Positions 1 to 64,000 of a stretch of DNA of 64,000 nt are shown here, piece by piece. Source of the DNA: an uncultured Bacteroidales bacterium (GTDB taxonomy: Bacteria; Bacteroidota; Bacteroidia; Bacteroidales; Paludibacteraceae). The notes beneath the pieces were generated by a model. It was not told where the DNA came from. It saw nothing but the letters and a program-made list of their open reading frames with translations, and searched no databases. Location: positions 1 through 64,000 of the forward strand of contig CACWZZ010000002.1 in assembly GCA_902765485.1 (NCBI GenBank). The letters run 5' to 3'. Position 1 is the first letter of the stretch. The number at the start of each line of letters is the position of its first letter. A program made the translations under genes and the position numbers.

Positions 1-1
1 T

Positions 2-1972
2 ATCTTCGAAAACTCCCTCAACGAGATAGAAGAAGTAACCGCGCAGATCAATAACTCACCGAATGGCCAACCTGCTCCGGTTCTAAACCGGCGCAAACGT
101 GATGGAGTCTTCTACACACCGCAGTATATCACCAAATATATCGTTGAGAACACGGTCGGCAAACTCTGCGCCGAAAAGAAAGCCGAAATGGGTATTGACG
201 AACAGGAGTATTTTGCGGACAAGAACCGCCAGATGGCAACGAAGAAACGGCTTCTGGACCAACTGACCGCGTACCGCGAATGGTTATTAGGTATCACCAT
301 CTGTGATCCCGCTTGCGGCTCGGGTGCTTTCCTCAATGCCGCACTCCAGTTCCTCATGGCGGAGCATAAGCTCATTGATGAGATGGAAGCTAAACTGACC
401 GGTTCTACCATTGAGTTCCCTGGTGTAGAAAACAGCATTCTTGAAAACAACCTCTACGGCGTGGACATCAACGAAGAGAGTGTTGAAATAGCCAAACTCG
501 CTTTGTGGTTGCGTACCGCCAAACCGCACCGCAAACTCTCCTCGCTCAATAACAATATCAAATGCGGTAACTCGCTTATCTCCGATCCCGAAATAGCCGG
601 AGAAAAAGCCTTCAATTGGCAAGCCGAATTCCCGCAAGTCTTCGCCAAAGGCGGTTTCGATGTCGTCATCGGTAATCCGCCGTACATACGTCCACATAAT
701 ATTGCGGATAAAGACAAGGTTTATCTTTGGAATAAGTATTCTGTAGCACAACAAAAAACGGATATTTATGCCTTCTTTGTGGAGTTTGGCTGTTCAATAA
801 CAAAACAAAATGGCAAGTTAGGATATATTATACCTAAAACATGGTGGAGCATTTATTCATTCCAAAAATTAAGAGAACTACTTCTCACGAATTATAATTT
901 ACATCAAATAGGAATTCTGCCACCTAAGGTTTTTGCAGATGCGACAGTGGAAACGGCTTTACTATTTGTAGATAATAAAAAAGAGCAGACAAATCTATCT
1001 TTTGTAAATGTCGAAAAGAATGAACCTATTAAGAGTATCTCGAAAGAAACAATAAACTCTACTCCCGAGAAGAATATTACTTTTGAAGATGGCAAAAAGC
1101 TAGAGAATGTTTGTGAACTAGGAGACTTGTGTGAAATATTGGTGGGAATAGTAACAGGTGACGATGAAAAATACTGCCGCTATGAGAAACTAACAGATAT
1201 AGACAAGCCAGCTATTAGAGGAGCAAATATATCTCGTTATTGTATAAAATATACTGGAGAGTATGTGTGGTACAATCCAGAGGAAATGGCAAAAGATAGC
1301 GATGCTAAACCAAAATCAACACTTAAGGGTGGAGGTAGACAATGTAGTCCTAAAAAAGCGGAAGATTTTGAAGTCCCGGAAAAGATTGTTCTACAACGAA
1401 TAGCAAAAAAACTGACAGCAAGTTTAGATACTAACCAATATTTTGCACATAGTTCTGTTGTTATCGTTAAACCGACTGCCGAATTTGAGACACGTTATAT
1501 TTTGTCTATCTTAAATTCTCATTTTATAGACTCTTGGCTACGTGCTAAAAGTTCAAATATATCATTAAATGTTGGAACCTTAAAGCACATTCCTATCCCG
1601 CAAGCTACCAAAGAGCAACAAATTGAATTATGTCAATTGGTGGACAAAATGCTCTCCTTGAACAAAGACCTCCAAGCCAAGCGGGCAAGGTTTATCCGGC
1701 GTTTGCAAGACAACATGCCGGACATTAAAATCACCGGCACGTTGGAAACCTTTGACACCTTGGATTTTGCGGGCTTTGTTGCCGAACTCAAAAAGCAAAA
1801 AATCAAACTATCCTTGGTTCAGCAGGACGAATGGGAAGAGTATTTCTCCCAATACAAAGCCGCTTGTACCGAACTCACCTCCGCTATCTCTGCTACCGAC
1901 TCCGAGATCGACACACGCGTCTATGCCTTGTACGGACTAACAGAAGATGAAATCAAAGTAATTGAAGAATGA
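2..1972 (+). CDS. Type IIG restriction-modification enzyme, Eco57I-like N6-adenine methylase with TaqI-like specificity domain (5' partial)
   Basis: The frame is open to the left edge, so the true start lies outside the window; the first in-window ATG, at 188, is internal. Before it the frame reads GVFYTPQYITKYIV, the usual entry to the methylase domain of this family. Motif I (DPACGSGAFL) is encoded at about 305-334 and the catalytic NPPY at 674-685, marking an adenine-N6 methyltransferase. The downstream half (VGIVTGDD, then NSHFIDSWLRAKSSN) resembles the TaqI-type target-recognition C-terminus. In type IIG enzymes one chain cuts and methylates, with the nuclease at the N-terminus; that part is not visible. 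Codons from about 715 to 1620 are clearly AT-richer than the flanks, suggesting a transferred or recombined specificity region. The gene sits next to repeat-rich non-coding DNA and a tRNA, a usual setting for mobile defence genes. Confidence 0.88.
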   Translation: MFENSLNEIEEVTAQINNSPNGQPAPVLNRRKRDGVFYTPQYITKYIVENTVGKLCAEKKAEMGIDEQEYFADKNRQMATKKRLLDQLTAYREWLLGITICDPACGSGAFLNAALQFLMAEHKLIDEMEAKLTGSTIEFPGVENSILENNLYGVDINEESVEIAKLALWLRTAKPHRKLSSLNNNIKCGNSLISDPEIAGEKAFNWQAEFPQVFAKGGFDVVIGNPPYIRPHNIADKDKVYLWNKYSVAQQKTDIYAFFVEFGCSITKQNGKLGYIIPKTWWSIYSFQKLRELLLTNYNLHQIGILPPKVFADATVETALLFVDNKKEQTNLSFVNVEKNEPIKSISKETINSTPEKNITFEDGKKLENVCELGDLCEILVGIVTGDDEKYCRYEKLTDIDKPAIRGANISRYCIKYTGEYVWYNPEEMAKDSDAKPKSTLKGGGRQCSPKKAEDFEVPEKIVLQRIAKKLTASLDTNQYFAHSSVVIVKPTAEFETRYILSILNSHFIDSWLRAKSSNISLNVGTLKHIPIPQATKEQQIELCQLVDKMLSLNKDLQAKRARFIRRLQDNMPDIKITGTLETFDTLDFAGFVAELKKQKIKLSLVQQDEWEEYFSQYKAACTELTSAISATDSEIDTRVYALYGLTEDEIKVIEE

Positions 1973-2270
1973 CCCAAACTATATTACTGCCATAACAACT
2001 GAACTTACAAAAAGCACCACGAAAGAGGAATAAATCAAAGCATTGAAAGAAAAATTCGCTTAATTCGCATAATTCTTATCTCGCGTCGCTCGAACGATTT
2101 TTTCGCCGTTTAATATTTTTTGATTCATTTTTGGTAATTTTGGACAAACAAATAAAAAATATCTTCTTCCGATTTTGCCGCTTGATGTGAACGTAATCGC
2201 AAAATCTATATGAATTTTGTGGTTAAAATCGCAAAATCTTTATAAAATTCAACAAAATCAGTACAACATC
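1973..2270. other. Non-coding spacer downstream of the R-M gene
   Basis: No convincing ORF on either strand. AT-rich. It holds a short 9-bp array (2053-2079), a TAATTTTG match at 2135-2142 without a good -33 partner, and a direct repeat ATCGCAAAATCT starting near 2198 and 2228. Nothing else recognised. Confidence 0.5.
2053..2079. repeat. Three-unit 9-bp array (AATTCGCTT type)
   Basis: Units AATTCGCTT, AATTCGCAT, AATTCTTAT. Read on the minus strand it has the form GAATTAnnC, GAATTAnnC, GAATTTT, the same form seen on the plus strand at 61962-61988, nearly 60 kb away. Confidence 0.6.
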
Positions 2271-2373
2271 TGTCAACCAATTTAGGATGGATGTCAACAA
2301 ATTTAGTACAACTGTAAACTCTTTTAGGAAAGTGTAAACAGATTCCAGAAGAGTGACAAGTAATTTAGTTAAA
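2271..2373. repeat. Five degenerate direct repeats at 21-bp spacing (iteron-like)
   Basis: Units start near 2271, 2292, 2313, 2333 and 2354, a spacing of 21, 21, 20 and 21 bp. Each begins TGTCAAC, TGTAAAC or TGACAAG, and most continue to TTTAG. A weaker unit may precede them near 2247. A 21-bp period equals two helical turns, placing all copies on one DNA face, as in iterons or arrays of protein sites. There is no coding potential. Binding of an integrase, replication or regulatory protein is inference. Confidence 0.55.
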
Positions 2374-2388
2374 ATAATTTTTTGTTCT

Positions 2389-2460
2389 GACCGTTTTGAC
2401 CTTTTTGACCGTTTCGCCCCAAACGGTCAATCCGGTCAATTCGGTCATGTCATTTTTTTA
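2389..2460. repeat. 9-bp repeat module 1: array, loop, inverted array, constant tail
   Basis: Left half has units GACCGTTTT, GACCTTTTT, GACCGTTTC; right half GGTCAATCC, GGTCAATTC and GGTC, then ATGTCATTTTTTT. The cores GACC and GGTC are complementary, so the halves can fold on each other. The tail is shared with the two modules that follow. Confidence 0.65.
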
Positions 2461-2463
2461 TAT

Positions 2464-2537
2464 TGCACTTTCTGCACTTTCTGCACTTTCGCCCATCAAA
2501 ATGCAAATAGTGCAAATAGTGCAATGTCATTTTTTTT
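2464..2537. repeat. 9-bp repeat module 2: array, loop, inverted array, constant tail
   Basis: Left half has GCACTTTCT twice and GCACTTTCG; right half TGCAAATAG twice and TGCA, then ATGTCA and a T run. Architecture and tail match module 1, but the core word differs (GCA/TGC instead of GACC/GGTC). Confidence 0.65.
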
Positions 2538-2571
2538 GCCACTTTTGCCACTTTTGCCATGTCATTTTTTT
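2538..2571. repeat. 9-bp repeat module 3: half module with constant tail
   Basis: Units GCCACTTTT, GCCACTTTT and GCC, then ATGTCATTTTTTT. Only one array half is present. The tail is the same as in modules 1 and 2, the core word is a third one. Confidence 0.6.
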
Positions 2572-2678
2572 CTTCTTTTACCCCGAATTGGATTCGGGGG
2601 TCCTTTAAATCGTTGGTTGTTCTTGTATATTCTTAGGCATCTGTTATCCATCACCGAACCTATTGCCTACCCCTCTCG

Positions 2679-2696
2679 GCTCAACCAGGACTCGAA
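2679..2696 (-). repeat. 18-bp duplicate of the tRNA-Gln 3' end (possible att remnant)
   Basis: This stretch is identical to 2794-2811, the acceptor and T-arm part of tRNA-Gln, in the same orientation 115 bp away. A lone copy of a tRNA 3' end is the usual scar of a tyrosine-integrase element that used the tRNA as its target. No integrase gene is visible. It could also be the leftover of a deleted tandem tRNA gene. Confidence 0.5.
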
Positions 2697-2765
2697 AATT
2701 GCATAGCAATAATCGACAGAGCGAAGCGGCGGAGAACCTGGGTTTGAGTCGGTATGAGAACAAGA

Positions 2766-2786
2766 AAGAGACCCATAAGGTCTCTT
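2766..2786 (-). terminator. Probable intrinsic terminator of tRNA-Gln
   Basis: Perfect 8-bp stem AAGAGACC/GGTCTCTT with a 5-nt loop, starting a few bases after the tRNA 3' end on the minus strand and followed by a short T-rich TCTT. Confidence 0.6.
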
Positions 2787-2791
2787 CTATG

Positions 2792-2862
2792 TTGCTCAAC
2801 CAGGACTCGAACCCAGACAGACAGAACCAGAATCTGTAGTGCTACCATTACACCATTGAGCA
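2792..2862 (-). tRNA. tRNA-Gln (anticodon CTG)
   Basis: Read on the minus strand, the 7-bp acceptor stem TGCTCAA/TTGAGCA pairs perfectly. The D-arm is GTG...CAC. The anticodon stem ACAGA/TCTGT closes the 7-nt loop TTCTGGT, which places CTG at positions 34-36. The T-arm has loop TTCGAGT. The discriminator base is A; CCA is not encoded. A well-matched promoter lies just upstream and a hairpin terminator just downstream, so it is likely transcribed alone. Its 3' end is duplicated at 2679-2696. Confidence 0.93.
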
Positions 2863-2904
2863 TCGCGTTCGGCAACAAGCGTGCCTGTTTTTCGAAAGCG
2901 GGTG

Positions 2905-2936
2905 CAAAAGTACTGCTTTTTTCTGACATGTGCAAA
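2905..2936 (-). promoter_or_regulatory. Bacteroidetes-type promoter of tRNA-Gln
   Basis: On the minus strand: TTTG (2933-2936), 20 bp, TACTTTTG (2905-2912), matching TTTG-N20-TAnnTTTG. It lies about 43 bp ahead of the tRNA 5' end. Confidence 0.75.
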
Positions 2937-2962
2937 TTTTTCTGCATTTTTTTTGAAAAAAC

Positions 2963-2993
2963 TTGCATATTTGGGGATTTTTTTGTAATTTTG
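2963..2993 (+). promoter_or_regulatory. Bacteroidetes-type promoter ahead of the DHH gene
   Basis: TTG (2963-2965), 20 bp, TAATTTTG (2986-2993), about 43 bp before the ATG at 3037. It is divergent from the tRNA promoter. Confidence 0.7.
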
Positions 2994-3036
2994 CGGCGTT
3001 TTTTGTGTGCATGCATATACGCACACGTACGAAATT

Positions 3037-4113
3037 ATGAAAGAGTATATAGAAAAAGCAGAGCATATCGTTATATTGACCCACATGGCGCCGGACGGCG
3101 ACGCGATGGGTTCGGCGTTAGCGCTGTGGCACTATTGTAAGGGACAAAGGGACGAAGTACAAAGTACAAAGGAAGTGACGGTGATAGTGCCGAATGCTTA
3201 TCCGGCGTTCCTCGGATGGATGCCCGGGGCGAAGGAAGTGAAAGTTTACGAGCAGGAGAGTGCCGCTTGCGACAAACTAATCGCAGAAGCGGATCTGTTC
3301 CTCTGCACGGATTTCAATGAACCGAAACGCATCGGTCCTATGGGCGAGAAGTTAATCGCAAGCGAGGCTCCGAAGATTCTAATCGACCACCATATCATGG
3401 AGCCATCAACCGTCGGAGATCAGCCTTCTTTTTGGGCGGAAGTACACTCCCACCCTGAGGCAAGTTCGGCATGTGAGATTGTGTATAAGTTGATTACAGC
3501 GGTCAGCTGTCACGGCCACGGGCTCGCCATCAGCCATCAGAAGTCAGAAGTCAGCCTTGAGATTGCGACCTGTATCTATACCGGTTTGATGACCGATACG
3601 GGTAATTTCAGTTATAATTCCACCAACGCAGAACTATACGACATCATCGCTTCTCTTTTACGCGCGGGCGTGAAGAAAGACGAGATCTACAATGCCGTTT
3701 TCAACCAGTTCAGCACAGACCGAATGCGGTTGACGGGCTATGCCCTGTATCGCAAGATGCGCATTTATCCGGAGTACCACCTGGCACTCATCACTCTTTC
3801 GGCGGACGAGTTGGACCAATACCACTACAAGACGGGCGATTGCGAAGGGATTGTGAACATGCCGCTGCAGATTGCGGATGTGTATTACTCCGTTTTTATG
3901 CGTGAGGAGCGCGCCAAACCGGGTACACCCAAACCGCGGATACGTATCTCGTTCCGTTCGCAGGGCGACAGGCCGGTGAACATCTGGGCAGGAGAAGTGT
4001 TCCACGGAGGCGGACATGCAAACGCTTCCGGAGGCGAAGTGTTCGGCAGTATGGGATATGCCGTCAAACTATTTGAGCAAAGCTACGGGAAGTATTTGAA
4101 AGGTGAAAGGTGA
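3037..4113 (+). CDS. DHH/DHHA1 phosphoesterase (bifunctional oligoribonuclease / pAp phosphatase type)
   Basis: About 358 aa. Family members (NrnA-type) degrade nano-RNA and pAp in the cytoplasm. Visible motifs: THMAPDGDAMGSALAL near the N-terminus (DHH motif I), CTDFNEPKRIG, then IDHH, MTDTGNF and a C-terminal GGGHANASGG (DHHA1). I start at the ATG at 3037 because MKEYIEKAEHIVILTH begins like the family; a GTG at 3007 would add ten odd residues. Two short repeats lie in frame: 3141-3177 encodes GQRDEVQSTKEV and 3525-3556 encodes AISHQKSEVS just before the conserved CIYTGLMTDTG. The last codons (KGER, stop) come from a third array, TGAAAGG, so the natural C-terminus was probably altered by repeat insertion. 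Confidence 0.85.
   Translation: MKEYIEKAEHIVILTHMAPDGDAMGSALALWHYCKGQRDEVQSTKEVTVIVPNAYPAFLGWMPGAKEVKVYEQESAACDKLIAEADLFLCTDFNEPKRIGPMGEKLIASEAPKILIDHHIMEPSTVGDQPSFWAEVHSHPEASSACEIVYKLITAVSCHGHGLAISHQKSEVSLEIATCIYTGLMTDTGNFSYNSTNAELYDIIASLLRAGVKKDEIYNAVFNQFSTDRMRLTGYALYRKMRIYPEYHLALITLSADELDQYHYKTGDCEGIVNMPLQIADVYYSVFMREERAKPGTPKPRIRISFRSQGDRPVNIWAGEVFHGGGHANASGGEVFGSMGYAVKLFEQSYGKYLKGER
3141..3177. repeat. 7-bp array (ACAAAGT word) inside the DHH gene
   Basis: Units drift around ACAAAG/AAGTACA with period 7. In frame, no stop in the reading frame used. Confidence 0.55.
3525..3556. repeat. 7-bp array (TCAGCCA/TCAGAAG words) inside the DHH gene
   Basis: Units CAGCCAT, CAGCCAT, CAGAAGT, CAGAAGT, CAGCC. 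The orientation used is free of stops in all three frames; the opposite orientation would read repeated TGA. Confidence 0.65.
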
Positions 4114-4150
4114 AAGTTGAAAGGTGAAAGTTGAAAGGTGAAAGTTGAAA
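4097..4150. repeat. 7-bp array (TGAAAGG/TGAAAGT words)
   Basis: About seven units of GAAAGGT/GAAAGTT between the DHH gene and the parvulin gene. It supplies the stop codon of the DHH gene (TGA at 4111-4113). Confidence 0.75.
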
Positions 4151-4168
4151 TTTTTAAAAAAAAGATAT

Positions 4169-5950
4169 ATGAAAAAAACAATTTTATTTTTAGCCGCAGC
4201 CGCTATGAGTATGCATATCATGGCGCAAAGCGAGACGCTGATGACCATCAATGGTAAAGCAGTCAGCGCAGAGGAGTTTCTCTACATCTATGAGAAAAAC
4301 AACCAAGCCGGAGCCATCGATCCGAAGAGTATGGACGAGTATCTGGACATGTTCATCAATTTCAAACTCAAAGTAGCGGAAGCCGAAGCACAAGGCATTG
4401 ACACGACGGAGAGTTTCAAGAAAGAGCTGAAAGGTTACCGTGCGCAGGCTACGCCGAAGTACCTGCAGGACGAAGCAGCGATGGACAGTCTGATTGAGTT
4501 GAGTTGGCGTCACATGGCGAAAGACCGCCGTGCAGCGCATATCGCAATCCAATGTCCGATGAATGCAGACAGCGCACAAGAAGCAGAAGCATTGGCGAAG
4601 ATCAATGACGCCCGTGTACGCGTAACGACAGGTCTGATAAAGCTGGAGCGGAAGAAAGTGAGAGGAAGATGGAGAACGGTTGAGAAACAACAGCCGGCAG
4701 AGGCTTTTGACGTTGTAGCCCGCGAGTTAAGCACCGATCCGAATGTACAAGAGACCGGCGGCGAGTTAGGATGGATCACTCCGTTCCGCTATGTTTATCC
4801 GTTGGAGGAGGCTGTATATAACACGCCGGTGGGCGAGATCAGCAAGGTTTTCCGCACGCAGTACGGTTTCCATATCGTGCTGGTAGAAGAAGAGCGCGAC
4901 CACATGGAGGTGAAAGCCAGCCATATCATGAAGATGGTTCCGGCAGATAGTCTGGACGCTATCAAACACGCAGAGATCGAGGAAATTGCCAAAATATTGA
5001 CTCCGGAGAACTTTGCAGAAACAGCAAAAGCCGAGAGCGAAGACCGCGGCAGCAGTATGCGCGGCGGTGAGTTAGGCTGGTTTGGCAAAGGAATGATGGT
5101 GAAACCGTTTGAGGACGCGGCATTCAGCATGGGCGTTGGCGAGATCAGCGCGCCTGTTCGTTCCCAGTACGGATGGCATATTTTGTACAAAGAAGGAGAG
5201 CGCGGAATCCAACCGTTGGATTCGATGCGTGCACAGATTCAGCGTCAAGTGATGCGCGACGAGCGCGCAATGGAAGCGGACAAGAGTTTCGTTCGCAAGA
5301 CCCGCGCGGAGTACAAGTTGCCGGAGACGATGAGCGACGCAGAGGTGAAAGCTTACGCAGACGAACATCTGGAGCAGAAATATCCGGAGTTGCGCCATCT
5401 GGTTCAAGAATACCACGACGGTATTCTGCTATTTGAGGTTTCGCTGCGCGAAGTATGGGACAAAGCAGCGAAAGACACGGTTGGACTGGAGAATTTCTTC
5501 AAAGCCAACAAGAAGAAATACTGCACTTGGACCGCTCCGCGGTGGAAAGGTTACCTGATCCAAGCCAAAGACAAATCCAGCATGAAGGCTGCGAAAGCTA
5601 TTATCAAGAGTGCCGAGGCAGACTCCGTACAGAGTTATATTGCCCGCCGCGTGAACTGCGACACCGTGACGTACGTCAAAGTGCAGCACGGCCTGTGGGA
5701 GCAAGGCAAGAACGGAGCTGTGGATAAATACGGACTGAAAGACAAGAAAGCGACCTTCACTCCGAGCGAGGAACTGCCGATCGTAGAGTGCGTGGGTAAG
5801 AAGATCAAGAACCCGGAGGAGTGGAGCGACGAGAAAGGCAAAGTGACCACCGATTACCAAGATTACTTGGAGGCAGAATGGGTTAAGAAACTGCGCGAGA
5901 AATATCCGGTTGTACTGAACCAAGAGGTTTGGGAGAAAATCAAGAAGTGA
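4169..5950 (+). CDS. Periplasmic peptidyl-prolyl isomerase with two parvulin (PpiC) domains, SurA/PpiD-like
   Basis: About 593 aa with a signal peptide (MKKTILFLAAAAMSMHIMAQ). An N-terminal chaperone-like part (NGKAVSAEEFLYIYEKNN, NFKLKVAEAEAQGID) is followed by two parvulin domains at roughly residues 110-255 and 255-360, each with the GGELGW and QYGFHIV/QYGWHIL signatures. The last 200 residues form a charged helical extension common in Bacteroidetes homologues. The role is folding of outer-membrane or exported proteins, in keeping with the nearby GldG and PorT-like genes. I use ATG 4169 rather than TTG 4145, because the earlier codons lie in the AT tract just after the upstream repeat. The stop overlaps the GTG start of the next gene by 3 nt (GTGA). 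Confidence 0.88.
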   Translation: MKKTILFLAAAAMSMHIMAQSETLMTINGKAVSAEEFLYIYEKNNQAGAIDPKSMDEYLDMFINFKLKVAEAEAQGIDTTESFKKELKGYRAQATPKYLQDEAAMDSLIELSWRHMAKDRRAAHIAIQCPMNADSAQEAEALAKINDARVRVTTGLIKLERKKVRGRWRTVEKQQPAEAFDVVARELSTDPNVQETGGELGWITPFRYVYPLEEAVYNTPVGEISKVFRTQYGFHIVLVEEERDHMEVKASHIMKMVPADSLDAIKHAEIEEIAKILTPENFAETAKAESEDRGSSMRGGELGWFGKGMMVKPFEDAAFSMGVGEISAPVRSQYGWHILYKEGERGIQPLDSMRAQIQRQVMRDERAMEADKSFVRKTRAEYKLPETMSDAEVKAYADEHLEQKYPELRHLVQEYHDGILLFEVSLREVWDKAAKDTVGLENFFKANKKKYCTWTAPRWKGYLIQAKDKSSMKAAKAIIKSAEADSVQSYIARRVNCDTVTYVKVQHGLWEQGKNGAVDKYGLKDKKATFTPSEELPIVECVGKKIKNPEEWSDEKGKVTTDYQDYLEAEWVKKLREKYPVVLNQEVWEKIKK

Positions 5951-7578
5951 AGAAGTACGCGGCGTACATATTGATTGTCGGGTTGCTCCTGTGTCTATAC
6001 GGGCTTCTGCACGTATGGCCGGTTCGTTGGGACATGACGGACGACAAGCACTATAGTCTGAGCGAAGCGAGCAAGACGTTGCTGCGTCAGACGGACGAAC
6101 CGATCGAAGTGACGCTGCTGCTGGACGGCGACCTGAATGCCGGATTCCGGCGGCTGAAGAAAGCCACGGAAGAGACAATAGAGGAGATGGGAGTGTATGG
6201 AAACCTCTCCCTAACCCTCGCCTCAAGGGAGGGAACTAAGTTGCAAGATTCTCTGGGTTTGCGTCCGATTGTGATTCATGAGCGGGAGCAGAATGGGAAG
6301 ACCGCACAGACGACCGTTTACCCCTATGCAATCATGCAGTACAAAGGGCGCAAGGCGGTAGTGACGCTGCTGAAGAACACACGGGGTCTGAGCGGCGAAG
6401 AGAACCTGAACGCCAGCATTGAGCAGTTAGAGTTCGCTTTTATGGAAGCGCTGCATCTGCTGCAACAGCAAGAGACACCGCGCGTAGCCATCTTAGAAGG
6501 TCACGGCGAACCGGACGAGGCGCACACGTACGACCTGATGAGTGCGCTGAGTAAATATTTCGCGGTGGATCGGGGGAGCATAGATCCCGTCAATGTGCAT
6601 ATTCTGGACGGATACAAGGCTGTGTTGGTTATTGATCCGCAGACGGCGTTCAGCGAGCAGGAGCGGTTCATCATCGACCAATATATCATGCGCGGCGGAG
6701 CGGTACTATGGGCAGTAAACGGCGTGCGATTCAGCGAACAAGCGCTGCAGAGCAACGGTTTTACCCCTATCCTTCCCTTGGAATTGGGTCTGACGGATAT
6801 GCTGTTCCGCTATGGCGTGCGCGTCAATCCGGCGTTGGTGCAAGACATCCAGTGTCTGCCGATTCCGGTGAACGTGAGCAACGATCCGCAAAGCCCGAAC
6901 TTACAACCGATGCCATGGACATACGCACCGCTGTTGCTGACGAGCCAGGGAAGTCCGATCACGAAGAACATGGGGCAAGTGATGAGCACTTTTGTCAGTC
7001 CGATAGACGCTGTGGGTGGCGAAGACGGGATTGAGAAACGCGTGCTGCTGGCTACATCTACTGCCAGCCGCGTGACCGCGACGCCGGGCGAAGTGGATTT
7101 GAATGATTTGAATCCCGACATGACGGCTTTCCAATACCAGTACGTGCCGGTTGCGGTTTCGATGGAAGGTGTGTTCCAAAGCGCTTTCGCCCATCGGATG
7201 ATGCCGGAAGGGATAGAGAGCGATGAGCCGATCCGCAAGACAAGTGCGCGGACAAGACAGATCGTGGTCGGCAGCGGAAGTATTTTGCTGAACGAGACCC
7301 AGAAAGGTCAAGCGTTGCCGATGGGTTATGACCGCTACAGCGGTATGCAGTTCTCGAACCGCGATTTTGCGGCGAACGCGCTGCTGTGGCTGACCGACAG
7401 CGAAGGACTGATTTCGCTACGGGAGAAAAGCGTCGTGCTGCGACTACTGAACGACAAACGCGCACACGAGAAACGCGTGCAGGTGCAAGTCATCAGTACA
7501 ATCCTGCCGGTTGCAATTCTGGCAATTATCGGTGGCATAGTAGTTGTAGTGAGAAAAAGAAAATACGAAAGAGTATGA
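5947..7578 (+). CDS. gldG: GldG-like ABC-transporter auxiliary protein
   Basis: About 543 aa. An N-terminal membrane segment (YAAYILIVGLLLCLYGLLHVW) is followed by RWDMTDDKHYSLSEASKTLL, very typical of GldG, a large extracytoplasmic ABC-auxiliary region with EGHGEPDE, and a C-terminal membrane helix (ISTILPVAILAIIGGIVVVV) with a basic tail. GldG works with GldF and the GldA ATPase in gliding and surface-related export. The GTG start overlaps the upstream stop (GTGA), implying translational coupling. No gldF lies beside it, which is unusual. A CCTCC/GGAGG palindrome at 6201-6240 is read in frame as NLSLTLASREGTKL. Confidence 0.78.
   Translation: MKKYAAYILIVGLLLCLYGLLHVWPVRWDMTDDKHYSLSEASKTLLRQTDEPIEVTLLLDGDLNAGFRRLKKATEETIEEMGVYGNLSLTLASREGTKLQDSLGLRPIVIHEREQNGKTAQTTVYPYAIMQYKGRKAVVTLLKNTRGLSGEENLNASIEQLEFAFMEALHLLQQQETPRVAILEGHGEPDEAHTYDLMSALSKYFAVDRGSIDPVNVHILDGYKAVLVIDPQTAFSEQERFIIDQYIMRGGAVLWAVNGVRFSEQALQSNGFTPILPLELGLTDMLFRYGVRVNPALVQDIQCLPIPVNVSNDPQSPNLQPMPWTYAPLLLTSQGSPITKNMGQVMSTFVSPIDAVGGEDGIEKRVLLATSTASRVTATPGEVDLNDLNPDMTAFQYQYVPVAVSMEGVFQSAFAHRMMPEGIESDEPIRKTSARTRQIVVGSGSILLNETQKGQALPMGYDRYSGMQFSNRDFAANALLWLTDSEGLISLREKSVVLRLLNDKRAHEKRVQVQVISTILPVAILAIIGGIVVVVRKRKYERV
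6201..6240. repeat. CCTCC/GGAGG palindromic element inside gldG
   Basis: Inverted repeat built on CTCCCT...CTCAAGGGAGGG, read in frame without a stop. Confidence 0.65.
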
Positions 7579-8951
7579 GAAAGTTCATTATAGTTATTCT
7601 CGCCTCGCTGGTGTTGCCTGCGGCGGCAGAGGAGTTGTTGAATTACCCGCTGGACACGGTGAACGGCGAGGAAGTGTACCGCTATCAGGTGGAGAAAAGT
7701 ATCGGTCTGTATCGTATCGGTGTCAATTTCAATGTGAGCCAGAGCGAGATCATCCGTTTCAATCCGCAGTTGCGGGAGAGAGGTCTGCACTACGGTGAGA
7801 TCATTTTGATCCCGACCGGGCGGAAAGTGGAGGCGAAGGCTGTTGCGGTTGTTGCTGAAGAGCCAAAGGCGGTTGCTTCAGTAGCGGTTGACACGGCTGT
7901 AGTAGAAACGGCGGTTGCGGTTGATTCGGTAGTGGTTGACACAGCGGCGGTTGATTCGGCGGCTGTTGATTCGGTCGTTGCAGAGACGCGGCGTGTGGTG
8001 GAGTTGGCATTGATGCTGCCGTTTGAGAGCAAGCAGACGAAGCGGAGCGGAAATGCAGAGCGGATGATGGAGTTTTATGAAGGAGCTTTGCTGGCTTTGC
8101 GCGATATGCAGAACGACAGTACGTTATTCAAGTTGCGCGTATATGACACGGAGCGGAGCGAACGGAGAGTGAATGAACTATGCGACAGCACGGAGCTGGA
8201 CAGCGTACAAGGTATATTGGGTTTGGTTTATCCTATTCAGATTGAGCGGATGGCGGCTTGGTGCGAGAGCCACAAAGTGCCGCTGATGTTGCCGTTCAGC
8301 GATGATATAGACCTGAAGCGCTACTCGCACGTGCTGCAATTCAATTCGACTGACCAACAGGAAGCAGACAGTTTATGCGCATGGATGGTACAACAAGAGA
8401 ACATCCATTGCGTGGCGGTAGAGGTTCGTGAAGCCGATATTGCTTCGTCCATCCGCACGCTGCGCAAACAGATGGCAGCCCATGAGATCCGGTACACCGG
8501 TGTAGCTCTGCGCGACCTGATGAACGATAGCGCCGAGTATGCATTGGACAGAGAGAAAGAGAACCTGATCATTATGCATAGCGACCGTTTCCAACATGCG
8601 CGTATGATCATGCCGCACTTGGAGAAACTACAGGAAGCAGGATATAGGATTCGTATCGTGAGCCAGTACAGCTGGCAGAAAGAGAAACCGGTGCTGCCGC
8701 AGGTTTATACCTCTATGTTTACCATAGAAGGCGAGCACGCTGTATATGACGCGATGTGGTCGGAGAGTTATAAGAACGAACATGTATGCGAGTTGCCGCG
8801 GTATGACTTGCTGGGTTACGATCTGATGAAAGCATTGGTACTTCGTCTGCAAGGCGAGAACGAAATGAATGGTATTCAGTCCATGATCCGTTGGCGTCAA
8901 GTAGGCGAAGGCGGATGGCAGAATGAAGGAGTGAAGGTAGTTGAAAGGTGA
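7575..8951 (+). CDS. Secreted LysM-like plus periplasmic-binding-fold protein
   Basis: 458 aa; the ATG overlaps the gldG stop (ATGA). A signal peptide (MRKFIIVILASLVLPAAAEE) is followed by a LysM-like segment (YRYQVEKSIGLYRIGVNFNVSQSEIIRFNPQL...GEIILIPTG), an Ala/Val/Asp linker at about residues 85-140 made of repeats such as VDTAAVDSAAVDSVV, then a region resembling a type 1 periplasmic-binding fold (VELALMLPFESKQ, GLVYPIQIERM, PLMLPFSDD). Such proteins bind peptidoglycan with the LysM and are not necessarily transport receptors. The linker DNA is a degenerate tandem repeat and may vary in length between strains. The last codons and stop come from a TGAAAGG array. Confidence 0.75.
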   Translation: MRKFIIVILASLVLPAAAEELLNYPLDTVNGEEVYRYQVEKSIGLYRIGVNFNVSQSEIIRFNPQLRERGLHYGEIILIPTGRKVEAKAVAVVAEEPKAVASVAVDTAVVETAVAVDSVVVDTAAVDSAAVDSVVAETRRVVELALMLPFESKQTKRSGNAERMMEFYEGALLALRDMQNDSTLFKLRVYDTERSERRVNELCDSTELDSVQGILGLVYPIQIERMAAWCESHKVPLMLPFSDDIDLKRYSHVLQFNSTDQQEADSLCAWMVQQENIHCVAVEVREADIASSIRTLRKQMAAHEIRYTGVALRDLMNDSAEYALDREKENLIIMHSDRFQHARMIMPHLEKLQEAGYRIRIVSQYSWQKEKPVLPQVYTSMFTIEGEHAVYDAMWSESYKNEHVCELPRYDLLGYDLMKALVLRLQGENEMNGIQSMIRWRQVGEGGWQNEGVKVVER

Positions 8952-8983
8952 AAGGTGAAAGGTGAAAGGTGAAAAGTGAAAGG
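8941..8983. repeat. 7-bp array (TGAAAGG word)
   Basis: Six units after the LysM gene; it supplies that gene's TGA (8949-8951) and ends just before the PorT-like start. Confidence 0.75.
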
Positions 8984-8992
8984 AAATATATA

Positions 8993-9616
8993 ATGAGGTT
9001 GTGGGGAATTGTGTTCCTTTCAATTCTCAGTTTTCAACTTTCAGTTTCCTATGCGCAGCCGCGGTTGAGGACTCCGGAGTTTTACCTCGGAGTACATGGC
9101 GGTGTGACGGCAAGCACGGTTTTCTTCATGCCAGCCGAGAGTGGCATGAGCCCGATTACCAAAGCGTGTGTATTAGGCGGCAACGGAGGATTTGTCTTCC
9201 GCTACGCGGGACATAAATACTGCGGATTTCAGATGGAGCTGAACTATGAACACAGAGGCTGGACGCAGTCCGGCACGCCGCATAGTTTGCACTATATCGA
9301 ACTGCCGATTCTGATGCACCTGCATTTCGGAAGTCCTTTCTGCCAATGGTTCTTTAACTTAGGTCCGCAGATCGGCTACTGCGTAAAAGACGAGAGCAGC
9401 ACGATCACGCACCCTTTCGACTGGGGTTTGGCAGCCGGAACAGGTGTGCTCTTCAACACCAAGAAAGCCGGAACGTACCATTTGGAGATACGGTATGATT
9501 TTTCGCTGGGCGGCGTGTTGGGAACGACAGTAACCGACAAGCATAACATGGCAAACCCGATGGATCTGAGTGTCAATTTAGGATGGGTGATGCCTGTGCG
9601 CCAGAGGCGCAAATAA
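8993..9616 (+). CDS. PorT-family outer-membrane beta-barrel protein
   Basis: 207 aa with a signal peptide (LWGIVFLSILSFQLSVSYAQ). The mature part alternates as in an eight-strand outer-membrane barrel (FYLGVHGGVTAST, GFQMELNYEHRGW, LHYIELPILMHLHFG, FFNLGPQIGYCV, LEIRYDFSLGGVLG). In Porphyromonas PorT is needed for type IX secretion; the family also contains many general small barrels, so a role in T9SS is likely but not certain. ATG 8993 is chosen because an in-frame start at 8969 lies inside the repeat array. A palindromic element follows the stop directly. Confidence 0.72.
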   Translation: MRLWGIVFLSILSFQLSVSYAQPRLRTPEFYLGVHGGVTASTVFFMPAESGMSPITKACVLGGNGGFVFRYAGHKYCGFQMELNYEHRGWTQSGTPHSLHYIELPILMHLHFGSPFCQWFFNLGPQIGYCVKDESSTITHPFDWGLAAGTGVLFNTKKAGTYHLEIRYDFSLGGVLGTTVTDKHNMANPMDLSVNLGWVMPVRQRRK

Positions 9617-9656
9617 ACCCCACCCGACCTCCCCACAAGGGGAGGAGAGAGGGGAT
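9617..9656. repeat. CCTCC/GGAGG palindromic element, intergenic
   Basis: Core CCTCCCC ACA AGGGGAGG directly after the PorT-like stop; it could act as a transcriptional hairpin here. Confidence 0.65.
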
Positions 9657-9688
9657 TTGGAAGGGAAACAAAAAATTATAGACATAAT

Positions 9689-10531
9689 ATGAAGACAAAT
9701 TATGAAGTACGGTATGCGTCAAACCCGATTGACGCGAAGAGTTATGACACGACAAGACTTCGCAAGGATTTCTTGATTGAGAACGTGTTTGTGAAGAACG
9801 AAGTGAACATGGTTTACTCCATGTACGACCGAATGATCGTTGGCGGTGCGATGCCTGTTGGTGAGACCTTGTTGTTAGAGGCGATCGATCCGTTGAAAGC
9901 GCCGTTCTTCCTGACCCGCCGCGAGATGGGTATTTTCAATGTGGGCGGTAAAGGTCGTGTTATTGCCGGCGATGAAGTGTTTGAGTTGGACTACAAAGAG
10001 GCGCTCTACTTGGGTCGCGGCGACCGCGAAGTGAAGTTCGAGAGCGTGGATGCGAACCATCCGGCCCTCTTCTATTTCAACTCGACGACCGCTCATTGCG
10101 CTTATCCGAACAAGAAAGTGACGAAAGCAGATGCCGTAGTAGCGCATATGGGAAGTCTGGAGATGAGCAACGAACGCGACATCAACAAGATGCTGGTGAA
10201 CCAAGTTCTGCCGACCTGCCAGCTTCAGATGGGAATGACGGAGTTAGCTCCGGGCAGCGTTTGGAACACGATGCCTGCGCACGTTCACAGCCGTCGTATG
10301 GAGGCATATTTCTATTTCGAAGTGCCGGAAGAGCAAGCCGTATGCCATTTCATGGGCGAAGTGGAAGAGACACGCCATATATGGATGAAAGGCAATCAGG
10401 CTGTATTGAGCCCCGAATGGTCGATTCATAGTGCCGCTGCCACCCACAACTATACGTTTATCTGGGGCATGGGCGGTGAGAACCTCGATTACGGAGACCA
10501 AGATTTCAGCAAAATCACGGACTTGAAATAG
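9689..10531 (+). CDS. kduI: 5-dehydro-4-deoxy-D-glucuronate isomerase
   Basis: 280 aa, the usual family length. KduI converts 5-keto-4-deoxyuronate, the product of pectin and uronan lyases, to 3-deoxy-D-glycero-2,5-hexodiulosonate in the cytoplasm. The start (MKTNYEVRYASNPIDAKSYDTTRLR) and the metal-binding cupin motif HVHSRRMEAYFYF (residues about 197-209) are characteristic. kduD, the next enzyme, follows after a repeat-filled 217-bp gap. Confidence 0.93.
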   Translation: MKTNYEVRYASNPIDAKSYDTTRLRKDFLIENVFVKNEVNMVYSMYDRMIVGGAMPVGETLLLEAIDPLKAPFFLTRREMGIFNVGGKGRVIAGDEVFELDYKEALYLGRGDREVKFESVDANHPALFYFNSTTAHCAYPNKKVTKADAVVAHMGSLEMSNERDINKMLVNQVLPTCQLQMGMTELAPGSVWNTMPAHVHSRRMEAYFYFEVPEEQAVCHFMGEVEETRHIWMKGNQAVLSPEWSIHSAAATHNYTFIWGMGGENLDYGDQDFSKITDLK

Positions 10532-10534
10532 GTT

Positions 10535-10725
10535 TGCGTCATAGCAATGTGCGCTGAATAACCCCCTAATCACCCCCTAATCACCCCCTTATCACCCCCT
10601 TATCACCCCCTTTTGAGAGGAAAAAGGTGAAAGGTGAAAGGTGAAAAGCCCCCTCCGGCTCCCCCATGGAGGGGGAGAGGAGAGTTGAAAGGATGAAAGG
10701 TGAAAGGTGAAAGGTGAAAGGTTGA
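10535..10725. repeat. Composite repeat block: 11-bp array, 7-bp arrays, palindromic element
   Basis: Order: a GCGTCATAGCAAT lead, an 11-bp array CCCCCTAATCA/CCCCCTTATCA (10561-10611), TTTTGAGAGGAAAA, a TGAAAGG array, a CCTCC palindrome (10648-10685) and a second TGAAAGG array. The lead, 11-bp array and first 7-bp array recur at 59493-59596. Confidence 0.65.
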
Positions 10726-10748
10726 ACGGAAAGAAAATTTGAAATAAT

Positions 10749-11552
10749 ATGCAGAATTTATTTAGTTTGGAAGGCAAGAACGCTTGGGTAACGGGCGCTT
10801 GCTACGGAATAGGTTTCGCTATAGCGAAGGCATTTGCTCAGGCAGGTGCAAGTAATATCATTTTCAATGCCCGGAGTCAAGAGGCGATCGACAAAGCGCT
10901 GGAGGCTTATCGCGCGGAAGGAATAAAGAACGCACACGGGTACGTGTGTGACGTGACGGACGAGAAAGCTGTGAAAGCGCTGGTGGAACAGATTCACGCA
11001 GAGGTGGGTGCGATCCATATTCTGGTGAACAACGCCGGCATCATCAAACGCATTCCGATGCATGAGATGAAGCGTGAAGAGTTCCAGCAAGTGATTGATA
11101 TTGACTTGGTTGCGCCGTATATCGTAAGTGCAGCTGTGCTGCCGGAGATGATGGAGCGCCGCGAAGGCAAGATCATCAATATATGCTCGATGATGAGTGA
11201 ATTAGGCCGCGAGACGGTGAGTGCGTACGCTGCTGCGAAAGGCGGATTGAAGATGCTGACGCGCAATATCTGTTCGGAATACGGCGAGTACAACATCCAA
11301 TGCAACGGTCTCGGACCGGGTTATATTGCCACGCCGCAGACGGCTCCATTGCGTGAGCCGCAGCCGGACGGAAGCAAACATCCGTTTGACGCGTTCATCT
11401 GCGCCAAGACACCTGCCGGAAGATGGCTGGAGCCAGATGAGTTAGGCGGCACGGCTGTGTTCCTCGCCAGCCACGCAAGCGACGCCGTGAACGGGCAGAT
11501 TATTTATGTAGATGGGGGTATTTTGGCTTACATCGGTCGGCAACCTAAGTGA
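10749..11552 (+). CDS. kduD: 2-dehydro-3-deoxy-D-gluconate 5-dehydrogenase
   Basis: 267 aa SDR enzyme. It reduces the KduI product to 2-keto-3-deoxygluconate with NAD(P)H. The Rossmann glycine motif TGACYGIGFAIA lies near the N-terminus, NNAG (LVNNAGIIKR) in the middle, and the catalytic Tyr-Lys in YAAAKGG. Adjacency to kduI and to a DUF4861 lipoprotein supports the uronate assignment over other SDR functions. The start is the ATG after AATAAT. Confidence 0.92.
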   Translation: MQNLFSLEGKNAWVTGACYGIGFAIAKAFAQAGASNIIFNARSQEAIDKALEAYRAEGIKNAHGYVCDVTDEKAVKALVEQIHAEVGAIHILVNNAGIIKRIPMHEMKREEFQQVIDIDLVAPYIVSAAVLPEMMERREGKIINICSMMSELGRETVSAYAAAKGGLKMLTRNICSEYGEYNIQCNGLGPGYIATPQTAPLREPQPDGSKHPFDAFICAKTPAGRWLEPDELGGTAVFLASHASDAVNGQIIYVDGGILAYIGRQPK

Positions 11553-11700
11553 TTTTGATTTTTCAGAGGCATCTTCGGCTTTTTTGTGCGGTCACAATGT
11601 ACCACATTGCTCCCTTACAAGAAAAACCAAATCTGCACTCTGAAAATCTCAAAATAAAACAACCCTGAATGAACCGGCGGCAAAAATGCCGCCGCACAGA
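11553..11700. promoter_or_regulatory. Folded spacer between kduD and the DUF4861 gene
   Basis: ATTTTGATTTTTCAGAG just after kduD can pair with CTCTGAAAATCTCAAAAT near 11638-11656. Inside is a hairpin CAATGT-ACC-ACATTG. A separate 8-bp stem CGGCGGCA/TGCCGCCG lies at about 11674-11694. Terminator or leader; which is undecided. Confidence 0.4.
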
Positions 11701-11717
11701 ACAAAAAGAAAGCAAAG

Positions 11718-12599
11718 ATGCGTAAGTATTTGTATATTTTGATAGTTTTGGCGGCTCTATGCAGTTGTCAGAAAGAAGCTGTGCAGCCGAAAGTATATGG
11801 GCGATATGTGCCGGAGCGGAAGGATGATTTCGCATGGGAGAACGAGTATGCGGCATTCCGCATGTACGGTCCTGCGCTTCGTCCTGAAAATCCGAGCAAC
11901 GGTGTAGATTTATGGCTCAAAGCCAGCCCGGAGTTGGTAGTAGATAGTTTTTACTATCGCGAACATGTATTGGGGAAGCCTTACCATATCAATTACGGCA
12001 AAGGTTTGGACTGCTACAAAGTGGGGCACACCTGCGGAGCAGGAGGACTGGTAGTTTTGGCAAACCCCACCCCACCCCTCCCCTCAAGGGAGGGAGAAAC
12101 AAATGAGTACCAATTGTATGTAGGCGGTCCGTACGACAGATGGGAGATTCTGGAACAGACGGACGAGGAACTTGTCTTCCGCTTGGAATATGACAGCTTG
12201 CAGGTAGGCGAAAGCGTGCTGCAAGAGAGCATCACCATAACCGCCAGAGCAGGTCAGTTGCTGAACAAAGCAGAAGTGGTGCTGAAGGGCACCTACGAAG
12301 GGGAATTGCTCGCCGGAGGCGGCATTTACATGCATGACACGATAGACCATGTGGAGACGGATTCGCTCACCGGCACTATTGTGTATGAGGAAGACGCTCT
12401 GAGCGACCAAACGGCGGCGAAAATGAACTACGAATACAATGGTTCTACAACCCAGGGAAGAATCCGGATCACGGTCGTTACACCGGGGGCAACGGTTCTC
12501 GCTACTAAAGACGGCAATCTGGTCAGCGTGCGCCCTTATCAACTCGGAGACACACTAACCTATTGGTTTGGAGCCTCTTGGAGCGAGTGGAAACAATAA
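11718..12599 (+). CDS. DUF4861-type lipoprotein linked to uronate use
   Basis: 293 aa. The N-terminus MRKYLYILIVLAALCSCQK carries a lipobox, so it should be lipid-anchored. The body (DDFAWENEYAAFRMYGPAL, VDSFYYREHVLGKPYHINYG, GLDCYKVGHTCGAGG) resembles DUF4861, a family often found with pectin or uronate genes; the activity is not established. It follows kduI-kduD in the same direction. A palindromic element at 12063-12100 is in frame and encodes NPTPPLPSREGETN in the middle of the domain, probably as a surface loop. Confidence 0.75.
   Translation: MRKYLYILIVLAALCSCQKEAVQPKVYGRYVPERKDDFAWENEYAAFRMYGPALRPENPSNGVDLWLKASPELVVDSFYYREHVLGKPYHINYGKGLDCYKVGHTCGAGGLVVLANPTPPLPSREGETNEYQLYVGGPYDRWEILEQTDEELVFRLEYDSLQVGESVLQESITITARAGQLLNKAEVVLKGTYEGELLAGGGIYMHDTIDHVETDSLTGTIVYEEDALSDQTAAKMNYEYNGSTTQGRIRITVVTPGATVLATKDGNLVSVRPYQLGDTLTYWFGASWSEWKQ
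12063..12100. repeat. CCTCC/GGAGG palindromic element inside the DUF4861 gene
   Basis: Core CCCCTCCCCTCAAGGGAGGG; in frame, no stop. Confidence 0.65.
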
Positions 12600-12618
12600 A
12601 CGCATAATAGCAAATGAC

Positions 12619-13608
12619 ATGACGTACCTGATCCTTCGTTTGGCGACATTGGGCAACGTGGCGATGACAGTACCTGTTGTGGCTTCGTTGAGCAAGCGCT
12701 ATCCGAATGATCGGTTTATCTTCGCCGCCAAGAAAGACCTCGGAGCCATGTTTGTGAGTATGCCGAATGTGGAGTTTTACGAGGTGGACAATCATCTGGA
12801 CTGGAAGGGCGTGTTTGCTCTTTGGCGAAGATTGCGCGACAAGATTGATACAGTAGTTGACCTGCAGGATGTGCCTCGGACAAGGGTTTTGCGGGCGCTG
12901 ATGCGATTGAGCGGCAAGCAGGTAACCAGCGTTCGTTACGGGCGATGGAGAAAACATCTGATTACCGTTTTCGGTCTCTGGCAGGAACAACTTCCGAGCG
13001 AATTTGCGCGCTATCAGGAGGCATTTCGCCGCGCAGGATTAGAGACGAACGACGGGTTTGAGAGTCTGCCGGAGAACGGCAGCGCGGCACAAGTAGTGGT
13101 TGAGCGTTTTGGCGTCAAAGAAGGTCGATGGATCGGTCTGGCACCTTTCGCCAAGTCCAAATCCAACATGCTACCCTATCGCGTGACGAAAGACATTATT
13201 GAGTTGCTGACAAAGGACCAGAACACGCGTGTGTTCCTATTCGGAGCCGGAGCCGTGGAATGCGAGATGCTGCGTCAATGGGCGAGTGTTTTTCCTCGGA
13301 CAGAGAGCGTAGCCGGGCAACTGAAGCTGAAAGAAGAGCTGGAGCTGATGCGCAAACTGGACGTGATGATATGTATGGACAGCGCGAACCAGCATTTATC
13401 GAGTCTGGTGGGTCTGCGCGCCGTGAGTGTATGGTGCGGCACCCATCCGATGATAGGTTTTGCCGGTTGGAAGCAGAAGCCGGAAGATATCGTGCAACGA
13501 AATGATTTGCGCTGCCGTCCGTGCACCTGCCACGGAACGAACCATTGCAGATATGGCAATTTTGCATGCCGAGATATAAAAGCAGAAACAATAGTACAAC
13601 AAATATGA
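12619..13608 (+). CDS. Glycosyltransferase family 9 (heptosyltransferase-like)
   Basis: About 329 aa. Family 9 enzymes add heptose or related sugars to LPS core at the inner membrane. Visible: LILRLATLGNVAMTVPVV at the N-terminus, the acceptor-side fold, then WIGLAPFAKSKSNMLPY, VFLFGAG and CMDSANQHLSSLVGLRAVSVWCGTHP, the usual C-terminal donor motif order. ATG 12619 is used because it begins the conserved TYLILRLATLGN. The stop overlaps the parA ATG (ATGA). Confidence 0.85.
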   Translation: MTYLILRLATLGNVAMTVPVVASLSKRYPNDRFIFAAKKDLGAMFVSMPNVEFYEVDNHLDWKGVFALWRRLRDKIDTVVDLQDVPRTRVLRALMRLSGKQVTSVRYGRWRKHLITVFGLWQEQLPSEFARYQEAFRRAGLETNDGFESLPENGSAAQVVVERFGVKEGRWIGLAPFAKSKSNMLPYRVTKDIIELLTKDQNTRVFLFGAGAVECEMLRQWASVFPRTESVAGQLKLKEELELMRKLDVMICMDSANQHLSSLVGLRAVSVWCGTHPMIGFAGWKQKPEDIVQRNDLRCRPCTCHGTNHCRYGNFACRDIKAETIVQQI

Positions 13609-14369
13609 GTAAAATTATTTCTTTAGCGAATCAAAAAGGAGGTGTCGGCAAGACGACGACCTCTATCAACTTAGCAGCCGCCTTGGCAAAATTAGGTCAA
13701 CGTGTTCTGCTGATCGACGCCGATCCGCAAGCGAACACGTCGTCCGGTTTGGGCGTAGAGATTCGCGAGTTGGACAACACGATCTATGAGTGTCTGGTGA
13801 ACGGAATTGATCCGCACACAGCCGTTGTAGCGACGAACACGAAGAATTTGAGTCTCATTCCGAGTCATATTGACCTTGTGGGAGCGGAGATCGAAATGCT
13901 GAATATGGAGCGTCGCGAGCAGCTGCTGAAGAACGTGATTGCGCAAGTGCGCGACGAATATGATTATATTCTGATAGACTGCAGCCCGTCTTTGGGTCTG
14001 ATCACCGTCAATGCGCTGACCGCAAGCGACAGCGTGATCATTCCTGTGCAATGCGAGTTCTTTGCGCTGGAAGGTATCGCCAAGCTGCTGAACACGATCA
14101 AGATCATCAAATCGAAACTGAACCCGCAACTGAAGATCGAAGGCTTCCTGCTGACGATGTTTGACAATCGTCTGCGACTGAGCAACCAAGTGTATGAAGA
14201 GGTGAAACGCCATTTCGGGGACTTGGTGTTCAATACCGTCATTGCGCGCAATGTGCGTCTGAGCGAAGCTCCTTCGCATGGTGTGTCGGTGTTGGAATAC
14301 GATCCCAGTTCGAAGGGCGCCAAGAACTATATAGCGCTGGCAAAAGAGGTAATTGCGAGGAATAAATAG
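13605..14369 (+). CDS. parA: Chromosome partitioning ATPase ParA/Soj
   Basis: 254 aa. The deviant Walker A KGGVGKTTT lies at residues 11-19, LIDADPQAN follows as the A' motif, and IDCSPSLG is the Walker B region. It works with ParB in segregating replicated origins. The start overlaps the GT9 stop; parB follows after 18 bp. No clear parS palindrome (TGTTNCACGTGNAACA-like) was noticed nearby. Confidence 0.95.
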   Translation: MSKIISLANQKGGVGKTTTSINLAAALAKLGQRVLLIDADPQANTSSGLGVEIRELDNTIYECLVNGIDPHTAVVATNTKNLSLIPSHIDLVGAEIEMLNMERREQLLKNVIAQVRDEYDYILIDCSPSLGLITVNALTASDSVIIPVQCEFFALEGIAKLLNTIKIIKSKLNPQLKIEGFLLTMFDNRLRLSNQVYEEVKRHFGDLVFNTVIARNVRLSEAPSHGVSVLEYDPSSKGAKNYIALAKEVIARNK

Positions 14370-14387
14370 AATTGAGAGTTTAAAGAT

Positions 14388-15218
14388 ATGAAAAAACAAA
14401 CAGGTTTAGGACGCGGACTGGACGCGCTGATAGACACCTCTCATGTGGATACGAACGGTGGCAGTTCGATCTCGGAGATAGAGTTGAGTGCCATCGTAGC
14501 GAACCCGGATCAGCCTCGTCGGAGTTTCGACGAAGAGGCGCTTCAAGAGTTGGCAGATTCGATCCGTGAGCATGGAGTGATCTCTCCTATCACGCTGCGC
14601 GACAACAGCGACGGCACGTATATGATCATCGCCGGTGAACGTCGTTTTCGCGCCAGCAAGATAGCCGGACTGGAACGTATTCCGGCATATATTCGTACCG
14701 CCAAGGACGAGCAGGTAATGGAATGGGCACTCATCGAGAATATCCAGCGCGAAGATTTGGATGCCATAGAGATTGCGCTCGCTTACCAGCGGCTGATGGA
14801 CGACTACGACCTGACGCAAGAGCGGATGGCAGAGCGCGTGGGCAAAAAGCGCGCGACGGTTGCCAATTATCTGCGACTGCTGAAGTTGCCGGCAGAGATC
14901 CAAGTGGGCATCAAAGAGAAAAAGATCGACATGGGACACGCCCGTGCGATTTTGGCTACTCCATCCGCAGAGCGGCAATTGGCATTGTACCAGCGGATCT
15001 TACGCGAAGGTCTGTCTGTCCGCAAAGTGGAGGAGCTCGCGCAAAACGAAAAGAGCGAGAGCAAGAAGCCCAAAGAGAAAAGCGAGAACCCTTATGCCAC
15101 GTTGGAGAAGGAGTTGAGCATCGCGCTGAACACCAAAGTGAAAGTAGCGAACGGCAAAGTCGTCATCGCTTATTCGGGAGAAGAAGAATTAGCACGGATA
15201 GCCGAGAAACTGATTTGA
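14388..15218 (+). CDS. parB: Chromosome partitioning protein ParB/Spo0J
   Basis: 276 aa. N-terminal KQTGLGRGLDALI, then the CTP-binding ParB domain with NPDQPRRSFDEEALQELADSI and the box GERRFRASK, then the helix-turn-helix region (LTQERMAERVGKKRATVANYLRLLKLP). It binds parS and spreads as a CTP-gated clamp. It is directly after parA, and its stop overlaps the TTG start of the next gene. Confidence 0.95.
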   Translation: MKKQTGLGRGLDALIDTSHVDTNGGSSISEIELSAIVANPDQPRRSFDEEALQELADSIREHGVISPITLRDNSDGTYMIIAGERRFRASKIAGLERIPAYIRTAKDEQVMEWALIENIQREDLDAIEIALAYQRLMDDYDLTQERMAERVGKKRATVANYLRLLKLPAEIQVGIKEKKIDMGHARAILATPSAERQLALYQRILREGLSVRKVEELAQNEKSESKKPKEKSENPYATLEKELSIALNTKVKVANGKVVIAYSGEEELARIAEKLI

Positions 15219-15856
15219 GAGGCAGAGTAGCTATATTGGTTTTGTTGCTGCCTCTGGTCGCTTACGCCCAGCAGGACAGTATCTATCACAAGCCGGACAC
15301 CACGGGTGCTCAGGAAAACTATCGCTATTATGTGGACCTGACCAAAAAACCGGACGCGATCAAGGCGGTCTGGTTAGGAGCTATTTTTCCGGGAGCCGGA
15401 CAGATCTACAACAAGTCCTATTGGAAGTTGCCGATTGTGTATGGCGCTTTCATGGGATGCGGTTACGCGGTGAGTATGATGCAAAACCGATACAGCGGCT
15501 ACAAGACCGCCTATCTGGATCTATACAATGATAATCAAGCCGGAACGGTGAGCGAAGATCCGAGCAAGAGCTATATCGCCGTGTTGCCGGACGGCTACTC
15601 GCTGAGCAATGTCGGCGGCGCGAGCACATGGATGAACACGCTTAAGAACAGGCAGAACACCTATCACCGCTATCGGGACTATTCGATTTTAGCCACGGTG
15701 ATTGTGTATGCACTGAGTCTGATCGACGCCTATGTGGACGCGCAGCTGTTCGACTATGACATCTCGCCGGATTTGACATTGAATGTAGAACCACAGATTT
15801 ATTATGATTTACAGCGTCAGAGAAGCGCTGAATTAAAAGTAGCCATACAGTTTTGA
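15215..15856 (+). CDS. DUF5683-type membrane or exported protein
   Basis: 213 aa from a TTG start that overlaps the parB stop (TTGA). An N-terminal signal-like segment (GRVAILVLLLPLVAYAQ) is followed by the family core PDAIKAVWLGAIFPGAGQIYNKSYWKLPIVYGAFMG as two short hydrophobic segments, and a further hydrophobic stretch (YSILATVIVYALSLIDAYVDAQLF). Function unknown. In Bacteroidetes this family is commonly found between parB and a lytic transglycosylase, as here, which suggests a cell-envelope or division link. Confidence 0.75.
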   Translation: MRGRVAILVLLLPLVAYAQQDSIYHKPDTTGAQENYRYYVDLTKKPDAIKAVWLGAIFPGAGQIYNKSYWKLPIVYGAFMGCGYAVSMMQNRYSGYKTAYLDLYNDNQAGTVSEDPSKSYIAVLPDGYSLSNVGGASTWMNTLKNRQNTYHRYRDYSILATVIVYALSLIDAYVDAQLFDYDISPDLTLNVEPQIYYDLQRQRSAELKVAIQF

Positions 15857-17193
15857 AAAAGTTTATTTTATTAGTATGCGTCCTCTGCGCGGCGATAGGA
15901 ATGCGCGCGCAAGAGGTAGCGAAAGACAGTTTAGACTCCGACAGTATCTCCGTAGAGTCGTTGGAGTTAGTGCCGCTGCAAGTGGCGGACAGCACGGTCA
16001 TAGAGGAAGACACCATCGTTCCCGTCCAGCCATATTATATGCGTTGGAGCGATAGTGTGCTGAGTGACATTGAGTTACGGACGCTGGATTGGAGTCTCAG
16101 ATGGCTGGACACGACCGACTGCGTTGCCACGCATGACACGACTACCCTGCCCGACTCGGTTTACAAGGCACGTTTGCAAGCGCTGCCGTGCGTGATTGAG
16201 CTGCCGTACAACGAGCGCGTGCGCGCGTTTATATTAAGGTACGTGAAACGCTGTCCGAAACAAGTAGCACGCATGATGCGAATGAGCGAGTACTATTTTC
16301 CGATCTTTGAAGAGGCGCTCGGGCGCTATAACCTGCCGTATGAACTGCGCTGCGTGCCCATCATCGAATCGGCACTAAATCCCATGGCTCGTTCCCACGC
16401 AGGAGCAGCCGGCTTATGGCAGTTCATGCCAGCGACGGCAAAATTGTACGGATTGGAAGTAAACTCGCTGGTGGACGAACGAATGGATGTGCTGAAATCG
16501 ACCGATGCGGCATGCCGTTTCCTGACCAACATGTATGCGATTTATCACGATTGGAACTTGGTGATTGCCGCCTATAACTGCGGCAGCGGCAATGTGAACA
16601 AAGCCATCCGACGCGCCGGAGGAAAACGCGATTTCTGGTCGATCTATCCCTATCTGCCAAGAGAGACGCGCAACTACGTGCCGATCTTCATTGCGGCTAA
16701 CTACGCAATGAATTATGGTCAGGAACATGGTATTTGCAAAGCACCGCTGGAGAAGACGATGCTCACAGACACCATTTGTACCACGCGCCGAATGCACCTG
16801 CAGCAAGTAAGTGCTAATCTGGGAATTGAGATGGATGAGTTGCGTCGTCTCAATCCGCAATATTCACGGGATATTTTGCCCGGAGGGAACAAATACACGC
16901 TTTGCCTTCCGTCCGAAAAAGCAGGACTGTATATAGACCAGGAGGATTCGATTATCGCCTATAAAGCGGATAGTCTGATTAACAATCGTCGCGCCGAGAT
17001 CGACCTGGCGAAAGTGACTTCTGTCAGCGGTGCATACCGCGTGAACGGCGTGACGTATTATACGATCAAGAAAGGCGATACGCTGAGCGGTATTGCCAAG
17101 AAATTCCATTGCACGGTCAAACAACTCAAACAATGGAACGGTCTGAAAAGCGATGCAATCCGCGACGGCAAGAAACTGAAGATTTGTAAATGA
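15853..17193 (+). CDS. Membrane-bound lytic murein transglycosylase, MltD-like (SLT plus LysM)
   Basis: 446 aa from a TTG start overlapping the previous stop (TTGA). A signal peptide (KKFILLVCVLCAAIGMRAQ) precedes a long Asp/Glu-rich linker and the SLT domain: catalytic Glu at about residue 172 in PIIESALNPMARS, then AAGLWQFMPATA and AAYNCGSGNV. One clear LysM repeat closes the protein (YYTIKKGDTLSGIAKKFHCTVKQLKQWNG). It cleaves peptidoglycan to anhydromuropeptides in the periplasm. The next gene starts inside its stop codon (ATGA). Confidence 0.92.
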   Translation: MKKFILLVCVLCAAIGMRAQEVAKDSLDSDSISVESLELVPLQVADSTVIEEDTIVPVQPYYMRWSDSVLSDIELRTLDWSLRWLDTTDCVATHDTTTLPDSVYKARLQALPCVIELPYNERVRAFILRYVKRCPKQVARMMRMSEYYFPIFEEALGRYNLPYELRCVPIIESALNPMARSHAGAAGLWQFMPATAKLYGLEVNSLVDERMDVLKSTDAACRFLTNMYAIYHDWNLVIAAYNCGSGNVNKAIRRAGGKRDFWSIYPYLPRETRNYVPIFIAANYAMNYGQEHGICKAPLEKTMLTDTICTTRRMHLQQVSANLGIEMDELRRLNPQYSRDILPGGNKYTLCLPSEKAGLYIDQEDSIIAYKADSLINNRRAEIDLAKVTSVSGAYRVNGVTYYTIKKGDTLSGIAKKFHCTVKQLKQWNGLKSDAIRDGKKLKICK

Positions 17194-17525
17194 CAACAGA
17201 AAAGATATATTTCTCTCTTCGCGAGACCGAACAAGAGACCGGCGTTCCGGCTTCTACGCTTCGGTATTGGGAGAAGCAATTTGAGGCTCTTAATCCGCGC
17301 AAGGACGGACATGGCAACCGCTATTACACGCGCGAGGATCAAGAGCTAATCAAACGCATCAAATACATCCGCGATGAGTTGCATATTACGCGAGTAGAAG
17401 CTATCCGCCGCGAATTAAGTCAGAATGCCAAACATTCCGACGAACGCCAAGCAGCGATTGAGATCCTGCTGCGGGTGAAAGAAGAGTTATGTGAAATACG
17501 TAAAATGATTAAACACGATGACTAA
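17190..17525 (+). CDS. MerR-family DNA-binding regulator
   Basis: 111 aa. The N-terminal MerR helix-turn-helix and wing is clear (YFSLRETEQETGVPASTLRYWEKQFEALNPRKDGHGNRYYTREDQELIKRIKYI, residues about 5-60). A short helical tail follows ([17 protein letters not shown]) and no effector-binding cysteine cluster is visible. The DNA target is unknown. It is coupled to the upstream transglycosylase and overlaps the GtrA gene by 8 nt. Confidence 0.85.
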   Translation: MTTEKIYFSLRETEQETGVPASTLRYWEKQFEALNPRKDGHGNRYYTREDQELIKRIKYIRDELHITRVEAIRRELSQNAKHSDERQAAIEILLRVKEELCEIRKMIKHDD

Positions 17526-17955
17526 CTGGAAGAAGATAACAGACAATCTGCTGCGATCGCAAGCTACTATATACCAACTCATCCGCTATGGTTTTGTAGG
17601 CGGAGTGGCATTTATAGCAGACTACGGTTCGCTATATGCCCTGACAGAATGGTGCGGGGTGCAATATCTAGTATCCGCAGCCATGGCATTCATTATCGGT
17701 TTGACAGTCAATTATGTTTTGAGTAACTTAATAGTCTTCACAGCACACCGTTTATCCAATCGATGGCTGGAGTTTGCGATCTTCGCATTAATCGGAGTGA
17801 TTGGCTTGGGACTCAATGAAGCGATTATGTACAGTTGTTGCGAATGGGCAGGACTGCATTATATGATAGCCAAATTGATCTCTACCGTGTTGGTATTCTT
17901 CTGGAATTTCTTTGTACGTAAAATCACACTATTCTATAAACAACCCAAGCAATGA
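17518..17955 (+). CDS. GtrA-family membrane protein
   Basis: 145 aa with four hydrophobic helices ([73 protein letters not shown]), the full GtrA pattern including the closing FxWNFFxRK. Such proteins are thought to move polyprenyl-phosphate sugars across the inner membrane. The following genes (FAD protein and two GT-C-like proteins) are natural partners in building a surface glycan. Confidence 0.88.
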
Positions 17956-19520
17956 AAACTGCACTTATTATCGGCGCCGGTCCGGCAGGTTTAACAGCAG
18001 CCACCGAACTACTTAGACGTACAGATATTCACCCTGTCGTATTGGAGTCCACCCGTCAAATAGGCGGTATCTCTCAAACCGTTCAGTATCACGGCAACCG
18101 GATGGACATCGGCGGTCACCGGTTCTTCTCCAAGAACGAGCGCGTGACCGAATGGTGGGAGGAACTGATGCCTATGCAAGGCGCCCCTGCGCTGGATGAC
18201 TTGTTGCTCGACAAGCACAAACCAATGGCTGAAGGCGGACCGGATCCCGAGAAGACAGACTGCGTGATGCTGAACAGGGAGCGCGTATCCCGCATCTTCT
18301 TTCTGCGCAAATTTTTTGACTACCCTATATCCCTCAAATGGGCGACCTTTGCCGGGATGGGTCTGAAGAACACTTTCAGGGCAGGTTGCGGCTATCTGAA
18401 AGCCATCCTAAAGAAACTGCCGGAGACATCACTAGAAAATTTCTACATCAACCGTTTCGGTCGCCCTTTATACGAGATGTTCTTTGAGGACTATACCACC
18501 AAAGTTTGGGGTGTCCATCCGTCAGAGATAGGCGCCGACTGGGGTTCCCCGCGTGTTAAAGGATTATCGATATTTGCCCTACTTAAAGATGTATTCCTGC
18601 GGCCATTCCGACAGGCGGACAACGGACAAAAGAATGTAGAGACCTCGCTGATAGAGCAATTTGTGTACCCCAAGTACGGTCCCGGTCAGTTATGGACATT
18701 GGCAGCAGAGCGTGTGCAACAAATGGGAGGTGAGGTTCTGATGGAGCATGAGGTGGTAGGTCTCTCCGTAAAAAACCACCAAATCGTTTCCGTCGAAGTA
18801 CAAACACCCCAAGGGAAACGGACCATTCCCTGCGATTACTGTTTCTCGTCCATGCCGATCAGAGACTTAGTAGCTTCGCTAAAGGGGATAGACATTCCTA
18901 CGGAAGTAGCGGAAACCGCAGCAGGGCTTCCCTATCGTGATTTTATCACCGTAGGAGTACTTGCCAAGAAACTGAAGATCGTGAACGGCACCCATATCCG
19001 CACATGGCAGAACAGAGTGCCCGACACATGGATTTACGTACAGGAGAGAGACGTCAAAGTAGGACGGCTGCAGATATTCAACAACTGGTCTCCGTATATG
19101 GTAAAAGACTACCGCAATACCGTCTTTGTAGGTATGGAGTATTTCTGCAACGAAGGGGATGAGTTATGGCAGATGTCCGAGAAAGATTTTATCCAAATGG
19201 CGGTTCAGGAGCTGGTCAAAATAGATGTCGTGGATCCCGAAGATGTACTGGATACCACGCAGGTCAAGATCCGCAAAGCCTATCCGGCATATTTCGGGAC
19301 CTACAAACAGCTACCCGTAGTGCGGGATTTCCTAGACTCGATCAGCAATCTATGGTGTATTGGACGCAATGGTCAGCACCGCTATAACAACATGGATCAC
19401 TCTATGCTGACGGCGATGGAAGCAGTTGATAATATTGCCGCCGGAAGAGAGGATAAACAAAATGTATGGAACGTAAACACAGAAACAGAGTATCATGAAG
19501 AAAAAAACAAGCCCCAATAA
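17952..19520 (+). CDS. FAD-dependent amine-oxidase-like oxidoreductase
   Basis: 522 aa. An N-terminal dinucleotide-binding motif ([18 protein letters not shown]) is followed by [14 protein letters not shown] and [15 protein letters not shown]; the order resembles protoporphyrinogen-oxidase and UDP-galactopyranose-mutase-like flavoproteins. Because it lies between gtrA and GT-C-type genes, a role in modifying a lipid-linked sugar is more likely than heme synthesis, but this is inference. It overlaps gtrA by 4 nt and the next gene by 26 nt. Confidence 0.75.
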
Positions 19521-21000
19521 CGTAGAACACAAAGGCGATAATTATTGGACATTCCTTTTTCAGAAAGCCCAACTGACAGACTGGATAACCGTCCTGTTAT
19601 CCTGTCTCGCCGGCTATATATTCATCCGCGTATGCTATCCGATGCCTGCGACTTTTCCCGACGCCTTCAGTTATGTCGCCGCAGCGCAGACAGACCAGTT
19701 CAGCATCTATCGTCCGTTCGGTTATTCCGCCTTTCTGCAAGCCGTACATGCCGTATCAGGTAGCGTTCATGCGGTAATAATAGCGCAGTTTATGCTCTAT
19801 GCGCTCTCGATAGGACTGTTTATGATGGCTCTGAAGCGGTACTATCCTATTCACCTTACTTGGCTCCGATTGACGATAGAGGCGGTTGTCACGCTGGCTC
19901 CCATATGTATCTATATGCTCAATGCGCTGATGTCCGATGCCCTGTTCTGCTGCCTGATACTGATTATGTTAGCTATGTTAATGGTCTTTATATACGACCA
20001 TTCATGGCTTGCTGCAGGGATTTACCTTGCTACTTTCTTCGGAGCTTTATTCGTGCGTTACTCAGCGATGTTCTTCCCCATTGCCTTCATTCCTTTCCTT
20101 GCAGTGACTGGCAAACCGGTGCAACGGTTAGTAACGATCGGAATGACGTGTCTCTTGTTCGGTATATTCTATCAGAATATCACCCGGAACATGAAAGAAA
20201 CGATTCACCATGCCCAGTTCTCAACGGGATTTGACGGATGGCAGTTAGCTAATAACGGCTTGCATGTATTGCCGTTCATCGAAGACGGACAGCAACCGGA
20301 CAACAAGCGACTGAGAGAATTTCATCAGATTATGCAACACCAGTTCAAAGACATAATCACAGAGAAAACGGACAGCGGAAGGATTGCCACTGCGACCTTT
20401 CTATGGGACAAAGAGGGTCCGCTCAAGCAATATCTGTTCTACTACATGCAAACGACAAGAACTCCTTACCCGATAGCATGGGCGAGATTAGGCGGAGGTC
20501 TATATGCCGATTACGGGAAATGGCTAATCATGCATTATCCGATGCAGTTCTGGAAACACTACCTGGCACCCAACTGCAAAGATGTATTCTACACTACCCA
20601 CCTCGAGATGGTCGGCAGATATAGTGAGATACCTATCGGGCAAAAGGAAATGGCTACATGGTATAACATTGATACCACGCAAGCGCACCCTGCCAATTAT
20701 CCGTTCTATGAGAAGCATTTGAAGGCAGTACTACCGGTGATAGAGTTGCTGACATGGCTATTGTTTATAGGAGCGTTTGTCATCATTATTATCAACCGGC
20801 AGAACATGCTGGCTTCCCGTTCCCGGAAAATAGCTTTTGCCATGCTCTTTGTGTTCGGATTTATCTACTATGGTACAACCACTTTTGCCTCTCCGATAGC
20901 GATACGCTATTGGATGCCTATGCATGCACTGAAGTTAGCGTTCGTATGGATGCTGCTCAGCCAATGGTCCTATAATAAGAAAAATCAACAAGCAATATGA
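19495..21000 (+). CDS. Polytopic membrane protein, GT-C / ArnT-like glycosyltransferase candidate
   Basis: 501 aa with about ten hydrophobic helices. The first outer loop carries [11 protein letters not shown] followed by FGYSAFLQ, similar to the acidic catalytic loop of GT-C enzymes that use polyprenyl-phosphate sugars. A large soluble part (residues about 230-390) sits between membrane blocks. I do not recognise a named family. The start overlaps the previous gene by 26 nt, which favours translational coupling. Confidence 0.6.
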
Positions 21001-23453
21001 AAATAGACTGGAAAAAGATTGCGCCATATCTGGTGGCGGTAGTAGTATTTGTGGGCTTTGCAGTGCTGTATTGCAGCCCGATTTTGGAAGGCAAAGTAGT
21101 TTATGCCGGTGATACCATGAACTGGCTTGGAGCTGCACATCAAACGCAAGAATATCGTGCACAAACGGGAGAGTCGTGCTGGTGGACCAACTCCATGTTC
21201 GGCGGTATGCCGACATACCATATTGATTCGCATATTCCATCGCATACTTTTGTACGCGAGTTGCGTGATTTGCTGCACTTGGAATTACCGGAAACAATTA
21301 GTATTATTTTCGGTTATTTTCTGTGTTTTTATATTTTGCTATTATGCTTTGGTGTAAACCCATGGATCAGTATTGCCGGTAGCCTAGCCATGGGTATGAG
21401 CACCTATTTCTTTTTGATTATCCCTGCGGGACATATTACAAAAGCACTTGCCATGGGATTGCTTCCAGCTATTCTGGGAGGCGTTCACTTGGTTTTTGAG
21501 AAGAAATATTTTCTTGGTATTCCTATTATGCTGTTTTTTAGCATAACCAGTATTACGCTTCATCCTCAAATGAGTTATTATATAGCAATGCTCATCGGAG
21601 TATGGGTTATTGCAGAAATATACCTCAAGATTCGTGAAGACGCATGGAAAGAGTTGGGTATCAGTTTGGTTGTTTGCTTAGCGTCGGTAGTACTAATCGG
21701 AACTTCTAAGATTTGTTCGGTTAAGATGAATGCAGAGTATCTGAAAGAGACCATGCGCGGCGGACATAGCGAACTTACAAAGGGACAAAGTGGCAAAGTA
21801 CCAAGTACAAAAGCAGGATTGGATATCAAATATGCGACGGACTGGAGTTACGGAAAAGGCGAGACGATGACGTTGCTTATCCCGAACTGGGAAGGCGGTG
21901 CGAGCGGTTATGACTTAGGCAAAGACAGCCAGTTGAGTCAAGCGATGCGCAAGCAGGGAGTGCCTAAACGCGATGCAGAACAGTTCTGCCAACACGCGCC
22001 CACTTATCGCGGAGAGAAGGCATTCACCAGCGGAGCTGTGTATGTAGGAGCGATCGTTTGCTTCCTTTTCCTCTTAGGTTTGCTAATCGTGCCCGGTCTG
22101 TACAAATGGGCATTGCTGTTCGCGACGCTGATGTCAATTTTCCTGGCTTGGGGAAAGAATATGATGTGGCTGACGGAGCTGTTCTTCAATTATTTCCCGA
22201 TGTACAACAAGTTCCGCGCGGTGGAGTCGATCCTTGTGGTAGCAGAAGTTACAATGCCGTTGCTGGGCTTCATGGGATTGCAGAAGATTATCAACGGCGA
22301 AGTGGAATGGAGTAAACTGCGCAACAGCCTCTTTATCGCAGGCGGCGTGACGGCAGGCATATGTCTAATTGCTGCCCTATTTGTAGGAGGCGCGGATATG
22401 ACAAGCAGTTATGACGCACAATGGAAGAGCCAAGTGCCGCAGTGGCTCTATGACGCCATTCTTGATCAACGCGCCGCTATGGCGAAAGCCGATGCATGGA
22501 GAAGTCTGCTGTTTGTAGTCCTCGGTTTCGCGCTCACTTTCTGGTATGCATGGCAGAAACAGAAAGCAGACAAACCAGCCTATGCGTATGTATTATACGC
22601 AGGTATGGCAGTGCTGGTACTGGCAGATATGGTTCCGGTGAACAAGCGTTTCTTCAATGACGACAATTTCGTGAAGCAAAAAGAGAACGAGGCATATTTC
22701 AAGATACAGCCTTGGGAGGAACAGATTTTGCAAGACAAGAGTTTAGACTACCGCGTGCTGAACCTGAATACCAATACTTTCAACGACTCGCGTACGAGTT
22801 ACCGTCTCAAATCTATCGGCGGTTATCATGCAGCCAAACTGCGTCGGTATCAGGATCTGATAGACGAACATATCAGCAAAATGAACTGGAGCGTGCTTAA
22901 CATGCTGAATACGAAATATATCATCACACGTCAAGGTGTTTATCCCAATCCCGATGCGATGGGGAATGCTTGGTTTGTGAACGATGTGCAGTTTGTACCG
23001 ACGCCGGACGATGAGAGTGCTGCGCTGAACACATTGGATTTGAGCAGAACAGCTGTAGCAGATGAGAAATTCCGCGAGGTACTCACTTGCAATGCGCTGC
23101 CAAATGAGACAGACGAGATCATTATGACCAGCTACACCCCCAATACTCTGGAATACCGTACCGCAACGTCAAGCGACCGCGTAGCTGTTTTCTCAGAGAT
23201 CTATTACCCGCATGGATGGCATCTCTACGTTGATGGTAAAGATGTTGCTCTCGGTCGCGTCAACTATGTTCTGCGCGCCGCAATTATTCCTGCCGGAGAA
23301 CACCAGCTGACCATGACCTTCACTCCTGACGCTCTGGCATGGGACAAACTAGGGTTCACACTCGTGATCCTGTCTATTCTCATCTCTATAGGGTGTCTCG
23401 GATTCAGCTTACAACGTTATTTCGCTTCGCGTAAAAACGCAGTAGCGGAATAG
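20997..23453 (+). CDS. YfhO-family membrane glycosyltransferase-like protein
   Basis: 818 aa. N-terminal hydrophobic helix, then AGDTMNWLGAAHQ in the first outer loop, SCWWTNSMFGGMPTYH, about twelve membrane segments, and a C-terminal extracytoplasmic domain (YHAAKLRRYQDLIDEH, FSEIYYPHGWHLYVDGK) before a last helix. In Gram-positives YfhO decorates lipoteichoic acid; in Bacteroidetes the substrate is unknown. The ATG overlaps the upstream stop (ATGA). Residues around TKGQSGKVPSTKAG come from a 7-bp array at 21775-21815. Its 3' end overlaps the convergent GT2 gene by 50 bp. Confidence 0.82.
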   Translation: MKIDWKKIAPYLVAVVVFVGFAVLYCSPILEGKVVYAGDTMNWLGAAHQTQEYRAQTGESCWWTNSMFGGMPTYHIDSHIPSHTFVRELRDLLHLELPETISIIFGYFLCFYILLLCFGVNPWISIAGSLAMGMSTYFFLIIPAGHITKALAMGLLPAILGGVHLVFEKKYFLGIPIMLFFSITSITLHPQMSYYIAMLIGVWVIAEIYLKIREDAWKELGISLVVCLASVVLIGTSKICSVKMNAEYLKETMRGGHSELTKGQSGKVPSTKAGLDIKYATDWSYGKGETMTLLIPNWEGGASGYDLGKDSQLSQAMRKQGVPKRDAEQFCQHAPTYRGEKAFTSGAVYVGAIVCFLFLLGLLIVPGLYKWALLFATLMSIFLAWGKNMMWLTELFFNYFPMYNKFRAVESILVVAEVTMPLLGFMGLQKIINGEVEWSKLRNSLFIAGGVTAGICLIAALFVGGADMTSSYDAQWKSQVPQWLYDAILDQRAAMAKADAWRSLLFVVLGFALTFWYAWQKQKADKPAYAYVLYAGMAVLVLADMVPVNKRFFNDDNFVKQKENEAYFKIQPWEEQILQDKSLDYRVLNLNTNTFNDSRTSYRLKSIGGYHAAKLRRYQDLIDEHISKMNWSVLNMLNTKYIITRQGVYPNPDAMGNAWFVNDVQFVPTPDDESAALNTLDLSRTAVADEKFREVLTCNALPNETDEIIMTSYTPNTLEYRTATSSDRVAVFSEIYYPHGWHLYVDGKDVALGRVNYVLRAAIIPAGEHQLTMTFTPDALAWDKLGFTLVILSILISIGCLGFSLQRYFASRKNAVAE
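21775..21815. repeat. 7-bp array (ACAAAGT word) inside the YfhO gene
   Basis: Same word family as 3141-3177, in frame, in a loop region. Confidence 0.5.
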
Positions 23454-24417
23454 CCAACGAAGGACAATTATGACAGATGAACAGCAAGGCTCTGATAGCT
23501 TTGCTGTTTTTCATATATCTGTTCTGCTTATAGTCCGGTACTTCTGTCTGCAGCGCCTTGTAAATTTCTGCAAACACTTCTTTCTTTGGCTCCAGCGCGT
23601 TGATCGTATAGTTGACCAAAGAGGATAGATAACCTTTTTTGATATACAAGAAATCTATCTCCGGCTGCAGTTCCTCATACACACCTTGCGCCTTGGCATA
23701 CGCCATAAGTTTGGAGAATACCGCCAGGCGTTTCTTGTATTTGACACTATCTTTCGTTGTGGTAACCGAACCGGGGCGAATAAGATAGTGGTAGAAAGGA
23801 GCGTCCACGCGCGCGACAGAAGAAGCGGTCATCAGCGCACTTGCCAGAAAGAAACTATCGTCTGCACTCCGGTCTTCGGGGAAACGGATGGAGCGTTTCT
23901 CAATCAAGTCACGGCGGAAGATAAAGGTGGTAAAATAGGACACATAATGAGTCAGGAAATACGCGCGTTTCCCGATAGTAAACTCTCCCGGTTCTACTAT
24001 GGGGTTCTTCAAAACCACCGATGGCGTTCCGTCCGCATAGTCTTTGTATTGCTGGGCATAGCACAAATCCACTCCTCCATATTGCTGTGCCGCAGCATAT
24101 AGTTGTTCAAACATGTCCGGTTCCACCCAGTCGTCCGAGTCCACGAAAGCGATGTACTCGCCTTTCGCCTCCGGAATAGCAAAATTGCGCGCCATGCCGG
24201 CACCTAAATTATGCTCCGGTGTAAGGATTCGAAACTGTTTCTCGCGGGGGTGTCCGGCTATCGTCTGTCTGAGTAACTCGATACTATTATCAGGACCATG
24301 ATCGTCCACAAAGAGAAATTCCATCTCCTCCAAAGTTTGAGCAAGAAGGGAGTGCGTACATTTAACAATGTACTCCGCTACACCGTAAACGGGTAATATA
24401 ACTGATACTTTTACCAT
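23404..24417 (-). CDS. Glycosyltransferase family 2
   Basis: 337 aa. GT-A fold: VSVILPVYGVAEYI at the N-terminus, LFVDDHGPDNS, and the metal-binding FVDSDDWVEPD at about residues 93-103. It should transfer a sugar from a nucleotide donor in assembling a surface glycan. It starts 1 bp from the stop of the next upstream gene and tail-overlaps YfhO by 50 bp on the other strand. Confidence 0.88.
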   Translation of the reverse strand: MVKVSVILPVYGVAEYIVKCTHSLLAQTLEEMEFLFVDDHGPDNSIELLRQTIAGHPREKQFRILTPEHNLGAGMARNFAIPEAKGEYIAFVDSDDWVEPDMFEQLYAAAQQYGGVDLCYAQQYKDYADGTPSVVLKNPIVEPGEFTIGKRAYFLTHYVSYFTTFIFRRDLIEKRSIRFPEDRSADDSFFLASALMTASSVARVDAPFYHYLIRPGSVTTTKDSVKYKKRLAVFSKLMAYAKAQGVYEELQPEIDFLYIKKGYLSSLVNYTINALEPKKEVFAEIYKALQTEVPDYKQNRYMKNSKAIRALLFICHNCPSLAIPLLRFYAKRNNVVS

Positions 24418-24418
24418 A

Positions 24419-25657
24419 TTAATTCAAACTTGTTGCTAATGCTTTAGCCTCTTTAATATTATCTTCAATTGAACAATATGTCCAACTACCGTAACGACCT
24501 ATTGTATAAATATCCGCATTCGCAAGGGATCGTTTTTTCGCTGCCACATATTCGGTTGCGTCTGCACTCACATGCACATAGGCTGGGTTCATAACTATCG
24601 CTTCGTAGTCTATCACTTGCATATCCTGGGAAATGATACATGCTTCCCTCAAATCTTGTAATACGCGATCAAACCATTGTTCCGGTTGCACTTTTGCGTC
24701 TTTGGCAAAGCCCAGCTCAACATATAGCGAACACTGATTTGCGCTCAATATATTACTATAAAATCCCACTCTGTAGAAACAATATTTATTTTCCGGGAAA
24801 TAGATCCAATGGTTCTTGGTGTCCAGCCCTTGTCGGTCAAAACCGATGTTGAACACCAATACCTTATTCCATGACAATGATGGGTTAGCCGGTTCTCCTG
24901 TCAACTCCATTAATGCCGGAAATGGTATCGTAGAAATCAAGCGATCATATTGAATTTTCTCTCCAGAATGAAGGGTGACAAGATGTGCATGCGGGTCGAT
25001 CGAAGTAATTGTATTATTCAACCGGATAGCCTCTTTATTCACATGGGAAGCCATGGAATCCACATATTGAACGGCACCATGCTTCGGATAGACGAATGTT
25101 GCATTATAAGTATCATTGTTCGCTGCTTTGAAATTGCGGATGATCTGAGCCTTCTCCGCATAGGGAAAGAAACGACCCATTGCGTCCTTATCCAATATGT
25201 TCAAATCACATGCATATAACTTTGTATTATATGGAATAAGGAATTTATCTGCAATGGATTTTCCGAATTTGGCATAGAGCATTTCCTTAAAGTTCGTATA
25301 GGATGTCGTCGGATTGACAAACAGATCATATATACAATCAATAAACTCTTGTTGCGGCAGTTGATGGATATTCATTTGAAAGGGGTAGTCTATTAACCTG
25401 TCCTTATAACGAATTTGGGTGTTTTTATGAATAGTCAATATATCTTGTGCCGGAATACCACTCACCACAAACTGCTCTATATCTTTGTCTTTGAAATGGA
25501 AAAAGTGACCAGAGTAATCCCATACAAAACCATTCCGTTCCGTGGTTTTGCAATATCCGCCAATTTTGTCAGCTTGCTCTAAAATCAAATAGTCCTTATG
25601 TCCGCAGAATGCGGCGTAACTCAATCCGCTCATTCCGGCACCGATAATTATATCCAT
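24419..25657 (-). CDS. FAD-dependent UDP-galactopyranose-mutase-like protein
   Basis: 412 aa. N-terminal IIIGAGMSGLSYAAFCG, LEQADKIGGYCKT and WDYSGHFFHF; later IPYNTKLYACDL and ISTIPFPALMELTG. The layout is that of Glf-like flavoproteins, but the sequence is divergent, so the exact reaction (pyranose-furanose switch or another redox step on a sugar) is open. It lies inside a glycosyltransferase cluster and is spaced 1-4 bp from both neighbours. Confidence 0.7.
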   Translation of the reverse strand: MDIIIGAGMSGLSYAAFCGHKDYLILEQADKIGGYCKTTERNGFVWDYSGHFFHFKDKDIEQFVVSGIPAQDILTIHKNTQIRYKDRLIDYPFQMNIHQLPQQEFIDCIYDLFVNPTTSYTNFKEMLYAKFGKSIADKFLIPYNTKLYACDLNILDKDAMGRFFPYAEKAQIIRNFKAANNDTYNATFVYPKHGAVQYVDSMASHVNKEAIRLNNTITSIDPHAHLVTLHSGEKIQYDRLISTIPFPALMELTGEPANPSLSWNKVLVFNIGFDRQGLDTKNHWIYFPENKYCFYRVGFYSNILSANQCSLYVELGFAKDAKVQPEQWFDRVLQDLREACIISQDMQVIDYEAIVMNPAYVHVSADATEYVAAKKRSLANADIYTIGRYGSWTYCSIEDNIKEAKALATSLN

Positions 25658-25661
25658 TGTT

Positions 25662-26792
25662 TTATTTATTTACTAATTCATTAAACAACGTATTCCATTG
25701 TGCAGCAACCGTTTGGGGCGCGAAACGCTTAATGGAACTTTCTACATTTTCCAACATTTTTCTGCGCATCTGTTCGTTATTCATCAACTCTGTCAGTCGA
25801 GCCACATATTGCTGTTCATCACCCTCCTTCACAACAAAGCCGTTTTCTCCATCTGTCACTATATCCGGCAAGGAGGAAAATGTATTAAATACGATTGGAA
25901 CACAACCGCATTGCCGCGCTTCAAGAATTGTCATCGGAAGACCTTCGCAAGAAGATGTCATGATAAAAATACTTGCTTCGTTGTAATATGGAATTGGGTT
26001 TTGTTGTCCTTCAAAGGAGATGTCAGACATGTGCCATTTCTTCATTAACCATTTGTAATAGTCTAAGTCCTCTCCTTTGCCTAGTATTTTCAATTGCCAT
26101 CCGTCATGAGGTGTGTTGCTCCAGATTCGCAAGGCCAATTTAATACGTTTTTGCCGTTCTTCCATGCGCGAAACAAGCAACACTATTTTCTTTTTCGTTC
26201 CGGTGTATGGTTTTATTTGAAGTGGAAGCATATTGGGTATTGCTTCAAATTTATCCTCATTCACACCCGCTATGCTACAATACTCTGGTATATATCGACT
26301 GGAAAGAAGCACTATTTTGTCAGCATAATCATAAGGAATACGGTATTTTTTTCGCAGGTGGTTTTGCACCGCCTTTCGGGTTATGGGGAGAGAGAGTTGC
26401 ATAGCAAGCTGTTGCAAATTGGCTTTTATATCTATTCCATGGATAATACGGTTAAACAATGCAGTATAATCCATTGTTATCAATTCCACACCCGGATTGC
26501 TATGGAAAACAAAAAGCAAAACTATCTTACGTTCTGCACGATTGACTATGTGCCTAAGCATGGGCAATAGTTGTGTGATTCGCTTGTTGGCTCCTTGCGC
26601 CACAATGACATCTATTGCTTGCTCCAATATATAGTTTTCCCACTGCTGTTCTGTATAACCATCTTCAAGACTGCGGAAATAGCATACATGTCCATGATAA
26701 GTAAGTAATGCTTGTGAGAGCGCATATGTTGTGCGCTCTATACCTCCATTAAGGGGCTGAACTTCTGAAGGTGTTATAAAAAGTATATTCAT
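25662..26792 (-). CDS. Glycosyltransferase family 4
   Basis: 376 aa, GT-B fold. N-terminal ILFITPSEVQPLNGGIERTTYAL; the C-terminal donor domain has VLLVSRMEERQKRIKLALRIW, LKILGKGEDLDYY and the EX7E segment SCEGLPMTILEARQCGCVPIVF. AT-richer than the flanking housekeeping genes, as is common for variable surface-glycan loci. Confidence 0.87.
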   Translation of the reverse strand: MNILFITPSEVQPLNGGIERTTYALSQALLTYHGHVCYFRSLEDGYTEQQWENYILEQAIDVIVAQGANKRITQLLPMLRHIVNRAERKIVLLFVFHSNPGVELITMDYTALFNRIIHGIDIKANLQQLAMQLSLPITRKAVQNHLRKKYRIPYDYADKIVLLSSRYIPEYCSIAGVNEDKFEAIPNMLPLQIKPYTGTKKKIVLLVSRMEERQKRIKLALRIWSNTPHDGWQLKILGKGEDLDYYKWLMKKWHMSDISFEGQQNPIPYYNEASIFIMTSSCEGLPMTILEARQCGCVPIVFNTFSSLPDIVTDGENGFVVKEGDEQQYVARLTELMNNEQMRRKMLENVESSIKRFAPQTVAAQWNTLFNELVNK

Positions 26793-26797
26793 AACCC

Positions 26798-27604
26798 TTA
26801 AAATACATCTATTATTCCTAAATGAATAGCTCTTTTTTCTTTCGGTGGAACTTGCATATAGTTTCCATACATTACGGTAAGGTATGCATCATAGTTATGC
26901 GGCATTGGAAATACACCATCTTCGAATTGCATATTAATGGTCGGAACGACCCAACTGCGATGGCGCGTTGCATATTGTGCATATCCTTTACCTGCACCGT
27001 ACGAATTAACACATTTGTCCTTCGATATAAACAAGGTCGCTATCTTAGCACAGCCAAGCACTAAAAGTGCTAACGGATATAGTGCATAGGCGATAACTTT
27101 TTTATGTTTGATATCCTCAAGATTATGTATCTGACGGAAACAACGACCATAAATTGGTTCCACTATTTTCCTAATAGGACGATTCCCATGTATCATTGGG
27201 AAAATATCCACCCATAAACCTGTAATACCTGCACGAGGTGTCCATTCATCCTCTGCTTGCTCCACGTAGCTGCGAGAATCTACCACTTTTGCAAAATTAA
27301 AAGCGAAGTTTTTGTTATTACTTGGACTCTCAACTCGATATTGTGGAGGTAATTCTTCTCTCAATACCGCCAATAGGTGTTCATAATCTTCTTCAAATAT
27401 TGCTATGTCTAAATCATCATCCCATGGAATAAACCCTTTATGTCGCACACAACCTATCATAGTACCTCCGTCAAGCCAATATATGATATTGTGTTTTTTA
27501 CAGATGTAATCGATAACTTTTAAGATTTCCAACATCCGCAGTTGCGCAGCACGTAACCGAGTTCCTGGAGCATTATAATATGATATGTCTTCTTGTTGCT
27601 GCAT
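26798..27604 (-). CDS. LicD-family phosphotransferase
   Basis: 268 aa from the ATG at 27604. The LicD signature is clear: YWLDGGTMIGCVRHKGFIPWDDDLDIAIF at about residues 45-73. LicD enzymes move a phospho-group from a CDP- or NDP-carrier (phosphocholine, or ribitol phosphate in fukutin relatives) to a glycan. The neighbouring CDP-ribitol-type fusion gene makes ribitol phosphate an attractive substrate; this is inference. I start at MQQQED rather than the longer frame, which would overlap the upstream gene. Confidence 0.85.
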   Translation of the reverse strand: MQQQEDISYYNAPGTRLRAAQLRMLEILKVIDYICKKHNIIYWLDGGTMIGCVRHKGFIPWDDDLDIAIFEEDYEHLLAVLREELPPQYRVESPSNNKNFAFNFAKVVDSRSYVEQAEDEWTPRAGITGLWVDIFPMIHGNRPIRKIVEPIYGRCFRQIHNLEDIKHKKVIAYALYPLALLVLGCAKIATLFISKDKCVNSYGAGKGYAQYATRHRSWVVPTINMQFEDGVFPMPHNYDAYLTVMYGNYMQVPPKEKRAIHLGIIDVF

Positions 27605-27606
27605 AA

Positions 27607-28983
27607 TTAAGATAATTTTTTTACATCTATTACTTCTCCTGTACAATCAGCTACTAAGGTATTTAGCGAAGCTATTGCGACCTGCTCTGCTTTGAGTAGT
27701 GTATCCTCCGGTTCGTTACCAAAATTAGATACTCGCATTGGCGTTTTAGTACGTTCCGGATTAATGCAATTGATGCGGATATGATCATTAGACCACTCTT
27801 CCGCTAAAGCCTGCACTAAATTGACTACTGCGGCCTTGGTCGCAGAATAGATGCTGTACATCATTCTTCCGCGAGTATAACTGCTACTTGTATATGCTAA
27901 TAACGAACCTTTCGTTTGCGCTAAATAGGGGTAAGACGCTTTCGCCACATTAATAATACCCAACATATTCACGCTAACAGATTGCTGTATTCGCTCATAT
28001 TCCATTGAAGATAATGCTTCTTTCACCAAAATTCCCGCCGTGTTCACCACATAATCAATTTTTCCCTCTTTCTCTGACACCTCGCGCAACGCCTTCTCCA
28101 CTTGTTCTATATGACCCACATCCACGCCGTTTAAGGAACGGCTGAAACTGTAAACCTTTGCGCCGCACTCTTGTGCCAGGCGTGCCACATCGGCACCGAT
28201 ACCATAACTGCCTCCAAATACAACCAACACTTTGCTTTGTAACTGTTTTCTTGTCCTTTCAGTCAATACTTCTTGGTTACCCTCCTGACTTTTCAGCTGG
28301 AAAAGTTTATCCACCAAGAACAAGTCTTCCTTATAGGTAATCTTCATATTGAAGACTTCGCCTTTCACTACATATACCGGCGTCTCGGGCTGGTATTTAC
28401 GTACTACGCCGCAGTCGTCCGTGGTTACGAAATTCGGATCTTGCATGGCTATTTCGTACGCCTTGTATATAACACCTCGTTTGAAACACTGTGGTGTCTG
28501 ACCGCTTCGGAGCAAAGAACGAGTGGGTATTGCATTTATACAATCTGCATCATCCACTTGGATTATTGTGTCTGCCACTGGAATAGCAACATCTACGGCA
28601 TCATATTCTTTTAGGGCTGCTATACAATCATTGATAATCCTATCATTCACCAAAGGACGCACTGCGTCATGAAAAATCAGATTATCGCTATCATCCGTAT
28701 AGGCATTGATGGCAGAGAGGCTGGAATGGTATCGTTCCTTTCCGCCGACTAAGATCTTGCGGACTTTCCCATAATGATTATTGATAACCAATTGCTCTAC
28801 ATCAGATATGAATTCCAAACGGGTTACTACTGCTATCTCGTCTATCAAATCATTATGTTCAAACACATCTATCGTATGCTCGATCACTTTTTTTCCTGCT
28901 ACTTTGAGGAACTGCTTGGGCAGGTCACGACCAAACCGTGAACCACTACCACCTGCTAATATGACTGCAATATTTTTACTCAT
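27607..28983 (-). CDS. Fused cytidylyltransferase / SDR reductase, CDP-ribitol synthase type (Bcs1/TarI-TarJ-like)
   Basis: 458 aa in two domains. Residues 1 to about 235 are an IspD/TarI-like cytidylyltransferase (LAGGSGSRFGRDLPKQFL, HDAVRPLV, TPQCFKRG, KITYKEDL). Residues about 250-458 form a short-chain dehydrogenase (VVFGGSYGIGADVARLA, NTAG, YSATKAAV). Haemophilus Bcs1 has this order: it reduces ribulose 5-phosphate to ribitol 5-phosphate and makes CDP-ribitol. Paired with licD 3 bp downstream, this suggests a ribitol-phosphate-decorated surface polymer. Confidence 0.82.
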   Translation of the reverse strand: MSKNIAVILAGGSGSRFGRDLPKQFLKVAGKKVIEHTIDVFEHNDLIDEIAVVTRLEFISDVEQLVINNHYGKVRKILVGGKERYHSSLSAINAYTDDSDNLIFHDAVRPLVNDRIINDCIAALKEYDAVDVAIPVADTIIQVDDADCINAIPTRSLLRSGQTPQCFKRGVIYKAYEIAMQDPNFVTTDDCGVVRKYQPETPVYVVKGEVFNMKITYKEDLFLVDKLFQLKSQEGNQEVLTERTRKQLQSKVLVVFGGSYGIGADVARLAQECGAKVYSFSRSLNGVDVGHIEQVEKALREVSEKEGKIDYVVNTAGILVKEALSSMEYERIQQSVSVNMLGIINVAKASYPYLAQTKGSLLAYTSSSYTRGRMMYSIYSATKAAVVNLVQALAEEWSNDHIRINCINPERTKTPMRVSNFGNEPEDTLLKAEQVAIASLNTLVADCTGEVIDVKKLS

Positions 28984-28995
28984 CGTCTTAGAAAT

Positions 28996-30030
28996 TTAAT
29001 GATAAAAACGTGTGCCGGGGAGGCAGGAGAAGGAATCGATGACGCCGACGACGTGAGGGGAATTTGACATTTCATCAACTACAATCAAGGTGTGGATGGA
29101 GTGATGGTTCATCTTCTCGCCGGCTTCGACGATCTTGGCATCCTTGGAGATCGTTTTGGGATCGCGGGACATGATCTCCGATACCGGGGTATCAAAGAAC
29201 GAAGCACCGAGCCGCTGCATCGCACGGCGGATGTCTCCGTCGGTAATGATACCGACTAATTGAGAATTGAGAATGGAGAATTGAGAATTGAGAATGGAGA
29301 ATTGAGAATTCTCCGTTTGATCTACCACGATGCCGATTCCCAGAGTACCTTTGGTGACGATTTCGATCGCTTCGCGCATCGGCATTCGGGGCGAGAGGAA
29401 GGGCAGGTTTTCGGTAAACATGACGTCCTCCACTTTGGCAAGCAGTTTGCGTCCAAGGTCACCTCCGGGATGCAAAGCGGCAAAGTCGGTCGGCTGGAAA
29501 TGGTTCGCTTCCACCAGCGCACATGCCAACGCATCGCCCATAGCGAGGGTGGCGGTGGTAGAGGCTGTGGGGATCAAGTTCAGCGGATCAGCTTCTCGCG
29601 AAACGGATATATTCAGATGTACCGCGGCGTATTTGGCGAGGAGACTTTCTTCGTTGGACGACATGCCGATGATTTGTATTCCTTTCGCCTGAATGAGCGG
29701 CAGGAATCGCAGTAACTCTTCGGTTGCGCCGGAATAGGAGATTGCGAGGACAAGGTCTTCGGCGGAGAGCATTCCCAGGTCTCCGTGGTAGGCATCCAGC
29801 GGGTTTAGGAAGAATGCCGGTGTGCCGGTAGAAGCCAGCGTAGCGGCGATCTTCGAACCTATATGTCCGGACTTGCCCACGCCGGTAACAACGACCTTGC
29901 CTTTGCAGGCACGTATCATTTCCACCGCCTGCAGGAAATGTTCGTCCAGCCGTTCCTGCAAAGCCGTAATAGCTGCTGCCTCGGTATGCAGACACTCCGC
30001 GGCTCTTTGTATTATCGGATTTTCGTTCAT
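28996..30030 (-). CDS. kdsD: Arabinose-5-phosphate isomerase (SIS plus two CBS domains)
   Basis: 344 aa. SIS domain with VVTGVGKSGHIGSKIAATLASTGTPAFFLNPLDA, ISYSGATEELL; GDALACAL and LHPGGDLGRKLL; then two CBS motifs (GIITDGDIRRAM, GVIDSF). It interconverts ribulose 5-phosphate and arabinose 5-phosphate, the first step of Kdo synthesis. A 7-bp array at 29258-29310 is read in frame and adds two copies of SQFSILN inside the first CBS domain, with the stop-free orientation in the coding sense. The start overlaps the upstream gene by 4 nt. Confidence 0.9.
   Translation of the reverse strand: MNENPIIQRAAECLHTEAAAITALQERLDEHFLQAVEMIRACKGKVVVTGVGKSGHIGSKIAATLASTGTPAFFLNPLDAYHGDLGMLSAEDLVLAISYSGATEELLRFLPLIQAKGIQIIGMSSNEESLLAKYAAVHLNISVSREADPLNLIPTASTTATLAMGDALACALVEANHFQPTDFAALHPGGDLGRKLLAKVEDVMFTENLPFLSPRMPMREAIEIVTKGTLGIGIVVDQTENSQFSILNSQFSILNSQLVGIITDGDIRRAMQRLGASFFDTPVSEIMSRDPKTISKDAKIVEAGEKMNHHSIHTLIVVDEMSNSPHVVGVIDSFSCLPGTRFYH
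29258..29310. repeat. 7-bp array (GAGAATT/GAGAATG words) inside kdsD
   Basis: About seven units of GAGAATT/GAGAATG. The coding strand is the minus strand, where no stop appears; the plus orientation carries TGA repeatedly. Confidence 0.7.
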
Positions 30031-30710
30031 AAGTCTCCTTTGTACGTTATTTTTCGGTTCGTTTCCTCGCCCTGCACGATGAATATCGGGTGTCGCGGTT
30101 CGTATTTGCGGACGATTCCGGCGTCGTCGGTAGCGATGATCTCGTCCTCCGCGAGCGCTTTCATATAGGCGTCTGCTATCAAATCCAGATGGAACGCCTG
30201 GGGCGTCTGCGCGCGCATAAAGTCTTTGCGATCCGGAATCTCGCGCACTTTGCCGTCTTCTACGCGGTAGAGTGTGTCCGTGACGGGAATTGCCACCGTG
30301 ACGGCTTCGTGTGTCTCCAGCGCGGCTGCTACGTCGGCTATGATCCGCTGCGAGACGAAGGGCCGCGCGGCGTCGTGGAGTAATAACCCCACCCCGTCCC
30401 TCCCTTCGGAGGGAGATAAGTCAAGGTATGCCAAGATGGCATGCCATGAGGACTCCCTTCTTTCGGAGCCGCCCGGGATGATTTTGGACAGTTTCTGCCA
30501 TGTGTTCTTTTGGCATAATTTTTGCAGCGTATCAAGGTGGTCAGGATGTATTACCACCGCGATCTCATCAATTGACGGGGCCTGCTCAAAGGCATCAACG
30601 GAGTGCTCCAAGATCGAGCGTCCGTCATCGAGCGGAAGGAACTGCTTCGGAGTTTCACCTCCGATTCTACTTCCGGTTCCTCCGGCTAATATGATTGCTA
30701 TATTGTACAT
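30027..30710 (-). CDS. ispD: IspD-family cytidylyltransferase (2-C-methyl-D-erythritol 4-phosphate cytidylyltransferase)
   Basis: 227 aa. LAGGTGSRIGGETPKQFLPL at the N-terminus, IPGGSERRESSWHAI, LHDAARPFVS, VTDTLYR, RAQTPQAF and a final KITYKGDL. It makes CDP-methylerythritol in isoprenoid synthesis; the TarI branch of the family makes CDP-ribitol, and the ending resembles that of the fused gene at 27607. So ispD is the best guess, not proven. A palindromic element at 30384-30420 inserts LSPSEGRDGVG directly ahead of LLLHDAARPFV. Confidence 0.75.
   Translation of the reverse strand: MYNIAIILAGGTGSRIGGETPKQFLPLDDGRSILEHSVDAFEQAPSIDEIAVVIHPDHLDTLQKLCQKNTWQKLSKIIPGGSERRESSWHAILAYLDLSPSEGRDGVGLLLHDAARPFVSQRIIADVAAALETHEAVTVAIPVTDTLYRVEDGKVREIPDRKDFMRAQTPQAFHLDLIADAYMKALAEDEIIATDDAGIVRKYEPRHPIFIVQGEETNRKITYKGDL
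30384..30420. repeat. CCTCC/GGAGG palindromic element inside the ispD-like gene
   Basis: CCCTCCCTTCGGAGGGAG core, in frame, in a conserved single-copy enzyme. Confidence 0.65.
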
Positions 30711-30751
30711 TGCTTGTTTTCTCCCGTTATTCTCCCGACGACGTCATACTA

Positions 30752-30794
30752 ACAACCCACTAATCACCCACTAATCACCCACTAATCACCCACT
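30752..30794. repeat. 11-bp array (CCACTAATCAC)
   Basis: About four units of CCACTAATCAC between kdsC and ispD; related in form to the CCCCCTAATCA arrays at 10561 and 59505. Confidence 0.6.
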
Positions 30795-30818
30795 CGTACA
30801 CCGACAGTGGCACGTAAA

Positions 30819-31340
30819 TTATTTAATTCCGTCTATTTCCGCCAGGATGGAATCTGTTATTTCTCTGATGGCTCCTTGTCCGCCGGGTGTGGCAAGGATT
30901 CGTATGTCCGCTTTGGCTCCGTTGGTCCGTGCTATGGCTTTCACTTCGGGTCGTGCGTTCGGCGGACAACAGGGATGACCTACAGCGGAGAGGAGGTCTA
31001 TGTCGTTGATGTCGTCTCCGACGTAACACACTTCGTCGAGGGTGATGTTGAGTTGGGTGCAAATCTCCTGTGCCGCCTGCAGTTTCGTCTGGCAGTCGGG
31101 ATTGACCTTGCTGCCTACACCAAGGTAGAGAAAACGCAGTTTCAGTTTCTCCGCACGCGCTTTGACGACAGGCGACAGCTCGGAAGTGAGGATGCCGCAC
31201 GGGATTCCCGCCTGCTGGAGACAGACCATTCCCATGCCGTCATAGACACAGAAACGCTTCATGGTTTCTCCTTCGGCGGTATAATACATGCCTCCATCGG
31301 TCATACAGCCGTCCACATCGGTGAGGAATAATTTAATCAT
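30819..31340 (-). CDS. kdsC: 3-deoxy-D-manno-octulosonate 8-phosphate phosphatase
   Basis: 173 aa HAD phosphatase. DVDGCMTDGG with the catalytic Asp pair at residues 8 and 10, ILTSE, and YVGDDINDIDLL near residues 115-126. It releases phosphate from Kdo-8-P. I start at MIKLFLTDVDG (31340); the longer open frame runs through the promoter. kdsC and kdsD lie in the same strand group, supporting a shared Kdo role. Confidence 0.92.
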   Translation of the reverse strand: MIKLFLTDVDGCMTDGGMYYTAEGETMKRFCVYDGMGMVCLQQAGIPCGILTSELSPVVKARAEKLKLRFLYLGVGSKVNPDCQTKLQAAQEICTQLNITLDEVCYVGDDINDIDLLSAVGHPCCPPNARPEVKAIARTNGAKADIRILATPGGQGAIREITDSILAEIDGIK

Positions 31341-31367
31341 TTTCACATTGGGGCACAAAATACTGTG

Positions 31368-31399
31368 CAAAATTAGTAAAAAGTTTTTATTTGTGCAAA
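31368..31399 (-). promoter_or_regulatory. Promoter of kdsC
   Basis: Minus strand TTTG (31396-31399), 20 bp, TAATTTTG (31368-31375). Exact consensus spacing. Confidence 0.75.
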
Positions 31400-31433
31400 T
31401 AAAAAGGATGAAACCAGATATTTTTTGCAAAAA

Positions 31434-31465
31434 TTTGCATATATGGAATAATTTTTGTAATTTTG
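31434..31465 (+). promoter_or_regulatory. Promoter of the GT4 / GDP-heptose genes
   Basis: TTTG (31434-31437), 20 bp, TAATTTTG (31458-31465), 26 bp before the GTG start. Back-to-back with the kdsC promoter. Confidence 0.75.
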
Positions 31466-31491
31466 CGCTCAAATTATAAATTAGCGTTATT

Positions 31492-32643
31492 GTGCGTATA
31501 GGAATATTAGGAACAAGTTGGCCTTACAGAGGTGGTTTGACCGCTTTCAATGAGCGTCTGGCGCGGCAGTTTGCGGCGGAAGGGCACGAGGTGGAGATTT
31601 TCACTTTCACGATGCAATATCCGGATTTTCTTTTCCCGGGTAAGACACAATATTCGGACCTGCCTAAGCCGGAGGACTTGTCTATCACGCGCACGATGAA
31701 CAGTATCAATCCTTTCACGTGGATTCGTACCGCGCGCAGGATCCAGAAAGCCGGCATTCAGCTGCTGGTGATCAAATTCTGGATTCCGCTGATGGCGCCA
31801 TGTCTGGGCACGATCGCGCGTCTATGCCGGAGAAAAGGAATCGAGGTGGTGTCTATCCTTGACAATGTGATTCCTCACGAGCCGCATTTCTGGGACAAAT
31901 GGCTGATCCGCTATTATGTGGGCAGCGTGGATCGGTTCGTAGCCATGTCCGCGAGCGTACAAGAGGACTGCCGACGCTTCCTGCCGGAGGAACGCAAAGG
32001 GCTGGTAGCACTATCGCCTCATCCGCTTTATGACAATTTCGGCGAGCCGGTAGCGAAGAGCGAAGCGCGGCGGATTTTAGGTCTGCCGGAGGACAAGACG
32101 ATCCTGCTTTTCTTCGGTTTCATCCGCGATTACAAGGGTTTGGACCTGCTGATGAAAGCCTATGCGAAGGTACTAAGTGACCAAGGACCAAGGACCAAGG
32201 ATTTGCTGCTGGTGGTGGCAGGTGAATTTTACAATAACGGCGAGCAATATACGGCGTTGGAGCAGGAGCTGGGGCTGAAGGGCAAGATTGTGTGGCATAC
32301 GGATTTCATTCCGGATGAGCGCGTGCGGCTCTATTTCTCTGCGGCGGATTTGATTGTTCAGCCTTACAAATCTGCTACGCAGAGCGGCGTGACGCAGATC
32401 GCTTACCATTTCGAGCGCCCGATGTTGGTGACGAACGTGGGCGGTTTGGCAGAAATTGTGCCGGACGGCAAAGTGGGTTATGTGTGCCCGGTAGATGAGA
32501 CGGCTGTGGCAAACGCGATCGGACGTTTTGCGCAGATGAGTACGGAGGAACGAGACGCACTGTTCCTGCCCAATATCCGAAAAGAAAAAGAGAAATATGC
32601 GTGGTCAAGGATGACTAAAGTCATCTTGACATTTGAGATTTGA
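31492..32643 (+). CDS. Glycosyltransferase family 4
   Basis: 383 aa from a GTG start directly after the promoter. GT-B fold with RIGILGTSWPYRGGLTAFNERLA, ILLFFGFIRDYKGLDLLMKAYAKV, and donor-site residues in LIVQPYKSATQSGVTQIAYHFERPMLVTNVGGLAEIV. A CCAAGGA array (32178-32201) adds SDQGPRTKD in a loop of the C-terminal domain. The last codons (ILTFEI, stop) come from a GACATTT array. It starts a plus-strand group with the GDP-heptose enzymes. Confidence 0.87.
   Translation: MRIGILGTSWPYRGGLTAFNERLARQFAAEGHEVEIFTFTMQYPDFLFPGKTQYSDLPKPEDLSITRTMNSINPFTWIRTARRIQKAGIQLLVIKFWIPLMAPCLGTIARLCRRKGIEVVSILDNVIPHEPHFWDKWLIRYYVGSVDRFVAMSASVQEDCRRFLPEERKGLVALSPHPLYDNFGEPVAKSEARRILGLPEDKTILLFFGFIRDYKGLDLLMKAYAKVLSDQGPRTKDLLLVVAGEFYNNGEQYTALEQELGLKGKIVWHTDFIPDERVRLYFSAADLIVQPYKSATQSGVTQIAYHFERPMLVTNVGGLAEIVPDGKVGYVCPVDETAVANAIGRFAQMSTEERDALFLPNIRKEKEKYAWSRMTKVILTFEI
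32178..32201. repeat. 7-bp array (CCAAGGA word) inside the GT4 gene
   Basis: Three CCAAGGA units, in frame. Confidence 0.5.
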
Positions 32644-32664
32644 CATTTGACATTTGAGATTTGA
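32626..32664. repeat. 7-bp array (GACATTT/GAGATTT words)
   Basis: Five to six units at the end of the GT4 gene; its TGA (32641-32643) lies in the array, and the heptose kinase starts 5 bp after it. Confidence 0.7.
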
Positions 32665-32668
32665 TAAT

Positions 32669-33694
32669 ATGATCATACGAAGTAAAGCACCTTTGCGGCT
32701 GGGATTAGCCGGTGGCGGGACGGACGTGTCGCCCTATTCAGATTTATATGGTGGAGCTATTCTGAATGCCACTATTTCGCTGTATGCCTATACGACGATC
32801 GAACCGCTGGAGGACGGCAAGATTGTTTTCTCTTCGCCCGACGCGGGTCTGGAAGAGGTGTATGATAGTTGCGAAGAGTTGGACACGAAGGGCTATTTTG
32901 TGCTCGCCAAGGGCGTTTATAACCGCGTGGTGAAGGACTTTGCGCACAAGCCGCTTTCGTTCCGCATCACGAGCCATGTCGATTCGCCTGCCGGAAGTGG
33001 TTTAGGTACGTCCAGTACGTTGGTAGTCAGTATATTAGGTGCTTTTGCCGAATGGCTGAAGTTGCCGTTGGGCGAGTACGATTTGGCACGGCTGGCATAC
33101 GAGATCGAGCGGATTGATTTGCAGATGGCAGGCGGCAAGCAAGACCAGTACGCCGCGACGTTCGGAGGGTTCAACTATATGCAGTTTCTGCAAGACGACA
33201 AAGTGATCGTGAACCCCTTGAGGATCCGTCAGCGGTACCAAGACGAGCTGGCGCACAATTTGTTACTCTATTACACCGAGACGAGCCACGTCTCCGCCGA
33301 GATCATTCAAGGTCAGATTGACAATGTGAAGGCGAAGAACAACAAGTCGATCGAAGCCATGCACCAGTTGAAGGAGCAGGCCGTTTGGATGAAAGAGAGC
33401 CTGCTGAAAGGCGATATAGACGCGATCGGCGAGATCCTCCATTTCGGCTGGGAACACAAGAAAAAGACCGCTTCGGGTATTACGAACCCGCTGCTGGACG
33501 AGATATACAAAACGGCTGTTGAGGCAGGTGCGACCGGCGGCAAAGTGAGCGGCGCAGGCGGCGGAGGATTTATGTTCTTCTACTGCCCGGGCACCAGCCG
33601 CTACGCTGTGGAGAAAGCGCTGTGCGAGAAATTCTCCGGTCAAGTGAAACGATATGAATTTACCCAAGAAGGACTGAAAACATGGACACTATAA
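32669..33694 (+). CDS. hddA: D-glycero-D-manno-heptose 7-phosphate kinase (GHMP family)
   Basis: 341 aa. IIRSKAPLRLGLAGGGTDVSPY at the N-terminus and the GHMP ATP loop PAGSGLGTSSTL at about residues 108-119; C-terminal GGKVSGAGGGGFMFFYC. It phosphorylates heptose 7-phosphate at C1 in the GDP-heptose route. The neighbours gmhA and the hddC-gmhB fusion support this over other sugar kinases. ATG 32669 is used, after the repeat array. Confidence 0.88.
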   Translation: MIIRSKAPLRLGLAGGGTDVSPYSDLYGGAILNATISLYAYTTIEPLEDGKIVFSSPDAGLEEVYDSCEELDTKGYFVLAKGVYNRVVKDFAHKPLSFRITSHVDSPAGSGLGTSSTLVVSILGAFAEWLKLPLGEYDLARLAYEIERIDLQMAGGKQDQYAATFGGFNYMQFLQDDKVIVNPLRIRQRYQDELAHNLLLYYTETSHVSAEIIQGQIDNVKAKNNKSIEAMHQLKEQAVWMKESLLKGDIDAIGEILHFGWEHKKKTASGITNPLLDEIYKTAVEAGATGGKVSGAGGGGFMFFYCPGTSRYAVEKALCEKFSGQVKRYEFTQEGLKTWTL

Positions 33695-34260
33695 GACGCT
33701 CGATCGAAGCGAGTATTGCGACGAAGCAAGAGATTTTAGCCACGCCAGCGTTGCTGGAACGCATTGAGACGGTGGCAGAAGTGATGGTGAAAGCGTTGCG
33801 CGAGGGCAAACGGATCCTTTGGTGCGGCAACGGCGGCAGCGCAGCCGATGCGCAGCATTTGGCGGCAGAGCTGTCGGGACGTTTCTATTACGACCGCCCG
33901 CCGCTTAATTCGGAGGCGATGCATTGCAACACGTCGTACCTTACTGCGGTCGCAAACGACTACGGCTATGACCTGATTTATTCGCGCATGATCGACGGCG
34001 CGTGCCACCCGGGCGACGTGCTGGTCGGTATTTCGACGTCCGGCAATTCGAAGAATATTTGCAATGCGTTTCGCAAAGCGAAAGAGTTGGGCGTGATCAC
34101 AATCGCCATGACCGGAGCGAGCGGAGGCGAGATGAAAGAATTGGCAGATTTCCTGCTCAATGTGCCTTCGACCGACACGCCGCGCATTCAGGAGAGCCAT
34201 ATTATGCTCGGACATATTATTTGCGAGATCGTAGAGGCTCGCATGTTCCCCCGTGTTTAG
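33682..34260 (+). CDS. gmhA: Sedoheptulose-7-phosphate isomerase
   Basis: 192 aa SIS-domain enzyme: LWCGNGGSAADAQHLAAELSGRF, VLVGISTSGNSKNI, and ESHIMLGHIICEIVE near the end. It turns sedoheptulose 7-phosphate into D-glycero-D-manno-heptose 7-phosphate. It overlaps hddA by 13 nt and the next gene by 8 nt, so the three genes are tightly coupled. Confidence 0.92.
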   Translation: MDTIRRSIEASIATKQEILATPALLERIETVAEVMVKALREGKRILWCGNGGSAADAQHLAAELSGRFYYDRPPLNSEAMHCNTSYLTAVANDYGYDLIYSRMIDGACHPGDVLVGISTSGNSKNICNAFRKAKELGVITIAMTGASGGEMKELADFLLNVPSTDTPRIQESHIMLGHIICEIVEARMFPRV

Positions 34261-35455
34261 CGAAGCTATCATATTAGCCGGCGGTTTCGGGACTCGTTTG
34301 AGCCACGTGGTGAGCAACGTCCCAAAGCCGATGGCGCCGGTGTACGGCAAGCCTTTCCTATGCTATCTGATGGACAGGCTCGTCGATGCCGGCATAGAGC
34401 GTATCGTGCTTGCCACGGGCTACAAACACGAGGTAATTGAGTCCTATTTCGGTACTTCGTACCGCGGCGTGGAGATCATTTATTCGCAGGAAGAGACACC
34501 CCTTTTCACCGGTGGCGCTATCGTGCAGGCGGCACGAAAACTGGAAACGGAGCATTTTGTAGTCCTCAACGGAGATACCCTTTTCGATATTGATTTTGAG
34601 GAACTTGCGCAGGCGCATGAGCGTCAGAATGCGTCTATCACGATTGCCCTTCGGGCGGTAGCAGACACAGCGCGTTACGGCGCGGTCAGTTGCGCAGAAG
34701 ACGGACGAATCGCGGCGTTTAATGAGAAAGAGGCGAGCGCCGGAGCGGGAGTTATCAACGGCGGGATCTATGTGATCAACCGTGCGTGGCTTCTGGGGCA
34801 AGAGTTGCCGGGTAAGTTCTCTTTCGAGAAAGAGTTGCTGCAGCCGATGGCGGGCAAAGAAGCGATCTACGGCGTAGAGTTTCATTCGTATTTCATCGAC
34901 ATCGGTGTGCCGGAGGACTATTTCCGCGCGCAGCGGGAGTTCAAGGCGCTGTTCCCTGCCGATGAGTTTCTGTTTCTCGACCGCGACGGCGTGCTCAATG
35001 TGCAGATTCACGGGGATTACGTTCGTTCATGGGGTCAATGGAAATGGATGGACGGTATGCCGGAGCAGCTTGCCCAATGGGCGAAGGAGTATAAGCGCGT
35101 TTTTCTGGTCACGAACCAGCAGGGCGTGGGCAAAGGGCTGATGAGCGAAGCCGATTTAGCGGAGATCCACCGACACATGCTGGAGGAGGTAAAGGCGGCA
35201 GGCGGACGGATCGACGGGATCTATGTCTGCACGGACTTGGAGGGCAGTCACAGCCCTTGCCGCAAACCCGCTATCGGCATGGCGCTGCAGGCGCAGAGAG
35301 ATTTTCCTGAAGTGGATTTTCACCGCTCTATCATGATCGGCGACAGTGTATCCGATATGCTTTTCGCGCGCAACGCGCAAATGCGGGCGGTCTATATTTC
35401 TAAAAAAAATCCCGTGCCGGAGGAGGTACGGGATGTTACAGATTTAATTTTATAG
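34253..35455 (+). CDS. Fusion of heptose-1-phosphate guanylyltransferase (HddC) and heptose bisphosphate phosphatase (GmhB)
   Basis: 400 aa from a GTG start overlapping gmhA by 8 nt. Residues 1 to about 235 are a sugar nucleotidyltransferase (AIILAGGFGTRLSHVVSNVPKPMAPV, VLNGDTLFDIDF). Residues about 240-400 are a HAD phosphatase (FLFLDRDGVLN, LVTNQQGVGKG, CRKPAIGM, MIGDSVSDM). With gmhA and hddA the locus encodes all four activities from sedoheptulose 7-phosphate to GDP-D-glycero-D-manno-heptose in three genes. Fused forms occur in other bacteria; the heptose end use here is not shown. Confidence 0.85.
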   Translation: MFSEAIILAGGFGTRLSHVVSNVPKPMAPVYGKPFLCYLMDRLVDAGIERIVLATGYKHEVIESYFGTSYRGVEIIYSQEETPLFTGGAIVQAARKLETEHFVVLNGDTLFDIDFEELAQAHERQNASITIALRAVADTARYGAVSCAEDGRIAAFNEKEASAGAGVINGGIYVINRAWLLGQELPGKFSFEKELLQPMAGKEAIYGVEFHSYFIDIGVPEDYFRAQREFKALFPADEFLFLDRDGVLNVQIHGDYVRSWGQWKWMDGMPEQLAQWAKEYKRVFLVTNQQGVGKGLMSEADLAEIHRHMLEEVKAAGGRIDGIYVCTDLEGSHSPCRKPAIGMALQAQRDFPEVDFHRSIMIGDSVSDMLFARNAQMRAVYISKKNPVPEEVRDVTDLIL

Positions 35456-35540
35456 CTGTCAGCTATCAGCCTTCAGAAGTCAGCTATCAGCCGTCAGATG
35501 TCAGATGTCAGCTATCAGCCTTCAGAAGTCAGATTTCAGT
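35456..35540. repeat. 7-bp array (TCAGAAG/TCAGCTA/TCAGATG words)
   Basis: About twelve units filling the whole gap between two convergent genes; the thiL stop (35536-35538 on the minus strand) lies in the array. Confidence 0.75.
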
Positions 35541-36588
35541 TTTCAAAGGCATTGAAGCCTTGCGCTTTGAGACCTATTTCTTCGCCGTTGCGACCGATGA
35601 GGTTGCAGCCGTATTCGGGTTTGGTAATATGCCCGATGATATAGAGGTCGTCGATCGGGATGAGCTTCTCGTAGTCGTTGATGGAGCAGGTGAAGAGCAG
35701 TTCGTAGTCTTCTCCGCCGTTGAGTGCACAAGTGACGATATTGAGGTTCATCTCCTCCGCCAGCGCGGCTGCTTCGTAGTCGATCGGCAGCTTGTCCTCA
35801 TAGACGCAGCACCCCACTCCTGATTGGGAGCAGATATGCAGTAACTCGGAGGAGAGCCCGTCGGAGACATCCATCATCGCGGTCGGCTTGACGCCCGCTT
35901 TGCGCAGGGCTTCGAGGATGTCACGCCGTGCTTCGGGTTTGAGTTGGCGCTCGAGGAGGTACTCTTTGCCCTCGAAAGCCCCCTCCGTCTCCCCCGTGGA
36001 GGGGGAGAGATTAGTGCCATAGTTGGTAGAACGATGCACCATAAGTTCGCGCTCCAAGAGCTGGAGACCCATGTACGCCGTGCCGAGGTTGCCGGAGACG
36101 CAGATGAGGTCGTTCAGCTTGGCACCGTTGCGATAGACGATGTCTTTGGCAGCCGCCACGCCGAGGCAAGTGATGGAGATCGTCAGTCCGGTCATAGAGG
36201 AGCAGGTGTCGCCTCCGACGAGATCGACGTTGTACCGCTCGCAGGCAAGGCGGATGCCGGAATAGAGTGCCTCGATGTCTTCTACCGAGAAGCGCTTGGA
36301 GATACCGAGCGAGACGGTAATCTGGGTCGGTGTGCCGTTCATGGCGTAGATGTCCGAGAAATTGACCACCGCCGCCTTGTATCCAAGGTGCTTGAGCGGC
36401 ACGTATTCCAAGTTAAAATGAATGCCTTCGAGCAGCATGTCGGTCGTCATGAGGACGCGCTTGGAGCCGAAGTCCATGACCGCGCAGTCGTCGCCCACGC
36501 CTTTTTTGGTGGAAGGCTGGACGTGTTTGAGATCCTTTGTCAGATGTTTGATGAGTCCGAACTCACCGTATTTGGAGATTTCAGTCAT
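35536..36588 (-). CDS. thiL: Thiamine-monophosphate kinase
   Basis: 350 aa. GVGDDCAVMDF near residue 32, MTTDMLLEGIHF, KAAVVNFSDIYAMNG, VGGDTCSS, MMDVSDGLSSEL and GGEDYELLFTC are the ThiL/PurM signatures. It makes thiamine diphosphate from thiamine phosphate with ATP. A palindromic element at 35976-36012 is read in frame as LSPSTGETEGAFEG in a variable loop before LERQLKPEAR. The C-terminus ends in a 7-bp array, and another 7-bp array abuts its start, so the gene is bracketed by repeats. Confidence 0.92.
   Translation of the reverse strand: MTEISKYGEFGLIKHLTKDLKHVQPSTKKGVGDDCAVMDFGSKRVLMTTDMLLEGIHFNLEYVPLKHLGYKAAVVNFSDIYAMNGTPTQITVSLGISKRFSVEDIEALYSGIRLACERYNVDLVGGDTCSSMTGLTISITCLGVAAAKDIVYRNGAKLNDLICVSGNLGTAYMGLQLLERELMVHRSTNYGTNLSPSTGETEGAFEGKEYLLERQLKPEARRDILEALRKAGVKPTAMMDVSDGLSSELLHICSQSGVGCCVYEDKLPIDYEAAALAEEMNLNIVTCALNGGEDYELLFTCSINDYEKLIPIDDLYIIGHITKPEYGCNLIGRNGEEIGLKAQGFNAFEN
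35976..36012. repeat. CCTCC/GGAGG palindromic element inside thiL
   Basis: CCCCCTCC...GGAGGGGGAG arms, in frame. Confidence 0.65.
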
Positions 36589-36591
36589 GAG

Positions 36592-36622
36592 AGTTGAAAG
36601 TTGAAAGTTGAAAGTTGAAAGT
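36592..36622. repeat. 7-bp array (TGAAAGT word)
   Basis: Four to five units filling the gap between thiL (start side) and the upstream minus-strand gene's stop. Confidence 0.7.
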
Positions 36623-38325
36623 TAACGCTGTTTTATGCCTCTTACATCGTAGATTTGTCCTTCGTACATCAGCCAGAGTTGGCCATTTCGGAGGAGTTTA
36701 GAACCCCTCTCCGTCTCTCCCCTCAAGGGAGAGAGGGTGTTTTCAATGCCGGTGGCTGTATTCTTGCGCGCAAGGCGGATGGATGCAATGCCACCGTCGC
36801 CGCTGCTTTGGGCGGAGACGACAGAGAGCATAAAAGGTTGCTGTTGCTCCACGACTAAGGTGTTGCCGGCTACTAGCAACTTGGTTTTGGAGCCAAAGGC
36901 TTCTCCGTTGATATAGAATTCCACTTCTCTTTCTTTACTCGCCATGGAGGTGAGGACGACGGTGTCACAGGCAGGGAGGAAGAGTTCAACGTGGGTCTTT
37001 CCCGCAATCTCACGGCTGTAGTCCTCGTCAGTCTTGGAGAAGCGCCATTTCTTGGTCGCATCCCACCCGTAAGCACTCTTGACCCAACTGCTCTCGGAGC
37101 CATCAAAGACGATCAGCGAGTCCGTGAAAGCGACAGGTGTTACGGGCTGAAAATCAGTAGTATAAGTAGCCGTTGAGCCGTTCAATGCCGTGATCGTAAT
37201 TTCATTCCCGTTTTGGCTCCAAGCGGCTCTTTCGGAGAGGATGTAACTCTCCACCTCGGGCACAGGATCGCCCTGCATATACCATCCTCGGATGATGTTT
37301 TCTCCCTCGTTGATAAAGGCATAATAGCCGTTGGAGAGCACCACTTCGTTGATCGCTTTGGCAGCCGAGTCCACGGGTTGCGGTTCCACTTGGGGCTCAC
37401 CGGGCGTAGTTGCGTTCCAGCGCGTGTATTGGTAGATCGGCGTGTCTTTTTTCGAATCGGAAGTGGTGTAGAAAACGGAGTCATTGAGCCAAGCAAGGGA
37501 CTCACCCTGTTCCTCCTTCACATATGCCGCGATCTGGACCGGAAGACGGGTGGCAGTAGTTGCGAGCGACTCATTATTCAGGCGCTCCCAGAGGAGAATA
37601 TAACTCTCATTCTTGATTGCCATCCATTTGCCGTCCGGCGAGATGTCGCCGCCGTTAGCAAGTTTGAACTTGCTGCCGTTGCCCAGCGCACAGACCTCCG
37701 TAAGACGTTGTACACCGGAGCCATAGTCGGTGCGGAAAGGCAGTTTGTAAAGATGACACACGCCGTCCACCTTGTCCGCAATATAGAACATCTGCTCTAT
37801 ATTGTCGTACATGAGTGTCTCTGTGTTATGGGCATTGTTGTCGGGGTAGCCGAAACAGATGGTATTGACCGTGACGGTCTGGGAGCCGGAAGTGATAGCG
37901 GGTTCCTCGAAATAATAGATGTAGTATTGGTCGTTGAAAGCGAGATCGTTGTCTCCAATAGCCCCGACAAAGAGGTAGTTCTTGTTGTCATAAACACCGG
38001 TAGCGATGTCTTCCCAGTCGTCCCGTGAGTTATTGGGCGTCGTGAGGTTGAGGGTCATGGCGAGCGCGCCGGCAGGTGTGATGGCAATGATCTTGCGGTC
38101 CGAACCGGTGTTCTCGTCTCCGTGCGCCCAGAGGAAGCCGGGTGTGGTGCGCGAAGCAGCGAGCCCGCTGATCTCCTTCATGGTTTTCTTCAACTGAGTA
38201 CCGCATTGGGTGCGTGTGAAATCATTGTAGAGCGTCAGCGAGTTGCCATCGTAATTGATGCCGCTTGCCGCCCATACTCCGCCACTCATGATGATGGCGA
38301 TAAGAACCAAACTAATCTTTTTCAT
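36622..38325 (-). CDS. Secreted protein, possible beta-propeller, with T9SS-like short C-terminal motif
   Basis: 567 aa. A signal peptide (MKKISLVLIAIIMSGGVWA) starts at 38325; the longer open frame would cross the promoter. The body (GFLWAHGDENTGSDRKIIAITPAG, YLFVGAIGDNDLAFNDQ, YDNIEQMFYIADKVDG, LANGGDISPDGKWMAIKN) looks like a blade-repeat protein. It ends LRNGQLWLMYEGQIYDVRGIK, a variant of the tail shared by the next ten genes. A palindromic element at 36705-36745 encodes ENTLSPLRGETERG in the linker before the tail. First of eleven similar cargo genes. Confidence 0.72.
   Translation of the reverse strand: MKKISLVLIAIIMSGGVWAASGINYDGNSLTLYNDFTRTQCGTQLKKTMKEISGLAASRTTPGFLWAHGDENTGSDRKIIAITPAGALAMTLNLTTPNNSRDDWEDIATGVYDNKNYLFVGAIGDNDLAFNDQYYIYYFEEPAITSGSQTVTVNTICFGYPDNNAHNTETLMYDNIEQMFYIADKVDGVCHLYKLPFRTDYGSGVQRLTEVCALGNGSKFKLANGGDISPDGKWMAIKNESYILLWERLNNESLATTATRLPVQIAAYVKEEQGESLAWLNDSVFYTTSDSKKDTPIYQYTRWNATTPGEPQVEPQPVDSAAKAINEVVLSNGYYAFINEGENIIRGWYMQGDPVPEVESYILSERAAWSQNGNEITITALNGSTATYTTDFQPVTPVAFTDSLIVFDGSESSWVKSAYGWDATKKWRFSKTDEDYSREIAGKTHVELFLPACDTVVLTSMASKEREVEFYINGEAFGSKTKLLVAGNTLVVEQQQPFMLSVVSAQSSGDGGIASIRLARKNTATGIENTLSPLRGETERGSKLLRNGQLWLMYEGQIYDVRGIKQR
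36705..36745. repeat. CCTCC/GGAGG palindromic element in a cargo-gene linker
   Basis: CCCTCTCC...CTCAAGGGAGAGAGGG, in frame between passenger and C-terminal motif. Confidence 0.6.
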
Positions 38326-38348
38326 CGTGTCAGAAAAGAAATTGCGCA

Positions 38349-38380
38349 CAAAGATACTGCTTTTTTTGCACATACACAAA
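38349..38380 (-). promoter_or_regulatory. Promoter of the 36622-38325 gene
   Basis: Minus strand TTTG (38377-38380), 20 bp, TATCTTTG (38349-38356); exact consensus, 23 bp before the ATG. Confidence 0.75.
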
Positions 38381-38436
38381 AAAAGCGCACAAAAAATGCG
38401 CTTTTACTATTTACAATTCCCAAATTAAGCCAATTA

Positions 38437-38457
38437 GGTAGTCAGCCCTGCATGGCT
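38437..38457. repeat. Half copy of the CCATGCAGGG palindrome (module A)
   Basis: Only the loop and the right arm GCCCTGCATGGCT are present; the left arm is missing. Complete copies at 45788, 51897, 53516 and 56861. Confidence 0.6.
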
Positions 38458-38467
38458 TGGGGGGAGA

Positions 38468-38515
38468 CTAGTCTAACTAGTTTATCTAGTCTAACTAGTA
38501 CAACTAGTTTTTTAT
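38468..38515. repeat. 9-bp array (CTAGTTTAT/CTAGTCTAA words)
   Basis: Units CTAGTCTAA, CTAGTTTAT, CTAGTCTAA, CTAGTACAA, CTAGTTTTT, ending at the stop codon of the LRR gene on the minus strand. Contains self-complementary ACTAGT. A sister array lies at 51950-52014. Confidence 0.7.
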
Positions 38516-40782
38516 TGGACCTGTGCGCCTTGGGCGTTGTAGGTCTTGCCGTTGCGCTCGATGAGGAGTTGACCATCGCGAACGACCTTATTGGCTCTTC
38601 CCTTCAAGGAGGAGTCGGAGGTAGGCTGCTCGATGCCTTCCTTTGTGTCTTTAAAATATGCGATGAACGTTTGTGGCTCTGTAGAAGTAATAACCCTCGG
38701 GTTGTCGGTGTTACCGTCAGACCAATGGTCAAAAGCAAATCCGTCATTCGCTTCGGCATAAAGTACCGCCACAGAACTTGCGCAATCGCCGGAGAAAGTA
38801 ACCGTAACTTTTCCTTTTATTTCATCTTCGCTTATACCTTGGATAGCCACAACTCCGGTAAAATTAGTGAAATGGTTCCACTCCGCGCGATAGGATTCCA
38901 AAGCGGAGCAAGGAACAGTTATTACCGCTGTTGTCGGAACATAATCAAACGCATCCTTGGCAGTACGGGGCGCGGTGGCAGGGTAAGCAATAATAGAAGA
39001 TATTTTGTCATTATTAGCAAAAGCTTCTTTCCCTATAGAGTCAACTGCTTCACCAATAGAAAGTTTGCTGATTGGGAGTCCGATAAAAGTTCGTCTACCT
39101 ATGAATTTAACAGAATTAGGGATTTGCAGTTCTCCTATTTTCTTGGTGTAAGAGCCGCAATAAGCAAATGCTTCGTCCGGGATTGTATCTAAATCGCTCA
39201 ATATGATTCGTTCTGCTTGTACACACCAATAGAAAGCGTTTTTACCTATTTTCTTCACACCCTTGGGTAGATTGATAGCCCGCAGATTCACATTTTGTTG
39301 AAATGCTTCATCGCCTATACAGACCAACGTATTGGGAAATACAACCGTTTCCAAAGAATCGGCATGAGAGAAAGCCGCCTCTCCGATTGTTTCGACGCCG
39401 TCCAAGAAAATAACCGAGCGCAGGCTGTCACAATTCTGGAATGCTCCGGTTCCTATATTGGCAGCAGTAGTCAGTTCACGAACAGGCGCGCTAAAGAAAG
39501 CATAGTCCCCGATTTGCTCGACTGTTTGCGGCATAGTAACGTCAACAAGGGATTCACATTCATCAAAAGCATAGTCCCCGATGGTTTGTAACTGTTCGCC
39601 GAGATAGGCCTTTCCCATTTGCTCGCAGCCATAAAAAGCTGATTCTCCGATTGACTTGAGCGAACGACCGGCGATAAACTCTGTCAATGCCGTATCATAT
39701 CTAAAAGCCCTCGGATCGACATACTCCGCTCCATCCAAAAGGGTAACGGATGTTAGATTGTAACAATTCTCAAACGCACTCTCTCCAATAGATGCAGAGG
39801 TTGTCAAAGAAGCGATGCCGGTAGAATAAAATGCTTTGTTTCCAATTCGTTTGAGTGAAGACGGAAGTTCTACTTGTGCTAACTTATAGCAACTCTTAAA
39901 AGTCTCATCACTTATTTCTTCCACGCCGTCGTGTACTGTCAGCGTCTGTAAGTTATCAAGTGCGCCAAAGAACACTTCTGGTTCAAGCACTTTGACTCCG
40001 CCACCAAAAGTAATGTTTGTCAGCGGACAATACGCAAAAGCCCGTTTCCCAAGAGAGGTGACGGCATCCGGGATAACGATCTCGTTCATTTTATTTGACG
40101 CAAAAGCCCCTACTCCGATGGAATTAAGAGTTGAAGGCAATAAAACATCTGCAATATTGTTATCAGCAAATGCAGTACCTCCGATTTCGGTCAAACCTTC
40201 ATTAAGAGTAAGCGAGATCATGTTATTTGCCTGAAATGCACTAACTCCTATGTGCTCGACCGAAGCAGGAATATTAACCATCGCGAGTTGATTGCTGAAG
40301 AAACTGAAATCTCCGATAGCTTTCAAACTACTGTTAAGCATAATAAGAGAATTTAGTTGACAGTTGTAAAAAGCATAGTCTCCGATAGAGTCCACCGACG
40401 CAGGAATGTCGATCGATGTTATCGGTTCATCTTCCAAGATATGCGCACGCAACTTCTTCAAACCGGCAGGCAATGTAATAGATACCACTTGATTACTCAT
40501 CACACCCAATAAATCCGTTACTATATAGGTCTTTCCATTTTTACTGACTGTGTTCGGAATAACAATGTTTAAATCTGTGCTTAGCGTATAACTAATTACT
40601 TGGTATTCTGCCGTCATGTCGTCATCGTAACACCAACAAACAGCATTAAAACCATCACCGGAAATGTAAATAGCTGTTGATAAACGCCCCTCATCGGTTG
40701 GACCACTATAATCAATGCGTTCCGCCTGAACGGAGGTGATAGCCATAATGGCCGCTGCGATAAAAAGTAAAAGTTTTCTCAT
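38512..40782 (-). CDS. BspA-like leucine-rich-repeat surface protein with T9SS-like tail
   Basis: 756 aa; signal peptide MRKLLLFIAAAIMAITSVQA starting at 40782. About 20 LRR_5 repeats (for example LPSSLKRIGNKAFYSTGIASL, IGESAFYGCEQMGKAYLG), with a late non-LRR part (GKVTVTFSGDCASSVAVLYAEANDGFAFDHWSDG). It ends VRDGQLLIERNGKTYNAQG. BspA-like proteins bind host proteins or other bacteria. The linker PTSDSSLKGRANK is encoded by a palindromic element. The stop is followed directly by a 9-bp CTAGT array. Confidence 0.88.
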   Translation of the reverse strand: MRKLLLFIAAAIMAITSVQAERIDYSGPTDEGRLSTAIYISGDGFNAVCWCYDDDMTAEYQVISYTLSTDLNIVIPNTVSKNGKTYIVTDLLGVMSNQVVSITLPAGLKKLRAHILEDEPITSIDIPASVDSIGDYAFYNCQLNSLIMLNSSLKAIGDFSFFSNQLAMVNIPASVEHIGVSAFQANNMISLTLNEGLTEIGGTAFADNNIADVLLPSTLNSIGVGAFASNKMNEIVIPDAVTSLGKRAFAYCPLTNITFGGGVKVLEPEVFFGALDNLQTLTVHDGVEEISDETFKSCYKLAQVELPSSLKRIGNKAFYSTGIASLTTSASIGESAFENCYNLTSVTLLDGAEYVDPRAFRYDTALTEFIAGRSLKSIGESAFYGCEQMGKAYLGEQLQTIGDYAFDECESLVDVTMPQTVEQIGDYAFFSAPVRELTTAANIGTGAFQNCDSLRSVIFLDGVETIGEAAFSHADSLETVVFPNTLVCIGDEAFQQNVNLRAINLPKGVKKIGKNAFYWCVQAERIILSDLDTIPDEAFAYCGSYTKKIGELQIPNSVKFIGRRTFIGLPISKLSIGEAVDSIGKEAFANNDKISSIIAYPATAPRTAKDAFDYVPTTAVITVPCSALESYRAEWNHFTNFTGVVAIQGISEDEIKGKVTVTFSGDCASSVAVLYAEANDGFAFDHWSDGNTDNPRVITSTEPQTFIAYFKDTKEGIEQPTSDSSLKGRANKVVRDGQLLIERNGKTYNAQGAQVQ

Positions 40783-40798
40783 AATGTTTGTTGTTTTA

Positions 40799-40866
40799 AT
40801 GAGCCCAGGCTCGGTTAATATATGTTGTTTTTTTGTAACCCGGCGGAAAGCCAATCCCGCCGAGCT
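40799..40866 (-). promoter_or_regulatory. Two-hairpin 5' leader module (module C) of the LRR gene
   Basis: On the minus strand: a GGCGGGAT...CCGCC hairpin, about 25 nt, then a GAGCC...GGCTC hairpin, then AAACAACAAACATT-ATG. Nearly the same module precedes the genes starting at 41997 and, in part, 45389. Confidence 0.6.
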
Positions 40867-40870
40867 TAGA

Positions 40871-40909
40871 AGCCTATCCTAGATCCTTCCCTAAGAGGAA
40901 GGACTTTTG
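40871..40909. repeat. Intergenic hairpin module B
   Basis: AGCCTATCCTAGATCCTTCCCT...AGGAAGGAC then T-rich. Other copies at 45822, 53552 and 56906; each lies just beyond a cargo-gene stop, so a terminator role is likely. Confidence 0.6.
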
Positions 40910-40959
40910 CGCTTCCTGTTCCCAACACCCTTCCCTTCAGGGAGGGGGCGGGGGTAGGC

Positions 40960-41997
40960 TTATCTCACCTCAGCGCCTTGCGCGTTATAGGTCTTGCCGT
41001 CACGGAGGATGAGGAGGACGCCGTCTTTGATACATTTGAGGGCATTTGCGTCAACGGAAGTGTTGTCAAGAGCGGTGGCAGAAGCTTTAGCGGCTTTGAT
41101 TCGATCGAAGAAAGTTATCATCTCATCGGTATAATCCGCATTAACGCCATGAGGACCATTGTGAGAAAAGTATTCACAATCAACGCCTGCATTTCTTAAA
41201 TTATTATAAAAATTCCCGCTCACACACGAAGGATACACCGCATCTTCCGATCCATGGAAGAGAATAGCCGGTGCATCATTTGCGTCGACATAAGTATTCG
41301 CAGAGGCTAATGCCCATTTGTCAGGATTAGACGCCAACGAGCTACCGATAAAAGATTCAATAAATGGCACAATACTACCGGGAATGCTGCATCCTCCCTG
41401 GTCTCTCAATTCCAGCATGCCCGACCAAGAACACACCGCATCAACAGCACTGCTTTGGTTGATGTAGTTTCCAAGAGCGCCTTCGATATCCATAGTGACC
41501 GAACCAACGGTATATTCCGTGATTCCTCCCGTAACCCCCATCAAAGCCGCTAAATGCGCCCCTGAACTAAAACCGGAAACAGCGATAAAAGAAGTATCAA
41601 TACCCAAAGATTGAGCATTGCCGTGCAAGTAACGAACGACGGCTTTTATATCCTGTATCTGCGCGGGGAAGATGGCATCGGCAGAAGAACGGTGATTCGG
41701 AGTAACAAAAATATAGCCTGCCTCCAACGCCGCCACACCAACGGTATTCAAGTCTGCCGAACTTTTCAAATTATTCGAAGCCCACGCACTACCGTAAATA
41801 TGAATAATGACCGGATGAGTTGCTTTTTCATCATTCGGAAAATAGATGTCCAATTTGTGCCCGATGTGATTGTCTCCGACATAATCAATATTCGTCTGCG
41901 ACTGATAATCGGGAAGGCTACTATTGCCTCCGAAACCTTGTGCCATCACTCCCATGTATATGAGCATCAGAGCAATAAAGAGTGTAATTTTTCTCAT
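40960..41997 (-). CDS. Secreted alpha/beta hydrolase (esterase) with T9SS-like tail
   Basis: 345 aa from the ATG at 41997, signal peptide RKITLFIALMLIYMGVMAQ. BD-FAE/lipase-like order: oxyanion region HPVIIHIYGSAWAS, nucleophile elbow GFSSGAHLAAL, acid in LFHGSEDAVYPS, and His in NGPHGVNAD. Polysaccharide deacetylation is plausible but the substrate is unknown. It ends KDGVLLILRDGKTYNAQG. Paralogue of the next gene, with the same leader type. Confidence 0.82.
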   Translation of the reverse strand: MRKITLFIALMLIYMGVMAQGFGGNSSLPDYQSQTNIDYVGDNHIGHKLDIYFPNDEKATHPVIIHIYGSAWASNNLKSSADLNTVGVAALEAGYIFVTPNHRSSADAIFPAQIQDIKAVVRYLHGNAQSLGIDTSFIAVSGFSSGAHLAALMGVTGGITEYTVGSVTMDIEGALGNYINQSSAVDAVCSWSGMLELRDQGGCSIPGSIVPFIESFIGSSLASNPDKWALASANTYVDANDAPAILFHGSEDAVYPSCVSGNFYNNLRNAGVDCEYFSHNGPHGVNADYTDEMITFFDRIKAAKASATALDNTSVDANALKCIKDGVLLILRDGKTYNAQGAEVR

Positions 41998-42012
41998 AAT
42001 AGTTTGTTGTTT

Positions 42013-42086
42013 TAATGAGCCTTCGGCTCGGTTAATAGATGTTGTTTTCTTGTAACCCGGCGGGAAACCAATCCCGCCGAGCTTAA
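42013..42086 (-). promoter_or_regulatory. Two-hairpin 5' leader module (module C) of the esterase gene
   Basis: CGGCGGGA...TCCCGCCG and GAGCCTTCGGCTC hairpins, then ACAACAAACTATT-ATG, as at 40799-40866. Confidence 0.6.
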
Positions 42087-42149
42087 TGATAACCGCAAGC
42101 TCTGCTTGCAGCAATTGAGCTTTAGCTCGAAGCAATCATCAATTATCAC

Positions 42150-43154
42150 TTACTTCACTTCTGCGCCTTGTGCGTTATAGGTCTTGTCGTTGCGCTCGAT
42201 GAGGAGCAGGCCGTTGCGGATGACTTTGGAAGCCTCTCCCGACCTCCCCTGAAGGAAAGGAGATTCGATGGCTTGCGACTGCTTGGCGGCGCGGACACGA
42301 TGAACGAAATTTACCACCTTGGTTTGAAATTCATTTGGCAGTTGCTGCTCGGCGTGCCCTTTGTCGTGGGTATAGAACTCGCAATCCACACCTGCTGCCT
42401 GCAGGTTATTGTAGAAATTCTCAGCCACGCAATAAGGTACGACATTATCGCTTGTGCCGTGACTAATGAAGATCGGCGGAGCATCTTTGGTGATATAAGT
42501 ATTCGCGCTTGCCAACGCCCATTTGTCCGGACAATCGGCATACGAACAGCCTATCATTTGCTGAGATAATGCGGCTATCTGGTATTCGTCTTGATTACAC
42601 TCGCCTATATTCCGAAATTCCACACATCCGGAGAAGTCAATTACTGCGTCCACCGGGTAACTACCGGCTGCACCGTAAAAATCCCAGGTCTCGCTACCCA
42701 CCGTGTACGAATCGATGTTTTTTGTCAGACCCGCCATGGCAGCCAAATAACCGCCCATACTAAAACCAGATACAACCACAAACGTGGTGTCCAGCTTTCC
42801 CTTCTCAACACCATAGCTAAGGAATCCTCTTATCGCTGCCCTGATTTCGTTAATCGGAAGAGGAAATGTTGTGCTTCCATAAGGTGCGGGCATGGTATAA
42901 TTGATAGCCACAAAGGCATACCCTTCCTTATCAAATATACTTTTGAGAGGAGTACTACCCAAAGCACCTGTTCCGGTACCACCCACAGCCGGCAGCAGTA
43001 CAATAACCGGAGCAGGCATATACTTCTCGTCAGGTAAAGACACATCCGCCTTTATGTTCTTACCATCAACGTTAACAGACCATTGTATAGTCTCATAGGC
43101 GAACATCGGAACGCAGCAGAGGGCTGCAAAGAAAAAAGTAATGATTTTTCTCAT
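42150..43154 (-). CDS. Secreted alpha/beta hydrolase (esterase) with T9SS-like tail
   Basis: 334 aa with a signal peptide (MRKIITFFFAALCCVPMFA). Active-site frame: nucleophile GFSMGGYLAAMAG, acid in SHGTSDNVVPY, His in THDKGHAEQQ. Same fold and layout as the hydrolase at 40960. Ends IRNGLLLIERNDKTYNAQG. The linker FLQGRSGEASK is encoded by a diverged palindromic element at 42230-42262. Confidence 0.82.
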   Translation of the reverse strand: MRKIITFFFAALCCVPMFAYETIQWSVNVDGKNIKADVSLPDEKYMPAPVIVLLPAVGGTGTGALGSTPLKSIFDKEGYAFVAINYTMPAPYGSTTFPLPINEIRAAIRGFLSYGVEKGKLDTTFVVVSGFSMGGYLAAMAGLTKNIDSYTVGSETWDFYGAAGSYPVDAVIDFSGCVEFRNIGECNQDEYQIAALSQQMIGCSYADCPDKWALASANTYITKDAPPIFISHGTSDNVVPYCVAENFYNNLQAAGVDCEFYTHDKGHAEQQLPNEFQTKVVNFVHRVRAAKQSQAIESPFLQGRSGEASKVIRNGLLLIERNDKTYNAQGAEVK

Positions 43155-43187
43155 AATATTTTAGTTATTAGTATTCAGTAATCAGTT

Positions 43188-45389
43188 TTATCGTACTCTC
43201 AGGCCTCTCACGTCGAATACCTTGCCGTCGGGTAGGGCGATGTAGATCTGGCCGTTGATCATATATTTGCGAGCCTTGTCCTGCGGCACAGGGATCTGCT
43301 CGATGCCTTCGGGGTTATCCTCGAGCACGGCATCGAAGATCATATCTTCGGTGACGTAGTTATAGGCATCGTCGGCATATTCACCGCGTGCTTTCCATCC
43401 GCGGAATAGTTTGCCTTCCGGCACTTTGGCGATGACATCCGGCGGGGTAGCGGCTTCTCCGCAAGTGATCTCCTGCGGCTCATACTCGCCCGGATTATAA
43501 ACCTGCTTTCCCGCCAGATAGAACGATACATGATGTTTCTCGCGGGAGACGGTGAGCAATTCCTCACCGCTACCTGCCGGCATGACAACCCAGTAGTCAC
43601 CGGCATCCGCGTCTTGAAATATACTATTCCATTGGAACTTCAGGCTGCAAGCAGTCACCTCTGACACGGCACGGATGGTATCTTGCGGACGTGAATAGAG
43701 CGTTTCTCCATTACCAGCCGTCATAGTTGTTCCGTTAGCGAGGTCGGATAGTGCCACGATATCACCACTGATAACAATCGGATAATAGGTATCTATGCGG
43801 CCGATGTTGAAATAATAATCATGATTTGAGCCGCTAAGGCGAATACGCAGGCGGAAGTAGCGCGCACGGTGACCGTATTGAAGAGTGCCGGTAGGCAATA
43901 CTGTTACATCGAGAGACTTGGTAGTACCTGCTGCAGCTTCTTCTTTTGAAAAATCAACTGTAGAAACGGCACTGCCAAAGTTTACTTCATCGGTCTCGTC
44001 ATCAATCCAAGCAGCATCGAGGTAAGCGCGAGTAGCGATGGATGTCGGTGTCTTGACTCTTACATTGAAAGTGACTTTTTCTCCTTGCATGGCGATTGCA
44101 CTTGTGCCTGTCAACTCCGCTTCTATACCTTCGTATTTATACCGCGCCCGAATCACTTGGCTGGTTCGGATATTGGTATAGGGCTTGTCCCATCCGGTGA
44201 AAGTCATGCCTGTGTGGGTCGGAGGAGTAGGAGGTGTAGCATCGCTGCCGCAGGCTACTTTCTCTGTTTTAAGAACGGTATTGTCATAATCGCGGAACTG
44301 CACGGTGTATTGCGTAGGCTGCTCGTTGAGCCACACGGCGCAAGCCGGCATCGTGAGCCGATAGTTCGCGCCCAGGTCCTCGAGCTGCACGGGAACATTA
44401 TTGACCGTGCGCACGCTATACGCTCCGCAGTCGCTTTGGGGCACAGTGATCTGTTCGCCCGGGCTGTAATAAGCCGGTGTGCCGCTGTTGATCGTCAGCG
44501 GATATTGGAAGTTGAGCGACGTGGATTGCTCTCCCGCTTTGCCGTCCGGGAGCCATAGCGCCACGTGATAATACCGCGTAGCGGGCATGTCATCGTCGAT
44601 GAAGGACTTATGGTAGCTCACGACCTTGCCTGCTCCCGCCTCGCTTGCACTCAACGTATAGTCATAGATCACACGCTGGTTGCCGTCCGGCTGGTCGGAC
44701 TCCGAGAAAACGACCCGTGCCTGTCCCGCTGCCTGTACAGCACAGTTCAGCTCGATATTCTCGCCGTATTTGACAGTGCTGGCCGGCGTGGTGAGTTCAA
44801 AGGTCTTCACCTTCGGAAGGTCACACTCATAATAATTAATCAGATAGTAGTTATAGGCATGTGCTCCACCTGAAACTAAAGTAGTTGGTTCATCCGGGTA
44901 ATAATAACTATTATAGGTAGTAACGCCACTTATTTCATCCCTGGTGACGTATTTCGGATTTACAAAAATAATGATTTCCAGGATTCCCTTTTCAAGGGCT
45001 TTATTGATATGCTGACTTAAATCAACAGTTTGCACTCCGCCGTAACTATCTTCTGCCCAAATGGTTGCATTACTGGTTATTGCATGAAGGCTCCATATAC
45101 AAAAACCATCCCAACCATTAGGATCCAGCCCATAGCCATAAGCACGAGAGCCCGATAGAATGGAAAATCGACATTCATCATGGTGGCGTGCATAGACAGA
45201 GATGAAATACTGACGATCGATGGCCATTGAGGTCTGGAAATTATCTACAAACCTGAATGTTCCGGTTTCCTGATTTAATCTCATGTCCGTCAGGTAGCGC
45301 GGCACAGGTATAGAATCACCATAACAGGTCTGCGCCCAAGCACCGACCGCCATAAAGGCAGCGACGATAGAAAGTAAAAATTTTTTCAT
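43188..45389 (-). CDS. Large secreted InlB-repeat-type surface protein with T9SS-like tail
   Basis: 733 aa, signal peptide MKKFLLSIVAAFMAVGAWAQ. Ig-like beta regions plus one clear InlB_B-like unit (YTVQFRDYDNTVLKTEKVACGSDATPP...FTGWDKPYTN) and a related C-terminal unit (VSFYLAGKQVYNPGEYEPQEITCGEAATPP...FRGWKARGEYADDAYNYVTEDMIFDAVLE), the latter almost repeated in the gene at 56947. The tail is MINGQIYIALPDGKVFDVRG. Adhesion is possible; no catalytic motif is seen. Confidence 0.75.
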   Translation of the reverse strand: MKKFLLSIVAAFMAVGAWAQTCYGDSIPVPRYLTDMRLNQETGTFRFVDNFQTSMAIDRQYFISVYARHHDECRFSILSGSRAYGYGLDPNGWDGFCIWSLHAITSNATIWAEDSYGGVQTVDLSQHINKALEKGILEIIIFVNPKYVTRDEISGVTTYNSYYYPDEPTTLVSGGAHAYNYYLINYYECDLPKVKTFELTTPASTVKYGENIELNCAVQAAGQARVVFSESDQPDGNQRVIYDYTLSASEAGAGKVVSYHKSFIDDDMPATRYYHVALWLPDGKAGEQSTSLNFQYPLTINSGTPAYYSPGEQITVPQSDCGAYSVRTVNNVPVQLEDLGANYRLTMPACAVWLNEQPTQYTVQFRDYDNTVLKTEKVACGSDATPPTPPTHTGMTFTGWDKPYTNIRTSQVIRARYKYEGIEAELTGTSAIAMQGEKVTFNVRVKTPTSIATRAYLDAAWIDDETDEVNFGSAVSTVDFSKEEAAAGTTKSLDVTVLPTGTLQYGHRARYFRLRIRLSGSNHDYYFNIGRIDTYYPIVISGDIVALSDLANGTTMTAGNGETLYSRPQDTIRAVSEVTACSLKFQWNSIFQDADAGDYWVVMPAGSGEELLTVSREKHHVSFYLAGKQVYNPGEYEPQEITCGEAATPPDVIAKVPEGKLFRGWKARGEYADDAYNYVTEDMIFDAVLEDNPEGIEQIPVPQDKARKYMINGQIYIALPDGKVFDVRGLRVR

Positions 45390-45787
45390 AAATGTTTGTT
45401 GTTTTGTTGAGCCTCCGGCTCGGTTAGTATATGTTGTTTGTTTTGTTTTGATTTAGTTGTTTCAAAAAAACATTAATTGGATTACCGTTAAGGCATATTG
45501 CACCTTAAAAAGTGCAGTTTTGCTTCCATTTATCCCTCAATAAGTGCTTATTTGCATTAAAAATCTCCCTCAATGAGTGATTTTTTTAGCAAATTTATTT
45601 GCATATATCATAAAAAAGCAGAACCTTTGCAGTTGGAAACCATAAATGTTTCACCAATTGAACATTTTTGATCACACTTTTGAACAATTTTGATTAGTAT
45701 GATACAACGATCTGAAATTAAAGAACTTACGGATTTTTTTCGGTAATCCAATATGTCAAAGAGCGATAAAGTTTTAAGCTTTTTTGT

Positions 45788-45818
45788 AGCCATGCAGGGT
45801 AATCAGCCCTGCATGGCT
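45788..45818. repeat. Complete CCATGCAGGG palindrome (module A)
   Basis: AGCCATGCAGGG and CCCTGCATGGCT arms around a short loop. Confidence 0.75.
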
Positions 45819-45821
45819 GAG

Positions 45822-45861
45822 GGAGCCTATCCTAAATCCTTCCCTAAAAGGAAGGACTTTT
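45822..45861. repeat. Intergenic hairpin module B
   Basis: AGCCTATCCTAAATCCTTCCCT...GGAAGGAC then TTTT. Confidence 0.65.
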
Positions 45862-45866
45862 ATGGC

Positions 45867-47882
45867 TTAGCGCACTTCTGCGCCTTGCGCGTTATAGGTT
45901 TTGCCGTTGCGCTCGATATAGAGTACGCCGTCGCGGAGGAATTTATTGGTCATTTGTGATTGGTCATTTGTAATTTGTTCGATGCCGGTAGGCTCTTCCG
46001 ACTTCTCCAGGATAGTACCAAACAGTTTCCATCCGGTAGCATTTTGGTAAGCAGCGAGGACGGAGTGGTCTTCCGAGAAAGGTACATACAGGGTCTTATC
46101 TGTCGGGTCGAAGCCGTACCACTCGGAAGGCTCATATCCGCCTTTCTCAACGGAAACCTCAGGAGGAGTGGTAGCCTCCACCGTTATTGTCTGGATATTG
46201 GGGCAACCGGAGAAAGCAGTCATATGCACAAACTCCACATTGGCGCCAAGTCCCACTTTGGTAAGCGCATCGGATTGAACCAAATTGGCATCTATCGACT
46301 GCAAGGCGTCGGTAGCCTTTATCTCCGTAAGCGGGCAACCCGAGAACGCATATTCGCCCAGTGTCTGTGCGCCTCCGAGGTTGAGAGATATATAGTTGCA
46401 TCCCTGGAACGCGCGCATCTCCACAGTCGTACAACTTTCCGGGATAACCAGTTCTGCATTTTTGCCTAAGTTGTAGTTGGAATAATGGAAGAAAGCACCT
46501 CCACGAATGGCCTTGAGGCCTTCCGGTAAGGTCAGCGATGTAATGTATGAATCATGGAGAGCCAGCGTATCGATCTCCTCGATGGTATATTCCACCTCGT
46601 CGTGCGTGATAGTGGCAGGAATAACCAGAGCACCGGAAGGAATGGTTGTGTTATAGTCATAAGCGTCCATGATAGTTCCCCAGAGAGAGCGGCTACCGGT
46701 CTGGTTGCAGACAGCTACTTTGTGGTTTCCGGCATCCAGTATCTTGAAATACAGAGTCTGACCGGAAGGAACCGTTTCCGCGAAGTCATACGGGTGTGTC
46801 TTCTGCTCGTAGGTGAAGCTGAGCGTGGCATCCGCCGTTACAGAGAGGGTGGCCGTGTTTTCTGCGTTGAACTGATCTGTTACATCCGTCTCGCCGTAGA
46901 GAGCTTTTTTGATGCCGTAGTAGGGGTTGCCAAAGTTCACCTGAATAGTGAACTCATCCCCTTCTGCGCGCTTGAAGGTGAAGTTTGTATTTGAGGCATA
47001 ATCCAATCCGTCCACCGTGAAGCTGACTTGTTCCAACGAGGAGTATCCACCCGATACAGTGATATCATAGATAGGCAGCGTCTCTCCAATCTCAAGGATG
47101 TACTTGAAATCTTTCCATCCGTCCGCAGCTTTGTACGCGGCTTTAGAGCCTACCGGCACATATAAAATAGCGCGGTTCAGCAAGTCGGAGTAGAAACTGC
47201 CGTTGACCGTAGGAGGTGTCACAGTGTGGATCACCACGGTATCGATCGATGTCGTAGCGTAGTAAGGGGTGCTTTGGCCCAGCGAAGAAGCCTCAAATCC
47301 ATCGGCAATCGCGTTGCCTAATTCTACGTATTTGACGGCGCTGCTAATGAAACAATCCACTCCGACGGCAGTGACGGCGTCGGGCAGAACCACGCGCTTC
47401 AGATAGGTACACCATCCAAAGAGTCCTTCGGGAAGAGCAGATACTCCGGAGCCCAAAGTTATGTTACGTATACCCGTACCACGGAAAGCCTGGCCTCCGA
47501 TGGAAGTCACGTTGTCCGGGATGACCAGCGACGGGAAGTCATAGCTGTCCATAAAGACGAAAGACATCGACTCGCTGATACCGATATGGGTAAAAGTAGC
47601 TTCCGTTGGGAAGGTCACAGAGGTCAGGTCGGGGCATGCCCGGAATGCACTGTTTCCTATACCGCTGACGGTGTAGGTAATACTCTCGTGCTCTACGGTT
47701 GCCGGGATAACCAGGTCTCCGGTCGGTTTGGAGTTGCCGGCCACGACCACGCATACATGGTTTTCGGAGTCGGTGATGTTGAAATACAGAGTCTGACCGC
47801 TTCCGACTACAGCGGAGAAGTCATAAGCCCACGCACCGACCGCTATGCAGGCTGCGCATAAAAGAGTGAAAATTTTTCTCAT
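45867..47882 (-). CDS. BspA-like leucine-rich-repeat surface protein with T9SS-like tail
   Basis: 671 aa, signal peptide MRKIFTLLCAACIAVGAWA. Two LRR_5 blocks, each opened by a very similar unit (SGQTLYFNITDSENHVCVVV and SGQTLYFKILDAGNHKVAVC), which suggests internal duplication. Repeats look like LVIPDNVTSIGGQAFRGTGI. Between them is a non-LRR spacer. It ends LRDGVLYIERNGKTYNAQG. The linker TNDQSQMTN comes from a 7-bp-type array at 45951-45976. Confidence 0.87.
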   Translation of the reverse strand: MRKIFTLLCAACIAVGAWAYDFSAVVGSGQTLYFNITDSENHVCVVVAGNSKPTGDLVIPATVEHESITYTVSGIGNSAFRACPDLTSVTFPTEATFTHIGISESMSFVFMDSYDFPSLVIPDNVTSIGGQAFRGTGIRNITLGSGVSALPEGLFGWCTYLKRVVLPDAVTAVGVDCFISSAVKYVELGNAIADGFEASSLGQSTPYYATTSIDTVVIHTVTPPTVNGSFYSDLLNRAILYVPVGSKAAYKAADGWKDFKYILEIGETLPIYDITVSGGYSSLEQVSFTVDGLDYASNTNFTFKRAEGDEFTIQVNFGNPYYGIKKALYGETDVTDQFNAENTATLSVTADATLSFTYEQKTHPYDFAETVPSGQTLYFKILDAGNHKVAVCNQTGSRSLWGTIMDAYDYNTTIPSGALVIPATITHDEVEYTIEEIDTLALHDSYITSLTLPEGLKAIRGGAFFHYSNYNLGKNAELVIPESCTTVEMRAFQGCNYISLNLGGAQTLGEYAFSGCPLTEIKATDALQSIDANLVQSDALTKVGLGANVEFVHMTAFSGCPNIQTITVEATTPPEVSVEKGGYEPSEWYGFDPTDKTLYVPFSEDHSVLAAYQNATGWKLFGTILEKSEEPTGIEQITNDQSQMTNKFLRDGVLYIERNGKTYNAQGAEVR

Positions 47883-47901
47883 AATTGTATTGTTTTTAAA
47901 C

Positions 47902-49011
47902 TTATTTTATTTCTGCGCCCTGCGCGTTATAGGTCTTGCCGTTGCGCTTGATGAGGAGGATGCCGTTCTCAATACACTTTGTGGCTGTGATGGCGGTGGT
48001 AATATTGTCGATAGCTTCTGCGGTTTCTGAAAGGACTATATCTCCGCCATTAGGAATAGCGTCAAAATACACATAGTCATCTCTCATCTGCAAGTTGATT
48101 TCATGACCGGCTTGGCTAACATATGCCGAATTCCAGCCATTTGGGAGGGGCACACGGAGAGACAACGGATAGTCATATTGGCAGAGATTGTCCGCAATAT
48201 TATGTGTCAACGAGTATGTCTTGCGAGAATTATCACCAGATACCTGAGTAAAACTGGTTGCCTGACGTTCCTTACAATACATTACCACATTTCTGAAGGT
48301 CGTTACCCATATGTCGTTGTCATTATTCTGTGCCCACTGTAAAGCACCCCGGAGTGCATCAATAGGTGTCGGAGAGTATGATGCCATACCATTATTCTTA
48401 CCCACAATGCCGTGTGTCATGAACACCACCCAACCTGCTTTTTGGACTGCTTGTTGAAGAACAGCTACAAATGCCTCAGCTGTGGTAGTTTGATACGTAA
48501 CGTCGTTGCTTCCCGTGATGATTGCGCCCACTTTATACCAGTCAGCGGGGCCGTTTGTGTCCATTATCATTTCATTTCCATTACAAGTCCGAGCGGCGAT
48601 ATAATTGGCTCTCACCGCAGTAAAATCAGAAGGTGCGTTGCAATTCGGATATCCGACCGTATTACAATCCTGCCCCGTAATATGTGCATTAATAGAGTCT
48701 TTCGAGGATTTTTCTTCTCCTTGCATATTCTGCCCATGGGACTTGCTGTGGCTGCCTACCTCATGACCATTATCCACTAAGGCTTGAAAGCCTTCCCAAT
48801 TCGGGTTCCAGTTGGTAACAAGAAAGAAGGTGGCCTTGTAACCATACTCATCAAACAAGGGTCCCACGTCTGTTATATGCGATGGGGCTCCATCGTCAAA
48901 AGTGAAGCTTGCGGCAGCCGTACGCCATCCTGACCAATTGGCAATTTCTTGCGCATTCATCCAACTTGCGCAGCAGATGGCAGCGCATAAAAGAGTGAAA
49001 AATTTTCTCAT
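47902..49011 (-). CDS. Secreted polysaccharide deacetylase-like protein with T9SS-like tail
   Basis: 369 aa, signal peptide MRKFFTLLCAAICCASWMNAQ. Carbohydrate esterase 4 (NodB-like) signs: SFTFDDGAPSH (Asp pair), FLVTNWNP, NGHEVGSHSKSHG (metal His pair) and MTHGIVGKN. It would remove N- or O-acetyl groups from a glycan outside the cell; the substrate is unknown. A beta domain (QYDYPLSLRVPLPNGW) follows, then ENGILLIKRNGKTYNAQG. Confidence 0.85.
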   Translation of the reverse strand: MRKFFTLLCAAICCASWMNAQEIANWSGWRTAAASFTFDDGAPSHITDVGPLFDEYGYKATFFLVTNWNPNWEGFQALVDNGHEVGSHSKSHGQNMQGEEKSSKDSINAHITGQDCNTVGYPNCNAPSDFTAVRANYIAARTCNGNEMIMDTNGPADWYKVGAIITGSNDVTYQTTTAEAFVAVLQQAVQKAGWVVFMTHGIVGKNNGMASYSPTPIDALRGALQWAQNNDNDIWVTTFRNVVMYCKERQATSFTQVSGDNSRKTYSLTHNIADNLCQYDYPLSLRVPLPNGWNSAYVSQAGHEINLQMRDDYVYFDAIPNGGDIVLSETAEAIDNITTAITATKCIENGILLIKRNGKTYNAQGAEIK

Positions 49012-49128
49012 AATGGTTGTTTTTTTATAGTTTGTTTTTATAGGTGAATCAATTTGAGTGCAATGGACCTTGGACGTTACGTAGTGGTAACGTAAATGGG
49101 CTCATTTTAGACTCATTTTGGGCGGATG

Positions 49129-49213
49129 TATGACAGATGACAGATAAATTCCTTAAATATACACACCCACGCGCGTGTGTGATATATGTAAAAAGAACTG
49201 TCATCTGTCATAC
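49129..49213. repeat. 15-bp perfect inverted repeat with nested hairpin
   Basis: TATGACAGATGACAG (49129-49143) pairs with CTGTCATCTGTCATA (49199-49213); the loop contains a second hairpin around ACACACCCACGCGCGTGTGTG. The arms contain the 7-bp word GACAGAT. It lies just beyond the stop of the 49224 gene and could end its transcript. Confidence 0.7.
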
Positions 49214-49223
49214 TGTCATGGAT

Positions 49224-51845
49224 TTAACGCACCTCAGCGCCTTGTGCGTTATAGGTCTTGCCGTTGCGCTCGATGTAGAGGATGCCGTCGCGGAGAACCT
49301 TATTGGCTCTTCCCTTCAGGGAGGAGTCGGAGGTAGGCTGCTCGATGCCTTCATTTACCTTGACGTCACGCGCCGGGCGGACAGCATAGCCCATTTGAAC
49401 CATGGCATCACTGACTCTTGCAGGAGTATAGGCGGTAAAAGTCACCGCTTGCGCCATATCAGAATACTCAGATGATGGAGTAGGTGTCCAATAATAGCCA
49501 TTTCCGGCTTTGATGGCGTTAATGCCTATACCATAGCGGTATCCTGCTGCGGGTAAGAACACCGCACCTGCCGCCTCCATCAGTTCCCAATCTCCCAACG
49601 TATATACATTCGTGGTGTAGTCGTTCGGGGTGGGGGTGAAAGTCAGAATCAAAGGGGTAGTCCAGTTGTCAGGAAGCAGTATATATCCCTTTATATCATT
49701 CACGACCGCTTGTCCTTTCAGGTTAGCTGCATTGGGGCGTGTGTTGAGCAGATAGTTCCATTCTTCAGCAGAGAGTGTGTACCATGTCTCGTTATTCCCG
49801 TTTACGATAGGGTTCGCTGTCCAATCTGAGTAAGAAGCATACGGCGCAGATTCTTTGGATGTTTCTACAGGATTGTTACCTGTTCCCCATCCGAAGAGGT
49901 CGATCCAGCCGGAGTAGTTGGCAGCGATATTTTCATTCTTATAACCTATCATACTATATTGGCTATTTGCGAATGACCATTCGTTAGAGGAGGCTTTGTA
50001 TCGCAGATTACCTTGCGAGAAGATAACTTGCTTATCAGCGGCAACAGAGAATCGACCTGTCAATGCTTTTGGCGCTACTTCTACTTCCTTAACCATACGA
50101 ACGGCACTTCCATATTTATAACTCAAAACCGCTGTGCTTGGCAGATTTACTTTGTCTGCATAGAAACTGACATGAAAGCCTCCCAATCCGTCTATGCCGT
50201 CAGAGGACCAATAGCCTCCTCCAATGTTATCATCCAGTACTGCTTCATAAAATCCGAATAAAGCAGCAGGCAAAAATACCGCGCCTGCAGCTTCCATCAA
50301 CCGCCATTGGTTGGTCGTATAGGAGTTGTCGTTAAAACCTGATTTGGTATCACTGCCGTACCGGTGATTTTCCTCGTCCCAATAGAAAGATGTAGAAGTG
50401 GCAGGATAGAATACTGCCCCGCTTGGCAAACTCCATTCGTCAGGAAGCAAAATTAACCCGCTTATAGTACCTATTTTCCCCAGTCCAAACAGATTCTCTG
50501 CATTCTCTCTTCCACGGAACAAATATATCCATTCGTCCTTCGTCATGGTTCGCCATTCGTGTCCACCTCCGTTCTCAATGCCGCTTAGTCCCCATTCTGT
50601 AAAAGGTGCATATATATCGTCCTTATAAACAGGGTCATCTCCGGAACCCCATGTAAAAAGATCTATCCATGTATTGAGGGGAATTCTGCCACGGATATTC
50701 TCGTTTTCCTTACCCAAAATATCGAATTGGTTCTCAGCAAACTGCCATGTGTTGACAGCAGGGTTGGTTGTCGGGTAGCATTGTAAATTGCCTTGTGAGA
50801 AATTAACCTTTGTTTCGTCACTTACAGAAAACACACCCGTTAAAGTCTTTTCTGAAGCAATATCTGGTTTCTCATGCGGAATATCTTGCGCTAAGCGAAC
50901 AAAATAGCGTTTTGATTCGTTTTTCGTATCAGTCACCAATACTCTGGCAAAATAACTGTTCTTTACATCAAGATGCAGCATATTAGCACGATGATTAGCT
51001 TCATCGCCCGATGTCCAATAGTCGCACCCTGTATATGCTGTTCCTGCAGCAGGTAAAAAGACAGCACCTGCGGCCTCTAATTTTTGCCATGCAACTTCAT
51101 CATATACATTGTTCGCCCATTGATCTTTATCTTCCGTAAACGAAAGACCGTTAGGCAATTTGAAATTATCAGGGAATAATAATGCTCCGTTTACACCACA
51201 AACATATGCCAGGTTGCGTAATTTATCTGCATTTGGCCTTTTTGTTATTATATAGTCCCATTCCCAGCCAGATAGCGAACGCCACAAATCGGGCGCATTC
51301 CCGCCGTTTTCGATGGAATTATACACTCCCCAGTCGTAGTTTCGGCTCTGCCGGATAAGAGATGAGTATCTCATAATGTAAGCCGACGGACCATAACCAA
51401 AGGGATTGTATTTGGCGGTCTCTGTAGGGTCGCCGATGTTGATGGTGTCAGAAGAGGTGTCCCATGGCTGGAAATGGATGGCACGAGGGTCATTGGCAGT
51501 GTTGTCATAACCACTGGTTCCCCAACCAAAATTGTCAATCCAACCATTATAGTTCTCATCAACGAGTAAATTGTTGCATTTATTGCCACCCTCATATACA
51601 CTTCCGATGGTAGCGTCTCCTACAAAGTCATATTGTCTTTCAGCAAACCGCCACGTTCCTTTAGCTGTAGTTCCATCTACACAAGAATGAGTGCCTTTAG
51701 CAGCATTAAATTGCAAATTGCCTTTTGAAAAAACAACTTGGTCACCATATTTATTAATGGTAAACGCACCGGGCAGCGCGCCTTCGGTGGCATACATGGT
51801 TGCCGCTACTATCGCAGCAGCTAACAGTGTAAAAAGTTTTCTCAT
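49224..51845 (-). CDS. Secreted protein with three tandem ~270-aa repeats and T9SS-like tail
   Basis: 873 aa, signal peptide MRKLFTLLAAAIVAATMYA. Three repeats begin VVFSKGNLQFNAAKG, VNFSQGNLQCYPTTN and VIFSQGNLRYKASSN; each continues with W-FA-QYD-IG, a GWID-FGWGT or WIDLFTWGS box, EWNYLLNTRPNA-like and AAGAVFLPAAG. Similarity to the Fibrobacter-type paralogous domain is possible; function unknown. Ends LRDGILYIERNGKTYNAQG, linker PTSDSSLKGRANK from a palindromic element at 49311-49342. Confidence 0.75.
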   Translation of the reverse strand: MRKLFTLLAAAIVAATMYATEGALPGAFTINKYGDQVVFSKGNLQFNAAKGTHSCVDGTTAKGTWRFAERQYDFVGDATIGSVYEGGNKCNNLLVDENYNGWIDNFGWGTSGYDNTANDPRAIHFQPWDTSSDTINIGDPTETAKYNPFGYGPSAYIMRYSSLIRQSRNYDWGVYNSIENGGNAPDLWRSLSGWEWDYIITKRPNADKLRNLAYVCGVNGALLFPDNFKLPNGLSFTEDKDQWANNVYDEVAWQKLEAAGAVFLPAAGTAYTGCDYWTSGDEANHRANMLHLDVKNSYFARVLVTDTKNESKRYFVRLAQDIPHEKPDIASEKTLTGVFSVSDETKVNFSQGNLQCYPTTNPAVNTWQFAENQFDILGKENENIRGRIPLNTWIDLFTWGSGDDPVYKDDIYAPFTEWGLSGIENGGGHEWRTMTKDEWIYLFRGRENAENLFGLGKIGTISGLILLPDEWSLPSGAVFYPATSTSFYWDEENHRYGSDTKSGFNDNSYTTNQWRLMEAAGAVFLPAALFGFYEAVLDDNIGGGYWSSDGIDGLGGFHVSFYADKVNLPSTAVLSYKYGSAVRMVKEVEVAPKALTGRFSVAADKQVIFSQGNLRYKASSNEWSFANSQYSMIGYKNENIAANYSGWIDLFGWGTGNNPVETSKESAPYASYSDWTANPIVNGNNETWYTLSAEEWNYLLNTRPNAANLKGQAVVNDIKGYILLPDNWTTPLILTFTPTPNDYTTNVYTLGDWELMEAAGAVFLPAAGYRYGIGINAIKAGNGYYWTPTPSSEYSDMAQAVTFTAYTPARVSDAMVQMGYAVRPARDVKVNEGIEQPTSDSSLKGRANKVLRDGILYIERNGKTYNAQGAEVR

Positions 51846-51855
51846 AATAGTTTGT

Positions 51856-51926
51856 TGGCGGTGTTATCCTGTTGCCTCTTCAGTTTAAATTTGTAACCAT
51901 GCAGGGTAGTCAGCCCTGCATGGCTT
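51856..51926. repeat. Shared leader and palindrome block (modules D and A), copy 1
   Basis: GGCGGTGTTATCCTGTTGCC, about 25 bp more, then GTAACCATGCAGGG...CCCTGCATGG. Nearly identical to 53473-53545. Confidence 0.7.
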
Positions 51927-51949
51927 TTTTGGGGGGGAATTAGTCTAAC

Positions 51950-52014
51950 TAGTTTATCTAGTTTATCTAGTTTATCTAGTTTATCTAGTCTAACTAGTTT
52001 ATCTAGTTTTTTAT
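51950..52014. repeat. 9-bp array (CTAGTTTAT word)
   Basis: About seven units of CTAGTTTAT with CTAGTCTAA variants, ending at the stop of the LRR gene at 52011. Confidence 0.75.
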
Positions 52015-53465
52015 TGGATCTGTGCGCCTTGGGCGTTGTAGGTCTTGCCGTCCGGGCGGAGGATGTAGAGGACGCCGTTGCGGAGGAACTTACGGGATCC
52101 GCCAAATGTGGCGGATGCGTCGGTTTGTTCGATGGCTTGTGTTTCCGGGATAGCCTGAATGTTGGAGAAATACTCTCTCCATGCAGATGCGCTGTAGGTC
52201 TCCACGCTCTCTGCGGGCACATAGACGGGGATAGATGCATCCACGTATTGGAAAACATTCGCACCACTTAGTTCCGGAGGAGTAACGGCATGGCAGGTGA
52301 GGGAAGTCAGAGCGGAGCAGTTCCTGAATGCTTGATGTCCTATCTTACCCAGGCTTTCGGGAAGCGTTATTTTTTTTAGGTTCGTTGCTTTATAGAACGC
52401 GTAATTCGCAATTGTCTCTACTCCCTCCGGCACGATATAGGCGGTATCACTTTTCGCTATAGGATAAGCCAGTAGTGTTTTCATATCTGCAGAGAAGAGC
52501 ACTCCTTTCTGCACGGAAAAAGAAGTATTGAGGCCGCTGATCTGAAACTCCGTCAGGGGACAACTTCTGAAAGCGCTCTCACCGATAGTTGCCAGAGCCG
52601 CGGGAAGATATATATAGCTCAACCCGGCATCGGCGAAAGCGAAAGAGCCTATTTCCTCCAGATCGTTTGGCAAGTTGATGGTAGTAAGAGAGGAACAGTT
52701 AGAGAAGGCGTTACTTTCTATCTTGGTAATCCATCCTGTCAAAGTGACCGAGACAAGATTGCTGCAGCCCTCAAACGCTGCATTCTCTATAGAAGTCGGC
52801 TGTCCCCAGAACTCCACTTTTGTTATCAATCCCCGATAGTCGTACCAGGGAGCATTCACCTCGCTATAGTACATGCTTCCCGTTCCGTCTATTGTCAGTA
52901 CGCCGGTTTCAATATCAAGTCTCCAAGTCATGTTCTCGCCGCAGGTGCCGTCATAGACCGTCGGGGCTGCCATCTCCTGAAAATTGGTAAAGAAACTCCA
53001 GAGCCCAGCCTCGGCATAAGTTGCTGCGGATCCTTGCGGAACATACACGGGAATGGAGGTGCTTATTTTTGCGAAACATTGCGCACCGGTGGAAGGAGGG
53101 GTAACGGCATGGCAGGTGATGGAGGTCAATCCTGTGCAGTTGAATAACGCCTGCTGCCCAATGCCGGTTACAGAGGCCGGAATCTCAATGGTCTTCATTG
53201 CCGTGCAATTATAGAAAGCCTGCCTTGATATAGTAGTAGGCGAACCGGTGAACTGTACGGAGGTGATGCTTTCGCGGTACTCGTACCACGGGGCAAGGGA
53301 GGTATTGTTGTAAGTAGTCATCTGCCCTGTGCCATCAATGAGGAGCACGCCGGTTTCGGTGTCCAGCGTCCATGTGAGAGCAGCACCGCAGGTACCATTG
53401 TAGGTTGCGGCGTGCATTGCAACGGCGCATAAGGAGGCCGTTAATAGTGTAAAAAGTTTTCTCAT
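52011..53465 (-). CDS. BspA-like leucine-rich-repeat surface protein with T9SS-like tail
   Basis: 484 aa, signal peptide MRKLFTLLTASLCAVAMHA. Two units of the form TYNGTCGAALTWTLDTETGVLLIDGTGQM open LRR_5 blocks (TIEIPASVTGIGQQALFNCTGL, ITLPESLGKIGHQAFRNCSAL), each ending SLTCHAVTPP...IPVYVP. It ends LRNGVLYILRPDGKTYNAQG. The 3' end runs into a 9-bp CTAGT array. Confidence 0.87.
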   Translation of the reverse strand: MRKLFTLLTASLCAVAMHAATYNGTCGAALTWTLDTETGVLLIDGTGQMTTYNNTSLAPWYEYRESITSVQFTGSPTTISRQAFYNCTAMKTIEIPASVTGIGQQALFNCTGLTSITCHAVTPPSTGAQCFAKISTSIPVYVPQGSAATYAEAGLWSFFTNFQEMAAPTVYDGTCGENMTWRLDIETGVLTIDGTGSMYYSEVNAPWYDYRGLITKVEFWGQPTSIENAAFEGCSNLVSVTLTGWITKIESNAFSNCSSLTTINLPNDLEEIGSFAFADAGLSYIYLPAALATIGESAFRSCPLTEFQISGLNTSFSVQKGVLFSADMKTLLAYPIAKSDTAYIVPEGVETIANYAFYKATNLKKITLPESLGKIGHQAFRNCSALTSLTCHAVTPPELSGANVFQYVDASIPVYVPAESVETYSASAWREYFSNIQAIPETQAIEQTDASATFGGSRKFLRNGVLYILRPDGKTYNAQGAQIQ

Positions 53466-53472
53466 AATAATT

Positions 53473-53545
53473 GTCGGCGGTGTTATCCTGTTGCCTCTTC
53501 AGTTTAAATCTGTAACCATGCAGGGTAGTCAGCCCTGCATGGCTT
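53473..53545. repeat. Shared leader and palindrome block (modules D and A), copy 2
   Basis: Matches 51856-51926 at almost every position. Confidence 0.7.
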
Positions 53546-53551
53546 GGGGGG

Positions 53552-53592
53552 GGAGCCTATCCTAAATCCTTCCCTAGAGGGAAGGACTTTTT
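53552..53592. repeat. Intergenic hairpin module B
   Basis: AGCCTATCCTAAATCCTTCCCT...GGGAAGGAC and T5. Confidence 0.65.
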
Positions 53593-53596
53593 GGGG

Positions 53597-56500
53597 TTAT
53601 TTCACCTCTGTGCCTTGGGCGTTGTAGGTCTTGCCGTCCGGGCGGAGGATGTAGAGTTGTCCATCGCGGAGGAACTTACGGGATCCGCCAATCTTGGCGG
53701 ATGCATCTATATTGTCGATAGCGGTAGCGCCGCCTTGGTTCTTGGTCATTTCGAAGACAGCAGTTACCGTCATGTCGGCGAGGATGTTGTTGAACTCGCG
53801 GTCCCAACCGATGAAGGTATAGCCTTCTTTCGCCGGTTCGGCAGGAGCGGCAGCCGCTTCGCCGTAAGCCACCTGCTGCTCATCCAGCAGCGTGTGATCC
53901 CAGTTCTGGAAGGTCACCGTATAGGTGCGTGCGCTCTCGGCAAAGAGGGCATCGAAGGTCACGTCTTCCAGGATAGTAGCCACTTCGGGTGTCCAGCCGG
54001 AGAAAGTATAGACTTTCGATTCGGTAGAAGCCTTTGCCGGCGTACCGAGCGGGTAATAGATGCTGGAAGCGTTCATGCCGTGTACGGCTTGGATAGTATA
54101 GGTCACTTCGCCTTCCACGCGGTAGGTGACGGTATAGAGCGTCTCGGTGAAGACCGCCTCTACGGTCACGTTCGCTGTGATATGGGTCATGTCCACATCG
54201 TCACCGGAGGTGTAATCACGCCATTTGACGAAGGTGTAGCCCTCGCGTGTAGCGATCACGCCTTGCGCAGCCTCGCCGTCGGTCACTTCCTCCGTACCGA
54301 GGTCAGCGCCGTCCCAGTTCTTGTAGGTCACGGTCCAAGTCTTGGTGTCCTCGCCGTAGAGGGCTGTGATGTCCACGTCGGCTTTGATGGTGGTATAAGG
54401 CTTGTCCCAGCCGGTGAAATGGAATCCGCTTACCTCAGGAGCCGTCGGCGGCGTAGCGTTCTGTCCTTCCTCGATGCTTTGTGTCTCAATCAGCGGCGAG
54501 CCGTCCTTGCCGTAGAAACGAACGGTGTATTGCGGCGCGGCAGGGATCTCATCCCATTGCGCCGTGAACTCCAGATAGGGGTCGCTGATAGCCGGAATTT
54601 TCAGGTAGGCGTCGTCGTCATACTCGGTCGTCGTCTCGTTCTTCCACCCGATGAACACATATCCGTCCATCTCGGGGTCAGCCGGCGGCAGCACACTCTC
54701 GCCCACTTTGGCAACGGCGGCATAGTAGCCGTTGTATTTGCCCATGCCTTGCGCGGAGAAGTCAAACTGCTGGGGATAGCCGTTTCCGTAAACGCCGTCG
54801 AACCAAACCACTTTCTTTTGGGTGGTCACGTTTACCGTCTCCGTCATACCGGGTCCCAGCACATAGTGCAAGCCCTCGTCGGAGGTGCCGTCTTGTATGG
54901 AGGCGGGATGGCGTACGAAAGCAAAGTCCAGTCCTGCACCTTTGAAGCCCTGACGATCAAGGATGAAGATACGCTCGCCGGATTTGGCAGGGATAATGCT
55001 GCGTGTGCTGTTGCAATAGAACCCGCCTTCGTTGGTTAGTACTTGTACGGTCTGGTCGGATTCCACCAGCAAGGGGTAGTACAACTGTATCTCCATCGCC
55101 TCGGAATATACGTTCTCGCCTGTGCCGGGTCCTGCTGCGTAGAAACGGTAGTAGCGTTCGGTCTGGAACGGCAGTTCGTTGTTATACTCTACGGCAGCCG
55201 TCACTTGGCGGTCAAAGGTCATCACTTTGTTTACGTCGTAGCCGGTTATCTCGCCGACCTTGGTGGCAGTGGTCCAACTGAGTTCGCCGTTGGTATTCAG
55301 TTGCCCCGACTGGAAATAGACGTTCACAGGGGTGTTGGTCTTGACGGACGCGCGGAAGGTGATGTTGTCGCCCGCCATCGCCATCGTCTTGTTGTCCTCG
55401 AATTTCGCCATCGTCCACGAAGCGAATTTCCAGTCCTCGGTCCTGTTGCAGGTGTGGCTCACTACATCCATATCCATGTCCACATATACATCGTATTTAG
55501 CAAACACTTTGAGCGGTTTGTGTACGTTGGTGTAGTCCTTGCTCCAGCCGGTGAATGTACCTTTCTTAGCTTGCGGCGCACGGTTGGCAGCCGGAGCGTT
55601 CTGCGCGCCGATGGCAGGCGGCGTAGCGTCCTCGCCGGCACTCACTTCTTCGGTCTTCAGCAGAGTAGCATCTGCGTCGTAGAAGTCCACTTTGTATGTC
55701 GGGGTGTATTCATCAATCGATACAGGACAAGCCGGCATGGTCATTGATAAGTATGATTCTTTCTCCTCTACCTTAACAGGTAGGGCACTGGTGTACTTGA
55801 AATCGCGGCAGTCGGCAGGCTTCATATAGACAACTTCTTCGCCTGCGGTATGCCATTCTCTCCATAGTGATGTACCATTCTGGTCATAATAGGTACAAGG
55901 GTAAAGCGCACGCACTTCTTGTACGGCTGTTGTGTCGCTATGAATCCATCCGTAAGGAGCCTCGTAGGACACAACGCGTGTGCGGAACCGGATACTCTCA
56001 TGGTTGCCGGTAATGACACGCTGATAAGAAACCGTTACGCCCTCGCGAGCCTGAACAGCTGTCAGCGAACCAGACTTTTGGGTAGTCCAACTTACGCCAC
56101 CATCATTGCTCTCCTGAATGTAGTATTTGCATTTATTGACAGCCTTGATAGTGCTCTTAATCACCATCGGATCGCCACCGTACTTAACCTCCGATGGAGC
56201 AGAGATGGTGTTTTTAGCAACATACGGAAGAGTAACATCTATGGAATTATTAAGATATTTCCCTGTCGTCATATATTGCCCGGTTTGCTCATCTGTCATG
56301 GTTTTATATTTGCTAGATATTGGATCTAGATACCAACCCTCAATTGCTATATGTACATTAGTCTCTCCTATAGCATAGCAGGAATCAGTCAAAGCATTGA
56401 CATTGATTACTCTGTGCCCACCTGGTACATTATAAAACGACTTGCTTATATATGTTATGTCAGCTGAACGCGGGTGGTAACTATTGTCAATTGTTCCGTA

Positions 56501-56779
56501 AACGTACCCATGCCCGGCAGGATTTAGAAAATAAAATAGATGTGCGCCATTTGAGCGACTATAAACTATTATCGCATACCGTCTATCCAAACTATACGAA
56601 GGACTAAAAGTATCATCAAAAGACAATTCTCCTGTCTGCTTGTCGTACGATATATTTTGCATGTACGTAGGTGCTGGAATTGAATCTATGGGTCGGTAAT
56701 CGTAATCGAAACTATCCGCCCAGGCAGCACTTGTAGCCATAAAGGCTGCAATAATGAATAAAAAGAATCTGTGTTTCAT
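53597..56779 (-). CDS. Very large InlB-repeat surface protein with T9SS-like tail
   Basis: 1060 aa from the ATG at 56779, signal peptide MKHRFFLFIIAAFMATSAAWA. The N-terminal half is Ig-like; the C-terminal half has several InlB_B-like units (VTYKNWDGADLGTEEVTDGEAA, VRFYGKDGSPLIETQSIEEGQNATPP, VTFQNWDHTLLDEQQVAYGEAAAAP, each with FxGWDxxxxNI). It ends LRDGQLYILRPDGKTYNAQG. Probably a long stalk-like adhesin; the antisense long ORFs over it are shadows of its biased codons. Confidence 0.78.
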   Translation of the reverse strand: MKHRFFLFIIAAFMATSAAWADSFDYDYRPIDSIPAPTYMQNISYDKQTGELSFDDTFSPSYSLDRRYAIIVYSRSNGAHLFYFLNPAGHGYVYGTIDNSYHPRSADITYISKSFYNVPGGHRVINVNALTDSCYAIGETNVHIAIEGWYLDPISSKYKTMTDEQTGQYMTTGKYLNNSIDVTLPYVAKNTISAPSEVKYGGDPMVIKSTIKAVNKCKYYIQESNDGGVSWTTQKSGSLTAVQAREGVTVSYQRVITGNHESIRFRTRVVSYEAPYGWIHSDTTAVQEVRALYPCTYYDQNGTSLWREWHTAGEEVVYMKPADCRDFKYTSALPVKVEEKESYLSMTMPACPVSIDEYTPTYKVDFYDADATLLKTEEVSAGEDATPPAIGAQNAPAANRAPQAKKGTFTGWSKDYTNVHKPLKVFAKYDVYVDMDMDVVSHTCNRTEDWKFASWTMAKFEDNKTMAMAGDNITFRASVKTNTPVNVYFQSGQLNTNGELSWTTATKVGEITGYDVNKVMTFDRQVTAAVEYNNELPFQTERYYRFYAAGPGTGENVYSEAMEIQLYYPLLVESDQTVQVLTNEGGFYCNSTRSIIPAKSGERIFILDRQGFKGAGLDFAFVRHPASIQDGTSDEGLHYVLGPGMTETVNVTTQKKVVWFDGVYGNGYPQQFDFSAQGMGKYNGYYAAVAKVGESVLPPADPEMDGYVFIGWKNETTTEYDDDAYLKIPAISDPYLEFTAQWDEIPAAPQYTVRFYGKDGSPLIETQSIEEGQNATPPTAPEVSGFHFTGWDKPYTTIKADVDITALYGEDTKTWTVTYKNWDGADLGTEEVTDGEAAQGVIATREGYTFVKWRDYTSGDDVDMTHITANVTVEAVFTETLYTVTYRVEGEVTYTIQAVHGMNASSIYYPLGTPAKASTESKVYTFSGWTPEVATILEDVTFDALFAESARTYTVTFQNWDHTLLDEQQVAYGEAAAAPAEPAKEGYTFIGWDREFNNILADMTVTAVFEMTKNQGGATAIDNIDASAKIGGSRKFLRDGQLYILRPDGKTYNAQGTEVK

Positions 56780-56860
56780 AATAATACCCTCGTATGTGTC
56801 GGGCACAACATTAAAGTTAATAAATAGAGTTTATTGTATGTTGGTTTTATGTTGGTTGTA

Positions 56861-56890
56861 ACCATGCAGGGTAATCAGCCCTGCATGGCT
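56861..56890. repeat. Complete CCATGCAGGG palindrome (module A)
   Basis: ACCATGCAGGG and CCCTGCATGGCT arms, followed by a G run as at the other copies. Confidence 0.75.
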
Positions 56891-56905
56891 TGGGGGGGGG
56901 AAAAG

Positions 56906-56945
56906 CCTATCCTAAATCCTTCCCTAAAGGGAAGGACTTTTTAGG
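56906..56945. repeat. Intergenic hairpin module B
   Basis: AGCCTATCCTAAATCCTTCCCT...GGGAAGGAC and T5, just beyond the next gene's stop. Confidence 0.65.
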
Positions 56946-56946
56946 G

Positions 56947-59418
56947 TTATTGGACCTCTGTGCCTTGGGCGTTGTAGGTCTTGCCGTCCGGGCGGAGGAT
57001 GTAGAGTTGTCCATCGCGGAGGAACTTACGGGATCCGCCAAATGTGGCGGATGCGTCTATGTTCTCGATGTCTTCGGGTATTTCCTCGTAGATGGCGTTG
57101 AGGGTGCAGTTGGAGGTGATTTGGGTATAACTGCCGTCCCATCCGATGAACTCATATCCGGGTCTGTAGGCATCCGGCGGGCAGGCGTTCTCTCCTTCCA
57201 CTACGGTCTGGATATCGAGAGTAGAGCCGTCCCAGTCCTTGAAGGTGACGATAAAGGTGCCCAGCGGTTGGAGGATAGCGTCGAACGCCATGTCTTCTGT
57301 TACGTTGAGATATGCGTCGTCGGCATATTCGCCGCGTGCTTTCCAGCCGTGGAAGAGTGCGCTTTTAGTCAGTTCCTCCTCTATCTCCGGCGGCGTGGCA
57401 GCACCACCGCAGAAGATCTCCTGCGGCTCATAGACACCATCTCCGTGGATGAGATTCCAATATCCGTCATGGTGTCCTTCTGCATAGAAGAGCACGGTAT
57501 GTTTCTGTCGGTTTACGGTTATAGCGTTTTCACCGTATCCATCGGGTAGCACGATATAGGTTCCCAATTGATCCACTCCTGTCGTCTCCTCACCCATCCA
57601 GAGATCGAGGTCGAGCGCACAGACGTTCGAAGCAACTTCCTGTATCCAAACGGTGTCGAGCGGACGAGAGAGGATTGTTCCGTTGCCCAAGAGAGTGAAG
57701 TCATTCGTCTGCGTCCAGAGTGCGAGATCCTGACTATAAATATTCACCGGATAGAAGGTCTTGAAGCCTATCACATTGGAATAGATGAATTCGGAAGATT
57801 CATGCATCTGTATTTTGAGCCGGAAATATACTGCGCGGTATTTATTCGTACCGTCTTTAATGAGCACATTGCTGAAGGTTTTAGTAGTACCGTTTTCAGC
57901 CTCCGCCACAGTATATACATAGTTATAGGTTGAGTTACCCCATGCCAATTCATCGTCGTCATGGGTCTGATAAGCGACTTGCAGATATACTTTGGCGGTA
58001 TTAGGTGCCTTCAGATAGGCATTGAACGAGTATCTTTTTCCCATCGTGATATAGTTCTCCTCATAATCAACCATACTGAGTTCGGTTTCCACTCCTTCTA
58101 TCTTATAGAGGGCAGTAAAGATGCAGTTGTGTTGGATATTGGAGTAGTCACCGTTCCAGCGGTCGAAGGTCATTCCTTCGTGTGTGGGAACGACCGGCGC
58201 ATAGGCAGCATGCCCCTCCTCCACCTGCTGGGTGCTGAGGAGCGTGTGGTCGTAGTCGTAGAACTTGACAGTGTACATAGGATAGGTCTCGCGGTAGAGC
58301 ACATTGCATGCCGGCATGTCGAACTCTATACCGTTCTCGGTTGTGTCCGTGAGAACCGGGTAATCGGAAGAGAACGTGAATTGCTTTCCTTCTACAGGAT
58401 TGCCCAAGATGATATGGTGTCCGGCGGAGTAATAGGTCGATGAGAAATTGACCTTATCGAGGCGGTATTTGAAAGTGACGTCCACCGTGTTGGAGTAATA
58501 GATATTGCCGGTAAGGATGTCCTGTATCTTGAGCCGGTATGTCCGCGCAGCGGGATAGTCGTTGAGCATCACGCGCTTATAGGTATAGGTATAACCCTCC
58601 TGCGCCTGCGTGGCAGAGATCTCTCTCGCTTCCACGCCCTTCCAGGTCTGATCTTCTTGCTGGTATTGGAGCGTGATTTTGGTTTTGTTGGTTCCTTTGA
58701 TTGTACCGGTGAGCGAGAAGTTCTCGCCGTATTTCACCTCGGCAGCGGAGGCAGAGAGATAGTGCTCTGTAACAGTGGGATAGGAGATGTCCACATAGTT
58801 GTTGAGGTATAGTCTTCTACCATTATCGTCAGTAGAACGTGTCTCGAAAGGCGCCCAAATCGAATAGAAAGGTCCGGCTGCGATTTCTCCAATTATAGCG
58901 ACACGGAGGTCCGTATATCCTCTTGCGAGCATGGTATCCAGCGGGGCCGAGATATCCATCGTTTTCTCATAGGACACGACCAGCGGATCCAGCGTATTTT
59001 CCACCACTTCAGATTCCGAAAAATAAGAAGCATACCGCAAAGTCAATTTGCCTTCGTCGTTTGTTACCAGCTCACCATAGTTATAAGTACCTTCGGGCCA
59101 TCCGTTGCCTGTTATTTTCCATGTGTGCGAATGGTCATAGGGCGCTCTGTTGAAAATAATTACCGTAAACTGGTGATTCAGAGCCGCTTCGTGCGGAAGG
59201 AAGGTATCATCCCCGGTAGTATAGGGGTTTCCGTCCTCATGAAAGACCGGGTTGTACACATCAAAAGTGACTGTTTTGGCATCCTTGTCCACCCGGATAT
59301 TTCTAATGTAACGGGGGTAAGGCAAAGAGTCCACTTGCTGGTACGATCGGCTGTTGAGCTCAGCCTGCATGTTAGCAGCAAAAAAAGCTGCGAACAAGAA
59401 AAGAAAGAACTTCTTCAT
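56947..59418 (-). CDS. InlB-repeat surface protein with T9SS-like tail
   Basis: 823 aa, signal peptide MKKFFLFLFAAFFAANMQA. Ig-like regions and InlB_B-like units (YTVKFYDYDHTLLSTQQVEEGHAAYAP...FDRWNGDYSNI, VTFKDWDGSTLDIQTVVEGENACPP...FIGWDGSYTQI), plus GWKARGEYADDAYLNVTEDMAFDA, nearly identical to a part of the 43188 gene. It ends LRDGQLYILRPDGKTYNAQG. First gene of the cargo block in transcription order and nearest to the TPR-AraC regulator. Confidence 0.77.
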   Translation of the reverse strand: MKKFFLFLFAAFFAANMQAELNSRSYQQVDSLPYPRYIRNIRVDKDAKTVTFDVYNPVFHEDGNPYTTGDDTFLPHEAALNHQFTVIIFNRAPYDHSHTWKITGNGWPEGTYNYGELVTNDEGKLTLRYASYFSESEVVENTLDPLVVSYEKTMDISAPLDTMLARGYTDLRVAIIGEIAAGPFYSIWAPFETRSTDDNGRRLYLNNYVDISYPTVTEHYLSASAAEVKYGENFSLTGTIKGTNKTKITLQYQQEDQTWKGVEAREISATQAQEGYTYTYKRVMLNDYPAARTYRLKIQDILTGNIYYSNTVDVTFKYRLDKVNFSSTYYSAGHHIILGNPVEGKQFTFSSDYPVLTDTTENGIEFDMPACNVLYRETYPMYTVKFYDYDHTLLSTQQVEEGHAAYAPVVPTHEGMTFDRWNGDYSNIQHNCIFTALYKIEGVETELSMVDYEENYITMGKRYSFNAYLKAPNTAKVYLQVAYQTHDDDELAWGNSTYNYVYTVAEAENGTTKTFSNVLIKDGTNKYRAVYFRLKIQMHESSEFIYSNVIGFKTFYPVNIYSQDLALWTQTNDFTLLGNGTILSRPLDTVWIQEVASNVCALDLDLWMGEETTGVDQLGTYIVLPDGYGENAITVNRQKHTVLFYAEGHHDGYWNLIHGDGVYEPQEIFCGGAATPPEIEEELTKSALFHGWKARGEYADDAYLNVTEDMAFDAILQPLGTFIVTFKDWDGSTLDIQTVVEGENACPPDAYRPGYEFIGWDGSYTQITSNCTLNAIYEEIPEDIENIDASATFGGSRKFLRDGQLYILRPDGKTYNAQGTEVQ

Positions 59419-59492
59419 AATAGCATTTGTTTAAAGGGTTAATATGGTTGTTTGTTATAAAAAAGGTCTATTATGGCTCATTATTGTCCCTC

Positions 59493-59660
59493 TTGCGTCA
59501 TAGGAATAACCCCCTAATCACCCCTTAATAACCCCCTTATCACCCCCTAATCACCCCCTTTTGTAAGGAAAAAGGTGAAAGGTGAAAGGTGAAAGAGCAC
59601 AAGCGAGCGGCACAAGCGAGCGGCACAAGCGAGCAGCACAAGCAGCAGCACAAGCGAGCA
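59493..59660. repeat. Composite repeat block: 11-bp, 7-bp and 13-bp arrays
   Basis: GCGTCATAGGAAT lead, CCCCCTAATCA-type 11-bp array, TTTTGTAAGGAAAA, TGAAAGG array (59572-59596), then a 13-bp array CACAAGCGAGCGG (59598-59660). The first three parts repeat the block at 10535-10647. Confidence 0.65.
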
Positions 59661-59661
59661 T

Positions 59662-59699
59662 AAAAAAGCACCGCGATGAATTGTATCAAATCACGGTGC
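59662..59699 (-). terminator. Intrinsic terminator, probably of the TPR-AraC gene
   Basis: On the minus strand a GCACCG/CGGTGC stem with partly paired interior is followed by T6. It overlaps the TACCTTTG box at 59699-59706. Confidence 0.65.
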
Positions 59700-59706
59700 A
59701 AAGGTA
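59699..59706 (-). promoter_or_regulatory. -7 box (TACCTTTG), candidate promoter of the 59418 gene
   Basis: Good -7 match; no clear -33 TTTG at 20 bp. Would give a leader of about 270 nt that includes the repeat block. Confidence 0.45.
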
Positions 59707-59860
59707 CATCTTTTTTTCGAAACAGCAGTCATCATTTTTCGTCATTTTTTAAGAAAATATCTACATTTTCAATCAAAATGCGAATATGAAGAAAAAAGAG
59801 AGCTGTATTGCGATGTATAAAAAATGACGGAATAGTAGAAAATTCGGCGTTTCGGGTCCA

Positions 59861-61516
59861 TTATTCGGTTTTACATTGGTCTCTCCATTTGGCGGGGGTG
59901 ACGCCTGTGTCGCTCTGGAAAGCCCGGATGAAAGAGTTGACTTCCTTATAGCCGCACTGGGCAGATATTTCCTTGATAGTCAAGGTGGTAGAGGACAGAA
60001 GTTCTTTGGCTTTATTGATCTGTACGACGCGGACAAACATCTTCGGCGAACCCTTTGTGATTGCATACATTCTGCGGCGGAAGGTGGATGAAGACATGCA
60101 AAGGGACTCCGCCATTTCGTTAATACCGAGATCTCCATTAGGAAGATGTGCGGAAATATAATCAATCACCCTCGCCATGAAGAGATCGTCATCGGCTTCG
60201 GCGAGCAATTCCTTCTCTTCCGTTGCGGGTTCAGCCTTGGCGATGGCGTGCTTGACACGCTCGGCATGGCGGAGTTTCTGGACTTCGTTGAGCAGATGGC
60301 TGAAATGCTCCACCTGTCTGCGTGTTCTGCGGCGATAACTGACATAGGTAGCGATCGTCATGAAGACGAAGATCGCGCTGATGACCGAGATCAGGATGAT
60401 CGTCCGGATCTGCTGCTTCCGGTTGATCTGCCGGAGGATGTCGTTCTCCATCTCGGCAGCCAGCCGTGCGAGGTTGGCGTTCGATTCGCTATCATAGATA
60501 GAGTCTCGCAAGTGCTCAAAGCGGTCCCCGTGCTCGAGCGCGGCTTCGGGATCAATGCCCCGTAGTGTTTCGCGCAAGCCCTTGCGCGTGTGCGCTTCAT
60601 TATAAATATCATGCTGCTCCATGAAGATGGGCAGGGCTTTGTAATAGCAATCGGCTCCTTCGCGGTTTCGCCCTGTGATATAAAGGAGGTCTCCCAGATG
60701 GTTATAGGCGATAGCGAGGGAGTGGTAATTGCCGGAGGCTTCGATGACAGGAATGGCTTCCCGCAAGATCGTTTCCGCTTCGTCGAACCGGTCCATAGCG
60801 ATGAGCGCGGCAGCACGCTGGGTTTGGCGGATAGCCGCTTTGTCCGTACGCCCGAGCCGGGTCTCTATTTCCCAAGCGCGGGTGGCATAATCCAGCGTCT
60901 GCGGGAACTTCCTCTGATGCTGGTACACCTCGGACGCCATGCCGTAGATGACCGCTTTTCGCGGCAGATTATCCGTTTTCTCCACATATTCGATGGCGCG
61001 GAGGATATATTGCTCCGCTTCGGCAGGCTTTCGCATGGACATGTATATGCCCGCGAGGGTGTTATACGAGGAGGCGATGTTATTGGGATCTCCGCTCTCG
61101 ATGTCCAGTTTGTTGCAGCGTTTGGCATAGAGCGCGGCTTTGTCGAAATCGCCGAGGCGCACATAGATCAGACCGAGGAGAGAGGCGCAGTCCGCCTCCA
61201 TGGTCTTGTCTCCGATCGCTTCGCATAGGGGCAGGGCGCGTTCGCCATAGCCGGCAGAGCGGAGGAAATCCTGGGCGTCATAGTAATACTCCGCCGCCCA
61301 ATACCATACCCAGGCGCAGAGGGTGTCATGCGAGGTGGTCTCAGAAACCACGATCGGTTCGTCGAGGAATTCCCGCTCCTCCAGGGCTGAGAAGAAAAGA
61401 GCAGCGTTAGCCGGCGTCACTTTCTTGTCAAAAGCCGCCAGCGAGGTTTCCGGATCAGCCGCCCACAGGGAGCAGCAGCCGAGCAAAAATGCAAGAAAAA
61501 CAGATTTGCGTTTCAT
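59861..61516 (-). CDS. TPR / membrane / AraC-type hybrid regulator
   Basis: 551 aa from the ATG at 61516, which gives a proper signal segment (MKRKSVFLAFLLGCCSLWA); the longer frame crosses the promoter. TPR-like helices fill about residues 30-350 (ASSYNTLAGIYMSMRKPAEAEQYILRAIEYV), one membrane helix lies near 368-389 (TIILISVISAIFVFMTIATYV), a coiled linker follows, and the C-terminus is an AraC domain (MAESLCMSSSTFRRRMYAITKGSPKMF, IKEISAQCGYKEVNSFIRAFQ). A periplasmic sensor with cytoplasmic DNA binding. Its position suggests control of the cargo block (inference). Confidence 0.87.
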   Translation of the reverse strand: MKRKSVFLAFLLGCCSLWAADPETSLAAFDKKVTPANAALFFSALEEREFLDEPIVVSETTSHDTLCAWVWYWAAEYYYDAQDFLRSAGYGERALPLCEAIGDKTMEADCASLLGLIYVRLGDFDKAALYAKRCNKLDIESGDPNNIASSYNTLAGIYMSMRKPAEAEQYILRAIEYVEKTDNLPRKAVIYGMASEVYQHQRKFPQTLDYATRAWEIETRLGRTDKAAIRQTQRAAALIAMDRFDEAETILREAIPVIEASGNYHSLAIAYNHLGDLLYITGRNREGADCYYKALPIFMEQHDIYNEAHTRKGLRETLRGIDPEAALEHGDRFEHLRDSIYDSESNANLARLAAEMENDILRQINRKQQIRTIILISVISAIFVFMTIATYVSYRRRTRRQVEHFSHLLNEVQKLRHAERVKHAIAKAEPATEEKELLAEADDDLFMARVIDYISAHLPNGDLGINEMAESLCMSSSTFRRRMYAITKGSPKMFVRVVQINKAKELLSSTTLTIKEISAQCGYKEVNSFIRAFQSDTGVTPAKWRDQCKTE

Positions 61517-61535
61517 AGTTGTATGAATTACGCTG

Positions 61536-61543
61536 CAAAGGTA
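61536..61543 (-). promoter_or_regulatory. -7 box (TACCTTTG) of the TPR-AraC gene
   Basis: 20 bp before the ATG on the minus strand; no clear -33 element. Confidence 0.5.
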
Positions 61544-61658
61544 CTGCTTTTTTTTGGAATATGAATCATCATTTTCAATCAATTTTCAAAAAAATATCAT
61601 CATTTTCAATCAAAAGCAAAAATAAAAGGTGGAAAAATCGTCAAAAATGCGTACATTC

Positions 61659-61689
61659 TTGCGTATTCGAAAAAAAAGTTGTACCTTTG
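61659..61689 (+). promoter_or_regulatory. Promoter of the ruvA leader
   Basis: TTG (61659-61661), 20 bp, TACCTTTG (61682-61689). Transcription would start about 320 nt before ruvA, so a long leader or separate RNA is expected. Confidence 0.65.
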
Positions 61690-61767
61690 TGCGCTTTTTC
61701 GCGTACGGGGGGAAAGTATTTTACCTTCCCGCATGATCTTTGAAAAGTAAATAAACATAGATAAACA

Positions 61768-61886
61768 CTTTTAAATGCTTTGAGCTTCGCTCTATGTGTA
61801 TTTCGGGGCTATAAACTCCTCGTGTGCAAGCACCCGGATAGTTTCTATCCACAAAATCCACACCCTGCGGGTAAAGCATTTAAAAG
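61768..61886 (+). ncRNA. Predicted structured RNA or leader upstream of ruvA
   Basis: CTTTTAAATGCTTT (61768-61781) and AAAGCATTTAAAAG (61873-61886) are perfectly complementary over 14 bp and enclose about 91 nt with further hairpins (GAGC-TTC-GCTC at 61782-61792; GGATAG-TTT-CTATCC near 61834). A hairpin GGGAA...TTCCC (about 61711-61731) precedes it. A consensus promoter lies 80 nt upstream. It may be a 5' UTR regulator of ruvA or an independent RNA; I do not recognise the family. Confidence 0.5.
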
Positions 61887-61961
61887 CCATAAACAAAGAT
61901 AAAATTATTTAGTTGGTCCAAAATTACCCAAAATTAAAGAAAATTTATTTACTTTTCGTTC

Positions 61962-61988
61962 ACGAATTACACGAATTAAACGAATTTT
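61962..61988. repeat. Three-unit 9-bp array (ACGAATTAC type)
   Basis: ACGAATTAC, ACGAATTAA, ACGAATTTT; same form as the minus strand of 2053-2079. Lies 24 bp before ruvA. Confidence 0.6.
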
Positions 61989-62012
61989 AATTACACAAAG
62001 GGAAATATATAA

Positions 62013-62642
62013 ATGATTGATTATATAAAAGGCATATTGACGGAGCTGAATCCGACGGAAGCGGTGGTCGAAGCAGGGGGCGTGGGATACGCTATCGCTA
62101 TTACGCTGCCAGGGTATAGCGCGATGGTGGGGAAAGAAGAGCCTTCAGCCGTCAGCCATCAGCCGTCAGAAGTGAAGCTCTATATCACGGAAGTCATACG
62201 CGAGGACGCGCATGAGTTATACGGTTTCGTGGAGAAAAGCGAACGGCGGCTGTTTGAGCTGCTGATGACCGTGAGCGGCGTGGGTGCTTCTACCGCGCGC
62301 ATGATCATGAGCGCGTTCAGCGCAGAGGAACTGCGGATGCTGATCGCCACCGGCAACGCCAAAGCGATGGCGAAAGTGAAAGGCCTCGGACCCAAGACCG
62401 CACAACGGATCATCGTTGATCTGAAGGACAAAGCAATCAAGTTAGATCTCGGAGGCGACCCCACGGAGATACCGATGTTAGCTCCCGAGGCGGACACCGG
62501 CGTGCGCGCCGAAGCCATCAGCGCGCTGACGATGCTCGGGTTCGCTACGGCGCCCAGCGGCAAGGCGGTTGATAAGATCCTCAAAGGCGACCCGACACTC
62601 AAAGTGGAAGCGGTCATACGCGAGGCGCTGAAAATGCTATGA
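62013..62642 (+). CDS. ruvA: Holliday junction branch migration protein RuvA
   Basis: 209 aa. N-terminal OB domain (IDYIKGILTELNPTEAVVEAGGVGYAI), helix-hairpin-helix pair (VSGVGASTARMIMSAF, VKGLGPKTAQRIIVDLKDK) and the C-terminal RuvB-binding domain (AEAISALTMLGF). It tetramerises on Holliday junctions and guides the RuvB motor. A 7-bp array at 62141-62173 adds EEPSAVSHQPS in the OB domain between VGK and EVKLYITEVIREDA, so an essential-type repair protein carries a repeat-encoded loop. Confidence 0.95.
   Translation: MIDYIKGILTELNPTEAVVEAGGVGYAIAITLPGYSAMVGKEEPSAVSHQPSEVKLYITEVIREDAHELYGFVEKSERRLFELLMTVSGVGASTARMIMSAFSAEELRMLIATGNAKAMAKVKGLGPKTAQRIIVDLKDKAIKLDLGGDPTEIPMLAPEADTGVRAEAISALTMLGFATAPSGKAVDKILKGDPTLKVEAVIREALKML
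62141..62173. repeat. 7-bp array (TCAGCCG/TCAGCCA words) inside ruvA
   Basis: Four to five units; the orientation used has no stop in any frame, while the opposite one has repeated TGA. Confidence 0.7.
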
Positions 62643-62664
62643 GAAGATTTGAAGATTAAAAACG

Positions 62665-62791
62665 AAAATGCGGCAGGACGGCTACTAATGTAGCCTAATG
62701 GGCACCGGCTTTTGCCCTCTTGTGAGCAAGCTCCCAGAGAGCAAAAACCAATACCCATTCCGCACGACTTCAATAAGTCGTCCGACTGCCT
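62665..62791 (-). ncRNA. Predicted structured small RNA between ruvA and sprA
   Basis: On the minus strand the ends pair (GGCAGTCGGACG with CGTCCTGCC). Inside are hairpins ACTT-ATTG-AAGT and GGCTAC-ATTA-GTAGCC, a helix AATGGG/CCCATT and a 9-bp helix GGTTTTTGC/GCAAAAGCC with an apical CTCT...AGAG stem. A TATTTTTG box (62794-62801) lies just upstream and a TTTTCGTTTTT run follows the 3' side. The rod shape recalls 6S-type RNAs, but I cannot assign the family. Confidence 0.55.
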
Positions 62792-62855
62792 TACAAAAAT
62801 AATAAAAAATAAGAAAAATATTTTTGTTACAACACGCTTGAAAGAAAATAGAAGT

Positions 62856-64000
62856 TTGAAAAATAGATATTTTTACATAGTACTGGTTAGTCTGTTGCTG
62901 TGGTTGCCGATGGTGACTATGGCGGTTGATGCGCAGAACGACGGCGGCAAAAGGAAAAGCGGCGGCAAGAGTTTGAAAGAACTCGTGGCGGAAGAAAAGG
63001 CACGGAAGGAAGCGGAGAAAGCAGAGAGGGAAAAGAGGGAGCAGCCTACCCCCGACCCCTCCCTGAAAGGAGGGGAGGAAGGAGCCACCGTAAGCCCTGA
63101 AGCCGCAGCGGATTATGTGACGGAGACGGACAGCGCTATCTGGGCGCCGACGAAAGTGAAGCAACTCGGCGTGCAGAACTTCGGCGAACTGGTGCAGCCG
63201 CAGAGTTCATTGGATCTACAAGATCCGGGTAATATATCCACCACCGTGGAATACCAGCCGGAGACAGGCATGTACGTGCTGCACACACGCATCGGCGAGA
63301 CCGACGTCACGACGCCGTATATGCTGACGCAAGACGAATATAACCATTACGCCGAGCGGCAGATCATGCACCGGTACTGGCAGCAGAAAATAGGCGAGGT
63401 GGAGCATAACAACGAGTCCAAGTTCGACATCACCGACATGAAGTTCAACATCGGTCCGGCGGACAAAGTGTTCGGTCCGGGCGGTGTGCAACTGAAGATG
63501 CAAGGAAGCGCCGAGTTGCTATTCGGATTCAAGCACCAATACATCGCCAACCCGTCTCTTACTGTACGCGCGCGCAATAACAACATCTTCGATTTCGACG
63601 AGAAGATCCAAGCCAGCATACAAGGAAAAGTCGGTTCGAAACTCAATTTTAACATGAGTTACAACACCGAGGCTTCTTTCTCGTTCGACCAGCAGAACCT
63701 CAAACTGAACTACAAAGGCGAAGAGGACGATATCATCCAGAGTATCGAAGCCGGTAATGTGACGATGGACCTGCCTTCGTCGCTCATCCGCGGCAGTCAG
63801 GCACTTTTCGGAATCAAGACGAACCTGAAGTTCGGCAAGTTCCGCATTCAGGCGCTCATCAGCCAGCAGAACAGCGAGGCGCAGACCGTGAGCAGCAAAG
63901 GCGGATCGCAGATGACCAAGTTCGACATCAGCGGCGACAGCTACGACGAGAACCGACATTTCTTCCTGAGCCACTATTTCCGCGACCGCTACGAATCGGC
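62856..64000 (+). CDS. sprA: SprA/Sov-type T9SS outer-membrane translocon (3' partial)
   Basis: The frame runs past the right edge; about 381 residues are seen of a protein that is usually over 2000. It starts at a TTG (62856) with a signal peptide (KNRYFYIVLVSLLLWLPMVTMAVDAQ); a TTG at 62838 in frame is the alternative. A Lys/Glu-rich helix follows (ELVAEEKARKEAEKAEREK), then the SprA N-terminal region (YNHYAERQIMHRYWQQK, FNIGPADKVFGPGGVQLKMQG, FSFDQQNLKLNYKGEEDDIIQSIEAGN). SprA forms the huge barrel through which T9SS cargo leaves. A palindromic element (63043-63085) encodes PTPDPSLKGGEEG after the helix. Confidence 0.92.
   Translation, partial: MKNRYFYIVLVSLLLWLPMVTMAVDAQNDGGKRKSGGKSLKELVAEEKARKEAEKAEREKREQPTPDPSLKGGEEGATVSPEAAADYVTETDSAIWAPTKVKQLGVQNFGELVQPQSSLDLQDPGNISTTVEYQPETGMYVLHTRIGETDVTTPYMLTQDEYNHYAERQIMHRYWQQKIGEVEHNNESKFDITDMKFNIGPADKVFGPGGVQLKMQGSAELLFGFKHQYIANPSLTVRARNNNIFDFDEKIQASIQGKVGSKLNFNMSYNTEASFSFDQQNLKLNYKGEEDDIIQSIEAGNVTMDLPSSLIRGSQALFGIKTNLKFGKFRIQALISQQNSEAQTVSSKGGSQMTKFDISGDSYDENRHFFLSHYFRDRYES
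63043..63085. repeat. CCTCC/GGAGG palindromic element inside sprA
   Basis: CCCCTCCCTGAAAGGAGGGG core, in frame near the N-terminus. Confidence 0.65.

Follow-up and report, generated by a model that had tools for sequence, protein, structure and literature searches.

Tandem heptanucleotide repeats are an old observation in bacteria, and neither the origin of their words nor the reason for the number seven has an accepted explanation. Three tandem heptanucleotides of Calothrix PCC7601 are mentioned in PMC4692102, which also describes heptads of the form GGGANTN for Xanthomonas and GGGGA(C/T)T for Nostoc. Arrays of TAACTGA, whose units carry stops in three frames, are described for Beggiatoaceae, cyanobacteria and five Bacteroidetes by MacGregor 2015 (PMC4679880), and PMC6749651 speaks of satellites derived from heptamers. 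The arrays reported here are a variant of these known repeats (STRR, TAACTGA, GGGAATC). What is new is comparative: arrays stand at orthologous places in several species, and their words are typical of the species in which they are found. Our literature search, carried out mostly among papers open without subscription, returned no paper in which orthologous sites carry heptad words typical of each species and, for STRR-like arrays, none with a species-wide core.

We analysed a stretch of 64,000 nucleotides from an uncultured bacterium of the Paludibacteraceae (hereafter the window), together with other parts of the same genome (G000, the own genome, 83% complete, of which 524 kb were read). 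The nearest named relatives are MAGs of gut Paludibacteraceae and Bacteroidales, many of them derived from ruminants, and the closest RuvA matches, at 99%, are JAFTZQ010000029.1 and CADAZU010000016.1. Heptad arrays in the window were sought with Tandem Repeats Finder (TRF) and with a lag-match detector of our own, which assigns each tract its best period. The lag detector finds 13 heptad tracts in the window (10 of period 7, 2 of period 14 and 1 of period 28, while the single tract of period 21 is no heptad array), whereas 10 dinucleotide shuffles of the same sequence gave 0.0 on average. Period 7 ranks first in the window, followed by period 9 with 8 tracts. In a 400-kb sample of the own genome (20 stretches) period 7 accounts for 54 tracts, period 11 for 21 and period 9 for 13, and three shuffles of this sample contain 0 tracts of period 7. 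Head-to-tail units of 7 bp are present beyond chance, as in the LSSR/STRR class of repeats, and the excess over shuffled sequence on which the initial annotation had made its reading depend is clearly there. TRF and the lag detector both find heptad arrays at all the places listed below except 3139 and 21777, the array at 35454 ending at 35539 in this comparison. The arrays of the window, with the main evidence for each, are the following.

3139..3172, + strand: imperfect heptad array ACAAAGT/GGGACAAA in the DHH gene (TRF, ortholog comparison)
3526..3554, + strand: TCAGCCA/TCAGAAG array in the DHH gene (TRF, lag detector)
4097..4150, + strand: TGAAAGG/TGAAAGT array, giving the DHH ORF its stop (ORF end 4113) (TRF, lag detector)
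8942..8983, + strand: TGAAAGG array, giving ORF 7386-8951 its stop (TRF, lag detector)
10623..10646, + strand: AAAGGTG array preceded by an 11-mer array and a linker of 13 nt (TRF)
10694..10722, + strand: TGAAAGG array 5' of ORF 10749-11552 (TRF, lag detector)
21777..21811, + strand: imperfect ACAAAGT tract, mixed 7/8 spacing, in a YfhO-family gene (TRF)
29258..29310, - strand: AATTCTC array in a SIS-CBS gene (KdsD/KpsF-like), encoding NSQFSILNSQFSILNSQL (TRF)
32179..32201, + strand: GACCAAG array in a glycosyltransferase gene (TRF)
32626..32664, + strand: TTGACAT/TTGAGAT array at the 3' end of ORF 31492-32643 (TRF, lag detector)
35454..35545, + strand: mixed TCAGNNN array, TCAG mostly fixed and NNN variable (TRF)
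36588..36623, + strand: TGAAAGT array between ORFs 35536-36588 and 36622-38379 (TRF, lag detector)
45945..45975, + strand: ATTGGTC/ATTTGTA array in a BspA-type LRR ORF (TRF, lag detector)
59571..59595, + strand: AAAGGTG array preceded by an 11-mer array and a linker (TRF)
62140..62169, + strand: TCAGCCG array in RuvA, within its N-domain part (TRF)

The positions given by the initial annotation are correct to within a few bases by both detectors; the arrays at 10694 and 45945 were missing from its list. The strict 7-bp period that it ascribed to all of them holds for nearly every array listed but not for the two ACAAAGT arrays, in which spacings of 7 and 8 are mixed: for 3139-3172 TRF returns 81% matches with 7% indels, the consensus having 8 letters (within the array, 3155-3171 forms 2.4 clean copies of AAGTACA), and for 21777-21811 a period of 8 with 78% matches.

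From each of seven species of the genus a sample of 200 to 464 kb was analysed, and period 7 leads in every one. Their densities are 175 (own genome), 111, 92, 227, 108, 85 and 155 heptad arrays per Mb. Richness in arrays is not universal among the relatives, as short samples of three others indicate (G004, 3 arrays in 40 kb; G027, 1 in 19 kb; G031, 0 in 20 kb). Samples of G240 and G161 (0 arrays in 35 and 40 kb), G239 (1 in 20 kb) and G173 (4 in 60 kb) say little, because they cover only 20-60 kb each, with 0-4 arrays. The own genome has 35 distinct words among 81 arrays, with a preference for the TGAAAGG, TGAGAAT and TGACGGC types; the favourites are GGGTTAC and TTGGTGA in G003, AAAGTCG in G022, CAATTAT and CAATGCA in G021, and GGACAAT in G002. 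Words recur among unlinked loci of one species. Counting any rotation and either strand, 0.049 of the array pairs within a species have identical words against 0.013 between species, a within-species rate which 0 of 1000 label permutations reached. Word pools are species-specific, even if some words, such as AAAAATT and AACCCGT, are found across species.

We then asked what stands at the same place in other species, a place being called orthologous when both flanks were matched there. Among 278 arrays queried, 118 had such a place (281 pairs), and 1500 random places taken as a control gave 467 (1177 pairs). The orthologous place holds a heptad array in 77 of the 281 array pairs, pairs found from both sides being counted twice, against 18 of the 1177 random pairs. 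The words at these 77 shared pairs are identical in 3, differ by one mismatch in 3 and by 2-5 mismatches in 71. The distance between orthologous words, 3.16 mismatches, is slightly below the 3.44 obtained with words drawn at random from the partner species (10 of 2000 nulls were as low). The words match better in the same orientation in 41 pairs, in the opposite one in 21 and equally well in 15; both results point to some descent in place or to a shared constraint. At 59 distinct shared sites, which are mutually non-independent and belong to species with at least 15 arrays, the words fit the pool of their own species better in 48 cases and that of the partner in 9, with 2 ties. Inside ORFs, the closest relatives being excluded, 46 of 174 array pairs share the site. 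Random in-ORF places hold an array in 30 of 4480 pairs, and indel-tolerant places, a coarse control defined by a non-array length change of at least 9 bp, in 8 of 212. Outside ORFs, with close relatives included, sharing concerns 48 of 163 pairs against 56 of 586 random ones, about 3 times the background. For these counts, as for those of location below, ORFs and gene ends were drawn by a simple longest-ORF rule without a gene caller.

Single sites illustrate this. A site in the ABC_transp_aux gene (near 6204 of the window) holds five words in G035, G003, G002, G006 and G021, a CCTCCC...GGGAGG palindrome in the own genome, and other sequence in G004, G022 and G027. At the DHH site (3139), ACAAAGT in the window corresponds to GGTTACG in G003 and G006, AAGTCGA in G022 and CAATGCA in G021, and G002 and G004 are without a clear array; the site at 3526..3554 holds a GGTTACG-type array in G006. 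The KdsD site (29258) contains TTGGCTG units in G004 and a palindromic insert in G021 and G022, and the glycosyltransferase site (32179) a CAATCAC array in G003. The YfhO-family site (21777) showed no array in the four relatives compared. Genes with an array here and orthologs without one are thus seen in the relatives compared.

The RuvA site was followed further, in the own gene and 79 of 80 loci (the fragment L212 was omitted). Among these 80 sequences the segment is short in 57, with 9-11 residues, and longer in 22; one (L196, omitted from the tree, n=79) is without the region. Ten contain heptads at a lag-7 score of at least 8, of TCAGCCG, AAGTCGA, GGTTACG, AGTGAAG, ACAAAGT and GGAGTCC types. 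Heptad insertions are scattered over the tree, many nodes of which are poorly supported, and hence we do not derive a number of events from it. Four loci from as many species (L136, L143, L139 and L155) are 89-92% identical over the ruvA locus: L136 and L143 have an AAGTCGA array at the site, L139 a decayed form of it and L155 an unrelated AATGGTG patch, and the more distant L186 is empty. The L155 patch is most simply a replacement, allowing for recombination in ruvA, as the 3' ends of the gene are 97% identical between L155 and L143 and 82% between L155 and L136. L155, L171, L164 and L142 have runs of 48-64 identical bp in common at one RuvA site, where the flanking 90 bp are 69-84% identical; such patches could have arisen by ordinary homologous exchange between species. 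The patch is also present in a fifth species, L138, which has only runs of 18-26 bp in common with the other four and carries the core of the patch at three places within about 800 bp.

Turnover is also visible between the closest genomes. Of the 87 arrays of the own genome, 18 had a comparable place in the stretches fetched from G356 or G357, 'below detection' in what follows including remnants of 1-2 units. With G356 (flanks mostly 91-98% identical), 13 sites gave 2 identical arrays, 8 differing ones (one with another word) and 3 below detection, so that the comparison between relatives proposed by the initial annotation does reveal variable arrays, and copy number varies between close relatives as in the LSSR/STRR class. 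With G357 (flanks mostly 86-93%), 16 sites gave 2 identical arrays, 1 differing one and 13 below detection. The changes are whole heptads gained, lost or re-ordered, and one swap of word: the array at 35454..35545 is shorter and re-ordered in G356 between flanks 97-98% identical, that at 59571..59595 is one unit shorter in G356, and G357 has TGAAGATTTGAAGATTTGAAAT in place of 4097..4150. The RuvA array (62140..62169) is identical in G356 and G357, and other species have other words there or no array. We compared the array words with the orthologous segments which have no array, using the 173 of 204 such segments not longer than 90 bases. The longest match to the array word is 4.20 bp on average, against 4.04 bp for random words of the same genome (60 replicate means, the largest being 4.21). 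As the match is barely above random, the words were not already present locally; a very small excess of microhomology at these places is possible.

The arrays occupy spacers, the ends of genes and, in proteins, places of variable length that are probably loops; their orientation is the stop-free one. By the ORF rule, 45 of the 87 own-genome arrays are inside ORFs, 29 at ORF ends and 13 intergenic. In the 45 in-ORF arrays TGA is on the opposite strand in 32, on the coding strand in 4 and absent from 9; for arrays at ends between co-directional genes it is sense in 20 and antisense in 3. The initial annotation had proposed that arrays in genes take the orientation which avoids TGA. The counts go in this direction, but the argument is partly circular, since an ORF is by definition free of TGA and in-ORF arrays, also when viewed as candidate phase-variable contingency repeats whose number would switch a gene on or off, sit in open frames by definition; the ratio of 32 to 4 is largely forced in this way. 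The proposal stands for RuvA, KdsD and the second DHH array, where reversal would bring TGA into all frames, and falls for ACAAAGT and CCAAGGA, repeats of which, as read from the words, have no stop codon on either strand.

Within the words of the own genome the positions are not equivalent. TGA or TCA is present in 69 of 81 arrays, and in these the mismatch per position is 5.0, 2.6 and 1.3% for T, G and A, 16.0, 12.0 and 12.7% for the next three positions and 4.7% for the last. In a larger sample, made mostly of the same arrays and with the grouping picked after this first result, TGA and its preceding base show 3.5% mismatch vs 13.3% for the three free positions, a contrast that none of 5000 random rotations attained. 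The genome has 266 matches to a pattern of five TGAs spaced by 7, vs 15 for the backward control, overlapping matches being counted. A TGA core as a universal rule was rejected: the relatives have TGA in 19 of 51 arrays, these 19 pooled show no core/free contrast in TGA phase, and in a scan of the phylum (each overlapping match counted) the TGA pattern matches in 182 of 296 genomes, many of which have as many or more matches to the backward pattern. When each relative is anchored on its own commonest trinucleotides contrasts appear, an anchor choice which favours finding them; G352, of the same class, has an ATG/GATG-type core and 26-30% variation at three positions. Variant units with at least 2 differences recur in other arrays in 31 of 44 cases (0.39 for random variants) and those with a single difference in 83 of 111 (0.59 for random ones). 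The number of differences per unit fits a binomial, as point mutation would give, and one-jump draws from the pool are not supported as their source.

Several candidates for the spread of arrays were tried and set aside. Strings of several units common to two arrays number 12 pairs of at least 28 bp, vs 5-14 after shuffling of the units; since such sharing is no commoner than in this control, copying of whole arrays, as judged from shared haplotypes, is not supported. Dispersed unique elements do not provide a link either, the 16-mer families being few, with 4 of 38 copies near arrays in G000, 1 of 22 in G022 and 0 of 15 in G035. One exception is a composite made of an 11-mer array (ACCCCCTTATC), a linker (TTTTGNNAGGAAA) and AAGGTG, the start of an AAAGGTG-type array, which occurs at 5 places in 524 kb of G000 (L038, L042, L043 and two in the window); L050 and L225 have the 11-mer array and TTTTGAG without AAGGTG. 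Loss of mismatch repair is not the cause, because MutS is present (40 of the 41 genomes searched have MutS_V, and the own genome is one of them). A RAYT/IS200-type mobiliser or a repeat of REP/RAYT type would go with a constant sequence and a Y1 transposase; here the words vary, and the 83% complete G000 contains no Y1_Tnp match at E 0.001.

The reading which we prefer, with a probability of about 0.5, is that short patches are copied from elsewhere without a seed, then lengthened by in-phase slippage and filtered by frame and stop codons. A new array would thus not be slipped out of the local sequence. We infer instead that the donor would be a short single-stranded patch, either from some other place in the genome, in most cases an array that stands there, or from the DNA of another species, and that it would be copied in by microhomology, through template switching of a short-patch illegitimate or MMBIR type. 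The SPDIR mechanism is reportedly due to Harms and colleagues in 2016. MMBIR is presented in PMC2621351. The incoming patch would often replace the linker or the array already at the site and would then grow by in-phase slippage, the step at which the period of 7 may arise; reading frame and stop codons would filter the survivors. Arrays would be the most frequent donors and also the targets most often tolerated, and we propose that every species is thereby led to a word pool of its own, a drift which may be the bacterial counterpart of concerted evolution.

The fixed period, the changing words and the exclusion of one transposing sequence all remain from the process suggested by the initial annotation; its plain local slippage is not supported, because the orthologs are almost seedless and words are common to unlinked loci of one species. 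In the form in which slippage alone acts, 7 bases being a favoured slip of the polymerase and arrays growing from chance seeds wherever selection allows, it would explain the whole-heptad gains and losses between close relatives, and it agrees with heptanucleotides being the commonest class in most genomes and with the polymerase-contact idea of Mrazek 2007 (both as told in PMC4679880). The 4.20 vs 4.04 bp of the seed comparison and the species-specific words at unlinked loci already disfavour it, and we regard it as unlikely. A tentative possibility, better placed than slippage, is the memoryless, recurrent insertion of any debris, sites coinciding as only tolerant ones survive. One place does hold arrays, palindromes or nothing depending on the species, and random spacer sites are already 9.6% occupied; however, in-ORF sharing (26%) is 7 times that of indel-tolerant ORF positions (3.8%), with the coarseness of this control in mind. 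Our preferred account overlaps with this one and goes further, in that patches are copied out of the pool and replace what stands at the site.

Homologous recombination between species, carrying arrays along with the gene so that differing words reflect different donors, finds some footing in the ruvA 3' ends (L155/L143 97% vs L155/L136 82%) and in the identical patches of diverged species. Ordinary recombination would import foreign words, and hence the fit of shared-site words to the pool of the host rather than of the partner (48 vs 9) makes it a rather improbable source. Still more doubtful is the view that arrays are DNA or RNA binding sites of a fast-evolving regulator, kept for their function, with the core (TGA here) as the contact. 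A conserved core beside freer positions and the conserved places would suit it, and a post-transcriptional role was proposed for the TAACTGA arrays of Beggiatoaceae in PMC4679880; but 45 of 87 arrays are inside ORFs, several in unrelated housekeeping genes, other species hold palindromes or nothing at the same places, and 13 of 16 sites are without a detected array in G357. We think it equally doubtful that a genome-encoded factor writes heptads in trans, its drifting specificity of 3-4 nt (TGA here, other cores in sister species) rewriting arrays at kept sites as a satellite-like drive.

A genus with shared loci and differing words offers natural experiments, in which births, losses and rewrites take place in housekeeping genes. 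Seedless insertion of short copied patches becomes testable with it, and a bacterial parallel to the concerted evolution of satellites is suggested. Proteins are lengthened at variable places by heptad repeats, and the places of arrays can mislead gene trees and gene calling.

Among the known systems, the cyanobacterial STRR (Calothrix, Nostoc), as described in PMC4692102, are alike in being short, dispersed heptanucleotide arrays with several words per genome; site sharing with change of word and a species-wide core are found here, and our search returned no report of either for STRR. The TAACTGA repeats, according to PMC4679880, resemble ours as heptamers with TGA which stop all frames and whose reverse orientation is tolerated in ORFs, and some neighbours in sister species are without an array there too. 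They differ in having one word in the main genome, with related heptamers rare, and in lying mostly between genes just upstream of start codons, whereas we find 35 words in 81 arrays, sharing of places with change of word, and 45 of 87 arrays in ORFs. The GGGAATC/GGGANTN repeats of Xanthomonas (PMC4692102) are comparable in number, with nearly two hundred arrays per genome, in having conserved and free positions, and in standing mostly at the same genes in two species with variable length. In Xanthomonas the search was for one word, which both species proved to have, and about 90% of arrays are intergenic, while here the words are different and ORFs contain about half of the arrays. In the broader class of long simple sequence repeats of 5-11 nt, as the abundance survey of Mrazek 2007 is told in PMC4679880 and PMC4692102, heptanucleotides lead, as they do here.

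Besides the heptad arrays (short period-7 tandem repeats), the window carries period-11 arrays, with the words ACCCCCTTATC and ACCCACTAATC, at the following positions:

10557-10612, period-11 array
30748-30794, period-11 array
59505-59560, period-11 array

From one species to another, the positions of period-11 arrays are conserved to a still greater degree than those of the heptad arrays: the array is shared in 22 of the 38 pairs of orthologous places, against 16 of 586 random ones, 10 of the 22 shared pairs falling within the three closest genomes. The words found at these shared places frequently differ between species.

Other repeats occur in the window. Immediately 3' of a heptad array lies a 13-mer array, AGCACAAGCGAGC (59596-59660), whose version in the close relative G356 is far shorter. 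At 2384-2570, three units of 9-mer repeats, each of about three copies, stand side by side with different words (GGTCAATYC; TGCAAATAG/TGCACTTTC; TTTTGCCAC) and a common terminus, ATGTCATTTTTTT; in units 1 and 2 the halves are inverted about GTTTCGCCC-like loops. The OMP_b-brl_2 ORF (8969-9616) contains degenerate TCA-type heptads at 9010-9050, which code for the hydrophobic core of a putative signal peptide (FLSILSFQLSVSYAQP).

In L138, a locus of the RuvA comparison set, a single patch core is found at 3133, 3475 and 3930. Two of these places are in ruvA, on one strand, and both encode NGDAAL; the third copy lies about 450 bp beyond them, the reading frame having been checked at the two in ruvA. 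In the relatives G035, G003 and G002, ruvA directly follows the ortholog of window gene 35536-36588, while in the window about 25 kb (36622-62012) separate the two.

Finally, the ABC_transp_aux ORF of the window contains a palindrome, CCTCTCCCTAACCCTCGCCTCAAGGGAGGG (6204-6233), where five relatives have heptad arrays. Palindromes resembling it occupy the site in KdsD, the SIS-CBS gene, in G021 and G022.
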